Positions 1 through 64,000 of a DNA stretch of 64,000 bases are shown here, in pieces (within the stretch, counting starts at the first letter, position 1; every line of letters begins with the position of its first letter). The notes under the pieces are model-generated. The model was not told the origin of the DNA. It made no database searches and saw only the letters and a program-made list of their open reading frames with translations. This DNA is from Sistotremastrum niveocremeum HHB9708 (lineage: Eukaryota > Basidiomycota > Agaricomycetes > Sistotremastrales > Sistotremastraceae), in NCBI GenBank assembly GCA_001630475.1, contig KV419431.1, forward strand, positions 252,905-316,904. Reading direction: 5' to 3'. A program made the translations under genes and the position numbers.

Positions 1-1723
1 CCAAGAACCTAGGCGACCGGCAACTGCAGTCCGGTCACGGTCCGGTCGCGACTGCTGGTTGCCACCGGTCACGGCAACTGGACCTTGGAACACTAATGCG
101 GATACCTGGCGTGTGCCATTCTGGGACTGGGCCGCCAAGAGGCCTGATCCAGAAAATCCGAAAGCTACCCCCAGCTATGATGTACCGAAGTTTGTGCGAC
201 TCAAACGGATATCGATTTCGGTCCCGACTGGAGGAACAACAGAGGTCGACAATCCGTTGAACGCGTTTACTACGGAAGAGGAGATGGGTCGCCTTTATCC
301 TGACATGGCCGATGCAATTGATGTCAGTCAACGGGTCTTCTTGAGAAATTGAATATTGACATGTTCTTATTTTAGTACATTGAATGTTACGCCACAAGCA
401 GAGCTCCTCAAAACAAGGCTGAAATTCTTGCGCTCACGGGAGCTCAGAATAATGATCTCGTCAAGGAAGCTCTAAATAGGCCGCTTATTAATGAGGATTA
501 TCTAGGCGAGGCCGTTTATCGACTTCTTTCTCAAGGATATCACAAAACCTACGACGAATTTGCAACAACGGCCAGTCCCACCAACACTGAAAAAGGGCAG
601 TACTTGTCTGTTGAGTCACTCCACAAGTACGTGCGATAATTTAGAATGCACAACGACTGACTCGACTGGCATCAGTAACATTCACAACTATTGCGGAGGA
701 TCGGGCTCAGGTGGTGTCAGAGGTCATATGGGCTCTGAAGAAGTGGCCGCATTCGATCCAATCTTTTGGTTGCATCATGGGTAAGTAACAGTCCCCTGAC
801 TGAGAGTTCGAAAGCTGATGCTTCGACCGGCTCACTAGGAATGTTGATCGCCTACTGGCTATTTGGCAAACTCTGTACTCGGAAACCTGGTTTGATCCGC
901 TGGACCGAGCCGACGTCTCTTTAGCACCATTCCATACCAACTCCGAAGGAACTTACTATACATCAAACAAATGCCGCGAGTGGACGCAGTATGGGTATAC
1001 ATACCCTGAACTTCAACGCTGGAAATTCGTTGTTGACGGTAAAGTTGACGAAGAGGCTTATAAAGACGATATCCGAACTCGCCTCAACGAGCTGTATCGG
1101 CCTGGCTATATCAATCGATACAGGCTCGGAGAACTGGATGATTATGTCGTGAACGTCAAGTACGAGAGGTAGGACTTATTATTTGACCTATTTTGAGAAC
1201 AAGGACTCGCATTGCAATAGGTTTGCACTCAAGGGCGAAGCCTTCACTGTCCAAATATATATCGATCAAAACGAAGTCGGTCAAGTTTACAACTTCTCGT
1301 CCCCCCTCCGGGCCATCGGAGGGCCAGTTCCGTGCGAGAATTGTCAAGAACAGCAGAATAACCATGCTGTTGCCACTGGCGAGGTTCCAATCACCGCCGC
1401 CCTTCTACACATCCATAAAAACCCCGGCCAGTACAGCTCTGGGAACCTCGCCAGTCTTAGGACACAAGATGTAAAACCTTATCTACGGAAGAGTCTCAAC
1501 TGGAAAGTGATCAAGGTATGTGTCAAATACTCTTGATTATCTTGGGAGACGTATGACGGTCAAATTTTAGGAAAATGGGGAAGAAGTTGCCCTTTCCGAT
1601 ATTCCCTCGCTCAGGGTTACTGTTTCTGTTGGGAAAGCCGTGCATCCACCATCCGGTACATTCGACGGCGAAACCGGAAGGCCGCGATTCTCTGTGTACA
1701 GTGACTATGAGGTGCTGAATTAA
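1..1723 (+). pseudogene. Tyrosinase Tyr1, 3' part only (5' truncated or cut by the window edge)
   Basis: Copper oxidase of phenols (o-hydroxylation of monophenols and oxidation of diphenols to quinones). Exons recognisable from about base 90 onward match Tyr2-Tyr5: the WRVPFWDWAAKRP segment, the CuB region (SLHKNIHNYCGG then [15 protein letters not shown], exon joint near 780/840), the YTYPELQ segment, and the C-terminal domain with CENCQEQQ, ending at TAA 1721-1723. The three CuA histidine motifs seen in the paralogues (GIHG, YCTH, WHRPY) are absent because the first exons are not here. Bases 1 to about 90 keep the frame open but do not resemble the paralogues at that place (where a [13 protein letters not shown]-like sequence is expected). 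They are GC-rich and internally repetitive. The segment after YPELQ lacks the LPKY residues present in the other copies. Either the gene runs off the window with a divergent exon, or it is a 5'-truncated copy. I favour truncation. Confidence 0.75.
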
Positions 1724-1986
1724 CTTGGTGGGCACGCTTCGGTAGGCTACGATCTCGGGTTCAGTATACACTACGAGCGCGGACGATATGTGATTGTAAA
1801 AAATCCCCATTCAATAAAGGTCCCAGATTTCACTGCGATGGTCGTAGGCATTGAAGAGGAGCGTCCGTCGTCGGGGATGAGTCGACGGCTCATGAAGACC
1901 TAGTTGATGTCGCGGTCCGGTACACCACAAGAGTACAAAATCCATGCAAATATCCCATATTCGGATGACTAGATGATGGGTGAATG

Positions 1987-3893
1987 TCAAGTCGACGAGG
2001 CTATCGACCGCTTTCGGAACAAGACTTCGGCCGAGGAGTCCGGTAAACAAAGACTTGCAATAGCTCTATCCGCAGGTCGTTTCCCCGAAGCGAACTTGAC
2101 ATCGTAATTCAACACGATATATGCCATCATACTCTTCATCGCCGTGACGGCAAAGAATCTTCCAGGACTGGACACTTTTGTAAGCATCCGAGCATTCATA
2201 GAGCACTGAAGACATACCAAGCGTGTCTTCCAAATCCGAAGGGGAGATAATCAATGCTGGGAGTGACCATATGATGCTTTGTTCCTTCGCCGTCCGCTTC
2301 TCGCATGACACTGTATCGGAATGGATCGAAATCGACAGCCGTTTCTCCGTACAATTCAGGGTCCGCATGTCTTGCTGTAGAAATGACGTTCAGGACTGTG
2401 CCCTTGGGAATGAAGGTGCCATTAGAGAAAGTATAGTCTTGCAAGGCGATTCGAGCCATCGTTACTATATCAGTGGTTAGTTAGGCTCTGGAGGCTCCGA
2501 TGCAGATGACGTACGGGTTCCTGCGCCTCTTAATCTCTGGGACTCTTTGACGAAACTGTCCAATTTGCGACACTTGGCGAGCATGGTTTTCGTCCACCCA
2601 TGTTCGTCTACGGCCTTTTCTATTTCTTCTCTGAGCGGCCCAATATATTCCGGCGCTGCCGCTAGAGAAAATAAGGCGTGCGTCAAGCTCTGTCGACGAG
2701 TCAGCGTCGGACGTGGCAAAGGATAAGATTCTCGACCATGGAAGTGGTGTGTATAGCGGCAAAGTTCAAAATGAGGATACGGCGCGTTAGATTCTCGGCG
2801 GTTCGTTCAATGCCGACAGCGTCATCCATCAGTAGCTGAAGAATGTCTTTCTAGAGACATGATAAAATTCACGGTAGCTCAGCCATCTCAAGAAGGTGGC
2901 TCACAGGCTTGTCTTCATATTTCTCGCCTCTCTCTTCCATCGCCGCGTACCGAGACTCGATGATTGGCTTAAGCTGTTTCAAGGCTTGTCTCGTTGTGCT
3001 CCCTACGCGCGTGAACATTCGGCCGACCAAGCTGTGCTCCATTGTAGTTGATGGAGTTTGCAAGATGCGAAGAGGCTTACGGTTTCAAGAAGTCTGGGAA
3101 TAAACGAATGACTTGCGCGCCAAGCACGACGTCGGTGGCATACCGAATCCCGAGCGCGACATATTCTGGGTCTTGACACAGTGGAGCCCCAACGAACACA
3201 CGATTGGCCACTCGAGCGATGCAGTTTATCATAGCACCGTATGTTCCTTGCAGTGCGACCCATTCTCCCGGACGGTCGGGAAGCGCAGAGTTCATAGCGG
3301 CCTCGACTTCTGCGATTATTTCTGGATAGAGGAAGCCGAGATTTCGAGTGAAAGTCGAGCGAAGAATGGGGACGTGATAGTCGTTGGCATGGATGTTCGG
3401 GCCCATTGTCCAGTCTCCTTGGATAAGCTTGTTCACGCCGAATGCCATTAGTCTTTGTTGGGTCGGGTACGCGATTCAATGATCGTACCTCATTGCTAGC
3501 TTGAACAAAGCTCAATATCTCGTCGGGCACTCTGACCAATTCTTGAATCATCTCAACCGAAGTCACGACCACCGTCCAACGAGACAAGTCCGCGACTTGG
3601 AACATCCCAGTCTTTCCATATTTTTCATAACCTTCTCTGAGGACTTCATCGCCGTTTCGAATGTATTTCCAAACTCCCAGATACGAGCTGAAAATGCCTG
3701 TGGGTCCTACCGTGGGGACATCGACCTGGATCTCGAGTCAGTCCCTTGGATGAAGAACAAAAGACGGTGTCCTGACCCAAGCTTTTCTGCGCTTCCAATA
3801 GCCTTTGATAGAGGCGTAGAAGACCGCGACAACGAAGGAGGTTATCCAAGGATGCAGAAGGGCGTTTTCGAGAACGTTTTGCAGTAAAGACAT
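1987..3893 (-). CDS. Cytochrome P450, CYP512-like (P450-1)
   Basis: Membrane-anchored haem monooxygenase of about 510 residues. Start ATG at 3893 gives MSLLQNVLENALLHPW and a hydrophobic anchor, then an intron before VDVPTVGPTG. Recognisable parts: QGDWTMGPNIHANDYHVPIL, VFVGAPLCQDPEYVALG, an I-helix region ILNFAAIHTTSM (the family's form, without the usual AGxDT), K-helix ExxR as KESQRL, and FDPFRY. The haem loop is FGFGRHACPGRFF. The cysteine codon is split by a phase-2 intron (TG|T), so the unspliced exon appears to read HAW. The stop follows LFRKRSIAS at 1987. It is the most downstream of three tandem paralogues (identical intron sites around the haem loop). The CYP512 assignment is from memory of Ganoderma-type sequences and the substrate is unknown. 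CYP512 members of polypores oxidise triterpenoids, which is family knowledge and not shown here. Confidence 0.85.
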
Positions 3894-3991
3894 GATGAGA
3901 TGTTGCCAGGAAAGGAGGTGGTCAATGCAGTCTAGGGACAGGGAAGGAGCCCCCTAACGACGCCAGTGAGTCGAGGCTAGACGCTGGAGCG

Positions 3992-3998
3992 ATTTATA
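3992..3998 (-). promoter_or_regulatory. Probable TATA box of P450-1
   Basis: The minus strand reads TATAAAT about 100 bases upstream of the ATG at 3893. A second AT-rich run with repeated TATATA lies at about 4090-4115. The call rests only on match and spacing. Confidence 0.35.
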
Positions 3999-4228
3999 GA
4001 AGGGCGCATTCCACATCAGACGGTACGCCAACGCGTTAAATGTCGTCGGAGGCGAGCGCGTCAGCGTCTCGCGCGGTCTCGACTCACCGGTGTATATATA
4101 CATATATACACGTATCAGGAATTGTGGTAGACTGCAGGCATACGATATATATCTACATATACTGCACAGTATGAAGCTCAACATACGCTTTTGCTTCTCG
4201 AGAACGCCAAAGCCTCCCAAAAATGCAT

Positions 4229-6135
4229 CTACTTCCGGCGCTTTCGAAACATGACCTCGGCCGAGGCATCCGGGATACACCAACTATTCAAATAGTGAGA
4301 CTCTGGCATCTTGCCAGACACCATTTTGATATCGTAATTGAGAACGATATGAGCCAACATCGACTTCATCATGAGCGCCGCAAAGAACCGACCAGGGCTA
4401 CCAAATAGTCAATGTCAGAAATATTCTATGCCTAATAGAAAGGCGGCGTACCAAGCATGTCTTCCAATCCCGTAGGGCAAGAAATCAGTGCCGATGCTGA
4501 CAGCTTGATGTTGCCCAATAGACTCCCCGTTCTCTCTCATTTTGCTAAATCGGAACCCGTCAAACTCTTTCGCGGTTTCGCCGTAGAATCGAGGGTCTTT
4601 ATGCCGAATAACCGAGAGAGTAGTTACGAAGGTTCCTTTTGGGATCACAGTCCCATTGGAGAAGGTGTAGTCATTGACAGCCATTCTCATAGAAGAAGCT
4701 ACGAACGTATTCAATGAACGGGTGAAATAAGGGTATGGCCGGGAATGCGTACTTAGACCTGCTCCTCTGAATCTTTGACATTCTTTGACGAAACTGTCGA
4801 TTTTGTAGCATTTGGAGAGTGCCTCTTGCGTCCAGCCTTCCTCAGCCGTTACACTTTCCACTTCCTCGCGAAGCTGCGCGGCGTATTCGGGCATAGATGC
4901 CAGGAAGAATACAACCTGAGCAAAGGTCTGCCGCACGAAGAAAGTACAGATAATTACCAGGTGTTACAAATAATGCTTGAAACGACTCACCATGGATGTC
5001 GAGCTTATTGCGGCAAAGCTTATCGAGAGAACTCGTTTAGCAAGATTTTCAGGCTCTCGTTCTTGACCTTCTGCGTAATCCAGGAGAAGTGACAAGAAGT
5101 CTACCTGGTAACGGCACTTGAGGAGTGAGCAAGTGTGGGCATCTTTAGGACGTACAGGTTTATTGACGTATGACTTTCCTTCGTCTTTTATCTGTGCAAG
5201 GCGCTCCTCGATGACGGGCCGTAACATCTGAGTAACCTTTTTGGCGGTGCTCTCCGCAGGCGTATATAGTCTAGCAACTAGTCTGGACGAATCACCAGCG
5301 ATTAGATTTGAGTAAGAACATGAGTTGGTGTATCAACTGACGGCTTTAGAAAATTGGGGAACAGTCGGATAGCCTCGGCACCCGCCACGACGTCCACGGC
5401 GTACCCAGTGTTGAGATCCAGAAAAGCTTGATCACGGCACAGTGGTAATCCAACAAAAGTACGGTTGGCACATCTGGCGATAATGGTTTGCATCGTGTCC
5501 AGGGTTTTGACTGAAATCCATTCGTCTGCCTGTGGTGATATTCTGTCCGAGAAAGCCGCTCCAATTTCGTCGATGATATCAGGATACATGACACCAAGGT
5601 CACGAGTGAAGTGAGTGCGAAATAGGGGAAGGTGGTAGTTGTTGTGAATGATTTCTCGTCCCATGGCCCATTCAAGTTGCAACATCTAAAAGAAGCTAAT
5701 TCAGTCTCTGGGGGCTTTCAAAGAGACGCAAGCTCACGTCGTTCATTGCATCCTCGAAACTGAGCTGGTCATCAGGTGCTTTCCGGAGTTCTTCTAGGAG
5801 CTCGGAAGAGGACACGATGACGGTCCATTTGCTAAAGTCGGGGACCTTGAAGATGCCACCCTTGCTATACTTGTCATATCCTTCTTGAAGAACCTCGTCT
5901 CCCTTTCGAAAATATCGAATCGCTCCCAGATAAGACGTCAAGATTCCGGTTGGTCCTACAGCAGGGACGTCCACCTGGAACAAGGATGAGCTTGAACAAG
6001 TCTAATGAGAGAGCAATAAAGCCTTACCCAAGTCATCCGTCTCCGAACATAGCCTTTGACAGAGAGGTAGACGAAGACTACTGCCAACGCTGTTGTCCAT
6101 GGGTGACCATATAGAGGGAGAACAAAATCCAGCAT
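4229..6135 (-). CDS. Cytochrome P450, CYP512-like (P450-2)
   Basis: Second of three tandem P450 genes. The first ATG in frame is at 6135 (MLDFVLPLYGHPWTTALAVV, one N-terminal membrane anchor); the open frame extends a little further 5' but only from a TTG. Then come VDVPAVGPTG, AMGREIIHNNYHLPLFRTHF, FVGLPLCRDQAFLDL, EAIRLFPNFLKP, ExxR in KECQRFRGAG, and DGFRFSKMRE. The haem loop is FLPYGIGRHAC|PGRFF, with the cysteine codon split by an intron (TG|C). It ends with VMFRKRRK and TAG at 4229-4231. The 5' splice site after TW (GTAAGG) and the joint before VDVP match P450-1 and P450-3. The gene is intact by reading, about 510 residues. Likely an ER-bound monooxygenase of a secondary-metabolite or sterol/terpenoid substrate; the substrate cannot be read from sequence. 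Confidence 0.85.
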
Positions 6136-6932
6136 GGTTCGTGGAGCAGCAAGGGAACTCAAGCAACGGTTAGGCTGTCGTCGTCTTGATCATGTATTTG
6201 TGAAGTAGCGCGACTGGAATGCCATGCTAAACACTCTGTATCGAGGCCCGATCAGCCCGAGAAGATGCTGCCACGGTGATTGTCCATCTTCTGAGCTTCT
6301 AGCTCGTTTTCAGCGCTGCCACCGTGCTGTGCCACGAAGTACTATGATTACGTCAGCTCTTGACTTCCTTTACACAGCCCGGTCAGCTCGTCATTTTCGC
6401 TCATGGGACAGGGATGCTCTGAGATATTCAAATAACTCTTGCGTCGCAGCGGTGTTCTGTTCCGTCGAACAAGACCGCTTCCAGCGTTATCAACACGACC
6501 TAGTATGTTTCGCGACTTGAAAAATGCCCTTCAGGACACGATTGTCTGATCGACTCCCTCTGTGCAAGAAAGGCCGAGGAAGGGAACTCGGCTTCGTTGA
6601 CTGCATCAGATTCAGATGGTGAACAATCCACCACAAGGTAGTTATGCGTCGATGCGCTGTCATCAACAAACGCCCTTCTCTCACTAAACCCCACGAGCGT
6701 CACCTGCACCTGGAACTTCTCTCCGGAATCTGCATGATAGGTAGTACCCTGTCAACGAGATTCATTCTTTACAACTTCGAATGGGATCGCAAGACTTTCG
6801 ACGACCACCGGAATCACTTCGACGGCCGAGAATGGAGAGTTTACAAAGGCACAGAAAATGTATCCAAAAATCCGATTATATGTTGGCCTTAACCACCCAG
6901 TCAACCATGAAAGATGCGAAGACCGGCTAAGA
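6136..6932. other. Intergenic, upstream of P450-2
   Basis: About 800 bases between the 3' end of P450-3 and the start of P450-2. I see only short frames without splice-supported continuity. It presumably holds the P450-2 promoter, but no clear TATA motif was found. Confidence 0.5.
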
Positions 6933-8832
6933 TCATCGGTGGCGTCGCCGAAAGTACACTTTAGCATAAGGATCGGGCAATGTCGAAATCCCAATATATC
7001 GAGCATCCGGTAACTTCCCGTCAGCTAACTTGACATCGTAATGCAAAAGAATGTATGCCAGCATAGTTTTCATCAAAGGCACCGCAAAGAATCTGCCAGG
7101 ACTGATCAAACAAAGTCAGTAGGGTCGAAAGTCTCGAGGACAAACACAAACTGACCATGCGTGCCTGCCATGCCCAAACGGCAAGTAATCCAAACTTGTC
7201 GTGATGGCGTGGTGTTTCGTAGCAGCTCCAGCTTCTTCTCGCATGTTACTAAATCGGAAGCCATCAAATTCGGCGGCATCGGGGCCGTATACGTCTGGAT
7301 CTTTATGTCGCGGAACCGCGGCAGCGAACAAGAAAGTTCCTTTCGGCACGAAAGTACCATTACTGAATGTATAGTCCTTCATGGCCATTCGTGCAGACGA
7401 TCCTGAGGAATATTAATCGAACGCACAATATCTATCCAACGATCATACTCACCTGTGCCGGCACCTCTCAATCTTTGACATTCCTTGACAAAAGAATCTA
7501 GCTTTCTGCACTTGGTGAGACTGGAACGAGTCCAGCCTTCTTCTCCGACATGTTTTTCGATTTCTTCACGGAGAGGTGCCACGTATTCGGGCATGGCTGC
7601 AATATAGAAGAGAACTTGAACGAAGCTCTGAAGAAAGTGAGTTCGAGTCGTTCTCAACAGGTAGAAGGTCTACCATAGTCGTAGTATAGATAGAGACGAA
7701 ATTCATTACTAATATTCGGCGAGTCAAGTTGTCGATGGTTCGTTCCTCGCCTTCCGCTTCGTCAATCAAATGCGACAAGAAGTCACTCTGAGACGTGGAA
7801 GTATGAGAAGCAGCTCGAGGGTCAAAGACCAAGGACACATACTGGTTTCCCTTCGTAGTCTCGTCCCTTCTCTTGAATCATGTTAAGCCTCTCTTCAATA
7901 ACTGGTCGAAGCTTCCCTCTCGTCTTCCCGATCGTACGTTCCACATTTGTCACAAAGCGTGCAACTAATCTGTAGTATGAATCATGGATATCATCTGGCG
8001 AATGATTGGGCTGTGCGACCTACGGTTTCATGAACTCGGGAAAATATTTAATAATGTAAGCCCCGAGCATCACGTCGATGCTGTATTGAGCTCCTAGTGC
8101 CAGATATTCTGGATCTCGGCAAAGAGGAAGACCAACGAGAGAGCGATTGATAACTCTAGTGATGATGTCCCTCATATCCTTGAGGCCTTTGATTGGGACC
8201 CAGTCGTCTTGTAGTGGTATTCGCTCAGATATAGCGGCCTGAACTTCATCCGCCATACGAGGCACAAATGCGCCAAGATTTCGAATGAGAGAGAAACGCA
8301 TGACAGTGAGATGATAGGGATTTCGAGTGATGTTCTTCCCCATTGTAAAGTCTTGTTGGAGGATCTAGACCCTGATTCTGATTCGTCATCTACCTAAAGT
8401 TTTGAAACATAGACGCACCTCGTTTGTCGCAGCTGCGAAGCTCAGCTCGTCGTCCGGAGCTTTTCGTAGCTCGTCGATGAGCTCGCGAGATGTCGCAAAT
8501 ATTCTCCATGGGCCCGTCTCTGGCACTTTGAAGAATCCAGCGTCTCTGTATTGATCATAGCCCTCTTGGAGAACCCGGTCTCCCCAGAACCATAACCTCA
8601 CTTCTCCTATATAAGGACCCAGAATTCCCTTGGGTCCAGCGGCGGGGACGTCCACCTGTATTCGACCAAGTCAGCTCTCCAACGTCCCCAGACATTCAAA
8701 CTGTCGGCTCACCCATGTCGTCCACTGGATGATAAAGTTCTTGAGCCATATGTAGAACACAAACAGCGTCGGCACAACCAGCCATGCACTGGCATGAGAG
8801 ATCGCAAAGAGCCATGGCGTTGCGCTCGACAT
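6933..8832 (-). CDS. Cytochrome P450, CYP512-like (P450-3)
   Basis: Third tandem paralogue. ATG at 8832 gives MSSATPWLFAISHASAWLVV and a membrane anchor. An intron follows WTTW and the protein resumes with VDVPAAGPKG, then GEVRLWFWGDRVLQEGYDQY, NITRNPYHLTVMRFSLIRNL, SLVGLPLCRDPEYLALG, AYIIKYFPEFMKP, ILVMNFVSIYTTTM (I-helix region), KECQRLRGAG (ExxR) and DGFRFSNMRE. The haem loop is LPFGHGRHAC|PGRFF, again with an intron inside the cysteine codon (TG|T). TGA lies at 6933-6935 after FRRRHR. The shared intron positions with P450-1 and -2 show that the three arose by tandem duplication; visible divergence is large, so the duplications are not recent. Function: ER monooxygenase, substrate unknown. 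Confidence 0.85.
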
Positions 8833-9644
8833 CGTCGGCGGCGCCTGGAACGAATGATCGAGCGGCGTTATGGCGCTTTACTTCCGGCGCCATGCTTCGC
8901 TCTTTCCGGACCCTCCGCGACTCCATAGTCAGTAACTCTTACGCCCCTTGTGTTCTCAGATCCATGTACGGACCAAGTATCTCAATGACTCGTATGACTC
9001 TCAAACGGACTTGCTCTGCGTCCGTACTGCGGCCCGTTTGATGATCACGGAGTTATTGGCGAAACTTGATTTTTCTTGTTTATTACCGGCGGCTCAACTT
9101 TCTGAAAGACTCAAGATCTCGGAATTTCAGTGACATCAGCAAATATTCGGAAATTATGAAGTCTTTGATCGATACTTTGCTCGTATTGCTGCCCAGGAGT
9201 CCAACAGGTTACGCATCCTATCTGTAGTATGTGTTCGGCATTCTAGGGACCCGGTAACTGCTATCAACATCCAACAATCCTTTCATCAAATATATTCACG
9301 TCAAATAATGGCGAATGATCTCTAAGTCACTGCCCGACTCGTCAGACTACGATGATCTGTCGGTCTCAACACGGTGAATTGCAGTCGGACGCTCGGACGT
9401 CTGGTATTCCTGGTCCTCAGAAGTAGCTGACGAAGGACCAGAAAAAATTGTCGATGTTCTCTCCATCGGCCTCGCGAAGTTCCACCTATGCCGGTAGGGC
9501 GGACCCTCCGTCAGCCACTTGATCAACGGATGGCGAGAAAACAAGGCTTACTTCCATGGGACCATCGCCCACCGGGCAGAACATATATTTGAAGGACGAG
9601 CGATGTTCGATTCTGCAGTCAGAAAGCTTCAGCGGGACTGGTCT
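8833..9644. other. Intergenic stretch without a supported gene
   Basis: It holds the upstream region of P450-3 and the 3' flank of the next minus-strand gene. Open frames here start only at TTG or lack splice support. Nothing further seen. Confidence 0.5.
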
Positions 9645-10079
9645 TTAGGCAGGCAGAAGAGCGGACCTCATAGCGAACTCTCCTCTCTTGGGCTCGAGCT
9701 TCCACTCGGTGTACTTGTTCGTCAAGACGATGCGAGTTTTCTAGGTTTACCATCAGTACGCAATGTCGACTGAACAGCAGATGAAGACATACGTCTGCAG
9801 ACGGACAGGCAAAAACATTGGACAGGACCTCGTAGCTGGAGCGGTCGAACGGGCATAGAACAAAATTGTCGGCAGCTACGTTTGTCACCGCCCAGATCTG
9901 TGTACATTGCGGGTGTCAGGAGAATGATCGACCTTTGACTATATGATACTACTTGCATGGACGCCTGCAGGACCGCTGCTGCACGAGAGAGCGCTGGCTA
10001 GGCTGGCACGGCTGTGGATGCGCAATCCTGTCCCTTTGTTTTCTATGTAGTAGAGGCCGTCTTTGAGCATGCTTGACAT
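9645..10079 (-). CDS. Small hypothetical protein, possibly a beta-trefoil fold
   Basis: Three short exons can be joined. The first starts at ATG 10079 (MSSMLKDGLYYIENKGTGLR). The second contains IWAVTNVAADNFVLCPF and VFACPSAD. The third follows a clean GT-AG intron (about 9746-9798) and encodes KTRIVLTNKYTEWKLEP up to TAA at 9645-9647. About 110-120 residues. The DG(L/I)Y start and the IWxVT...DxF spacing recall mycocypin or ricin-B-like beta-trefoil proteins of mushrooms, which are cytosolic protease inhibitors or lectins. That resemblance is weak and from memory. The first intron joint is uncertain: a GTAGTA donor with the acceptor at ...CGTAG works in frame but removes IWAVTN, while keeping IWAVTN needs a poor GTCCAT donor. 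No signal peptide. Confidence 0.4.
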
Positions 10080-11577
10080 GTCGATTGCTGAGATAGTTAT
10101 AGATCAGTTCGGGTGGTCAAGAAGGATTACGAGGTGACAGCAACCTGGGGGAAAAGTTAACAAGTGATGGCGGGAGGACTGGGGATGAGTGGAGTGAGCA
10201 AGTAGGAAGATCTATAGGGCGAGTGACTACATCGGGACTGTTGCCTCTTGTGTCACAAGCCGCCCAAACTACAGCATTGCGTATGCTCTCAATTGTCCAG
10301 AAAATGTGCGAGCCGGTGTCCTCAATAGATTTCGGCACGACTTGATAAGAAACAAGAAAAATCCTAGACCCGGACTGAATGAAGGGGCGAAGTGTTTCTG
10401 CATAACGATCTTTCCCTTTGTTCACGCTGTGTCGGTCTCACGGAAATGTTGCCGTAGGATCATTTTCTGCGACAAACTGAAAATATTATTATAATTTGCT
10501 CAAACATTTACTGTACCAGGCAAGATTTTGCTAAAGGGTCTATGCCCCCGAAAATTTCGCGCGAGCTTGGTTTTGTGGCGTCTGCGCCTATGCGCCTGCA
10601 CTAGGGTCAATGATAGTCAACGATAAGCCACACTCAGTCCACCATGCCTAAGTATTTGAAAGTCCGATCGTTATGTTGACACCCTAATGATTATTCTGTC
10701 AATGAGCCGTAGTGAGCAATATTCCTATTATGATTGTTGGAAGTTATCGAGATTATCATATATTGCCTCACATACAAGAGGTAGTTCCAATCCTTTGACC
10801 CATAAGTACATGTTCGCTGATCGTATGGTCGCAAGCGGGCAGAGCGGCCGCTGACAGCAAGACTGGCAGAACTTCCAGGCAGGCAGTGACTCCGAGAGCA
10901 TTAGTTTCGATACCTTTGATGATGCTTCGCTTTCCAGTTCAGCGTATTTTGCTTCTTTGTCCTCTGCGTTCATTGTAGAAGACGGCATGGAAGGCGGCGT
11001 GTCGGAGTTGAAGGACAAGCGACTTAGCGAGAGTCACCCGAGTCTTTTCACAATCAAGATTTCAGTTACCATCCACTACCACTTCACTCCGTACATTCCA
11101 GCGGCATGGGGATGGTGCAACTTGTCAATTACTCTCGCCTTTTACTAGAGTAATCCGTGTTCCGTCCCTGCCCTACTTGCCGCATGCCAATTTTTCAGCA
11201 ATCAGCTCGTTCTGATACATCTGCAACTTTCCTTTTGTGCAGAGTTCATTGCTCGTCCTAATTTTGTGACTCTGTTTTTCGTTGCTTTGCGAGGGAATGA
11301 TTACATACCGGACAATCCCACCATATAACACTCGCTTCGTGATATCTTCTCTTCATCTCGAGCTTGGTCTGAGCAACATTCGACGGCGGCGACTCGCTCG
11401 CAAAATGAAATCACTGAGCCCGAATCTGTTCTTGCACATGTCTGGGTTCAACAGAGTTACAAAATTATGATTAATACATTCTCAAGAGATCAGCGCACAG
11501 CGCCCATCCCCACGCTCTCACACCACCCGCGAGACGAGTGTAGTCTACACAATATAGAGTCTGAAATGGAGAGGCCA
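10080..11577. other. Gene-poor interval with one weak minus-strand frame
   Basis: The only candidate is a minus-strand frame from ATG 10988 (MPSSTMNAEDKEAKYAELE) to about 10728. It contains a 63-nt stretch that could be an in-frame intron (GTATCG...TGTCAG with a CTAATG branch-like site). The predicted protein is under 90 residues and matches nothing I know. The rest shows nothing. Confidence 0.25.
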
Positions 11578-12580
11578 TCATCCTTGTCTCGAAGAAGAGA
11601 GAGGCGAGATCTCGATCCGAGGCTACAGTGTGATGATCAGAGATGTCGACTGGGTCACATGCACGAATCTACATACCTTGATCATCTCAATCACCTTCAA
11701 CAACGCGTCATTGTTGTTGACGACTTTATCAACGAATTTCAGAACTATGCTTCCTAGGTCACTCGCGGGACCATCTTCTCTCGGTCGCGTCCGAAACGGG
11801 TCGCCGAAGCGCTCTTCAAATTCCGTCTCCCAATCCTGTCCGACGTTCTGGTCCTGGTCGTCTGTGTGAGAGCGACGATTCCGAGCCTCACACCTCTCCT
11901 CCCACTCAACCACATTCTTGATGAGATTCAGGCATTCGGCTTTCATAGAATTATAGAAGGAAATTTCGGCAGGGTTAAGGGACGAATGCATCGGCTTCGT
12001 CGAGGAAGCGAGGGAAACGGGAAAATATTTGCGAAGAACTTGAGCCGGAGCGTATGATGGATTTGGGGGTTTACATGATTGAAGGATGTCCTGCGTGGAT
12101 TTTCGTCAGTAAAGACGTATCACATGGCAGAAGGATATTACGACATACCGCTCGAGCCAGACTAAGAACAATTGTCCAATAGCTCTCCCTCCGCTGCTTG
12201 TCATTTGACGCCTTAGCCATCTTCTGCAACGCGATCTTTTCGTGCTCGCGCAGAAACGCTTTTTCTCTACGTGCTGCTTCCTCGTCTTGTTGCAATACTA
12301 GTTTGGCAACCTCAACGGTCCGTCTGCGATACAGCTCGACGTGACAAAGTATCTCGATTATATGTTCGGTTAGGGACCAAGTCGGGGTTGGTAATAACAT
12401 CGTTTGGAGACCGTACGCCAGGACTTGTAACGGAGGACATTCTCGCGCTGACTCTGGATCGGTTAGTATCTCGGTTTGAATATAATCTACGGTGGATGGA
12501 TTAGGATTGCCTGTCTCGTCACAAGGAGCGAAATAACGCACTTGATATTGATTCAGAAGTAGTCTTGTCTTGATTTGCAT
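11578..12580 (-). CDS. Hypothetical protein with a charged coiled-coil segment
   Basis: ATG at 12578-12580 (MQIKTRLLLNQYQVRYF). Exon 1 runs to ...SLARA near 12150, an intron ends at CAG, and exon 2 encodes DILQSCKPPNPSYAP, then FPVSLASSTKPMHSS, NLIKNVVEWEERCEAR, an acidic stretch EFEERFGDPF, and VDKVVNNNDALLKVIEMIK. After that either a final intron leads to PRIEISPLSSSRQG and TGA at 11578-11580, or the frame reads through to a TAG at 11623. The first exon has a strongly charged helical segment (QQDEEAARREKAFLREHEK) that predicts a coiled coil. About 300 residues, no signal peptide or membrane segment. I do not recognise the family. Codon regularity and consistent GT-AG joints make it likely a real gene. 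Confidence 0.5.
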
Positions 12581-13389
12581 GGGCGACTTGCGCGAGGATA
12601 GGCTTATACATGATGTAGCCTTAATCGTTTTCTGGCAAAGTTTCAGTCGTTCCCTGATGAAAGCGCGTCCTGCGAGGGGATAGTCACCACAGCCTGACCT
12701 GAGAATAAGGAGGAATGCACGCGTTCTTCGCGAATACAGCTAATTAAAAAGGATCCCAGTTGAAAGATCCACTTGGAGAACTAGTCTCAAGCTGAGTGAT
12801 GGTGGGAGACGGGAAGCAAAGGCGGTGGTCGTTCTTGCAACGCTGGGTTCCACCGCGGGACCGAAATGAACATGCCGAGAAGCGCCGGGCGCTTCGAGGG
12901 GGGCCGATGGCGAAAATGCCTATTTAGGATTGCCGAAGGATCTGAAGGGATGTGAAGATTCGACAACGGTCACAATACGGAAGACTAGTGATACCTCCTT
13001 ACTTCCTACGCACTCAGTGTGATTGCGCCTTACACTCATTGACAGTCCTGCAGCAGCTTACTATCAAGGAATCGGCAGCGCTCAGTAAGATCTTTGCTTG
13101 AAATCACAGTTTAAAATAAGATCTTCGTCATCATATTGCTTTGGAGAAGTACGAAGTATAGCCAGCTTCAGCCTCGGAACCACGGTAGAAGACGGTGACG
13201 AAAGATCAAGATCTTCAAACTTAGAACCCTTTGGAAACCCCACTGGGATCAAATTCCTACGATGAGGACCGGGACCGTTCACATCTCCCAGTCTTTGACA
13301 ATCTGTACGCAGCTCCAAAGTCGCATCACGGGCTTCCAATTGAAACAGAAATATTGCTATTTTCATTCGTTACAGATCCCACTACCTCA
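12581..13389. other. Intergenic, nothing recognised
   Basis: Upstream region of the coiled-coil gene and 3' flank of SSP-A. A 94-codon minus-strand frame at 13082-13366 was considered and rejected. Confidence 0.4.
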
Positions 13390-13712
13390 TCACAGACGAT
13401 CTAACAAAACAAAATATCGTGAGGGAAATGATTGCAAGCGTAAAGCAACAGTCGTACCACAGTCTTCAATGCAAGGTCGAGGCGACCCATTAATGCATGA
13501 TGGATCGTGAGGATTTGCCTTACAGCAAGCATCGCAGGCCGTCACGCACTGCAAATCCGGAGCACTTATCTCAGAGGTTTGTGTGACGGCCGATGTGAGA
13601 TTGATTATACCTGAGCTTCAGTGCCGCCGAAAATGCATACAGTTGCCTGAGCAGCGATACCAGTAAAACTCCACAACGCAGTCAGAAGAATAGAAATATG
13701 AGTTATTCTCAT
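13390..13712 (-). CDS. Small secreted cysteine-rich protein SSP-A
   Basis: 67 residues in three exons: 13611-13712, 13458-13548 and 13390-13400. ATG 13712 begins MRITHISILLTALWSFTGIA, a standard signal peptide with likely cleavage after AAQ. Mature part: one Cys in exon 1 (VCIFGG), then exon 2 CVTACDACCKANPHDPSC and NGSPRPCIEDC, then DRL and TGA from the 11-nt last exon. The eight cysteines fit C...C-x3-C-x2-CC-x8-C-x7-C-x3-C, so four disulphides are plausible. It has only one CC pair, so it is not a hydrophobin (which needs two) and not a CFEM domain. Five homologues lie in the window (SSP-B to SSP-F) with identical intron phases. Function unknown: extracellular, perhaps a wall, defence or effector-like role. 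Not recognised as a named family. Confidence 0.75.
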
Positions 13713-14792
13713 GGCGTCGTCGATGATCAGTAGCTCGAATTTTTCTAATCCGGAGATCCAGAGGCTTTATATTATGTTCTGTCCTGACATGTGAATATGT
13801 CTATGCGGTCAAGTCTCAGTTTCAATGGTCTTGACGATACATCGATAACGGCTAACGGATTGGGGTCAATAGAAGCGGAAGCAATAGGTGGGAATATAAG
13901 CTTAATTGAGCTGCAGCTCGACCCTGAGACCCGAAGTCAGATAAGACAGGGAAGGAGTGGACGAAATGCGGCACATTAAATGGCAGAGTGAACAGCTCGC
14001 GCTCGTGGTCTCGCATTCAAGGGTTTAGGCACGTGCTTTGTTGGGAACTGACCAGAAGTGATAATCATGGAGGCGGGGCGAGCCGTCTAGCACTGACTCG
14101 TCATCTATGCCAGATGCGAGGATACTCCCAAGAGCGTAAAGTTGAGAGATTGTAGACCGAACTCAGAGCTGATAGACGCGGAGCTAGCGTATCGAGACCG
14201 CGTGTGGCTGCATCGCGAAGAAAAGTTTCATGTTTGCAATGATTGCGCATAGAGAACAGAGGCGTTGAATAGATGGGGATTGCAACAAGACGGAAGAGAT
14301 GACAGTTATGGAAGGGAATCGCCCTTCCACGGTGACGCTCACACAGATAGGATCAGTCTTCTACGACCGATCTGGAACACGCTGCCTGCAGTGCGCTGGA
14401 ACCGAAACGTGAATGCGACAGCCGCAATCGCAGTCGACCGGAAGAAATAGATGGGAAAACAAGTTCAAGTGACTGCGACTCGTCCCTGACATCAGATAAG
14501 AATCAGGGACATAAGGGGTAAAGTGCGGCTCATTGGTTCACGGAGCGTATGGCTGGTGGTCCAGTATTCATTAGATCAGCACGTGCAGTATCGGTAGCCT
14601 CAATGTGATTGAGTGAAGACTTTCAGACGTCAAGCAAGGGTGGAAGATCTCAACAGTAGGCCAGGTTGGACACAAAATATTGCGAAGATAAGCGTCCATA
14701 ATAACAGTATCCACCGCATCACTTTACTTCGGTTTTCGAAGCTCCTCAACAAGCACCATAGACATCGTTAGTGGGAATTATAGACGGACTGG
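13713..14792. other. Spacer between SSP-A and SSP-B
   Basis: About 1.1 kb with no frame that can be joined to a gene and no further copy of the cysteine pattern. It holds the SSP-A promoter at its left end. Confidence 0.45.
13765..13771 (-). promoter_or_regulatory. TATA-like box of SSP-A
   Basis: The minus strand reads TATAAAG about 53 bases upstream of the ATG, implying a very short 5' leader. SSP-B, -C and -D have similar boxes at similar spacing. Confidence 0.5.
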
Positions 14793-15093
14793 TCAATTAA
14801 GTTCTTTGAGTAATGTGTTCCATTTGTGAATAACTCAAACCACGTACGACAATCGTCGAAACAAGGTGTGATTCTGCCATTTGTACACTCTTCAGCAGTT
14901 GGATTTCCTTTACAGCAGGCGGTACAGAAGGCCGCACACTTGGAACGTAAGGTTAACATAGACATACCACCTCTCGAAAACATCAAACCTGTTGAGCGTT
15001 CCCAGATGAGACACAAGTGGAGGTGACTTGAGCTGTTACAGAGCAGACGGAAAAGACAGCAGCCAAAAAAGCAACTCGAAAAGCGACTCTCAT
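14793..15093 (-). CDS. Small secreted cysteine-rich protein SSP-B
   Basis: 68 residues from exons 14989-15093, 14848-14938 and 14793-14803. ATG 15093 gives MRVAFRVAFLAAVFSVCSVT, a signal peptide that itself contains a Cys, followed by AQVTSTCVSSGNAQQ. Exon 2 encodes CAAFCTACCKGNPTAEEC, then TNGRITPC and FDDC. The last exon of 11 nt adds QLN and TGA. Intron 2 is short (44 nt, GTACGT...CAAAG). If it is retained the frame reads on to a stop at 14768, giving a longer tail. The common 11-nt exon of the paralogues argues for splicing. The eight mature cysteines have the family spacing. The NPTAEEC segment is almost identical to SSP-C, so B and C are the closest pair. Confidence 0.75.
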
Positions 15094-15966
15094 GACGACC
15101 TAACGATGGATCTGATTAGCACTGACCCTCATTTATATAAGATGAAAGAGGATCACATGGTCGCTCGAAGCTCAAGTCTAACCGTTAAGTCGGCACTCTA
15201 TTTGACGGGGGAGTTGGTCGAAGTTCAGGAAGCAGTTGCTCAACGTGGTATCGCATCGTGGTCTTATCGGAAGAGGGTTGCAATGCCATACAGGCAAGTG
15301 AAAGTGATTGATAGTTGTTATAGCGGAACGAATCGTTTCTGGGTATAGGAGAAAGAACGCGTGTGTATTTATCCGATGAGAACGGTGTGGATCTATGTAG
15401 CATGCGTACGTCCAGGCCTGCATGGCGCCGTGGCATGTACTAGGGTATCGCCGGCTCTAGCTATCGCACAGACGAACCGTGGGGTCGGCAAGGATGATCA
15501 AGACAAGCATCAGCCTGAAGTGCGTAAGCATTCAACATGGAGAGAGGTAGCCAAGTCAAGTGGGATGATTCGACTGAACAAAGTCAAGGTGTTTGAAGTC
15601 ATGTAGCGATACTCGAGCTCTGAGACGGTTGAGGAAGGGACTGCAAGCTTACATAATCTCAGTTTTTGCTTCAGCTTGGCCTGCGACGGTGCTGCAACCT
15701 CTCCCTCGTTCACCTGATTGAGTCAACATCCCTTTTTCTTCTCATGCTGTAAATGGCCCTTGTGGAAGACCTCAGCAGTAGGACGAAATAGCTCCAGGAT
15801 TGATTGACGATTCATTCGCTCTCGTGATCACGCTCGTGACTACTTTCACTATTACTTTTTGCCTTTTGCACGCTTGTCAATTCCAAAATCAGATGGAATT
15901 ATTCCCAGGGATCCCCTTGGCATCTATCGGCAGGATCATACGCTCATCGACGGACCCACGGGATAA
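15094..15966. other. Spacer between SSP-B and SSP-C
   Basis: No supported gene. Several 60-100 codon frames occur on both strands but lack ATG starts or conserved features. Confidence 0.45.
15132..15139 (-). promoter_or_regulatory. TATA-like box of SSP-B
   Basis: The minus strand reads TATATAAA about 40 bases upstream of the ATG. Confidence 0.5.
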
Positions 15967-16296
15967 TCAACGATCCTCTTGAAATACAAGATGAGTAGGA
16001 ACATAGTAGAAAGAACGAGATAACTCAATACCACGATCGGCAATACAGGGGAAAGGTTTTCCATTCGTGCATTCTTCAGCCGTGGGGTTCGATTTACAGC
16101 AGCTTGTGCAGAAGTTGATACACTGCAATTTTTGATTTTGTTTTGATTTTCTGCCAGGATGACGATGCTGAGAATATCGTACCGCTGACGGACTACCAGG
16201 GTCTAACATGAAGCAACTTGGCAAAGTTTGTCCTAATATCATTGTTGTCACGACTGAGGCGATGAGAACTGACTTGGGAACTGAAGGGAGTTTCAT
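15967..16296 (-). CDS. Small secreted cysteine-rich protein SSP-C (last core Cys replaced)
   Basis: 71 residues, exons 16183-16296, 16032-16122 and 15967-15977. ATG 16296 starts MKLPSVPKSVLIASVVTTMI, a signal peptide. Exon 1 ends with SCFMLDPGSPSA. Exon 2 encodes CINFCTSCCKSNPTAEEC, then TNGKPFPC and IADR. The last exon gives EDR and TGA. The eighth cysteine is an arginine (CGT where the paralogues have TGT or TGC), leaving seven cysteines and so at least one unpaired thiol unless the pairing differs. Intron positions, phases and the 91-nt exon 2 are as in A, B and E. Otherwise intact. Confidence 0.75.
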   Translation of the reverse strand: MKLPSVPKSVLIASVVTTMILGQTLPSCFMLDPGSPSAVRYSQHRHPGRKSKQNQKLQCINFCTSCCKSNPTAEECTNGKPFPCIADRGIELSRSFYYVPTHLVFQEDR

Positions 16297-16326
16297 ATGG
16301 TTGAATCAAATGTCATTTTCTAGGAG

Positions 16327-16333
16327 CTTTATA
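16327..16333 (-). promoter_or_regulatory. TATA-like box of SSP-C
   Basis: The minus strand reads TATAAAG 31-37 bases upstream of the ATG, the tightest spacing in the family. Confidence 0.45.
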
Positions 16334-16531
16334 GTGATTGCTATAATTCAAGAAAATACGCCTATTGCGTGCACTCTTTCCCAGATCTTCATGAACGCGG
16401 GGATCAGCTGTGCTGCCAAGAGGTGGTGCAGGCGACACTTGAATGGTAATGACCTCTGTAAGCCCTCGGTAAATTCGTATCCACGCGTGTAACTCTTGCC
16501 TCCTAAGCCACAGTCTCGACCTAATCGTCAA

Positions 16532-16841
16532 TCATTGTTCCGCTACATGATACCAAGCAATCAGATCTCATGACAAGAATATAATTGGACTCCTCATACC
16601 ACAATCTGGAACACACGAAGGGCCAGGTTGGCCATTAACACATTCTGCGGCGTTAGGATGTGCCGCACAGCAGGTGATACAAAACGAAGAACACTGGCGG
16701 TTTTCTCCGTTCAATTACTCATTGGCTCAACAGTTTGAGAAAGCGCACCGCTGCAGTATTTCCAGGGTGAAGGTGGAGACAAGTCTGACCCATCACCAAG
16801 ACCGTCAGGAGTAATGGCGTCAATACGGCTAGCGCTTTCAT
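16532..16841 (-). CDS. Small secreted cysteine-rich protein SSP-D
   Basis: 65 residues, exons 16749-16841, 16600-16693 and 16532-16542. ATG 16841 gives MKALAVLTPLLLTVLVMGQT, a clear signal peptide, then CLHLHPGNTAA. Exon 2 encodes CSSFCITCCAAHPNAAEC, VNGQPGPSC and VPDC. The 11-nt last exon gives AEQ and TGA. Exon 2 is 94 nt instead of 91 because of one extra residue in the loop before the seventh cysteine. The CCK found in most paralogues is CCA here. Neighbour of SSP-C with the same orientation and a gap of about 235 bases. Confidence 0.75.
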
Positions 16842-17442
16842 GTCAGTGACACAGCTGATCTGTCTGTCTCAAACTTCGGGCTATATACTACATTGCTTGC
16901 CTCGAGTCAATTGTATGCCGTTATTATGATCGAGGAAAACTTGCCAATATGGATCAGCTAATAATAGCTGCACTAAGTATTGATCCCTATCTCATACACA
17001 TGTATGTACATGTATCATCGGCCTCAGTGTCATTTCACGTACCTCCTTTCGTTCTAGGCTGATAACCTTTAGTGAGCATTCGACAGTGATTTTTCTCTCA
17101 CGCAATCTCTTGGCGAATATTGGTGCCATGCGGTGTGTTCACTGCGGGTATCGACTCTGAATCTCCTGGTGCTGCAGCGCAGCCGTGGACTGACTTTTCA
17201 TGTAATATTCAACCAGATTTCCTTTTATGAAGAACTGAACACATAAATGGGTCGATACTACAACGTATTGATACAAGAGAGCAAAGAAATACACCGAGCT
17301 GACGCCTGCTACGAGAGGTCAGGAAAAGAATGTCAAAGATATGCGGTCCAATCAACTTTAATGAAAGGAAAGTTCCGATCGCATTATAACTTTCAATCGC
17401 CGGAGACGATCGGCAGGTATGAAGGTTCTAAAGCTCTAGCTC
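16842..17442. other. Intergenic between SSP-D and the membrane protein gene
   Basis: Holds the SSP-D promoter and the 3' flank of the membrane gene. No other copy of the cysteine pattern found on either strand. Confidence 0.45.
16880..16887 (-). promoter_or_regulatory. TATA-like box of SSP-D
   Basis: The minus strand reads GTATATAG about 40 bases upstream of the ATG. Confidence 0.4.
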
Positions 17443-19589
17443 TTACACCCAAGTTTTACTGCGGCCTGAAGGAGACACCTGAGCAATTCGAGGCGGCGAC
17501 TGCAGCATGACATCCCGAGACCCAATCCGTTGCAGCGAAGAAGCATTCTGCTCCGATGCGGAAGAAGAGTAATACCATGACAGCTGTGTTGCCTGGCTTG
17601 ACCGTCTGGTCGGTGGAAGTACTTGAATATGAGAGGGAGATCGGGGGTACGAGTATCCGTAACCATACTCGTATCCTCCTTCTTGTACCTCGCTCTCAGG
17701 ATACTTGACCGAGCCTGTGAGGTTACTGCCGGTTTCGCTGCCGCGGAACATAAAGGTGAAAGCTTCGATCATCATGGACGCAGTTGGTGACGGCTTCGGG
17801 CCGCCTGCCTCGGGATCAGAGGGCCGTCGTGAGGTCGGTGCAGATGACGTCACGGGAGGAATTTGCATAGGGATATGTGGAAATATACTGGATCGAGATG
17901 TCTTAGGGGACATCGCTTGGATACGCTCTCGCAGCCATTGGATGGACAGGAGTCGAGGTGACCGGGTTGCAGATTCGTCAATCTTCTCCTCTATAAACCC
18001 TTTTTTCGGTGGTTCTTCGAGCGACTTGATGAGATCGTCGAGTTCAGCTGTAGTCGATGTTAACTGTTGAGGATCGACACATGATGATTGTGCTTACTTC
18101 TTAAGCCCCAGGCTTGGCTGTTGTTAACAATCCACCACCAGAATCCGCTCATGACGAGACTGACCGTCATGAAGGTCAGTTCGCATACGGTCACTATGGC
18201 AATGAAAAGAGAAGACTGGAACAACCAGCGGAATAGAGGTGACACAAAGAGCCCAGCGTAACTTCCGAGGAACAGAACAGATAGCAGTAGATGAGGCACG
18301 AACAACTGATAGGAGGTGTTTTGAATCGTCCGGTACAGCTTTTGAAACGATGAGCACGTTTCTACAGTCCATCTCGAGTCATGACGTACAAGAAATATCC
18401 ACAGCGGCAGGAGGGCAAGAAGTCCGCCGAAGGAAACGTAGAATAATACTGGTAACCGTATAGAACTTGAAAGGTTGAATACTCTATCAATCCAGAGCAC
18501 TGCTGAGCTCGCAGTGAAAAATACTGCCAGGTGTGATGAGGCCTGCCATCCGATTTGAATCTGCAGAGCATTAGACCATGTCAGATTGACAGTGAAGTGG
18601 TGAACGGGGATCTACCTTTTTGATGAGTGTTCTCGATGAACATGAGTACGGATCTCCTGCTTTTCCGATTATCTATGTGGATGTCAAACAGAAGAAAAGG
18701 CACATCGTTCGAAATACATTCCTTCAATGATCTCCACCCTAGGAAACTAATGACGCCCAAGACTACGAGATTAAAGCTGAGCTTTAACGCCTATCGGTGT
18801 GTTAGTGACCGGAAATGGGTGATCTCATAAGTGTTCATACGTCTAACGTGAGCTTATAATTTCCGGGATCAAAGGGCCGAGGAAACAAGGAAGAGAAAAC
18901 CGCGACAATCTCCTTCTTTTGTATCTGATTTCTCAACAACACTAATAGCGACCATATGGTCGTCAGTGTATGGATCGAGAATGCTGTCACGAGCGATGCA
19001 ACTGCATATCTGAAGATCTGATTTCGAATTCAGTCAATACTCAGGCTGAGTTCCATCGGGCAAACTAACAAAGTGTAGAGATGTGGCCAGAAGCCAGACC
19101 TGGAGGATGATGAGGAGAACATCCTCGCGAACGTGTAGCTCGAAACTAAGATTCGTTAGTCAATGGATGGTTCAGGGAGATGTTCACTGACTTTTGAAAT
19201 GGCCACAAGAACACGAGTGCCTTGCTCTGTTTATTTATGTTGGATGGATCGAGAGGGAAAATAACTGTACACAGGGGACCTGGAGATATACCGTCTGGGC
19301 AGAGTTGCACACTGAAATTGGTAGATGATGATGAAGTATACACCGCGGTGCTATTTCTGGCAAACGAATCGAAGGATGGATTCGATGATGATGCGGCCGT
19401 CCGGATCCCGCGGTCTCCATTGATGTCGAAAACGAGGGTTAAGATAAGGAGAGGAAGTTGTGTTAAAGCGTGAATCAAAACAACTGATGTGAATACAAGA
19501 ACGAAACGAGAAGACTGTAATAGTGCATTAACTTCTCTTTTAGAATATGAACCGCAAGGACGTACGAATGGATTTTTTCGTGGGCACAT
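17443..19589 (-). CDS. Polytopic membrane protein of an Agaricomycete family of unknown function
   Basis: About 630 residues in several exons. ATG at 19589 (MCPRKNPFVRPCGSYSKREV), a first membrane segment FVLVFTSVVLIHALTQLPLL, and a luminal or extracellular loop with NST/NFS glycosylation sites and cysteines. Then about seven hydrophobic segments, including VLLIILQVWLLATSLHF, AVASLVTAFSIHTLTTIW, LKLSFNLVVLGVISFLGW, HLAVFFTASSAVLWIDRVF and LPVLFYVSFGGLLALLPLW. The C-terminal cytosolic tail of about 200 residues is rich in Ser, Pro and Tyr and ends at 17443. Splicing into the tail uses the acceptor giving TELDDLIKSLEEPPKKGF. The one-plus-seven layout with W..L....G.......LWID is one I recall from many mushroom proteins without assigned function; a Wntless-like topology is only an analogy. 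A possible extra 5' exon (ATG 20094, joining through an acceptor at about 19598) is reported separately. Confidence 0.65.
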
Positions 19590-20707
19590 CACTTCTAGAG
19601 TGAGATCTCACAAGTAATAAGCAAGAAATGCGAAGAAATTATATTGACATGGAATAACAAGCCTGTGTTGCTGGAAGACGAAGAGACGGAGCCCTGCTCG
19701 TGGTCGCGGAAAGGCAAGAACGACGGGACGGAGTCAAGATAAGACAATGAATAAGGATCCTAACTCATTATTGACCACGGTTGCCTCCATAGTGTCGATG
19801 GCGACGACCACACGGCGACTAACCTTTGTGGACGAATTTGGAGCAGTCGGATACAAAGGAGCTCAGCTCCGCTGGCAGTTGCGGTCGGCAGGAAGCGCCC
19901 CGCGCTAAGCATAAATCGACGGTTGCCGCCTCACCCGAACCGGGATCATTGCTCTTCCTTTCTCCTGCTCCGTTTTCCATTTGTGCCTTTGTGGGTTGCA
20001 GCCGCACGTCCCTGAACGAATTGGGATCTGTCACGGAGACCACCACTTCAGAGTTGCTTACCGCTCCTTTGGCAACTTGCTTCTGGAAAATCATGTCGCT
20101 TCTCAGGTCAGAAAACGACTCTGCATCAGGAGCGCCCCCGACGGCGATCAAAATAGCTCATCTCATTCGTAGGATCTCATGACATGAAGACGGTGTTGTC
20201 CGTGGATATGGGATGCTTCCCTGTTATTTGTATGACCAAATCTCCTAGGATCGGCAACAACTCTATCGATCGTCAATTGGATCTGATCATATGCAGGTGC
20301 CTTCAATTCAGGGAACGCAGGACAGCCTTGCTAAGTCTCGCGGGATTTCTCCGCAGGCCGTTCTATTCAACATTGTACGTGTCGTAGCCTACTAGGCCTA
20401 TAGGGCGGGGCTTTTTGTTAAGCAACGGTGAAGGGCTATTCGGAAGAAATGACAACTCAAATCTTGACAGACGCAGATCACTTTTTGAGTGCTCATTATG
20501 CTGGGCTTATACTGCATTGCTTTATATCGATGCCCTCTCCAAAGGCTTTGTCGAACTGTCTGGACTTCTCGGTGAGCTCGCCGTTCCTTCAGGAAGTTCG
20601 GAAATCACATATTTCCCTCAAAATATGACCACTCGAGATTGTACTCTCTGATCTACCTGTCTCTGTCTGTTTCACTTTTTATTTTTTCACTGGGAAGCGG
20701 CGGCTCG

Positions 20708-20803
20708 TACGGTTGCCCCTGAGTCCTTAGTAGAAAAATTCAAAATTCAATTTACGTTTTCAATTCTCACGACAGGTTACCCGACGAGTTTCACCGAGGC
20801 CAC
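20708..20803 (+). repeat. Inverted repeat arm A (diverged gene fragment)
   Basis: About 87% identical by eye over 96 bases to the reverse complement of 22559-22654. Both arms stay open in the same frame and encode TVAPESLVEKFKIQFTFS (arm A) and TVAPESLVENFKIQFTFS (arm B), followed by TTGYP. Arm A continues to a stop at about 20865. This looks like two paralogous coding fragments in opposite orientation, not a simple repeat. Confidence 0.6.
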
Positions 20804-21943
20804 TTTTTCGGCTCGGCCAAGTTCTCGGACGTCAGATCATGTCAGATATGTTGATACGTGTAATTAGCATTAGACATTAGTATGGGTTTGAGGGTGTAGA
20901 CATGAATATGCCATCATCGCGTACACAATATCTTGCCTCTTTCATTGCTTTATAATGAGACTTTTTTCCTGGATCGTCAGACGCGGAGTTGAACAGGTTA
21001 CCATATGCCAAACGTTCGAAAGTCTCGTCTTCATGTTGTGCGTAGACACACCTCTGCCGTTCAAAGGTTATTTTGAGGTGATTATACTATATCGCGTACA
21101 CCTTCCGCCTGTATTATTTCACTTATCGCTCCTCGAAACCCTCCATTCGCTCAATTTCGCTGTCTTTCTTATTTTATGATCCGCCCCCCTTCAATTTGAG
21201 AGATTGTGCGGTCCAGATCTGTCTCGAGTTATTCTATGCGCAAAGCATCAGCCACGCCGGAGCAACGATACACGTAGTTTATGAAGCCGCAACCCTTAAT
21301 AGGTCGTAAGGACTGACACTCCCCTGCTGAAATTTGAGATGAAGCCGGAATCCAGGTTTGAGACGCATGAGAATGTGACCTGATGGTATTAGATAATTCA
21401 GTGGTATGACATACAGGGTACACGCTCACACCCTTGTGTCTTGTCCAGAGGGGGAGAAGAAAATCCAGAACAACGATTCAGAACGCACAAGCACGTTCCG
21501 CGGTACGTGGGTGAAGTGCCGGAGTCCGGAAGGACCCGTACAACGTAGATGTGATGAGCACCGTTGTGTCAACGAATACAAACCTATGTCTTCAATAGCA
21601 ATGTATTTTGTATGACGGCAGAATTCTAACAGGGTTGATGGAGCTGACAGGAGAGTAAAATTTATGTATGGTGGACTTGTCACGATGTTTGTCAGAGCAT
21701 CACAGTGTGGATGAGAGGATGTTGGGAGGTGGAAGCGCCCAAAGTCGTGCGGAGGTGTAAATACAGACCAGAATACTGTATCGGTTGAAGGGATAGTCAG
21801 CGGCGCAATCTCATCATTGTTTTCATGCGAATGGTTGGGTAGGGCTCGAGCGTAGGGGATCTGGAAGTAATAGAGACTGAGATGTCAGGGAATCGCGATA
21901 TATAAATTGGACGCACCGTGATCACTGTCCGCATTCTCCATCT

Positions 21944-22677
21944 TCATCGCTTTCGACATCTCGACGTCTCAAATGCAAAGCCCGAACCCTCGAGGTCATC
22001 ATCTTCGCGTAGGCTCTCTACTTGCGGTTTATGTTCTTGTGTTTTGAGATACTTGCGTGTTTTGTGGATTTGGTAGAATGCCTGTCTTGTCACTGAGCGC
22101 CATTTGTCGAGATACATCTTTGAAGCAATGGCATAACAGAATCCAGTGGGTAGAAAGAACTTCGAGAACAACCGTAAGTTGACGATTCAGTTACGAACGA
22201 ACAGCTTCTATAATCCGCAGGCCGACGCCAGTGACAGGTTGATTTGTGAAGCTATCTGGAAGTTGGCGACATGCCAGTGCCGGACCAAGTGCCGGACGAC
22301 ATCAGAGCCGGGACCTTTGTTGACAGAAGATGCGATACGAAAAAAGCTCGACTAGCATGAGTAAGATAGAACGGCGACGGTAAGATATCGAGATACAGAG
22401 AGTAGCTATGAGCGTCGACGCTGAAGGAAGCAAAGCCTGCAGTGAGCAGAGAATACCCCTCGTTCAAACTCCGCCGGCATCGGCTTGACCGGCTTGACCT
22501 TCTCTGGGCCAGCCGAATAAAATCTGGATCTAGATCGGGCATCACCTTCACCCAGGAATTGGCGTCGGCGAAACTTTTCGGGTAACCTGTCGTGAGAAAT
22601 GAAAACGTAAATTGTATTTTGAAATTCTCTACTAAGGACTCAGGGGCAACCGTAGGCTCGCCTGGGCCCTGGATCAC
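21944..22677 (-). pseudogene. Possible remnant of an unrecognised protein gene
   Basis: Two minus-strand frames, 22252-22677 and 21944-22171, have protein-like composition. Between them another frame reads VVRHLVRHWHVANFQIASQI and is closed by a stop. No ATG start and no clean set of GT-AG joints connects them. It could be a decayed gene, or one whose introns I cannot place. Family not recognised. Confidence 0.25.
22559..22654 (-). repeat. Inverted repeat arm B (diverged gene fragment)
   Basis: Partner of 20708-20803. On this side the frame is longer: IVIQGPGEPTVAPESLVE continues to TTGYPKSFADANSWVKVM and DLDPDFIRLAQ. It may be part of a minus-strand gene remnant reaching toward 21944, where a basic C-terminal-like frame (MYLDKWRSVTRQAFYQIHKT) occurs. 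The parent protein is not recognised. Confidence 0.55.
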
Positions 22678-23345
22678 AATGTTGGCTTGTCGTGAAACCG
22701 GTTGCGTTACCGACGATTGCTCATAGCAATCTATAACACCTATGACTTTCTATGTGGTCACGCTGCTCTCTTTCGCGGTAGGAGCTGCAATAGAACAGTC
22801 GAGGACCTCACAGTCACAGAGTTATATATTGTCAAGACTGACCGCTTTGCTGGAGCAAATGTTGTGACCGTGCTGACATTTCTGGCAGACACTGGAACAC
22901 CCCGAATCCTAACTGAATTTCTTCGACTCCACGTAGGATCATATATATACCCTCAGATATATTTATTGAGAACAAGACTGAGCAAGACTGAGAACGAAGG
23001 GACCAACCGTGGCTTGCCGAGGCCCGGCTACCCGCTGGTGCCGAAAGATATCAACAAGCACAAATAATGTGAATATTTCCGATGGCCATGTTTCAGCGCT
23101 GCTCCACTTTCAAGTAATTCATGCATTCATCGAACGATCTGCTTGCATATCCCAGCTGCAAGGTTTCTCGCAGGCTTTAAATTGCTATGTGGATCGACCG
23201 AAGTGTAATTTATCCAAGGCGTTTAGCAGCGCGCCTCAGGGAAGACACAGCTGTGCAGGCAAGTGCAAGGCACGGGGCTTCCAGCAGTGAGGTTCCCTGT
23301 CATATACCCTGGGTATGCTTGTGAGCTTGTCCTGTCCGCCTCAGC

Positions 23346-26300
23346 ATGTCTATGCCACTTGACGATGCTCAACCTATTCTTCCGGGGACGGGGACGTCGT
23401 CGCATGCCTTGCTTCAAGAGCTCGTAGGCTTGATTCGAGATCAAAAGGATTTTATGAAGGAACAGTCCGAGCGGTGGCATGAGGTCTCCAAGTGGAACGA
23501 GGAACAATCTCGGAGGTCCAGCGAACATGTGGAACTCTTGAAGGAGCAGAATAGGATTCTGGCGGAGCAGTCTTTGTTACACAAGAAAGAGACAAAGTCG
23601 CTGGGTACTTTGGAGCAAGATGCGTTGAAAGGTGTGTCTCTCTCGGACATTATGTCGTTCTCTATTGACGTTCGCAGGAGAGCGGCCATACGCATCTCGT
23701 AGCTGGGACGATCCTGCTGCGTGGCGTCCTGTCTTCGAAAGGATAATGGAAACGACGAGAGAAAGAGTTGACGTATGGAGAAATGGGATGGACCTTACTC
23801 TTATATTCGTATGTAAGCCTCAAAGTGGGCTCAAGCCAAATGTCTAAAACTTTCGCAGATCGCTCTTTTCTTGACCGTGATCACCGCCTTTCTTATCCCT
23901 TCCATACAAAATGTGTCACCAAATCCCGCTAGTCCCGGTAGCGATCCTACCATGGTGACGGCAGGTACTCAGAACGCGACGGATGCGACCTCACCTCCAC
24001 CTCGTTCTGATCAAGCAATTTACATGTTTTATTTCACTTCGTTGGTGGCCAGCGTGAGTGAAGCATTCCAAAAGATTCTTCTCAGAACTCAATCATAACC
24101 AGATAATAACTGCTGTACTTTGCGTTCTCGGGCGACAATGGATTGGCAGACTGAGCACTGCACCCGATTCCAAGACGTACTGCGATAAAACCTTGAGACA
24201 TATTGTTTTGAAGGTACAGGCAGACAAGTTGCTTTTCCCGATCCTGAGAATTATTGAGCCGATGATGGTGGTTTCAATCGCTCTCTTCGTTGCAGGATTG
24301 GCTTACCAACTCTGGACTTCGGCATTCTCATTCAGTGAAGGCATCTTCATTATCAAATTCACAGCGGGTTTCTCTACCGTTTTACTCGCCCTGCTGGGCC
24401 TACTCATCTTCATATCGCTATGCCACGCCATCTTGCACCGCGATTCGCCCTTCGAGAGCCCCTTTTCCAAAATCCTTGGCATCCTGGCACGTACATGGTT
24501 CCGTCTGGATGTCAAGCTCGGGACCATCGGTAACTTTGACCGGTACGAAAAGCTTAGAGAGCTCTGCGCGAGTGGCTCTCAGACTGAGGAGCAAATTCTT
24601 CGCCTGCATCGGATGGAGTACTTGGCACAGGAAGAGTATGCCACTCTTATCGCTGACATAGCAGATCCAGATTTGCTCGATCGCGCGGTGTTGTCATTCC
24701 TTCCGACGACTTTCAAAGATTATGAATTGGGGTGGAATAAGACCCGATTCGAAAAGCCGGAAATGACCCTACCTCTTTTCAACGCCGTCATGCGCATGCT
24801 CAGCGTCGATTCAAGCCCGTCGGTTCGACTTACAGTCGCTACCCAAGTCCGGGCCATGATCAAGGCTCACGCTGCCAAATATCTCCTTCTGACATCTCCG
24901 CTATGGATCATTATCCGGGATCGTCTCAAAGAGATTTACGAGGAAGCGCAAAGGACGGACGCGGCGTACCGTCAAACGTTCTTCGTTACACTCGTTGACC
25001 TTCATACCTTGTTGCAACTCACAGGGCGTCGCCAGAGGTATTCGTTGATCGTAGACTGGTCATGTGCCGAAGTTTACTTGTCTATCGATATGACGATCGC
25101 GAAAGCGCTCAAATACCCCTCGAGTCTTCGTCCCATCACAGGGTTCACAAGCACCCTGTTTTCGAATGCTGTTGAGCTGTGTTATATGCTGGGCTCTTCG
25201 GGAAGAACAGACGAGCTCGCTCGGATTATTCAGCGTCTCGGTCTGTCAGACATACTGAGAGCACTGTTAGCTCAGTCTGCTTACACATGGCAGCAGCTCG
25301 AACCCTTTCTTCGCAGTGCATTGCCTCAGCGCGAGTTGACGTTGTCCGTCCTTGTTAACTGTTTGGCCCAGGACAGCGACTCCCAGGCTCCTCATATCGT
25401 CAACGGCAGAATCATGGCCGTTGACCTGATTGGATACTTGCTTCCGCCTAACATGGACGAAAAGTCATTCGCGCACATTAAATTAGCAACCGATATCGCT
25501 TTAGATGGTCTCGATCCCCTCATGAAGTTACTCTCTTTTCCTTCTGCTTTGGGTGCCGACGTGCAAACTGGCTACGAGAAATTTTTGCTTCTCTTCGTCT
25601 CAGCCTTCCCGGTCCGGAAGTTCGATAACTGGGATCTTCTGTATACCTTCGTCGCACGGATCGCTTCCAATACTCGCGGTGCTCACAGTCTGGAAACACA
25701 GGACATTGCTTCCAGATACCTGTCACATATTCCTCTGGGTTCCCCAGAAGCTCAAATTGCTTTTAGTCTTCTTGACAAGCGAGTCCCCAATTCGGCGTTA
25801 TCGGACTACATTACCGAGTCCGTAATTAGGAATTGCCTGATCTTCGCCCAAAATAACGATGCAGGTTACGTGCCAGACGTAACAAAGCGTGGGCGAAGAG
25901 GCGCAGTTCTCTGTGGCCTCATTCAGCAGCCATACTTCGGATGGGATGCGTTGGCCCCATTAAGGTCAGCCTTTCTTTGCGACGAGACACTGGATTTCGA
26001 GGACTGGCAATTTTTAAATGGATTCGTGAACAACACAATCACCCTTCAAACACTCGAAGGTGGATGGAAATCTAATATGTTCTGCTTTCTTGAAGAAGTT
26101 GTCAGCACAATCAGTGCTCAACCCAGCCGATTTCTCGACTTTCGGCCAAACTTAACGTCATTGACCTTGCAAAGTTCTCACCTCCTTGGCAACCATGCTG
26201 AAGATCAATCTATGACTCTCGACTTCCTGAAGAAGCTTGTCTTTGTGTTTGTTTGTAGAACATGCTGGAAGTTATCTGATAAGGATGTCATGATCGAGTT

Positions 26301-27197
26301 TATGAAGAAATGCGTTGCTAAGGGAGTGCCGTTGTCATTGCATTATCTTGATGTCTTGCATGGTGCGTGCATCAAGTGATATTTGAAACCCTGGAGTCTC
26401 ATCCCGTACAGGCCTTCCCCGACACGACGCTTTCCAGATACTGCAGTCTTTCTGTGGTGAAGCAGATCATGTCACCACTCAAGACGAATTCGAGGGCGCG
26501 CTATACGAGTGTATGGTCCTGGTCCATTCGGAACACAAAGAAATGTTTCAAGCTTTTCTCCATCACGAAAATGTGGCTAAACTTCTCATCTCTCTCGTCC
26601 GTCAATCATATGTTCCATGGACCGATCTTGAACCTGTGGTCAAAATCATTCTAGACCATCTGTACAAGTCCCGTTCGGTGCTTTCGGAGGAAGTCATGGC
26701 GTTGGAGAAATCCGTGGATGACATTGCCGAAGTCTCAGCAACGAATGGTCGGATGAATCTCCTCGATTTTCTTGCCGACATGCGTTCTCGTGGATGGACG
26801 ACGGCAAATGGAGGGTCGTCTTCGACCGCACCTTTCACGCCAGATGTCTCGCATCTTCTATCCAAGCTTCCGCCTCGGGATTTAACGGATAAAAATGCGT
26901 GGTTGAACGGCATGGATACCTTGATGCATTATGTCTCGGAGGGTCCGCTGGAGAAGATCAGAGATGTTGGTGCGCTGAAGAATTTTCTTGATCAGTGTAT
27001 CCAGGAACGGGGCGGGTTTGCGAGTAATGAGACTGCTGCGCTTTGCGAGGCATTCTATCGCAGAACTGGCTGTGGGTTTTTCATCTTTATGGTTGTAGTC
27101 GATCTGTTGACATTATGTAGATTTGAAGATGGATTATGAGGGAGAGGAGAAGAACGGGTCGAAAGGAGATCTGAGGATAGACGCCGAGTATTGGTAA
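23346..27197 (+). CDS. DUF6535 domain membrane protein with N-terminal coiled coil
   Basis: About 1,200 residues. ATG 23346 (MSMPLDDAQPILPGTG). Residues about 20-90 form a charged coiled coil (EQSERWHEVSKWNEEQSRR). Then the DUF6535 region: WRPVFERIMETTRERVDVWR and membrane segments DLTLIFIALFLTVITAFLIP, YMFYFTSLVASIITAVLCVL, GRQWIGRL, IEPMMVVSIALFVAGLAYQL, and a fourth at FSTVLLALLGLLIFISLCHA. The remaining 800 or so residues are helical and repeat-like, without a motif I know. Introns close three early exons; the long exon runs from about 24107. Splicing after DVLH at about 26365 joins GLPRHDAFQILQSF, and a last intron after YRRT leads to YLKMDYEGEEKNG and EYW, with TAA at 27195-27197. DUF6535 proteins are abundant in Agaricomycetes, with unknown function. 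Confidence 0.8.
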
Positions 27198-28084
27198 AGC
27201 TGATAGCAGCCGTTTCAAGATGGTTACCTGGTGCTCTTAATTTACACTACACGGGCGGAATATATACATGTACATTTTCCTTTCCATCCACATTACTCAC
27301 CCCTCGGCCTCGAGATCTTCGTCGCCCTGCGCTTCTCCAAACTCGACACTTTCCGGAAACCACCCATAAGTCCTCAAATTAACTCTACCACCTCCATCAT
27401 TTCCCCCCTCCAGTCCGACTTCCCCACCAGTGACTTCGATACCCTCGGCTTCTAGTTCATCTCGTTGACGTCGAGCACCTGACGTTCCGGGTCCGCGGGA
27501 AGATATTTGACCGGAGGAAGATATTACACGAAACCAGGGAAGATTGGATTGAGGGTCTAGGTATTTTAGGGCTGTACTTGGAAATGGAATCAGTCGATTT
27601 GGATGGCATGGGCAGAAGCTGTTGCGGCTGACCTTGACCTACGTGTCGTGAATGACGAGGCATGCCTACTAATTTAGCAATGTGGCCTGCTTTATGTGAG
27701 ACCTTGTGTAATGCGAAGCTTCAAGATGTTCGTTGACTGACCATAGCTTGTCACTTTGCCTGGTGGTATCTGTCTTACGACTCGATAGACCTATGCTCGG
27801 ATTCAGGTTTAGGTCGCGGTCAAAGGAAATATATCTTAGACTTACAGCTGCATGAAATTCAGCCGCATCCATCCAAGACTGTGCGGTCAGGACTAACACG
27901 AGTCAAAACGAATGCGCCTGGATGAATCGAAACAGAATAAACGATATAATAAACGCCCATCGGAACCGCAACGCAACGGCGATTACGGAATCCTGTCCCG
28001 ATCCGATTTTACCCGAACCACCTCTCCTCGTCTGCAACGACCATTTCTCGAGCTTGCTCTTAAATCAATATACATGCTACCATT
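27198..28084. other. Intergenic, nothing recognised
   Basis: About 0.9 kb between the DUF6535 gene and the Smr gene. Short frames only. Confidence 0.45.
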
Positions 28085-28935
28085 ATGACATGGTGGTCAA
28101 CGTCCATCCGTAACACTTCACGGCATATTCCATCGTCTACATCCATCCCTGGTCAAATTTCAGGTCCACCGACACGATTTATCAAGAAGACACTTCCGTC
28201 ATCGATTTTGGAATGGAGACATAGAGCTAATGAGGAGGGTGAGATGGTGGCGAAGTTTCTTGAGGAGGCCAGAGAGGAGTTCAGGAATGGGAGGAAGGGT
28301 ATGGCTAGTAATGTACCCCCCTATTTTGTTGAAATGGAATAAGACGATGATGCTGCATGATGATAGTTGAAAGATCAAGCGAGGGAACGAAGAGAGCTGC
28401 AAGATGCTCATAATGAACGTGCTGCTTGTGCCATATTCAACTTCTACAACCCCGATTATCCAATCGATGCGGATGTCATCCCTGTGGACTTCAACCCAGA
28501 TTCTCCGAACGTCTCGCTCGAGCCTTCATCTTCCCCAGCAACCCCCCCAGATGTAGCAGATGCACTAGGAACAGTAGATCTTCATGGTCTATTTGTTTCT
28601 GAAGCTTTATTCTACTCCCGACGCCATCTGCACTTATGTCTCTCGCATTCCATCGGCAGTACACAATTCATAACAGGCCGCGGGTCAAATCGCACAGGGA
28701 AGATCAAGCCAGCTATCAAAGAGTGGCTATTGGATGAACAACGGAGACGAAGAGAGGCAGGCGATCAAGGCAGGTTCTTTGTGCGAGATGAGAGCATGAA
28801 TTGGCAGTTTGGCGGTCTGAAATACTTGACGAGGCAAGGAGAGCCAAATGCAGAGCTTGATGCTACGATCAGTACGTCTTTTGTCGTTGCGTTTGAAACC
28901 TGAATTGCTAATAGCTCGTAGCCGTCTTATTATAG
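28085..28935 (+). CDS. DUF1771-Smr domain protein
   Basis: 248 residues from exons 28085-28312, 28367-28871 and 28922-28935. ATG 28085 (MTWWSTSIRNTSRHIPSSTS). Residues about 40-105 match DUF1771: LEWRHRANEEGEMVAKFLEE, then a basic stretch and the joint SN|LKDQARERRELQDAHNERA, ending AACAIFNFYN. The Smr domain follows: VDLHGLFVSEAL (the LDLHG box), a helix, and TGRGSNRTGKIKPAIKEWL (the GxGxxS/TxxG box with downstream helix). Smr domains bind branched nucleic acid or RNA and often have endonuclease activity. DUF1771-Smr proteins in fungi include the Cue2 type, which acts in no-go mRNA decay, but no CUE domain is visible here. It ends DATITVLL and TAG. The exon 1 donor (GTACCC) is non-ideal. Upstream exons cannot be excluded. 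Confidence 0.75.
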
Positions 28936-30181
28936 CGCCCTCTTCACTCGAGCTCCAGAGTCACGACCCAGAATGCAGATGATGTACGACATCATAGCTA
29001 CATCATTAATAACCCGGAATACAGCCTAGTGGCCAGAGCAGCTCCTAGGGCGAGCCAAGCACTCTCAGGATTTGCGGAACGGAACTTCCGCACAGGTAAT
29101 GAGTTCCGTCAAAGTTTCACGGTGCTCTTGTGACGGAACTCTGTTACATTCTGGGGTGGAGATGTTGAGACCGGATGGGCGGTAGGCTGTGCACAGGGAG
29201 AGGCCCGCCGTGCGTCTTTCACGCGCCAGGGGCGAGGCCAAGAGCGTTATTCGGGGGTGGCATTCAGCAAGGAGGGTTGTATACACTATATATGCAGGTT
29301 GTGCATACCGTAGCCTAGTTCCTGGAGTCGGCAATAGAGGTGTGAGAGCGAACGAGAAGCCTGAGAGTCAGTTTGAGCTGTAATTTGAAATAAGCGCAAG
29401 CATTCTGGGGTTGGATTAGGCTCCGGACAAGATAATCATGCTCCGAGGATCAACTCCCATAGGTCGTGAGGCACTTTGTTGAGATGATTTGCGATGAGCA
29501 GTGTTATGAAAGAGCCGTGTTCAGTAGATCGCCGCGGATACTAGCTGGTTGGAAGACGAGAAGAGCCTGGGCGTTATCAAGATATCCGCAAAAACGACGA
29601 CAAGTGAGCGGCCGAGATTTTCAAACCAGGACGACGCGTTCAGAAAACTTGGGTTGAAGTTGGCTGTTGCCTATTAGAGACGATGAGCAGGAAAAAGGGA
29701 GCAAGAGAGGGCCTAGGGGCGTTGCTGATTGGTGCGGCCGAGGTGTAGATATACGGAGTAGAAGACTCGTGACGATGAGCTCGAGATATAATTGAACGCA
29801 ACGTTGCGCGTGCTTGGTTCGGTCGTGCTCGTCGTGTCGTCTGCGTGATCCCGTCGCCTCCCCGCCTGACCTGCCCACTGGAATAAAGAGCTCAAAGACG
29901 ACACACGCGTTCCGTGCTCGTTCCCGCACCTGCATCCGTTTCCGTCAGAGGCCGCGGCGACGGTGGCTGCATGTGATAGCATTATCAGAATAGGCAGAAG
30001 AGGGCTCACAGCGAGTTTATCAGAGAGCAGTACGTACGGACTGTCCCGGCTCAGTGGTGGGGCAAAACGGAACGGCTATGGGATGCAAAATATTATAAGA
30101 CCTCGGATCCTGCAGGCTCCTCCTTTTCTTTTCCCCAGACTACCAACCCCCACTCAGCTTCGACACTCATCCTCAACCACC
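28936..30181. other. Intergenic, PEPCK upstream region
   Basis: About 1.2 kb. Frames on both strands near 29000-30000 lack ATG starts or conservation. The right end is the PEPCK promoter and leader: pyrimidine-rich CTCCTCCTTTTC-type sequence 60 bases before the ATG, common near transcription starts of strongly expressed fungal genes. No clear TATA box; a TATTATAAG lies about 90 bases upstream of the ATG. Confidence 0.4.
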
Positions 30182-32190
30182 ATGGCCCCTTTCACCTCCA
30201 ACCAACGTTTCCTTCAGACCCCTTATATCACCCCCCATATACTCCATAATACCTATGCTGCTACCCAGGAATCAGACAGATATAATCATCGTCAGTTCTT
30301 TCCTTTTTAGTCGCAAAATTTTCTTCCGTTGTCATCGTCATCTGGTCCTCATCATCATGTCTCACTTGCAGTTCTTGGTCGCGACCTCGAGTACTTTTCT
30401 CAGGCGGGCTTTGACATGGACAAAGTCGCCTTGAAGCGCAATGCTCCACCTGCTCAGCTCTACGAAGATGCCGTCAGGAACGAAGGCGCCATCATCTCCT
30501 CCACCGGTGCCCTCATCAACTTCTCTGGCAAGAAGACTGGTCGCTCGCCCAAAGACAAGCGCATCGTCTATGAAGACACCTCCAAGGATCATATCTGGTG
30601 GGGGAGCGTCAACATCAAGATGGACGAACACACCTTCGAGATTAATCGCGAGCGTGCCATCGATTATCTCAACACGAGGGATCTGGTGTACGTCTTTGAT
30701 GGATATGCGGGATGGGATCCCAAGTACCGTATCAAAGTTCGCGTCGTCTGTGCTCGCGCATACCATGCACTCTTTATGGTGCGTTTTTTCTTACTGTTTC
30801 TTCTATTACGACCTCTACTGACGTAATGTCTCAGAATAATATGCTTATACGTCCTACTGAAGAAGAGCTCAAAAACTTTGGCGAGCCCGATTTCATCATC
30901 TACAACGCTGGTCAATTCCCAGCGAATCGCTTCACCAAAGGCATGACTTCGACCACATCGGTCGAAATCAACTTCAAGCGTATGGAAATGGTCATTCTCG
31001 GAACGGAATATGCAGGCGAAATGAAAAAGGGTATCTTCTCTGTTATGGTACGCATCGATCTTATCTGTTCATCATCAAATCTCAATTGACGTATTCCCTC
31101 CCAGCACTACCTCCAACCCGTCAAATTCGGTCAGCTGTCTCTCCACTCTTCCGCCAATGTCGGTATAGAGAAAGGCGACGTCACACTATTCTTCGGATTG
31201 TCGGGAACCGGAAAAACGTAAGCTCCCGATAAACCCGACAAAGCCCTCGGCTAACAATTTCTTCCGCTTTTTGCCTCGGACTCTCGGATGGATTGCTTGA
31301 TTGCTCTCGACAACAGTACACTTTCCGCGGATCCTCATCGTCAACTTATAGGCGACGACGAACACGTCTGGTCTGATACTGGCGTCTTCAACATCGAAGG
31401 TGGCTGCTACGCGAAATGTATCAATCTTTCTCCACAGAAAGAACCTGAGATCTATGCTGCTATCCGCTTCGGATCGATTCTCGAGAACGTCGTCTATGAT
31501 CCTATCTCTCGCTCACCGGATTATAATGACGTTTCTATCACTGAGAACACTCGTTGCGCCTATCCTATCGAGTTCATCCCTAACGCTAAAATTCCCTGTG
31601 TCGCCGATCAACAACCCTCTAACATCATCATGCTCACATGCGATGCTTACGGCGTCCTTCCACCCGTCTCCCGATTAACTCCTGAACAAGCGTCCTATCA
31701 CTTCTTGGCAGGATATACATCCAAGACACCCGGAACGGAAGACGGCGTTCTCGAGCCCATTCCCACATTCTCCACATGTTATTCAGCGCCTTTCATCGTT
31801 CTTCATCCAGGAAGATACGCATCTATGCTCGCTGAACGAATGGCTAAACATAACGTCGATTGTTGGCTCATCAACACCGGCTGGACGGGCGGTAAATTCG
31901 GTGGATCAGGAAAGAGATGTCCTTTGCCTGTGACGCGCCGAATCGTCGATGCGGTTCATTCGGGTGAATTGAAGAATGCGGAGTTTGAGACTTTCGGCGT
32001 GTTTGGATTGCAAGTGCCTAAGGCTCTGGAGGGAGTTCCGAGGGAGTTGTTGAATCCTTCGTTGGCTTGGAGTGATAAGCAGGCGTTTGAGCGAGAGGTG
32101 AGGAAGTTGGCGGGCATGTTCAATAAGGCGTTTGCGTTGTACGAGAAGGATGTGGATGAGAAGGTTAGAGCTGCTGGACCTCAATTGTAA
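30182..32190 (+). CDS. PCK1: Phosphoenolpyruvate carboxykinase (ATP)
   Basis: Converts oxaloacetate and ATP to phosphoenolpyruvate, CO2 and ADP; the first committed step of gluconeogenesis, cytosolic. 571 residues in five exons: 30182-30290, 30372-30778, 30835-31047, 31105-31217 and 31317-32190. ATG 30182 ([20 protein letters not shown]). Landmarks: [27 protein letters not shown], the P-loop [14 protein letters not shown] (an intron splits the second Thr codon), kinase-2 [31 protein letters not shown], and [19 protein letters not shown]. Length matches fungal ATP-type enzymes (about 550-600). All catalytic boxes are intact. Expected to be glucose-repressed, which is known from the family and not shown here. 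Confidence 0.96.
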
Positions 32191-32678
32191 GAATTTGGAA
32201 AAATCTGTTGTATGTTAGTTTTCTTTTCCCTTTTTTCATCTGTTTCAGTACCATCTTGTTCGTCTGTTTCCATTTTTTCTCTTGCTCTCCTTGGTTTGCA
32301 GAATCTACATACATGTGATATTAGCGATAGTTACACTAATTGACGAACACGATAAACCATAGCCAACGAAACCCAGACAGCTGTGCGACGAGTCTTTCAT
32401 GCCTAGATCCAGAAATCTCTTGGCAGTCGAAGATTGTACACATGGGAACAGCGCATTACCGAGCCCTGTGGACGAACCTCGCGAGTTGTCTGATCGCGCG
32501 GTAAGCGTTGTAGTCTGGACCAAAGGCTATTTAGACTATCAGACTGATCCCGCTCAATGGCCTCATCTACGAAGATTATCGGTGCTCGTTCCTGGGGTAC
32601 CGCGTGGTAACTGGTAGCCCTTCAGAGATAAAGAGAGATGTGACCGCGAGTCAACTGCCTAGAATCATCTTGAGAATC
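32191..32678. other. Intergenic between PEPCK and SSP-E
   Basis: PEPCK 3' flank (T-rich to about 32290) and SSP-E upstream region. No TATA box as clear as those of SSP-A to D; only GAGATAAAGAG near 32629. Confidence 0.4.
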
Positions 32679-32969
32679 ATGAAACTTCCCGCAACATTGA
32701 CGATTGTCGCGGCTTTATTCGCTGTGGCACAAGCAAGCTGCGTCTTCAGCGGGACTCCAGCACAAGTAAGATTGACCTCGTTATAAATGATTCCGAGTCT
32801 TATGTTTTGAATCAGTGTCCGATCTGGTGTGCGGCGTGCTGTAAAGCAAATCCAAACGATCCGGAGTGTCTGAATGGCAGGCCATCGCCTTGTACAGCTG
32901 ACTGTGGTGAGTTGGTTTTCTGATAGTGATAATTTGAAGGATTCAATAGTGCTTGCAGAACGTCTATAA
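32679..32969 (+). CDS. Small secreted cysteine-rich protein SSP-E
   Basis: 62 residues, exons 32679-32765, 32816-32906 and 32959-32969. ATG 32679 gives MKLPATLTIVAALFAVAQAS, a signal peptide with likely cleavage after AQA, then CVFSGTPAQ. Exon 2 encodes CPIWCAACCKANPNDPEC, LNGRPSPC and TADC. The 11-nt last exon gives ERL and TAA. It is the closest relative of SSP-A (CCKANP, ending CDRL versus CERL) although it lies 19 kb away on the opposite strand, so the family has dispersed as well as duplicated in tandem. All eight cysteines are present. Confidence 0.75.
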
Positions 32970-33949
32970 GGTCCTGATCGAAGTCATAAAGTCACCCGAG
33001 TACAGCTGGTGAAGGTTGGCTTTGCAACTACGTGCATGAAGTGCCAGCAACATCGGCGTGCGAAGGTATACGTTGGGGACTGGGGATTAACTTGAAAAAC
33101 TTCGGGGGATGAATATAGAGATTAAGATAAGCAGCATATAGCGCCGCTTATGTAACAAGCACGCATCGTGAGACCGAACTGTGCGGCATCAGTAGATATA
33201 GAACTGAACGTGCATACACTTGTACTGCCAAGGAGTAGGATGGGACGTCAAAAATTAACATGTGATAATTCTTTATGCCTCACGAGACCACTCTGCACTA
33301 GCTCTCCAGAGTCGTGAGGACGTCCAACGAGTCGGCGAGGATGTTGGAGCTCCGAGTCTAAGGCGAGCATTTGGGCAGGTTATGGGCAGCCATTTTGATA
33401 CTGAAGGGGATAGTAATCTTTCGGGTTCAATTGACTGATATAAGAGCATATTTATAAAGAGGCGAACAGGAGGCATGAGCAGTGCATTCTACAGACGAAG
33501 TGGTCGATGTGATCGGAGTTGGAGGAGGGCAAAACACCGAGCCGAGTGCTCGGAGTTAAATCTCCGAACCTGTCCTAAGGTCTTCATCCATTCTCTTGTG
33601 CGTTGAACTTGTCTTATGGCTGACACATGATTCCAGTGGTGATTGTATGGTGATATCAAGACTCAGGATCCAATAAAAAGTTCTATTATTAGAGCCTAGG
33701 CATTTATGCGAGACACGGCCCGGCCTCCCAGTGGGAAAGCCTGAACATTTTCATCCTATGTTCGTTTCCTTAACTTGATGCCGTTGCGCTCTAAAGCCAC
33801 TCTATCAATGACCCTATGGTCATGAGAAGAGGTGATCCAAAATATCCACCATGCCTCAGAATATACAAGACGTTTAGGATGCCGCTGCAAACCTGTGTAC
33901 TGCACGGACCCTCATCTATCACTCAACCATACTCGCACCGACTTGAGCT
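32970..33949. other. Spacer between SSP-E and SSP-F
   Basis: About 1 kb, no supported gene on either strand. Confidence 0.45.
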
Positions 33950-34253
33950 ATGAAGCCTTCTGTATATCTGTTTGTGATGCTTCAGTTTGGGCTATTTTCA
34001 TCGGTACTCTCTCAATGCGGCATTATATCAACCGACCGTGCTGTTAGTATATTCGAGCGGACGTCCAGATATCCCCGATATCTTACTGAAGCTACACCTA
34101 GGTATGCGCACACGGCTGCCACACTTGCTGTGAAGAATTTCCGACTGCTGTCGAATGTGAGGACGGCACCTGTGTTTCCGCCTGCCGTGAGTCTTTTCGC
34201 CTTCTTGTTAATGGCTTGCTGCGAGGCCTCACATGATGATAGTGATGGGATAA
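33950..34253 (+). CDS. Small secreted cysteine-rich protein SSP-F (most divergent member)
   Basis: 62 residues, exons 33950-34042, 34102-34186 and 34243-34253. ATG 33950 gives MKPSVYLFVMLQFGLFSSVL, a signal peptide ending SQ, then CGIISTDRA. Exon 2 starts one codon before the core: VCAHGCHTCCEEFPTAVEC, then EDGTC and VSAC. The proposed 11-nt last exon gives LMG and TAA (acceptor ATGATAG). The x7 loop is shortened to four residues and exon 2 is 85 nt. The 5' donor is GTTAGT. The final exon is assigned by analogy with the five paralogues; other acceptors, for example at 34279, would give a longer tail to a stop near 34380. All eight cysteines are retained despite low identity otherwise. Confidence 0.65.
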
Positions 34254-34492
34254 GAAGTGATTCGTGTCCTCGATCGCAGTAAAATCATCATTTCTTCTCA
34301 GTCCGATAGTACATGAGAGGCAGGACATATGTGTCGTGCCAATCAAATTCCTACCTCCGCTCACGGTGATCAGACCTTAGAGGCTACCAGCTATCATGTC
34401 CGAAAATTTTCTTTCTCTTTGTACACTTGATCGAAACATGAATCCAGCTCTCATCGTCAACGTTATGCGCACACTCATACACTTATTGAACC

Positions 34493-36792
34493 TCAGAAAA
34501 TTATCTGTTCATCTGCGAGAGCGCTCATCGCTTCCCCTAGTTTCGCGGTCATACGTTGACTGCGAGGGACCAATCGACATTGAAAGGGTTTTGGATGGCT
34601 AAAATTTCGTCAGATCTGTTTCCGAGATGCCGCAATGAATGTAATGCTTACCTGACTGTCGCGGTCACATAATTGAGATCCGGTAGGATCTCCTGACCTG
34701 TTTCGTCGAGTGGCAAACAAATATCATAAACGGAGAGCAGCGTGGCAGCTGTGATCCATACGGTGGCCAAGGCGAAATCTTGGCCCGGACAAATCCTATG
34801 GACAGACGTTGGATTTCATCTTCAGAAAGTAATTCTTAGCTCGTCACCTTCGACCAAATCCAAATATGATCTCTTCGGGATCGCAGACGTCATCGCGTAG
34901 AGAGACTTTGTCCTCGATTTCCTTTAAAAATCGGCTCGGATTGAAAACTGAAGGATCGGGATATTCTTGAGGATTATGACACATGCCCCTGCGATCCTCA
35001 TTATGATTTCAGCCCCAACTTCATAGAAGAATAGCACGCACCAAGCGTTGAAAATGACCATAGTATTTCTCGGAATGAAAGACCCTTGGTATATATCATC
35101 CTCTGTGGAACTGTGTGGAATACCTTGAGAAGGTCAAATTTCTATCCAAGTTCGCATTCCTGGTGAATCCAACTTACCGAGAGGAATGGGTGGCTTCCAT
35201 CTAAGAGTTGTGAGAGGATCATTAGACGTATCAGAACCGCGAAGGTTACCGTATCGTTTCTTTGACAGTGGCAGAGAGCAAAGGAAGAGAGTCCCGATCC
35301 TGTAACGTGGGAAGTCTTTCTCCACCAAGGAGGGTGTCCAACTCTTTTTGTATCTGTCGCTGGATGTCTGGATGGAGCATCATCGCAATCGCAAAGCTAT
35401 CGATAGCAGCGACGGTCTACAATCAAGGTAATTCACTCAGTTCTACGGAAAATACTGAAAACATACTGTATCGGCACCACCTTAATCAAAATGAAAAGTA
35501 AGTGTCTATCGAACAGAGCTTGTTGAACATGTTCTTACCTATGTATATGATAGCAGTGACGGCGGAAATGAACCTCTCATCTTTAATGTCTCCGTCTGGG
35601 AGCGTGTTTTCTTCCATGAGACGCGTGAGGATGGACGGTTTGGTTTCGCCTTTGAGCTGTGATGCTGTCAGATAGGATGTTAGCCCTCGTTCACACCACT
35701 CACGGCCTTTTCTTTAACGATATAGTATGGACTCAAGCACACATCATAAGCAGCTTGCTTCAGGTTTGCCATGTTCTTGGCAAAGCGGGTTCCAAACAAA
35801 ACGTAAGGAAGTTTTCCCACTAATTTGAGAGAGTTCAGCTTGTCTCCAGTCCATTATAATTATCCTGGCTCACGTATCGGGAAGATGTCAATGGGGTGAG
35901 CCCCTAATGTTCCGAGGACAACAGTACTGCGGACTGCATTTTCGACGTTGTTGATCCATTCATCATTTTCGCCCTTGACTATGTAATAAGGTCAATAGAG
36001 AGCATATAAGCACGGGGAGACAAAACCTTCGTATCCATATGCCAACAGCATCACCGTAGCGCCAACATACCTAAGATCAGTTTAAATCTATTCAGTGTGA
36101 TGATTTCGAAACACGAAGGTACACTGACATCCGATTCAAGGACTGGAACTTCTGAGTTTGGGTCAGGAGATCATGAGCCAAAGATCGAGCGTGTTTTGTG
36201 AGAATGCCATGGTAATTTCTTGTTGCAGATGGATTGAAGAATTGGTGTAGCATTCTGCGTTGGGTGAGGAATGCATCTCCATAGGGGACGATTGGAAGCA
36301 TAAAGTCCCAACCACCGCTGCGACAAGTTCAGTCTCTGAATCCGCTCAAGAACTACGCCTGCGCCTCACTAATCACGGATAAGAGGCAGGTCGGGGCGGG
36401 ACGAATATATAGCCCCTCGTTTATTCAAGAGCTCTGCCGCGGCGTCAAACGAGTTGATGATGACAATGTTCTTGCCCAGAACACGGAGCCCAGTGATCGG
36501 ACCTGCCATGAAGCGAATGGTCATCATCTCGCTCCTGCACGAAACAGAGAACAGACGAACCGAACTCTTTGGCCCACTCCGAAAATTGGTGCCATTGATT
36601 TGCCGCTGGCAACTGGAGAGCATTTCCCAATAATGGAACACCTTTCGGCCCTTTGGGATAGGGTAGGTCTTCGGGATTTGTCTTCAGTTTTCTAGATGTT
36701 CGATATACGTAGATGAGGCTTGCTATAATGAGCCCAACGATCCATGAGACATTAGTTTGAGTGAGATGTGCCAGTATTTCTGTGACAGCCAT
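34493..36792 (-). CDS. Cytochrome P450, O-methylsterigmatocystin-oxidoreductase-like (P450-4); first exon junction doubtful
   Basis: About 510 residues in over ten exons. ATG 36792 (MAVTEILAHLTQTNVSWIVG, membrane anchor), then the proline-rich hinge PYPKGPKGVPLLGNALQLP. Later exons read RVLGKNIVIINSFDAAAELL, YGGWDFMLPIVPYGD and RRMLHQFFNPSATRNYHGIL. I-helix GGADTT (intron inside), ExxR as ETIR, WKPPIPLGIPHSS, FNPSRFLKE. Haem loop FGFGRR|ICPGQDFALA, with an intron inside the second Arg codon. It ends DEQIIF with TGA at 34493-34495. Problem: between AKEFG and MMTIRFMAG no intron of normal size fits; the only in-frame solution is a 22-nt gap (GTCTGT...GCAG). Either the intron has suffered a deletion or there is a frameshift, so the gene may be non-functional. 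All else is intact. Paralogue: P450-5 at 43.5 kb. Confidence 0.75.
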
Positions 36793-37650
36793 AGTACACT
36801 GGATTCGTCAAAATAGGAGCTGCTTCGACAAGGATGAACAGCGGTGAAGGCGAGCATGGTGTGGGAGCCTCGTAGTAATAAGATATTGTTTGCCATTCAG
36901 TCAAATTCAGACAAGAGGTAGTAGATGGGAAAACAGGACAGGGGGTCAGCCCGTTCCGCATGCAATAGAAGGGACCATCCTATATCACGCTGATCCGGTA
37001 ATACGTGTACAGGGAGTTGGGGAGGACTTAAGTTCAATTTTCGGAGCCGAAGATGGCGGAGTTCGGATGATTTTATTTCCTTCTTAGGGTTTTCGCTTCC
37101 TGAATTTGGAAGGAACTGATTTACAGTTGTAAGCGCCGTCGTGGAAGCAGATCAAGATCTTCGATGCGATGTCATTTCCATGGCCACTGTGCCCAGCTCA
37201 TTAGATAGCATCTACTCACAAGTGGTTCACAGCGACGTCGACAAGCACACGAGGCGGGCCGCCCCTGGGAAGCACCAATTGCATGCGAGAGAAGCACAAC
37301 TTCAGGCTGGAATGCCGATTTGCGAGGGTTTGAGATCAATGACCTAATCGTTTATCTTATCACGGCCCATGGTTTCTGTACTCAGGTCTGGATGAACAAT
37401 ACGGGGAACTCTGAATATGCGTTGATCGTGCCTTCTGCGGAACCCGCGGCCGCGAACCACGAACCCCGCACGACCTCGCACGACCTGTCCCCCTATTACC
37501 CTTCCTATTGATTAGTCAATTCAGCTCGATTTGGGAGGTACTGTGCTACTACTATTACAACAAGCAAAGATATCGTACAAGATGTCGGTTAGGTATATAA
37601 TACTGTACACAAAGCGACCAATTCAGATCTAAACAAGCAATAGCAAGGGT
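36793..37650. other. Intergenic between P450-4 and MCM2
   Basis: P450-4 upstream region and MCM2 3' flank. No supported gene. Confidence 0.45.
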
Positions 37651-40600
37651 TCAAAGCGTTTGATCAGTCCCATTCGTAACCCGGAACGTCTTCTCGATTA
37701 CATCCTCGTACAATTTGTAGCCGTTTGTAGCAAACAGCTTCGATTTGAGGAACGGAGCCGTGTCATATATATCATGTTCCTTAGCCTGAGAATCTCATGT
37801 CAATACTTGAAGATGGGCTCCAGAAGAAGAATCTTACCCGCTCATCCAGTTCGGAAACTTTGACAGAGACGCGCTCAGGCTGTTCGTAGCGCTGGGCTTG
37901 ATACATCCTGACTTTATCCTTGACCAGCTGTCCGAGGAGGAACGCCAGTAGTTCTTCATGATCTCTGGCTTGCGATAGATATTTACGGAAGCTCTGCAAT
38001 ACGGCAATCAGTACTCGTCACGAACTCAGATAATACGAGGGATGGAATGACTGACTCTCTCAAGTGATTTCTTGATCGATGTCTTCTGCGCGCTGACGAA
38101 ACTGCCAATAGCAACCTTGATTGCAAGATTCACGTCGTCCGCGCGCACGTATTCACGTAAATGCATCTTCGCGCTCGCTTCTGCCATTCGGATCATGCTC
38201 TCTAAATGACGAACGGTGATTGGGAAGGATCCAGTGGCCTTAGATTCTCTTCGTAGATCAGCGAAGAGCTTGGAAAGCTTTTCTTGATCCAGATCATGAA
38301 GCTTGGGCTTTATCTTGTCGCGAGCGTACATGATGTATTTCTTCAGTATATCTTGAGGGATGATCTGTACAGAGGTGAGTAAATAGGATAAGAACGGCGT
38401 GAGAGGCACTGACATCTTCATCGAGTGAATCAGCGATCTCCATCTCTTCGGTGTCCTTCTGGAATCCAGGATGACTACGAAGATGACTGCCGACAACGAA
38501 TCTGGCAAGAAGCTCGTCCGCGACAGGGTCAACCGTGTCTTTCACAACACACAGGACATCAAACCTTCCCAGAACAATCAGTTATCGAACCATTACTCCA
38601 AGGGTCAGACATACCGAGACAAGATCGGCTCCGTCAGCTCGACATTCTGCTGGAAAGGAATTGTAGGATTGTATCTCCCCCTAATAGGATTGGCCGCAGC
38701 GATAATCCCACATCTAGCCTGCAAACTCGTCACGATACCAGCCTTCGATATCGAAATACTCTGCTGCTCCATAGCCTCATGAATACTCGTCCGATCCGTA
38801 TCATTCATCTTATCGAATTCGTCGATGAGACAATGGCCTTTATCAGCCAAGACGAGTGCGCCTCCTTCTAATGTCCATTCGCGAGTGACTGGGTCTTTCC
38901 GGACGCTGGCTGTGAGACCGACTGCTGAGGCTCCTTGACCTGTGGCGAAGACGGCGCGATGGGCTGTCTTTTCGACGTATTTGAGGAATTGGGACTTGGC
39001 TGTTCCGGGATCTCCGAGGAGGAGGATGTTGATGTCACCGCGAAGACGATGCTTGCGATTGATGTCTTTCGATACGCCGCCGAAGAGGGAGAGTGCGATG
39101 GCTGTTTTGATGTTCTCGTGACCGTAGATGGACGGAGCGATGGATTTGATGATACGCTTTGCGATACGTTCGTCGCGTGCTAGCGCTCGCATTTGCTTCT
39201 CGTCGTCTTCCGTGAGACGGAAGGCGGCGAAGAGATCTTCTTTCTTGTTGATGTGGTTTGCTTCGATGATGGTGGAAAAGACTGGGAAGCCGTTCTTGAC
39301 GTTTAGCGAGGCGTCGAAATTATTGCGATAGATTCCGGTTACATCCTATTCGCACTTCATCAATGATCGATTGGCTTCCGGATCATACTCACAATTTCTT
39401 CTCCAGGCTTCGCAGAGTCGATGAGATCCCATAATAAGATCACTTCTCGATGACGAGGAAGACGACCCGCTGGCACCGATCCAGGTGACTCTTGCAGCGT
39501 CATCTTCTGGTAATTGCGGTAAACGGTCTACACAGGATCATCAGCCAAGAATGAAGGAAGAAAGGTCGGGAAACCTACTTGATCCGAGTTCACTTTAAAC
39601 GGCCCCCGACTCTCGCAATTCGGGCAGAAACTGACTTTCAGCTCCTTATGCGTATCCTGGAAGAAAGGACCCAAGACAGCCCCGCACTTTCCGCAGTCGA
39701 ATTTAACATATTTCAACTGAGGAAAGACACCACTGCGACGAGTAACGACGCCGCTAACTCGGACGAGATGGTTCAGATTGGATCGTCGGAGATCGCGGAG
39801 AGTCTCTCCTGCGGGGAGATCAGTGATACGGACGTGGATTTCGTTGTGGATGTTATCGTAGGCGGGGTAGAAGACGAGGACTGCGGCGTAGGCTACTTCG
39901 TCGAAGATAGCGAGCATCGATTCGGGACAGTTTGTGAGGAAGTAGGCTAGGATGGCTTTAGCATCTGCGAGATGGGCGTAGGAGACTTCGAGTGATTCTC
40001 CGTTTACTTCTCCGAGATGGATAATACGTCCGCCATAAATCGAATCGCCTTTCGCGTCGGTATAGGTATGCAAGAATGAATGGAAATGCTTCGAGATTGT
40101 CTTGCGGACGCTCGTCGTAGCGATCCACTCCGCGATCGAATTAGCTTTGATATCGCCAAGCTGCTCCAGAGGGATCTCTCCGGCGTCTTCAGGAGCTTCA
40201 TCTTCATCTGGACGTTCGTCGTATTGATGTCTTCTTCGTCGAGTCATTTTGGCGATGGGAGCCATGCTGGGATCTGCGTCTGAGTCGGCACCGTCGCTGC
40301 CTAGGATATCGGGCATGAGCGTTCGACGAGATGCTCGTCCGCCTTTTCCTGTTCGTTCCATTCTGTCGCGACGCGCTAGTTTGGCTTCGACGGCGCGACG
40401 ACCTGCAGCATCGAGCTCCTCGATATCATCGTTGTCATCGTCGATATCAGCCTGAGAGTACTGATCAAGCGTATCATTCGGAGCGTAATCTCTGTTTAAG
40501 AGATGAGAACCACTATGATGAAGTGAAGAAGAGGCAGACGTACTCTTGCAAGACATTTTCTCCGAATAGATCTTCGCCCTCTTCATCCTCTTCATCATCC

Positions 40601-40967
40601 ACTCTCGGTCCATCCATATCAGATATATCATTCTCTCCATCCGTATCAGAGAATGCAGGTGGAGGGGATGAAGGTGGTAACGACGAGGCCTCAGACTCGC
40701 GTCGGTCGTCGTTTTGCGAATTTTGCACTGGTGCGCCTGATCGGGCCCTTTTTGTACCGCGTTGTCGAGTTGGTGAGGATGACTACGAGAAGATGGATGA
40801 GAGTGTGCAGTATGGAGGTGAAAGGGACGTACCATTGTTGGGATCGTAGTCAGTGGAAGTGGGGGCAGGCGGGTGGGAGGAGTGAACAAGACGACGCGGT
40901 GACACGCTTTCAAAGTCCGCCTAATGTCGCGTTTGACGCGTCTCCTAATATTCCCACAGTAGTCCAT
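37651..40967 (-). CDS. MCM2: DNA replication licensing factor MCM2 (start uncertain)
   Basis: Subunit of the MCM2-7 replicative helicase in the nucleus. About 950 residues. An acidic N-terminus with [14 protein letters not shown], then [17 protein letters not shown], the MCM N-domain ([20 protein letters not shown]), and the zinc finger [13 protein letters not shown]...CPNC. AAA+ core: [20 protein letters not shown] (Walker A), the [20 protein letters not shown] hairpin, [17 protein letters not shown] (Walker B), [10 protein letters not shown] (Arg finger, intron inside). Winged-helix end [19 protein letters not shown], with TGA at 37651-37653. [12 protein letters not shown] and the N-terminal layout identify MCM2 among MCM2-7. 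The start is not settled: the acidic exon opens near 40728 and is preceded by an intron. The upstream in-frame exon (TSTDYDPNN, about 40845-40920) has no ATG, while splicing ATG at about 40846 to a GCGAG acceptor would give [14 protein letters not shown]. Confidence 0.93.
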
Positions 40968-40995
40968 ATTTCGTCCTTTTGCTTCATTCCTTCAA

Positions 40996-41096
40996 GGGCG
41001 TTTAACTCAGTTGGTAGAGTGCTTGCTTCGCATGATCACGTGTTGCTTACGTAATCTGAATGCACGAAGTCGTGGGTTCAATTCCCACAATGTCCA
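40996..41096 (+). tRNA. tRNA-Ala (anticodon CGC) with intron
   Basis: Cloverleaf by hand: acceptor GGGCGTT/AATGTCC (seven pairs, including the G3-U70 wobble that is the alanine identity element), D stem ACTC/GAGT with loop AGTTGGTA, anticodon stem CTTGC/GCACG (one mismatch), loop TTCGCAT with CGC at 34-36, T arm GTGGG TTCAATT CCCAC, discriminator A73 at 41096. A 28-nt intron (41033-41060) lies at the canonical site after position 37. It lies about 150 bases upstream of the MCM2 start, transcribed away from it. The stem mismatch is the only weakness. Confidence 0.85.
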
Positions 41097-41793
41097 CTCT
41101 TTTGCTTTTATTCCATCTGTAGAGTGCTCTAGCATACTGCGTATGCGTTGGTTAATTTTTTTCGGAGCCGTTGGCAAAAATGATGACGGTACCCGCGCGT
41201 TGTCATGTAACAACAGATTTTTTGAAGACGCGCGGCGCCAAAGTGAGCAACCGGTCGATGCTGGGTTCGAAACCCCGCGATGCGTGCAGCGTGCTCTTTC
41301 TCTTTACCCCGAGACTTGTTCTTCTCGCCCAACATTATCCAGGACCTTATCCTGGTCATCTGGTCGGAATGGAGGCTTTGACACCTGAAAAATTCAATAA
41401 GTGGGATTCCGAGAATGATATGTTATAGCGCTCGACGCAGCGGCTGTTCTTACGTTTGAGAACAGCTGTAATGTAGACGATGTATTGGCTGCTACACGAC
41501 AGCTTTTCCGGGGTGCGCAAGTAGCGTGTTCGAATCGCACCTCTCAACTGCATTTCGCTTTTGCTTGTCTTGCAGCAGATCTAGACTCCTCTATCACATC
41601 GCGTATGATCGTGTTTACCAGGGCATCGATCATTCTTTCGTAGCGTGGGCGGAGTAACGTAGTTTTCAAATCTTCGCCAGGATTTGGGTCACGGGATAAT
41701 GAGAGGATTGAGGTAACATTATTCGCGGGCGGTGGGGAGGTTTACACAGAATAAGAATACATTTTACACGATTATTACTGCTGATCTTTCCAT
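41097..41793. other. Intergenic with two tRNA-like T-arm remnants
   Basis: Box-B/T-arm-like stretches occur at 41260-41278 (TGGGTTCGAAACCCC) and 41524-41541 (GTTCGAATCGCACC). Upstream of the first, TGTAGAGTGCT at about 41117 echoes the D-stem/anticodon region of the tRNA-Ala. Neither gives a full cloverleaf. No protein gene seen. Confidence 0.4.
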
Positions 41794-42158
41794 TAATCGG
41801 CGGCCTCCAACTCCTCGAGGACTTCCTTAGAGTGCTCCTTGGCCTCTTCAGAGGTGTTGGGGTTCTTCAAGTTGGCCTAGGACGATGATGAGCGATGCGA
41901 AAAAGGGACGACGACGACGAGACATACCTTGTGGCCGCCAATGACATTGCCGGTGTTCTTGGTGGTCTCGTTGGCACCGGACTCGGCCTCGTAGCTGTCC
42001 TGAAGCTCGTCGATGGCGCGCTGAGCGTTCTGCTTGGCCTGCTCAGAGACGTTGGGGTCTAGACGACGCGATGAGTGACTGCGAACGACGAGGGGATGCG
42101 ACAACGTACTGTTCAAGGTGGCTTTGTATCCGCCGATGACATTTCCGAGGTTGGACAT
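41794..42158 (-). CDS. Conidiation-specific protein 6 (Con-6) family, two repeats
   Basis: 87 residues in three exons. ATG 42158 gives MSNLGNVIGGYKATLNNPNV after removal of a short intron (CTTGAACA|GTACGT ... CTAG|ACCCC). The second repeat is GNVIGGHK|ANLKNPNTSEEA with an intron between, ending LEELEAAD and TAA at 41794-41796. Con-6 repeats have the form GN(V/P)xxGxKAxxxNPxxSEEAKxxAxxxLxEL, and both copies here fit. In Neurospora con-6 is expressed in conidia; in basidiomycetes such proteins are abundant and stress- or spore-related, but biochemical function is unknown. Small, hydrophilic, no signal peptide. High GC at third positions suggests strong expression. Confidence 0.9.
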
Positions 42159-43495
42159 GATTAAAAGTATAAGAGTGGTTGTGAGAGTGATGAAGTGGGT
42201 TGCGTTTGATGGGGAAAAAGACGACGGTTCGTGCTGGTTTATATACGCGTCGGACGGCGATTGCGCAAGAGCACCGAGTGACGAAGATGACGCGTTTGTC
42301 TGTGAACACTTTTCCGGAGTCTCGTTTAGGAGACGGATGAGGTGAATGATGACACCAACACTCAGGGTCCCGTCACGAAATTGGAGAGGGCGATTCCAGA
42401 ATAGGAAACTGTCAAAGAGATTTTCGCCATTTATGGATCGAGCCGCTCCAAGAGAGGATAGAGATTAATCCTCCTGACGGACGAAGCATCGGATGATGTC
42501 ATTCCGCGCAAAGAATCGGTTAATGTCATCCAGCGGCGAATCAAGGAAGCTGTCGATCGCGCGGTGGTGTTAATTTGATCACAAGAGTCAGCCAAGTCAG
42601 CCCGAGGAATATATCTTGATGAGCGTTGACCCGGCGCGGATGTACAGAATCAGGAATAACAAGTTCATCAGCAGGTCTCACATTGCGCAATTTTTTTCAG
42701 GAGAAGGCGGGAAATAGGAATAACACGAAGCCAGACCGAGAAGCTTATTGAGACCAGAGTTCCGCAACCTTGTTCGATCTGGGGACAAGTGTGGGGCGAG
42801 TCGGACGCGGTAGCCACGCTCCACGCCGATTGTAGTAGTCTTTGCACTCGATGAAGCCCAGTACCGATCTCCTGTCCGTAATCGAAAGTGACGAAGATCA
42901 AGAAATGAATATCCACATGTTTCAGACTTCTATTGTAATGCAAAGTCAGCATTCGTCTTCTGGAACACAGAAAACCGACGTCAAAGGCGGATCGTCTCGG
43001 ATGGTTTCGGAGAAAAAAAGTATTTTCAGACTCCGACTCTCCTCGCATCTTTACCCACAAGCGGAAAAGGCGCAATCTAGCGCTTTTTGTGACAATCCGA
43101 GGTTCAAGATATCTCAGGAGGACAAGCATCACTCTTAGACTTCAAATTCCCCAGAGTTGCACAAGGAAAATCAAAATTACCTAATAAAGGAACACGAACT
43201 CCGAAAAAGGCAAAGCTTCTTTCCGAACTCCGAGCTTCGGCGCCGACGGCAACGCCGAGATCAAATTCTCACGACTGCTTTCAGCTTAGACTCAGGTCTT
43301 GAAAGAAAGTGTCCCTTGCTGACAAAGTCTCCTTCACGTACATGTAGGCTCGCGTATCAAATGTGTTGCTGGGCGAGCCCCTATACGCCCTTGATCGTTA
43401 TAAATTCCTGCTGCGTCCTGCCTGAGTCGTCTCTGTTTTCCTGAAACTTCGACATCGCGTATTCTGTCTACGCTACCCCAGAAAGTTTCAGGATC
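42159..43495. other. Intergenic, Con-6 and P450-5 upstream regions
   Basis: About 1.3 kb between divergently oriented genes. A TATA-like TATATAAA (minus strand, about 42240) lies about 80 bases upstream of the Con-6 ATG. A 154-codon minus-strand frame at 42668-43132 has no ATG at its start and no conserved features. Confidence 0.45.
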
Positions 43496-45770
43496 ATGAA
43501 CTTCAGCAGCGCAGAGTTCATCTATAATACTCAGGACTATTCGGTTTCTATGACTTGGCTCGTCGGATTGATCCTCGCAACTCTGGTGTATCACTGGCTT
43601 TCAAAGAGCCAGCGAAAGCCAAACCCCCAGAATCTTCCATATCCCAAAGGACCCACAGGACTTCCATACCTGGGTAACGCTCTCCAAATGCCGCCAAGTG
43701 ATCAATGGATCACGTTCGCCGAGTGGGCCGAAGAGTTTGGTCAGTCTCTAATAAGGATTGATCAAACTGACACAAGTTCTCATGAAGGTTCTGGAATTAG
43801 GTTCAATGACTGGCCTGAAAGTACTGGGCAAGAATATTGTCATTTTGAATACTTTCGACGCTGCGATGGATCTATTACATAAACGAGGAGCAATATATTC
43901 TTCTCGTCCCGCATTTCCTCTTCTTCAAAAATTGTGAGCTCTCATTATCTTCTATTAATGTGTTAATGTCTTTTGATTTATGTAGCGGGGGATGGGACTT
44001 TCTGGTCTCCACGGCGCCGTATGGAGAATATTTCTTGACTCAGAGACGGATGTTACATCAATATTTTAATCCGTCCGCTACGAGGAAATATTATGATATC
44101 GTTACCACCCATGCACGGGCTTTGGCATATGATTTACTGGATAAAGGAGAGAGGTTTCAGTCTCTAAATCGGATGTGCGTGTTGGCTTCTTCCATTGGTT
44201 GAATTCAGTTTACAGAATTGTGGGCAAGGTATGTCGGTGCTTCGGTCATGCTTATAGCATATGGATATGAAGGTCCGATCTGAACCCGGATCTATGTTAA
44301 AGTGACTAAGTTGTATCCTCAGTTACGGATGACAACGATGTTTGGATCAATAATGCCAAAGAAGCGATGCTGGGCGCTACGAAAACCGGAACACCAGGTG
44401 CCCATCCAATCGATATATTCCCGATACGTGCGTCCTTCAAACCCCCTTTCTTTCCACTCATCAGCTCTTTGAAAAGTCGGCAAACTTCCATATCGAATCT
44501 GGGGCAAGGACTTTGGCAAGAATATCGAAGCACTGAGGAAAGGCGCACATGATGTTTGTGTGAAACCTTATGCTGCGACTAAAGAAAGAATCGTAAGTCA
44601 CCCCTTTTTTCTATATCGGATATGTGCTGAGTGATTGGGAAGTTGAGAGGCGAGGCGAAGCCTTCCATTATGTCCCGGCTTATTGAGGAGAATACGGCGC
44701 CTGATGGAACGATCGAGCATGAGAAAGAGATATCAGCAGCTACTAGTGTGATTTATATAGGTATGTATCGACCTTGTTGATTGATTTTGCTAATTTTCTC
44801 TAGCCGGAGCCGATACTGCAAGTCCTTCACCTCGCCCATGCTATAACATCAATCATTCAGACCCCGTAGACCGTTTCCACGATTGACACTTTCATAGTTG
44901 CCATGATGACTTATCCAGCAATTCAAAAGAGAGCACAGAAAGATTTAGACAACCTCTTGCATGGGGAGAGATTACCTACGTTTGAAGATCGGGATAGGCT
45001 TCCTTTTCTGGATGCTATAGTCAAGGAAACGCTTCGGTGAGAACTCTTAGTCGTTTTTTGGGTTTAATGTTGAATTTGGGTCGAGATGGAAACCTGTCGC
45101 ACCGCTAGGTATGTTACTTGGAAAGTAGTGGCGGCACTGATATATTATATGTGCAGGCATCCCCCACACCTCCATAGAAGACGATACATACAACGGATAT
45201 TTTCTTGCAAAAGACACAATGTTCCTAGTCAACGCATGGTAAACTAACCCTCCATTGCTAAACAATTTGGCTGAACAAGTTATAGGGGTATATGCTATGA
45301 CTCGGCAACATATCCTAAGCCGGACGAATTCAACCCGTGGAGATTTTTGAAAGAGAACGATGTCGGTGAACTGAGTCTTCGGTCGGATATCCGAGATCCA
45401 GAGGACGTGATCTTCGGTTTCGGCAGAAGGTACCTTCATAATAAAAGGTGTTCAATGCCAGCTTATAACATTCTGGTAGACTGTGCGTTGGACGCGATCT
45501 CGCGTTGGCTACGCTGTGGATTACGATTGCGACGTTATTATCCGTGTACGATATATGCGCGCCACTTGATGATGAAGGGAGGGAGATTAAGCCTGATCTT
45601 GAGTATGTGACGGGGACTGTTAGGTGAGTTATTTGTCCGTTGGTGTGGTTGGGTGTTCAGATTGATTTTGGGTTAGCCATCCTAAACCTTTTCGGTGTCG
45701 TTTCGTGCCGCGATCTCAAGGAATGTTGAGCAAATTGAGGGAAGCGAAGGTAGCTCACGATCATTCCTAA
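43496..45770 (+). CDS. Cytochrome P450, O-methylsterigmatocystin-oxidoreductase-like (P450-5)
   Basis: About 520 residues in about 12 exons. ATG 43496 (MNFSSAEFIYNTQDYSVSMT; membrane anchor WLVGLILATLVYHWL), hinge PYPKGPTGLPYLGNALQMP. An intron of 37 nt (43740-43776) follows AEEFG. Then GLKVLGKNIVILNTFDAAMD, GGWDFLVSTAPYGEYF, RRMLHQYFNPSATRKYYDIV, I-helix AGADT|TVSTIDTF, ExxR as ETLR, WKPVAPLGIPHTS. Haem loop FGFGRR|LCVGRDLALA. It ends SKLREAKVAHDHS with TAA at 45768-45770. The intron inside the I-helix motif starts with GC (ACT|GCAAGT), a GC-AG intron; its paralogue P450-4 has GTATGT there. The gene is intact by reading. Haem Cys present, with Val instead of the usual Pro after it. ER monooxygenase; substrate unknown. 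Confidence 0.85.
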
Positions 45771-45998
45771 AGACATCTGATAGTTACGTCTGACCACCAA
45801 CGTCTGAGAATCAGATATGGACTGGAGAAGAGAAGACGAGGATCAAAGCTGATGAAAGTGCGAGGTCGAGACCAAACTTTAGCTGATGACGTCATATTGG
45901 ACATATGTTGCAATAAAAATTGTGCATTATGTATTGTCGTGGGGGTTCTGTACAAGAGACTTCTGGGACAGAGAGATTATTGAAATCATTGTATGTTT

Positions 45999-46859
45999 TT
46001 ATACGATGCGCGTGACGGCATAACCGGCAAGACCAAGAGCTACGGTAGGACACGTCAGCCAGTAGGAGACAAGGGAATAGACTGTGAACGCACCAAATCC
46101 TGTGACTTTCTCGAGAGGCGTATGCCAATAAACGCTCGTAGTATATGACATCCATATCCAAAGAGCGACCAATGCCATGGTGGCATTGAAAGCGATCGCA
46201 TGTGGTATCGATGCAATCCGCATCATCCCTTCCGTCGCGACCGTCGGCGCGAGCTGATCGGCTAAGAACAGCGTCGAGAGTGTAAGCAAGAAGAGATGTC
46301 CTGAAACGTCATGTCCTCTCATGAGTTTCGGTCTGGTTGCCCATCCTTCCGTAGGGAGAGTGAAAGGAGCGATGAATAGCTCGGGGTGTGTAATGGGTGA
46401 TATTGTCGATTTGGTTTGGCAGAGTTCGTGAGGGACAGTGATGACTGAGTCGGAGACTGTGCCAGGAGGTGAAGGTACTACGATGACGCATTCGCCTCCC
46501 GACAATCCGACCACTCTATCGATGAGAGCCGGTCCAAAGAACCAGCTCGTGAACGCCAGCCAGACCAGCGTCGCCAATATATATTGGACGATTCGTCGAT
46601 TCCTACGTATCCGTGGTGGGCTGGTCGTATAGAGAGCTACGAATGCAGCCGTCGTCCAGCCCCATGCTTTCTTGACGAACCAGACATTGAAAATATTTGA
46701 TTTTTGGGCGAAATATGAGTCGGAGTGACGGGGATGGGGGAGGTTGGCGATAAGAGGGTTTGAAGTGTCGAGATATGTGTTGTAGAGGACTGAGTAGGCT
46801 GTCCCGAATGTCACTGCGACGACTAGCGCGCTGAACGCGATGACGCGGGGAGAAGTCAT
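45999..46859 (-). CDS. FIT family / Scs3-type ER membrane protein
   Basis: 286 residues, a single exon, ATG 46857-46859 (MTSPRVIAFSALVVAVTFGT) and TAA at 45999-46001. FIT2/Scs3 proteins are ER membrane acyl-CoA diphosphatases needed for lipid-droplet budding and normal phospholipid metabolism. Evidence: about six hydrophobic segments and the two conserved histidine boxes: GHDVSGHLFLLTLSTLFLAD (first catalytic His region) and SVYWHTPLEKVTGF (second). FIT2 signature residues H and H are both present. Flanked by convergent P450-5 (gap 228 bases). No odd features. Scs3 orthology versus the paralogue Yft2 cannot be decided by eye. Confidence 0.85.
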   Translation of the reverse strand: MTSPRVIAFSALVVAVTFGTAYSVLYNTYLDTSNPLIANLPHPRHSDSYFAQKSNIFNVWFVKKAWGWTTAAFVALYTTSPPRIRRNRRIVQYILATLVWLAFTSWFFGPALIDRVVGLSGGECVIVVPSPPGTVSDSVITVPHELCQTKSTISPITHPELFIAPFTLPTEGWATRPKLMRGHDVSGHLFLLTLSTLFLADQLAPTVATEGMMRIASIPHAIAFNATMALVALWIWMSYTTSVYWHTPLEKVTGFGAFTVYSLVSYWLTCPTVALGLAGYAVTRIV

Positions 46860-47866
46860 TTGAAGCTCCGACTCATCCTCTCGAAATTGAAGTCGTGTCC
46901 AAGGAGTTCAACGCAGCACTCGCTTAAATGCTAGAAAGTTCGACGGTCAATGTGCAGACGATACTGACTGTGACATCCATTCACCCTATGGGTCAATTTC
47001 TGCTTTGAATTTGCGCGTTTGGCGAAGGAGCCATCGCTGTCAAGGCCTGCCTTGCTCACGTACGTTGTACAAAGACTATGATATTATAATCTTCTCACAA
47101 GAAGCTCGCAGAGTTACACATTATGTGGCTCTCAGATCCTGCTACTGAGCCTTTGAGCTAGTCATATTACCGACGAAGATCTCGAATCGGTGGTCACCTA
47201 GGACCCTGAAGTTGTTGCAAATTTGACATGGGCTCACCATGGTTCTGCTATCCCAGCCGGTCGATCCGAGAGTCACTGCTGACCGTCGGATGGTGTTCTA
47301 TGTCGCGCAAGTCAAGAAACCCCGTTAAGGAGCTTCGCAGCTGAATGGAAGTTACTGTATCCGAAGCAGAGCGGACGGCATCCAGGATCTTGATCTTCAG
47401 CCAAAAGTCCGGACGAGAACACTCATTATCATTCGTTCTCGAATGAGGCGTGGTCTGACCTTGCCCTCCCAATCTCCACATATTGATATGAAACAAGCGA
47501 CGATTCGACGGCAGGCGAAGATGCCGAAAGACAGTGCTATTCCTTGAGTCGACGGAACCATCGGCCACGGTCCCCTATGTCTCAGCTCGCGAACAGTGTA
47601 CTGCAGGCTTTACATCAATGACATTCTGTGAGAGTGCAGACCAGAGACGAACAACGGCCGTGCAAGATCTTGCTCGTAGATTCGTCTTCACCGGTCGGGA
47701 GCACGATTCCCCTACTACATGGAGTTGAATGGAGAGGCACAAGCTATGGGTCATTCTTAATGGCATTGATATTGGCGGATTCTCGGGGTGCTCTATATAA
47801 GACGAGCTACAAGCCCACCATCCTGTAGTCAACTCGACTGCAACCGAGTGCAACCGAAACTGCACC
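46860..47866. other. Intergenic between FIT/Scs3 gene and Tyr2
   Basis: Divergent promoters. Frames in 47248-47892 lack ATG starts or are shadows. The right end carries the Tyr2 TATA box. Confidence 0.45.
47794..47800 (+). promoter_or_regulatory. TATA box of Tyr2
   Basis: TATATAA 67-73 bases upstream of the ATG. Tyr4 (TATAAGA near 54836) and Tyr5 (60174) have similar boxes at 50-70 bases. Confidence 0.55.
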
Positions 47867-50130
47867 ATGGCACCTCCCACCTTCCCAATCAAAGGTATTC
47901 AAGAAGACCTGGGCCCTCTACCTGGACAGACTCCATTGCGACAAGAGATCGACGCTTGGTCCTCTGATCCTAAGAACCAAGTACAAGTGGCTCTCTTCAT
48001 GCTCGCGCTTGAAGCGTTTCAGAAGATTCCGTATCACGACAGACTCTCGTATTTCCAGATTGCGGGTGCGCTATGCATATCTTCATATAGAGGTAATACT
48101 GATTTATTTCAGGTATCCATGGACTTCCTCTTGTGCCTTGGGATGAGGACACGACGACGCAAACTCCGGGAACGACGCTCGGATATTGCACTCACGGCAG
48201 TATTCTCTTTCCAGCATGGCATAGACCATATGTCGCCCTATTCGAGGTAAGCTCTTCTTGGACCGCTTCTTACTTATGGCTGACCCTGCAGTAGCAACGT
48301 CTGTATGAAATCATGATCGAAGTGATCATACCGCGTTTCCCGCCTGCCACCCACGCGGCTCTCGTGGCTCAAGCCAAAGCCTGGCGTCTTCCATATTGGG
48401 ATTGGGCGGCTAAAAAGGTCGATCCCAATGATCCTTCCGCTCCTCCGAATTACAACCTCCCGCAACTCGTCACTCAACCGGGAGGCCGTATTTTTGGCCC
48501 TGAGGGTATTGAAATTGAGTTTCCGAACCCGCTGAATACATTCGTCGCCGACGAGCCTATGGGCGAATATGGGATTGTCGATATAGGCAACGCTCCGGTG
48601 AGTGTAACTGCAGTCTCGAGTGTGTTGTTGCCGCTGACGGAGGTGTTGCATTTAGTATAGTATCTGTCGTGCGACAAGCAGATATCCTCCGCCCATCAAT
48701 CAAGCTGGTGCGAAAGAGGCGTGGACTTATGGCGTTCAGAAGAACGATCAAGTCAGAGACGCTCTGCGCGGCCACCAGTGGTATGAAGGTGAAAAGTACA
48801 CGGATACGTTGGGAGAAGCTGTCTATCGCCTCTTCTCGCAAGACTATTTCTCCAGCTACGACGCCTTCTCGTCCACTCGATACGCCCATGGCATGCCGCC
48901 CCCCGATTATCTTTCTCTCGAAGATATTCACAAGTACGCGGAGCCGCCTCTATGAGGTCCATTTGTTGACGTAATCATTCCCTTTAGCAATATTCATAAC
49001 TGGACTGGCGGACCTGGCTTGACTCCCACCGATGACGGTGGTCACATGGGTGAGATAGGCGTAGCGGCGTTTGATCCTATCTTCTGGCTTCATCACTGGT
49101 TAGTCATTCGTGGTAGTCTACCCCGATTCACACTCATACTGCCCTCCAGCAACGTCGATCGTCAGTTCGCTATTTGGCAAGCTCTTAACGACGAAGCGTG
49201 GTTCTCCGAACCATCTCAACAGCTGTCCGACCTCGGTGGAAACTGGTCCACCAAACCGAAGACCATCGTTACTCCCGCCACGGCTTTAGCTCCATTCCAT
49301 TCCGACACCAAGGCCACCTATTATGACTCCAACACCGTCCGTGAGTGGAGAGCGTTTGGATATTCGTACCCGGAGTTGCAGCCGTGGCTTCCGAAATACT
49401 TCCACGACGGGGTGTTCGTCAAAGCCGCTTATCTCAAAGACATCAGTGAACAAGTCAACGCGTTGTACAATGTCACGCGCACTGATATCCTGCGCTTGCA
49501 CGACGCTATTGGTGCCGCCGACAAGGCGGTTGAGGAAGAAGACTGGATTGTGAATGTCCAATATGAAAGGTAATACACGTTTCCTGAGTCGATTCTCCTT
49601 CTCACATATCTCCCAGATTCGCACTTGACGGCGCATCCTTTACCGTCCACATCTTCATCGGCAAGAACAAGGTCGGCCAGGTGTATAACTTTTGCGCCCC
49701 TGGAGGCACTGTTGGCGGATCGGGCGGATGTGTCAATTGTCAAGCTCAACAAGAAGCAAGCGCTTTCTCTACCGGTCAAGTTCATATCACGAGTGCTCTG
49801 CTCCGAGACGTCAAAAGTAGCACCTCGAAGTTGTCTCAGTTCCAGGCCGAACATATTGCAGCTTATTTGGCGGAAGGTTTATCCTGGAAAGTCACAAACG
49901 TGCGTCAATCTTACCATTGTTATGTACCGGGGGATCCTGAACATCATGTCGTTCAGAACCGTGGGAGAGAGGTACCGCTCGAAGCCCTTCCGTCTCTCAG
50001 GGTTTCCGTGGCCAAAGGGAAAGGAATTCATTACACAAACAACACCATCCTTTCCAGGTACCATGAGTACGAGGTTTTACCCGAGATAACAGACGGACGT
50101 CTGGGAGGCTTGGCTCGTGGTGATTTTTGA
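47867..50130 (+). CDS. Tyrosinase Tyr2
   Basis: Polyphenol oxidase, 633 residues in eight exons: 47867-48065, 48113-48246, 48295-48597, 48656-48933, 48988-49098, 49150-49569, 49617-49899, 49957-50130. CuA ligands: GIHG (about residue 69), YCTH (the Cys next to a CuA His, forming the thioether of fungal tyrosinases) and AWHRPY. CuB: EDIHKNIHNW and [20 protein letters not shown]. Then [13 protein letters not shown] and a C-terminal beta domain with [18 protein letters not shown] and CVNCQAQQ, ending [11 protein letters not shown]. No signal peptide, so probably cytosolic and latent, with the C-terminal domain shielding the active site until proteolysis, as in Agaricus PPO. First of four tandem complete copies. 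All catalytic ligands present. Confidence 0.92.
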
Positions 50131-51382
50131 GGACGATGCTTCAAGTTTTAGCCACAGATATACCAGAATGGATCACTTTGCTATGCGACATGTTGCTTTA
50201 TATTTCTGATGTATAATCCCTGGAAGTTTGTTGTTACGCGGCTGGCCTTTTTTTCCCGCGATTTTTTGATATCTGCTCTGGAGATACGCAGCGGTCGAAT
50301 TCACGAATGAAGTTCTGCAATGAATGCCGCGGCGATGGGTCCTGTTTCGAAGTCCGATCGGCCCTCATTTTGCACCACGGCCTGTAGCTACTGAAAGGCT
50401 GGTTTGCGTCGCTTCGAATTCTTGCTCCTAGCCCTGATTTCTTCACTGGCTGGGTTCTCATGCGCACCGTGCCCAGAATGACCCGCCCAGTCCGGAGGTG
50501 TTACCGCTCTCCAGGAATCAGGATCACCTGACGGACAATCGAACTACACGAGACGAAAGCTCTTTACTTTTAAGGGCCTTTGCTTTGATATCTTCCAGTT
50601 TACGTATTGGGTAAGTATTTATCTGTGCGGGCACGTTTACGGAGAAGTTGACAAGCAACGACTCAGAGACGAATGTCCGGTCAAGGGGCAAGGCACCTGC
50701 TTCCTAGCAAGGGCACGTAGCTTGCCAAGGATTGCGGAACCGTAGAATGACCGATGATCTATGCCGATCCTCCTGCGCCAATTACGCTCTCGGCAGTCAT
50801 CTAGTCGTAATGGATCACCTCGTTTTCGAAACTGCCTGAATGACGCTGAGCGATCTAGAGGCCCTTCGATGGCGATGTCTTCAAAGGATATTGGTGCAGC
50901 TTCTAGAGCTGCGTTATTATCAATTGACGCCTTCCCCATATTCCACATCAAGTACTCGTGGATTTGCGAGCCGTGGCACGTGATGAGTAGAGCGGCCACA
51001 TCCTACGAATTCTACAATTGTGCCGTTCGACATATAGCGCCTTAGCACACCTCTCTCGTTTGTTCCAGAAGCTCTCCACACATTCAATCGTGCCTATCAT
51101 TTTGGATCGTCTATGACACTATTGGCATGCACGGCCTTCTGTTACGTTTCTCTTCTTCTGTGTATCGAGACAAAAGACGAACATGGGGACTAGTGTTCAA
51201 CAGAGTCGCAAATTGTGCTTTCCCGAGCGGCAATCATCAATCTTCGGTCCCCTGTCTGCTGGATCATTGGCATGCAGGGGGGCCCGTGAGACCGGTACGT
51301 ATTCCGTATTGAGGATAAAACGAGACTTGATTGACGATCATTCAACAGCAACCCCGCTGCTGAACTCGCTTTTGCTTTCGAA
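50131..51382. other. Intergenic Tyr2-Tyr3
   Basis: About 1.25 kb, no supported gene. No tyrosinase remnants seen. Confidence 0.45.
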
Positions 51383-53648
51383 ATGATTAGCCAAACCTAC
51401 CCCATCACTGGTATTAAAGAGGGCCTCGGCCCCGCTCCCGGACAGACCCCTCTTCGTCAAGAGATCAGTGCATGGTCCGAGAATCCGGAGAATGTTCAAC
51501 AAGTCAATCTTTTCTTGTTGGCTTTGCGACATTTTCAAGACAACGACGAGATACCGTTCACTGCGAAGCTGTCTTATTTCCAGATCGCCGGTATGTCTGC
51601 TCCTCGTATAACATCGAAAGCGCTAACTTTTTCAAGGTATCCATGGCTTCCCTCTCAAGCCATGGGACGAAAATACCGAGTCAAAAGTACCCGATCTTCA
51701 GGACGGTTATTGTACGCACAACAGTGTCCTATTCCCGACGTGGCATCGTCCCTATTTGATGCTTTTTGAGGTGCGCATTCGGTCTCGAGAATATCACCAA
51801 TAATTGACCTGATAGTAGCAAAGAATATATGAGATTATGCTCGAGATCATCGCCAAATTCCCGGAGCAGCAACGTGCCACTCTGCTCAAGCACGCCAATG
51901 CCTGGCGTTTTCCTTATTGGGACTGGGCTGTTGAAGGAGCCAAAGTTCCCGCTATTGTCAGCGATGCCAAGCGGACGGTCCTATTGCCTTCCGGATTAAC
52001 TGCCGAAATCGACAACCCACTTCTTACATTCAGGACTCCAGAACCGATGGGCAAGTATGGCATCACGCGCATTCACGAAGACCAGACCCACGATGCTGTC
52101 GATGCTCCCGTCAGTATCACTTTCATTAAGTCTGCTCTGGCTAATATGTTTGCTTAGTACGATCAAGCTCGAGCGACGAGCAGGTATCCACCTGTTGGGT
52201 ATGCTGAGCCCCAAGATCTTGAAGCCTGGGTGAAGGGTGTTCAGAAAGACGACATTGTCGCCGACGCCCTGGCCGAGGCCAAATGGTACAAAATTGATCC
52301 CACCGTTCATCCGGGTCGTACAGGAATTCGTGATGCAGTGCATCGGCTTCTTTCCGATAATTACTTTACCACTTACCGGGGTTTCGCTACCACAGCTAAA
52401 GGGCAGTCCGACCCTAAGGCTTATCTTTCTCTCGAATTTGTCCACAAGTGAGTCATGAGCCTTTCGAACGGATCCCTGTAAGCTCAACGACCTACAGCAA
52501 TATCCACAATTGGGTTGGTGGCGGCGGAGAACAAGGTTCTCCTTACGGGCACGGTCACATGACTGAGGTACCCGTGGCGGCTCTCGATCCTATTTTCTGG
52601 TTACATCATTGGTGAGATGTTTCGTTTGCTCCGATTGCTTTGCACAATTGACATATAGATTATTAGCAACGTCGATCGTCAGTTTGCTATCTGGCAAGCG
52701 TTAAACCCCAATCTGTGGTTCGACAAGCCGGAGGATCAACTCCCCGACAAAGAAGGTAACTGGTCTACTCCGGGAGGAACGGTGGTCACGCCCAAAACGC
52801 CTCTGGCCCCATTCCATAAGGACAAGAATGGCACTGTTTGGAACTCAGATGAGGTTCGCTATCTCAAGGACTTGGGTTATTCGTACCCGGAACTACAGCC
52901 CTGGCTTCCCAAGTATTTTGTCGGCGGCGTCTTCCAAGAAGAGCTCTACATTGCTGATATAAAAGCCCAAGTCAATCGCTTGTACAGCTCTACTCGCACC
53001 GCCTTTCTTGCTGCGAGTCCCGATACGGAAGAGGTCAAAGAACAAGATTATATCGTCAATGTCGAGTATGAAAGGTGAAGTGCTTCGCTTTCCGGATATC
53101 AGTTTTGTAAACTCGTCTGACAACATGGGGGGTATCATCAGATTTGCGCTGGGTGGTGAACCATTCGTGATCCATATCTATGTCGGGCAAAACAAAGTTG
53201 GCCAGATCTATAATTTTGTTGCACCACCTCGGTCTACCGGCTGCGCCAACTGTGAAGTTCAACAGGGTGCTCGCTCTCTCGCAGTGGGTCAGGTCCCTAT
53301 CACTGGCGCGCTCTACCGCGATGCCACCAATGATCGCATCGCGGAATTGCAGGGTCTGGGCAAAACTCCCATCACGCATTACCTGACCAATGTCAGTCTG
53401 CTGACCTGGAAGGTTGTCACGGTATGTGCTTCAAACTTCTTCAGAAGACTCCCAATCAATGCGATGTTCTTTTCTAGTTGGATGGACAAGAAGTCGCGCC
53501 CGAAAAGTTACCTTCTCTCAAGATTCATGTGGCCGGAGGGAAGGCCAAACATTTCGCAAATTTCCGCTCTTCGTCGGAGTACAACGAGTATGAGATCTTG
53601 TATGACATCACTCATGGCCGGGTTGGAGGTCTCAATAGACCTGCTTAG
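51383..53648 (+). CDS. Tyrosinase Tyr3
   Basis: Tandem paralogue of Tyr2, with eight exons at the same positions. ATG 51383 ([20 protein letters not shown]). Cu[26 protein letters not shown]. Mid part [19 protein letters not shown]. Cu[44 protein letters not shown]. Then [48 protein letters not shown] and the last exon [17 protein letters not shown] to [13 protein letters not shown] at 53646-53648. About 630 residues, no signal peptide. All six histidine ligand motifs and the Cys-His pair are present, so it should be active. The C-terminal GG(L)-type ending is shared with Tyr2 and Tyr5. Confidence 0.92.
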
Positions 53649-54902
53649 TGAACGCTGTCAGATGCCTGTATCGTGGTTGTCAAGTCGTTGGGTTCATTGT
53701 TCTGTCAGTGGTTGAGAATAATACATTTTGTCTGTCAATGTCGTTGAAATGATCATGTCCAACTCTTTCGATAAGTATCCGCTTGCCGCTCAAGTTTCTC
53801 TATGGGACGCTGGCTAAATTCTCAGCGTCCCACTTGAAGCTTGAAGACCGAAAAAATTTCTGTGACGGCGCGACGTGACAAACGCGTCGCTCGTACCGGT
53901 GAGAGCTCTGGTGAGGTGGTTTATATAATCCATCGTGCTCGTTGCGACAAGCATCGCGGCTTCCTCGAGCATCAAGCGCAAATCTGCGGCAGGTTGTCAT
54001 TGTGTGGCATCAACTATATCCCCTGAGTCTTTTCATACCGGATTGAGATTGCAATGTGCTCCAACTTGTCAATTTCTGGCCGCTCCTCCGAGGCTACAAG
54101 ACGGTACACTAATGAAAGTAGTTGATGCAGAACTCAGACTGATGAGTGCTCTACTTGTAAGACCTTCACTGATATTCTGGTTGCCAACAATCTCATGCCT
54201 CATCAGCATTTTTCTAACACGTCGAAGTCATTCATCTCGACAAGGAACGACTATTCGCTTCGGAAACAAGTGCGTCCCCCCTGAGGACTTTTACATCTAA
54301 CGAGGAACTCATTCATCTTAAGCTCGGAGCGCCTCGTTAATCTTGGATATCATTGCCGTCTGAATCCCGTGGAGGTACATCTTTCGCTCTTCCGCAGGTA
54401 CCCTCCTGAGCAGCCAAGCCTCTCGAACGCGGCCCCCAGCCGGTCTCGTCGAACAAGCCAGTCGATATCTTGGTGCCGCCAATAATCGCATGGCGGGGGT
54501 TGCTAATGGATGACAAAGAAAGCGAAGTTGACTGGCTTTCCCAACCTGAAGGAAGAAGGAGGAGTTCGAGAAACCCGCCGATTGGTCATGTTCAAGTCTG
54601 GGAATGGATAGATCCGTTGGACTGTGTGTGATACATCGAGGTGATTGAGTGATATTCGTTGCCGATGCAGGGTTCGATGAGCACATCGGCCTCTTGAAAT
54701 TTGGCCGGCCCCTCGAGCAATTCCCATGGTCGGGCGCTCGGGGTCGTATGTGCCAGTTTCATCGAGGCTTCCATCCCATACCCTCCGGAGAGTATTGTTG
54801 AACTATCAGCCCCTATCTGCGCAGTTCAGCATGTGTATAAGACATCCAAGATGCTGCTGCTGGTTCTCTGCCGTCTTCGAATCGTCAGCTCTCATTTGAA
54901 GC
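53649..54902. other. Intergenic Tyr3-Tyr4 with a weak minus-strand candidate
   Basis: Minus-strand frames between 54318 and 54774 have protein-like composition: MKLAHTTPSARPWELLEGPA near the 5' side and a C-terminal-like YLHGIQTAMISKINEALRA ending at about 54318. No convincing splice joins them. Treat as a possible small gene. Confidence 0.25.
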
Positions 54903-57169
54903 ATGGCTCCTCAAACTTTCGCGATTACTGGTATCAAGGCTGGCTGGGGACCATTGCCTGGTCAGATCCCTCTTCGTCAAGAGATCGATTCTTGGGCTGC
55001 CAATCCGGACAATGCCTTTCAAGTTGATCTCTTTCTGCAAGCCTTGGCAATCTTCCAGCAGATGCCAGCAGAGGAGAAGACTTCCTACATCAAAGTTGCC
55101 AGTGAGTGGTTCTCGGTCACTGTTAAGGGCGTTCGAACAAAACTGACAATCGTCAGGCATCCATGGATTGACCTCTGATCCATGGGACGAGGAAGAGAAG
55201 ACTGAAAATCCCGATGCTAAGCTAGGGTATTGCACACACAATAATCAGTTATTCCCAACGTGGCACCGCCCCTATCTCATTCTCTTCGAGGTAAGATGCC
55301 CGCGCTCATCAGGCTCAGTATTAGACAGACAATTAATGATCAATTTAGCAACTCATTCATCAAATCATGATCACACAAGTCATCCCGCCATATCCAAGTC
55401 CATCGCATCGTGCCAAATTGGAAGCCGAAGCAAAAGCATGGCGCTTGCCTTACTGGGATTGGGCTGCTAAGAAGATCGATCCCAATGACCCCGATGCGCC
55501 GCCCAACTACAATGTGCCTGAGATCTTGCGCCAACCAGAGTGGACCGTGTCGACACCGAGTGGGGTCTCGAAGAAAATCCCGAATCCACTTTATGCCTTC
55601 ATCACATCAGAGTCTATGGGGACATTTGGCATTCCGGATGTGGAGGACTCTCCGGTACGATTATTGGGTTGTCTATTACCGCGTACTGACCGAATATCTA
55701 GTTTTCTATCTCTCATTCGACCAGTCGACATCCACCGAAATACTCGGATTCCACAGCCTCAGTGTGGGTCAATGGATATCAAGATAACGATAAAATTAGG
55801 GACGGACTTCGAGGCGCTGATTGGTTCCCGACGAATGACCCAAGTTCTCCGTGGCAACAGGATTCTCTCGGCGAGGCCGTATATCGATTATTCTCTGAGG
55901 GTTATTTCTCAAGCTATGACGCCTTCGCCACCACCGGATATCATGCCCCACAGAAAGAAACAGAATATCTGTCACTTGAAGGGATCCACAAGTACGTTGA
56001 TTCACTTGTACCATCGAGCTGTGATGTGCTCATGATATGTGCAGTAATATTCACATCTGGTGCGGTGGAGGGAATCCGCCCGAGGATGTTCTCCCAGACA
56101 GGCCGATCCCTGAGCCGGTGGATGGTGCAGGCCACATGAGTCGACCAGAGACGTCGGCCTTGGACCCCATCCTATATATGCATCATTGGTAATAGATTAT
56201 CCAATATTTTGTTTGCTCAGCTCACCTCCTTCAACAGCAATGTTGACCGCCTATTTGCTATCTGGCAGACCCTCAACCCCGACGCATGGTTTCGTAAACA
56301 GCATCTCATCATTGCTGGGCAAGAGCCTGTCACATCTCGTACACCTCTAGCGCCCTTCCATACCGATACGAAAGGGACGTACTTCAGTTCGGATCTGGCT
56401 CGCGATTGGACTCAATATGGATACACGTACCCTGAACTCCAACATTGGTTGCCTAAGTACATTGTCGACGGAAAATTCAATCGCGAGCTCTATGTCCAAG
56501 ACGTTACCGACCAGATCACATCCCTATATCAACCGACGTACATCCTCTCTCGTCCTTCGTTCGCTACTGGAACTTCAAGCGAAGAAAATGACTACGTGGT
56601 AAACGTCGAGTATGAAAGGTAGGATCTCAGCTGATATTTCAACGCTGCACGCTGACGTATACACAGGTTCGCTCTGGGCGGAGAGCCATTCACAGTTCAT
56701 ATCTATATCGGCAAGACCAAAGTCGGTCAAGTGTACAACTTCTCTTCATCACTCCGAAGCATCAATGGATCGATTGCATGTGCAAATTGTCAGGAACAAC
56801 AACTGTCTGGTGCTATTTCGACTGGGCAAGTCCCCATCACGGCCCCGTTGTTGCATATTGCCAAACAGAGCCCCGCTCGCTTATCTACTCTTGAACGCGA
56901 CCATGTAAAGAAATTCTTGCTGGAGGATGGATCTTTGAGTTGGAAAGTGACCAAGGTGAGAGCATTCAGCCGTCAGGATTTCGATCAGAATGTGACGCTC
57001 CTTTCATCAGTTAAGTGGAGAAGTGGTACCCCTCAAAGACATACCTTCGCTGAAGGTATCGGTTGCCGGTGGAAAAGCTCTCCATCATGCTCATCCGTCG
57101 CGGGAGACCACAGAAGGCGATGCCAGAAAGGCACGGCTTTCATTTTTCCATAGTCATGTCACTTTGTAG
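54903..57169 (+). CDS. Tyrosinase Tyr4 (variant CuB helix)
   Basis: Third complete copy. ATG 54903 (MAPQTFAITGIKAGWGPLPG). Cu[44 protein letters not shown]. CuB: EGIHKNIHIWCGGG, then a longer loop with GHMSRPETSALDPILYMHH|CNVDRLFAIW. The usual FWLHH is LYMHH, so the Phe that normally lies over the copper site and the neighbouring Trp are replaced, while the His ligands remain. The C-terminal domain follows the others ([29 protein letters not shown]), but the last exon differs: after PLKDIPSLKVSVAGGKALHH it ends LSFFHSHVTL (TAG 57167-57169) without the GGL ending. Probably active with altered substrate preference (inference). Confidence 0.9.
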
Positions 57170-60100
57170 TCGAGGAAACGGGATTTGGCACCGTGACGGC
57201 GCTGTCGAATGAGTCGGAATGACTGCTAGTTTGTCGGGAAAAATAATGTTCATATCGGATTGGTCGAGTTTCTACAGCTCTCCTAGCGTATGGCGTCGTT
57301 CGTTTCCCTTTGCTATCTGGGCAGCCCAAGTTATATTACTTGCGGCCCTATGCTGCTAAATGAAAATTTTCGCGTCACGACGTGTTCAAAGCCTGAGAAG
57401 AACTGGCAGCTGACCGCCGATATCTCCGATTTTTTTCTTGCATTTCCGTCACGGTCCGAGTCGTCCTCGTCCCAGTCGCCCTGCAGCCCTGCACTTTGCG
57501 CTCTCGAATCCAGATCAGGATGCCGGTTCATAATTCTATTCGAATCCAAAGCTCTCATATGGTCGAGAACTTTTGCTCGGCCTCTCCAGGACCCCATTTC
57601 TCACTGCCCAAGCTCGGAAAACCACGAGGGTGTAGACGGTATGTATCAGTGCCTGGACGACCGAGAATCAGTCACCTGATGGTAATCCAGAGATTCGGAA
57701 CATTCTCAAGCTTTCTGTCCGAATTATGCAATATCCTTGCAGTGGAAAGAACTTTCCATTCTGTCAAATTACCGACTTTCCAAATTTTCTTCTCAAAGTT
57801 TCTCAATATTGTCTCCTGTACAACTTGGCAACAGGATTGTGCTACTGCTTATGCCACTCTGCTTTGAAGAGGTTGTGAGCTGATTTTGCGCGACATCCGT
57901 AGTCACCTTGTTCGCTTCCCGCACTCTTCTCAGCGTAGACGCCTCAAATGCTTCTAGTCAAGTCCACTCCTTGGTTTTATGGATAACGCAAGTCTCCACT
58001 CTATACAATCATCAAGTTCGTCGGTTCCCTCACACGGCTTCATCCAATATCTGTATTGTGGCGCCTGATTCTCAACTTTCTAGGAGGTTTGCGCCACACA
58101 GAACGCGAAATTCGCCCCTAAATTCCAACTCTATCTACTCAAATCCCGTCCCTGTTTACGAGTTCCTGTTCTCCATGGCTCCCGGATCTTGAAAGAAGAT
58201 GGCAGCCCTCCTCACCATTGGGATTCGTGGCCGATACGCTTAAACGATCTCTACATCTCTCAAACATACGAGAGCTTTTAACGCGGTATATGTTATCATC
58301 TAAGACTATATTGGCTGCTCACTCGGACCTGCTCCCTTTCTGTCGACTATCAAAACTTCTGCTGTTGCATTAAATTGACTAAAGTCTCCGCGAATAATCA
58401 TCTGTTTCAGGCTGAGTCTTGAGCCTGAGAAGCCATCGCATGTGCTTAACAAGACCGCCTCTTTAGGGGTCTCGTTTCCGAACCAGTGCCTGCAGGCTTC
58501 AATCGACACTGAGCTTGCCTGCTTCTTGGACGCTCTCGAGCGTTTACCTTTATTGATCCTATCAGTTGGCTCAGTCCCTGCAGGCTTTACATCCCTCTTC
58601 GCGGCTTCTCACGGGATTTGGCTTAATCGACTGTTTCAAATCGAGGTCAGATCTGTGTAGCTTTCGAACTCGTCAGGACCATGCTCTCCTGTTCGAAGAG
58701 CATCTTAGTACTGCATCCGGATTAATGCGAGTTCGCATTAATACAGGCCATGAACACACATATTGCACCTGTAACAACAATATATTGACGTTTAGCTTGA
58801 GCGTGATTTAACTCTTGATTCTCGGGCCATCGCCATATCGGAGTCAGAGTCATGATTGCATCCGGTGCAGCCTCACCGCTCACCAGTCACAAGTCACTAG
58901 GCATGCTCTCGAGCGACGACAATCTCACAACCTGACCGTACATCACTTGCAACCTCCAAGATGGTTCCACCCACGTTGATCGCTCCGGTCTTTCAAGTGG
59001 GCCCGCTATAGGATCCCATACCCTCAGCTCACTGTGCCCCTGTGCCTGCGTCTCGTGTTGTCAATGCTCGAAAGCTCCTTTGCACGGGAAGCCAAGACGT
59101 ACCTGTTCCTTGTTCTCCAAGCACAAGTGAATTCATAGGCGCGCCATTCCGGACACTCTTGAGAACGGGGGTTGCGGCCTGGGTGGAACTGGGGATTCTG
59201 TTGCCGTTGCACCGACGGACGAAGCTTTGCATACTCACTAGTCGACGACGTCACTTTGAAAGTGAGTGAATGCATTCCGCGGATTCGAGCCTCCTATAGA
59301 CTATCATTTTCAGTTCAATGGCCCATCTTCGGATTGGTGGACTTACACTTCACCGAGTCTACCGTGGCTTCTGGGTCTTCATAGCCAGTCTTTCAGAGCA
59401 CCAAGTCGCATCTCTCAAAAGTCACGAGTCGCATCCACTTCCCCTATCACGACGCTGCTTTACGTTGTGGATGATTCTTCGATCGTATCACTGCACACGT
59501 TTTACTCCAATTTCGACCAGCGTACTTGGCCGTCATTGAATCATTTGTACACGGCAGAACTAGGTACAGGAAGCCGTCTCAATCAACGCTCCTTTCGTTC
59601 TGAGGTGTGTTCTCGTCGATGTCAGTAGTGCCGAACAACTCAGCCCCATGACAAGTTATACGGCTTCGACGAGCAATGTTCCGGTGCGGCATCACTCCAT
59701 TCACACACAACGTCCTGCGATGGATTTCATCAGCAGCTGAGATGCGTAGCTTCTGTTATGACCATATCCCGTATTGATTCAGTAACCTACGGTGGTGGGT
59801 TTCTGATCTGCCTGAATCTTCAGTTTCTATTTAGCTGACTGAAATACTCACCCGGACTTCGCAGCTAGTAACTTGTGATCTACGAGGAAACGTGCGGCGC
59901 CGTTTACAAGTTTGGCCACCCCTGATGGTCTGGTCCCCAGTCCTGCTATGCAGTCGGATTCACCCAGATTGAGAACATGACACTGCCGTTCCGAATGATT
60001 AAGATCTTGCGCCCGAGATTCAAAATCGAAGGCTGTCATGCGATGCGTGAGTAATGCGACAATTGCCGGCATTCCTTAATTTTACAGAACAAGCGCTGAA

Positions 60101-60231
60101 AATGATCAGGTCGATTTGTTGCGTGAACTCATGAGGATGGATGCAAATTGGCGGAAATAATCCCTTTGATTGGTATATAACGATGGCACCATCTCTTCAC
60201 TCAGTCAGATCACTCGCCACCTTTCACAAAC
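57170..60231. other. Long intergenic interval Tyr4-Tyr5
   Basis: About 3 kb. Only short frames on both strands (longest about 130 codons) without ATG-initiated, splice-supported continuity. No tyrosinase fragments or mobile element signatures seen. The right end carries the Tyr5 TATA box. Confidence 0.45.
60174..60180 (+). promoter_or_regulatory. TATA box of Tyr5
   Basis: TATATAA about 52-58 bases upstream of the chosen ATG at 60232. An ATG at 60183 lies too close to the box and in another frame, so it is probably not in the transcript or is a short upstream frame. Confidence 0.5.
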
Positions 60232-62457
60232 ATGTCCACCTACGCTATCACCGGTATCCAGCAAAGTCTCGGGCCCGCTCCGGGTCAGACTCCCGTTCGT
60301 CAAGAGATCAACGCATGGGCCGCAAACCCCGAGAATATTGTTGAAGTCAACCTCTTCTACTTGGCTTTGGCTAAATTCCAAGAAATCCCTTATGAAGAAA
60401 AGCTTTCCTACTTCCAGATTGCAGGTGCGTATCTCATTTTCGGTTGTTAACGACCTGACTAACTGAGAATCTGAAGGTATCCATGGGCTTCCTCTCGTCC
60501 CGTGGGACGAGAAAACGGAAAGCAAAACTCCTGGAACCCAGAATGGCTATTGCACGCATAACAGTATTCTATTTCCCACCTGGCATCGTCCTTACCTCAT
60601 CCTTTACGAGGTTGGTATCTGTATTTCGTATCTCAGAATTTACAATGACACTGACATCGATTTTAGCAAAAGATACACGAGATCATGGTCAATGACGTCA
60701 TCCCACAGTTCCCTGCCAATCAACGACCCGACTTGATCAAACACGCGAATTCATGGCGTCTTCCCTTCTGGGATTGGGGCTTGAAGAATCCCGACGTCCC
60801 CGATATCGTGCGCCCTGCTACAGTGACCGTGCAGACCCCCAGTGGCCAGACGGCCACCATCTCCAATCCGCTTGCCGCTTTCAAGGCGCCGGAAGCGATG
60901 GGGAAGTGGGACATCCAGGCCGTCGGGAGCTCACCCGTACGTTTTTCTCTGCGAATCGAGATCAGCCATCGCTGAAATGAGTAGTTTGACAAAGCTAGGG
61001 CTACTAGCAGGTACCCACCCAAGGGGTTCTCGCAACCACAAGATGTTGAGGCCTGGGTCAACGGCGTTCAGCTGAACGATCTTGTCCGCGATGCCCTTCG
61101 CGGTGCAGATTGGTACCAAAACCCCGTCGGTCAACCCCCCAAGTATCCCAACAACATCAGCGAAGTCGTATATCGTCTTTTCTCGGAGAAATATTTCTCG
61201 AGTTATCTCACATTCGCGTCGACCAATTTTGTGAACGAAGGCGGACCTGCGGATTATCTGTCGCTCGAGGCCATCCATAAGTACGTTACACTATATTCAC
61301 GTATGGCTTGGTTGCTGAATGCTCTTTAGCAATATTCATCTTTGGTCTGGTGGCGGTGGACCAAGAGACAAGACCAACCACGGTGCTGGTCATATGTCGA
61401 TTGTGCCGGTCGCAGCCTACGATCTCATCTTCTGGCTTCATCACAAGTAAGCATGTTCGTCAATTCCCAGACATGATTTTGATGGCATGATAGCAATATC
61501 GATCATTACTTCGCCGTTTGGCAGACGCTCAACCAAGATGTATGGTTCTCCAAGCCTTCCGAGCAGCTCAAGGATCCCAACGGCAACTGGTCCACGGTTC
61601 CCGGAACTGTGCCGACTCCGAAGACCCCTCTCGCACCGTTCCACACCGACACTCACGCGACCTACTTCGACTCTGACAAGGTTCGCGACTGGACGAAGTA
61701 CGGATATACGTACCCCGAGTTGCAACCTTGGCTTCCGAAATATCACGTCGGCGGTCAATTCAATCATGACTTGTATATCTTGGACATCAGGACTCAGGTC
61801 AATAAGCTTTACGGGACGACTCGTGATCAATTCTTTTCTATCGATTCTGGAGCGGATGTACTTGACAAAGAGGACTATGTCGTGAACGTTGAATATGAAA
61901 GGTACGTTCTTTGCGATGGGATCGAGTATATGGGCTCACACCGCTATAGATTTGCGTTGGGTGTCGAGCCGTTCGTCATCCACATTCTCCTCGGCAACAA
62001 CAAAGTCGGCCAAGTGTCAAATTTCTCCTCGCCTCCCGCCGAAAGTGGATGTGCGAACTGTGAAGTCCAACAACAAGCTCGTGTCGTCTCCACCGGCCAA
62101 GTCCCCATCACCGACCCCTTGGTTTCTGCTGTCTCCGACGAAAAGATCGCGCTTTATGACCTCGGTCCTGATTCTATTGGTCACTATTTGAAACATGGCA
62201 ACAACTTGAACTGGAAGGTTACCAAGGTCAGCTGGCCACTGCTCGATTATACGCTCATCAATGATTGATATTATTGGCGCTAGATCGATGGGGAGGAAGT
62301 TCCTCTCTCCGAGATACCGTCTGTCAAGGTTTCCGTCGCGGCAGGCAAGGGCAGTCATTACAAGGATCATAAGAAGATCTCCAAATATCATGGGTATACT
62401 GTGTTGCACGCCGTCACGGAAGGACGCCCCGGTGGTCTCGGGCACAATGATCATTAG
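60232..62457 (+). CDS. Tyrosinase Tyr5 (variant CuB site)
   Basis: Fourth complete tandem copy. ATG 60232 ([20 protein letters not shown]). Cu[47 protein letters not shown]. Cu[16 protein letters not shown] and [23 protein letters not shown]. The otherwise constant DP before IFW is DL, and NVDR is NIDH, so the near-invariant Arg after the third CuB histidine is a His. The residue after HH is Asn (Cys in Tyr2-Tyr4, Gly in Tyr1). Then [47 protein letters not shown] and an ending [14 protein letters not shown] 62455-62457. About 620 residues, otherwise intact. Copper ligands themselves are kept. Confidence 0.92.
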
Positions 62458-63098
62458 GATCTCGCTTCTCGATGCCTTGACTCAATTCTCTTTGCGAAAA
62501 AATGATTCCAGTGTACGATAGTTGTAGTGGTTGTTTCGAAGAGGAAATCAAATCAATGTCGTTTGTATACAGTTCAAACATTTGTGCCCTTTCGTGAGCC
62601 TTTCTGAGTCTCTTTGATCTGCGCGCGTCCCTGTCTTCGCCAATGGTCTTCGCAAAGCTACATGTACCACCTCCGTTCATCATTGAAATCTTTCACCACT
62701 CCTCAAGCTCTATTCTGAAGTACGGGAGCCTCCGATGCATGCCGGTCCTATGTAAGCCCTCTACAAATCTTGTCAGAGCTCAACTGTGAATAACAATAGA
62801 GATCCTGCCAGCCTGAGTGAGCCTCATGTTCGTCATGTGCCAACTGCACTCAATCTACACCGCAAATCTCTTATCACATCATCTTTGTATTGCTTCGACA
62901 GAATCCACACATTCCACGCATTACCCGATGCTAGTGCGACGTACGACAGCCTTCTAACGTCTTTCCCATGTCGCTCGGAGCAGAACACGAACCGAAAGCC
63001 ATCATGAACCACCCGATCCGCGATCAAAACCAGATTGGATTATATGGACGGCTTAATAACTACATCACGAACCAGTTTTCCTCGCCTCGCTCAGTTTG
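62458..63098. other. Intergenic downstream of Tyr5
   Basis: About 640 bases, no supported gene. Confidence 0.45.
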
Positions 63099-64000
63099 AT
63101 GGATTCTTCAGAAAGAGGACTCAAGATCAGGGGTGAGAAGCAAGGGATTGAAGTGTCGAAGAGCGGAACAGACTTCGTTCTACAGTGTGTATCAACCATA
63201 ATCGATCCTCTGCTCGTTAGTTGAATTGATTGACAGGAATTGGACGAAGAGCAATTGGGCGACCTTCGTCTCCGCCGCGCCTTTGGCGATAGATTCGTTG
63301 GGCGGGCTACTTCTGACTTCGTCTGGGCTTTTGGACTTTAGTATGTTCTTGGGTAGATCAGCTCTTCGCGTACTCATACTACTTGACCAGACATCGTCTC
63401 AAATTTGACTCCTGAGCAAGCAAGGTCATTCTTTCAACTTACCAAAGCTCCGTCTACGTTTAAGGCTGCCTTACTCGATGTCAGTAATTTTCATCTGGGA
63501 CCGCTGTCGTTCTGATCGCCGTGGAATCCTACAGGTGTCTGTGGCGGCTAAGGACGCGTTTTTCATCGCGCAGTCCAACATGGATACTATCGGTTTGACC
63601 ACACGTTCGCTGAGGGACGATGTATTCCAGAATGTCATCAACCTATTGTAGGTCTCCAGCCCTCTTCCATCTTGGAAGATACTGAAGATACTGAAAGTAA
63701 TTCCTAGGCGAAGACCTGACCCAGAGAGGATACGCAAACTCTTGCCGAAGAGAATCGCCTTGATGTTGGAGTTGACCGCAAAATGTGAGAAGGCGGCGAA
63801 AAGTAGCGAAGAGAACTTCGAGTCGCTCGCGGTGCTTACTCGTGAGTTGTTCTCGTTTGACGCGATACTAAGTTCTAAGCTCGGATTATTGTAGGAGAGC
63901 TTCGACTGGCTACGCTGCAGAAAGGGGTGACGAATAGATCGGAACTTGATCAGGTCAGGAGTTCCTTGATTGCGGACAATCTGGCCACTAAAGTACAAGT
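63099..64000 (+). CDS. Unrecognised helical protein gene, 3' part beyond the window
   Basis: ATG 63099 (MDSSERGLKIRGEKQGIEVS). Exons join cleanly: FVLQ|NWTKSNWATFVSAAPLAI, then a hydrophobic stretch SLGGLLLTSSGLLDF, |IVSNLTPEQARSFFQLTKAP, LLD|VSVAAKDAFFIAQSNMDT, VINLL|RRPDPERIRKLLPK, VLTR|ELRLATLQKGVTNRSE, still open at the window edge. Over 200 residues are visible, mostly helical. The hydrophobic segment near residue 45 is preceded by a polar N-terminus, so it may be a membrane segment. I do not recognise the family. At least five exons with good GT-AG signals make it a real gene. Confidence 0.6.

Follow-up and report, generated by a model that had tools for sequence, protein, structure and literature searches.

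A multi-copy family of small, putatively secreted cysteine-rich proteins in Sistotremastrum niveocremeum

CFEM proteins have an eight-cysteine spacing of their own, cerato-platanins contain four cysteines in about 120 aa, and CS-alpha-beta defensins carry a CxC pair. Hydrophobins are small, secreted products of fungal multigene families with eight cysteines in the order C-CC-C-C-CC-C. In the literature, cerato-platanins with four cysteines are 136-139 aa long (PMC4659598), and fungal small secreted cysteine-rich proteins (SSPs) are characterized by a leader, a length below 300 aa, many cysteines, the lack of a known domain and multiple gene copies (PMC7105643). The plant snakin/GASA peptides are described there as having 12 cysteines, a motif that includes C-x8(9)-C-x3-C-x2-CC, and a helix-turn-helix (PMC7711543, PMC9856046), and the DELD family of Piriformospora indica as His/Ala-rich proteins of 101-135 aa with a C-terminal RSIDELD (PMC3192844).

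We describe here a group of genes first seen in a 64,000-nucleotide stretch of S. niveocremeum HHB9708 (the window). Its six members in the window, SSP-A to SSP-F (Table 1), share a common plan, in which a hydrophobic leader and Cys1 are followed by a phase-0 intron, an exon with Cys2-Cys8, a phase-1 intron and a tiny third exon, and all six models splice in frame. A preliminary description had given these locations and strands, three exons, a leader peptide and a cysteine-rich mature chain, all of which hold in the window models; its range of 62-71 codons becomes 62-73, and SSP-F, which it ended at 34253, ends in the present model at 34236. It had also assigned eight cysteines to all six products, which is true of five mature chains, and an exact cysteine spacing that SSP-C, SSP-D and SSP-E follow (3/6), but not SSP-A (Cys6-x8-Cys7), SSP-F (Cys6-x4-Cys7) or SSP-B, in which Arg replaces Cys8. 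To judge from its sequence, the SSP-B product would be left with an odd, unpaired cysteine and the gene may be decaying. SSP-C has one leader cysteine besides the eight of its mature chain, and the longest third exon; SSP-F is the most diverged member, with an intron 2 of just 39 nt. We note that intron 1 of SSP-B is 60 nt long and that the frame stays open through it.

Table 1. Gene models of the six family members in the window (window positions; exons in order of transcription)
Gene	Span	Strand	Length (aa)	Exons	Remarks
SSP-A	16532..16841	minus	65	16841-16749, 16693-16600, 16542-16532	eight Cys; in-frame GT..AG model
SSP-B	15967..16296	minus	71	16296-16183, 16122-16032, 15977-15967	seven Cys
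SSP-C	14719..15093	minus	73	15093-14989, 14938-14848, 14744-14719	
SSP-D	13390..13712	minus	67	13712-13611, 13548-13458, 13400-13390	eight Cys
SSP-E	32679..32969	plus	62	32679-32765, 32816-32906, 32959-32969	eight Cys
SSP-F	33950..34236	plus	62	33950-34042, 34102-34186, 34226-34236	eight Cys

These genes belong to a genuine family that is not limited to the window. Searches of the same genome with exon 2 yielded nine further members, at C38:135-153 kb, C70:57-61 kb and C41:74-75 kb, so the six originally counted are too few and the family has at least 15. Profiles built from 14 members recover the omitted one in all 15 cases (E≤2.9e-5), the best non-member scoring 0.014-0.11; the values for the window genes are 2.3e-10 (SSP-A), 2.5e-9 (SSP-B), 5.1e-11 (SSP-C), 2.3e-8 (SSP-D), 1.6e-10 (SSP-E) and 2.9e-5 (SSP-F). 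All six window genes contain the core C-x3-C-x2-CC-x(7-9)-C-x(3-9)-C, which did not arise once when the window was simulated 60 times with a first-order Markov model. A hand-made DNA pattern matched no site, and SSP-F as query retrieved only itself. No relative was found in prokaryote genomes (query SSP-C) or viral contigs (query SSP-E), which is expected and little informative. The third exons of the nine paralogues were picked among several possible acceptors with the window genes as guide; that of C70a is ambiguous and possibly adds one cysteine beyond Cys8.

The architecture is well conserved. In all 15 models the phase-0 intron lies directly 5' of the Cys2 codon, with a shift of one codon to the 5' side in SSP-F, and the phase-1 intron directly 3' of the Cys8 position. 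The order C-C-C-CC-C-C-C is complete in every member except SSP-B, and the family spacing is C-x(8-11)-C-x3-C-x2-CC-x8-C-x(4-8)-C-x3-C, apart from the Cys8 that SSP-B lacks; the Cys1-Cys2 loop is x10-11 in 11 members, x8 in SSP-C, SSP-D and SSP-E, and x9 in SSP-F. Products are 60-73 aa long, with 18-27 residues up to Cys1, and the leader is hydrophobic in all 15, as judged by hydropathy rather than SignalP. The mature chains have net charges of -8 to 0 and 14 of the 15 are acidic. Antimicrobial peptides are usually cationic, and this contrast, together with a Pfam listing that down to E≤10 contains no antimicrobial family, makes it improbable that these are defensin-like peptides acting against bacteria or fungi, even though peptides of that kind typically share the small size, the leader, the abundant cysteines and the tandem copies, and the C-x3-C-x2-CC stretch also occurs in plant snakins. 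A structural role at the surface or in the cell wall, as a hydrophobin-like coat, would suit a multi-copy fungal family with a leader and eight cysteines; we regard it as very unlikely, given that the cysteine order is not C-CC-C-C-CC-C, that no hydrophobin model is listed, and that A, V, I, L, M, F, W or Y make up merely 16-29% of residues from Cys1 onward.

All 15 members fall short of the cut-off of every Pfam family, and no hydrophobin, CFEM, cerato-platanin, defensin or GASA model is listed at E≤10, a listing from which HMMER filters remove most matches above about 0.1. This agrees, as does the cysteine order, with the earlier view that the proteins are neither hydrophobins nor CFEM proteins, and Pfam places none of the six window members among hydrophobins, CFEM proteins, cerato-platanins or defensins. 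Matches below cut-off to Metallothio_Cad, LcrG, DUF7374, FeoB_associated and GEO12453p1-like each occur in a single member and are taken as chance; that to DUF7374 (PF24089) has 18.5 bits (E=0.0018) against a cut-off of 27 bits, and a DUF7374 search of the genome itself found nothing, with no control matching either. For the six window members NCBIfam gave only LcrG_PcrG, in one of them (E 0.16). Comparison with PDB sequences gave no convincing match, and a gastrin receptor seen with a 6-row profile (E 0.49 and 0.63) was gone with the 15-row profile. Full-text searches of a literature collection with few subscription papers listed no fungal family with such cysteine spacing. The family had been called undescribed, and this stands with respect to Pfam, NCBIfam (window members), PDB sequences and full-text literature, the scope being these and a single fungal genome, its own. 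By these sequence comparisons with Pfam, PDB and NCBIfam, the family is new and of a type that is well known.

Third codon positions hold 55 of the 102 differences in six non-overlapping pairs (p=1.5e-5) and 41 of 88 when Cys-Cys codons are removed (p=0.007), a pattern that supports protein-level constraint on the family. TATAAA or TATATA lies at the distance expected of a TATA box, -120 to -30, in 10 of the 15 genes; two control stretches farther upstream gave 0/15 each, and pieces drawn at random from the window 4.1%. The TATA boxes and the third-position excess support function. Both argue, as do 15 concordant intron-exon models, the absence of cores from 60 simulations and the leave-one-out recovery, against the idea of non-functional repeats in decay or of a reading-frame pattern that arose by chance, which we find scarcely credible despite the Cys8 missing from SSP-B and the high divergence and lone self-match of SSP-F. 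The TATA-type promoters would suit stage-specific expression of signalling peptides by which the fungus would regulate its growth phase, its ligninolysis or its fruiting, as has been reported of Pleurotus ostreatus Ssp1, and Agaricales Ssp1 genes are multi-copy and of influence on development (PMC7105643). Such a developmental role seems somewhat unlikely, in that the copies differ more in their loops than would suit a signal to one receptor; the likeness to Ssp1 is one of description.

In a tree of the 15 members the six window copies separate from the other nine (support 90/94) and the C70 array forms a single group (support 97/96). Five labels for place require 5 changes on this tree, with a mean of 9.1 for shuffled labels and none of 200 shuffles as low. 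Three single place groups cluster no more than shuffles do (window minus strand, 3 vs 3.6; other C38, 3 vs 3.7; window plus strand, 2 vs 2.0). Arrays and tree bear out tandem amplification plus dispersal; the further suggestion that this reflects selection is not retained, amplification alone being no proof of it. Of 105 pairs, 16 are listed, and each of these has a dS for the mature part that either exceeds 1 or could not be computed; positive or diversifying selection cannot be judged because synonymous sites are saturated. DUF6535 genes adjoin the family, a hint at a common fast-evolving genome compartment.

We tentatively favor the reading that these genes, at least 15 in number, make up a birth-and-death family encoding secreted, mostly acidic, disulphide-locked miniproteins of an effector-like nature, and by analogy with general features of small secreted proteins such a role is probable. 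The leader would direct the chain into the secretory pathway, where the eight cysteines could form four disulphides about a short helix bearing Cys3-Cys5. Two low-confidence structure models (pLDDT 63.7 and 59.9; pTM 0.29 and 0.28), both of exon 2 alone and so without Cys1, have a helix that spans residues 2-11 of the peptide encoded by this exon. The Cys1-Cys2 and Cys6-Cys7 loops, which vary in length and sequence, may make the contacts, tandem duplication would supply loop variants on one scaffold, and the compact acidic product would act outside the cell on other organisms, be it a competitor microbe, a grazer, or a plant or fungal partner. A bolder proposal, and a doubtful one, is that of a new basidiomycete disulphide fold, independent of plant snakins, in which Cys2-Cys5 occupy positions i, i+4, i+7 and i+8 of a helix that Cys1 and the C-terminal Cys6-Cys8 loop hold in place. 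Such a scaffold could be duplicated and would serve recognition outside the cell, and it would be linked physically to regions of DUF6535 membrane proteins, as a rapidly evolving compartment of the genome.

Such small genes, divided among three exons, may well be absent from annotation, so that secretome counts for fungi of this kind may be too low. The 15 members, with their common scaffold and differing loops, yield a profile applicable to any fungus, and their compactness suits them to structure determination and disulphide mapping; if partners or competitors should turn out to induce expression, this would be a new effector family.

Several known families resemble this one in part. Like hydrophobins, its members are small, predicted to be secreted, fungal and multigene, with eight cysteines, but the cysteine order differs, there is one CC pair and the chain is shorter; with no Pfam hydrophobin listing at E≤10 in any of the 15, membership is rejected. 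Candidate membership of CFEM, cerato-platanin and CS-alpha-beta defensin families is likewise rejected, Pfam listing none of these families at E≤10 for any member, the chains being too short for cerato-platanins, with seven or more cysteines, and none containing CxC. The snakin/GASA stretch C-x8(9)-C-x3-C-x2-CC is present in 4/15 (SSP-C, SSP-D and SSP-E with x8, SSP-F with x9); unlike snakins as described, the chains have eight rather than 12 cysteines, no CVPxGxxGN...CPCY...KCP part and no GASA entry in the Pfam listing down to E≤10, and with one stretch alone agreeing and the cysteine number wrong, membership is rejected. A conotoxin framework has the same C-C-C-CC-C-C-C order, a likeness of cysteine order only, which we take as coincidence. 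The DELD family is comparable in being secreted, lineage-specific and enlarged within particular parts of a basidiomycete genome (PMC3192844), although the products described here are not 101-135 aa long or His/Ala-rich and have no C-terminal RSIDELD. The proteins resemble fungal SSPs, a class rather than a family: with a leader by hydropathy, predicted secretion, 60-73 aa, many cysteines and no known domain, all 15 members fit the class.

The small, probably secreted cysteine-rich proteins of the SSP family form a real group, and one larger than the six members of the preliminary description. In the window, where SSP-A to SSP-D lie on the minus strand and SSP-E and SSP-F on the plus strand, both regions were re-read with scripted models, and all six genes begin with an ATG, contain two introns of 39-103 nt with GT..AG borders and close with an in-frame stop, confirming the proposed three-exon structure. 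The products are 65, 71, 73, 67, 62 and 62 aa long (SSP-A to SSP-F), such that SSP-C exceeds the 62-71 codons first given. Eight cysteines per member had been described, and this is correct for five; the Cys8 position of SSP-B is Arg, and the SSP-C leader has one additional Cys. Intron 1 of SSP-B (60 nt) is open in frame, and without its splicing the product would gain 20 residues. These six genes are the only places in the window with the core C-x3-C-x2-CC-x(4-12)-C, and a longer core, C-x3-C-x2-CC-x(7-9)-C-x(3-9)-C, occurred in 0/60 first-order Markov simulations of the window.

Protein searches of the same genome (34,710,156 bases, 111 contigs) with exon-2 peptides as queries identify nine further loci outside the window, and four more queries gave no additional family locus; the family size is at least 15, a lower bound because only the best candidates were scored. 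Membership was tested by leave-one-out because the initial matches of several paralogues were weak (C38:135754 at 0.10, C70:57747 at 0.27, C41:74742 at 0.72) and SSP-F was isolated, its query matching only itself and no other query matching it. Profiles from the remaining 14 members, applied to six-frame translations of the window and of eight other loci, recover 15/15 (E 1.9e-12 to 2.9e-5, SSP-F weakest) with the top non-member at E 0.014-0.11, and this firms up the predicted membership of SSP-F and of the paralogues C70a and C41a.

Coordinates of SSP paralogues and other features (C38, the window's contig, C70 and C41 are contigs of this genome; L017, on C70, and L018 are extracted loci with their own coordinates)
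Feature	Location	Strand	Basis or remark
SSP paralogues on C38	135754, 137845, 146472, 152799		exon-2 protein search
SSP paralogues on C70	57747, 58650, 60076, 60918		exon-2 protein search
SSP paralogue on C41	74742		exon-2 protein search
SSP-B intron 1	window 16182-16123	-	
DUF6535 (PF20153) gene	window 24058-26379	+	
DUF6535 (PF20153) gene	L017:559-2058	+	
DUF6535 (PF20153) gene	L018:1918-3450	-	
DUF6535 matches outside window	C70:62468, C38:133235, C41:62745		genome search
GH131-type glycoside hydrolase	L017:4899-6413	+	GH131 match 4899-5531
Phosphoenolpyruvate-carboxykinase-like gene	window 30311-32190	+	by eye
Apparent tandem tyrosinase array	window 47801-62268	+	by eye
Tyrosinase copy tested	window 61483-62268	+	PDB match
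Long stretch of N	C38:243001-252900		adjoins the window on its left

The family spacing is C1-x(8-11)-C2-x3-C3-x2-C4C5-x8-C6-x(4-8)-C7-x3-C8, which retains the x3, x2, CC, x8 and x3 steps of the original pattern and loosens its fixed x7 between C6 and C7. The 15-row alignment shows no variation at C1 to C7 or at a Pro located four positions past C5, and Cys8 is kept in 14/15. A phase-0 junction closes exon 1 ahead of the Cys2 codon, or one codon further upstream in SSP-F; exon 2 runs one base past the Cys8 codon, and exon 3 is 11 nt in 13/15, an agreement that is partly by choice because the acceptors of the nine paralogues were picked among several with the window genes as guide (C70a is ambiguous); the first two exons are placed more firmly. 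Leaders span 18-27 residues up to Cys1. By hydropathy all 15 contain a hydrophobic core, the start is positive in 14/15, and the net charge from two residues ahead of Cys1 is negative in 14/15 and zero in SSP-C. This anatomy suggests that the products would be secreted and folded by disulphides, and that the chain may combine two variable loops with a core pinned by a helix. Our leading, if tentative, guess is that they act outwards in an effector-like role. Self-signalling is rather unlikely, and is kept alive because, according to passages of a review, small secreted proteins are also found in saprotrophs and may influence development (PMC7105643); an antimicrobial role seems less probable again, and a structural one improbable.

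None of the 15 members matches a Pfam family at its cut-off among matches to E<=10 (HMMER filters remove most above about 0.1), in keeping with the early view of an apparently undescribed family; the best match, to DUF7374, has 18.5 bits against a cut-off of 27, in one member only. NCBIfam yields only LcrG_PcrG (0.16, in one of the six window members). PDB sequences gave no match to SSP-E or to the 15-row profile, and receptor matches of a 6-row profile (0.49 and 0.63) are absent with the 15-row profile. No relative was found in prokaryote genomes (SSP-C query) or viral contigs (SSP-E query). The term 'undescribed' is provisional, because this genome was the only eukaryote data searched.

We read the history of the family as local duplication with some dispersal. 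The maximum-likelihood tree separates the six window copies from the other nine (90/94) and places the C70 array in one group (97/96), with only 2/12 inner branches well supported and long branches for SSP-F, C41a and C70a. The five place labels together require 5 changes, one above the minimum of 4, whereas shuffled labels average 9.1 and none of 200 shuffles is as low. Taken alone, three of the groups cluster no more than shuffled labels do: the window minus group (3 changes versus 3.6 shuffled), the plus-strand pair of the window (2 versus 2.0) and the other C38 genes (3 versus 3.7). This speaks against simple clustering by place. SSP-D groups with SSP-E and not with its minus-strand neighbours (80/55), from which the two window groups appear, weakly, to have a common origin.

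In the ungapped Cys2-Cys6 block of six non-overlapping close pairs, hand-chosen and with sites not fully independent, differences at codon positions 1, 2 and 3 number 24, 23 and 55 (one-sided binomial p=1.5e-5), or 24, 23 and 41 (p=0.007) once codons for Cys in both members are dropped. The data allow no judgement on positive selection, since mature-part dS is >1 or not computable in 16/16 pairs listed, of 105 compared. TATAAA or TATATA lies 30-120 bp upstream of the ATG in 10/15 genes, compared with 0/15 in each of two stretches further upstream and 4.1% of random 90-bp window pieces; these are not 15 independent cases, because duplicates can share promoters.

DUF6535 genes are close to every SSP member (1.6-19.6 kb, 15/15). 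The genome has at least 151 DUF6535 matches, C38 carries 20 among the 150 listed, and at most 8.5% of the genome is within 20 kb of those 150 (129 merged places; best 150 of 312 candidates). The association is suggestive, because true coverage may be about double and the 15 SSP genes represent about five groups on three contigs. DUF6535 is also listed in the mushroom Flammulina velutipes (PMC12387923), and its presence here, like the short introns, is consistent with a fungal, basidiomycete origin of the window. The GH131-type gene adjoins the C70 array, and downstream, in another frame, are a Ser/Thr-rich linker and an apparent CBM1 (by eye); it fits a plant-litter or wood lifestyle, no more. 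The carboxykinase-like gene is directly upstream of SSP-E, and the tyrosinase copy tested matches PDB polyphenol oxidase/tyrosinase chains 2y9w and 3w6q. Among the best 39 of 1406 candidates scored, 5.8S rRNA has no match in the assembly, the rDNA being absent or missed.

Structures were predicted for the 30-residue exon-2 peptide from six-row window alignments with SSP-E and SSP-C as queries, and both low-confidence models (pLDDT 63.7 and 59.9; pTM 0.29 and 0.28) have a helix at residues 2-11 containing Cys3, Cys4 and Cys5. The snakin/GASA motif includes CX8(9)CX3CX2CC, in a structure with a helix-turn-helix, as described in sections of PMC7711543. Its first spacing is present in four of the 15 members (SSP-C, D, E and F), whereas the other 11 have x10-11. 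Because the rest of the motif is missing from the SSP family, we take the resemblance to be one helix alike and not kinship. Against everything searched (Pfam, NCBIfam, PDB, and prokaryote and viral sequences) the SSP family is new, yet it belongs to a familiar class.
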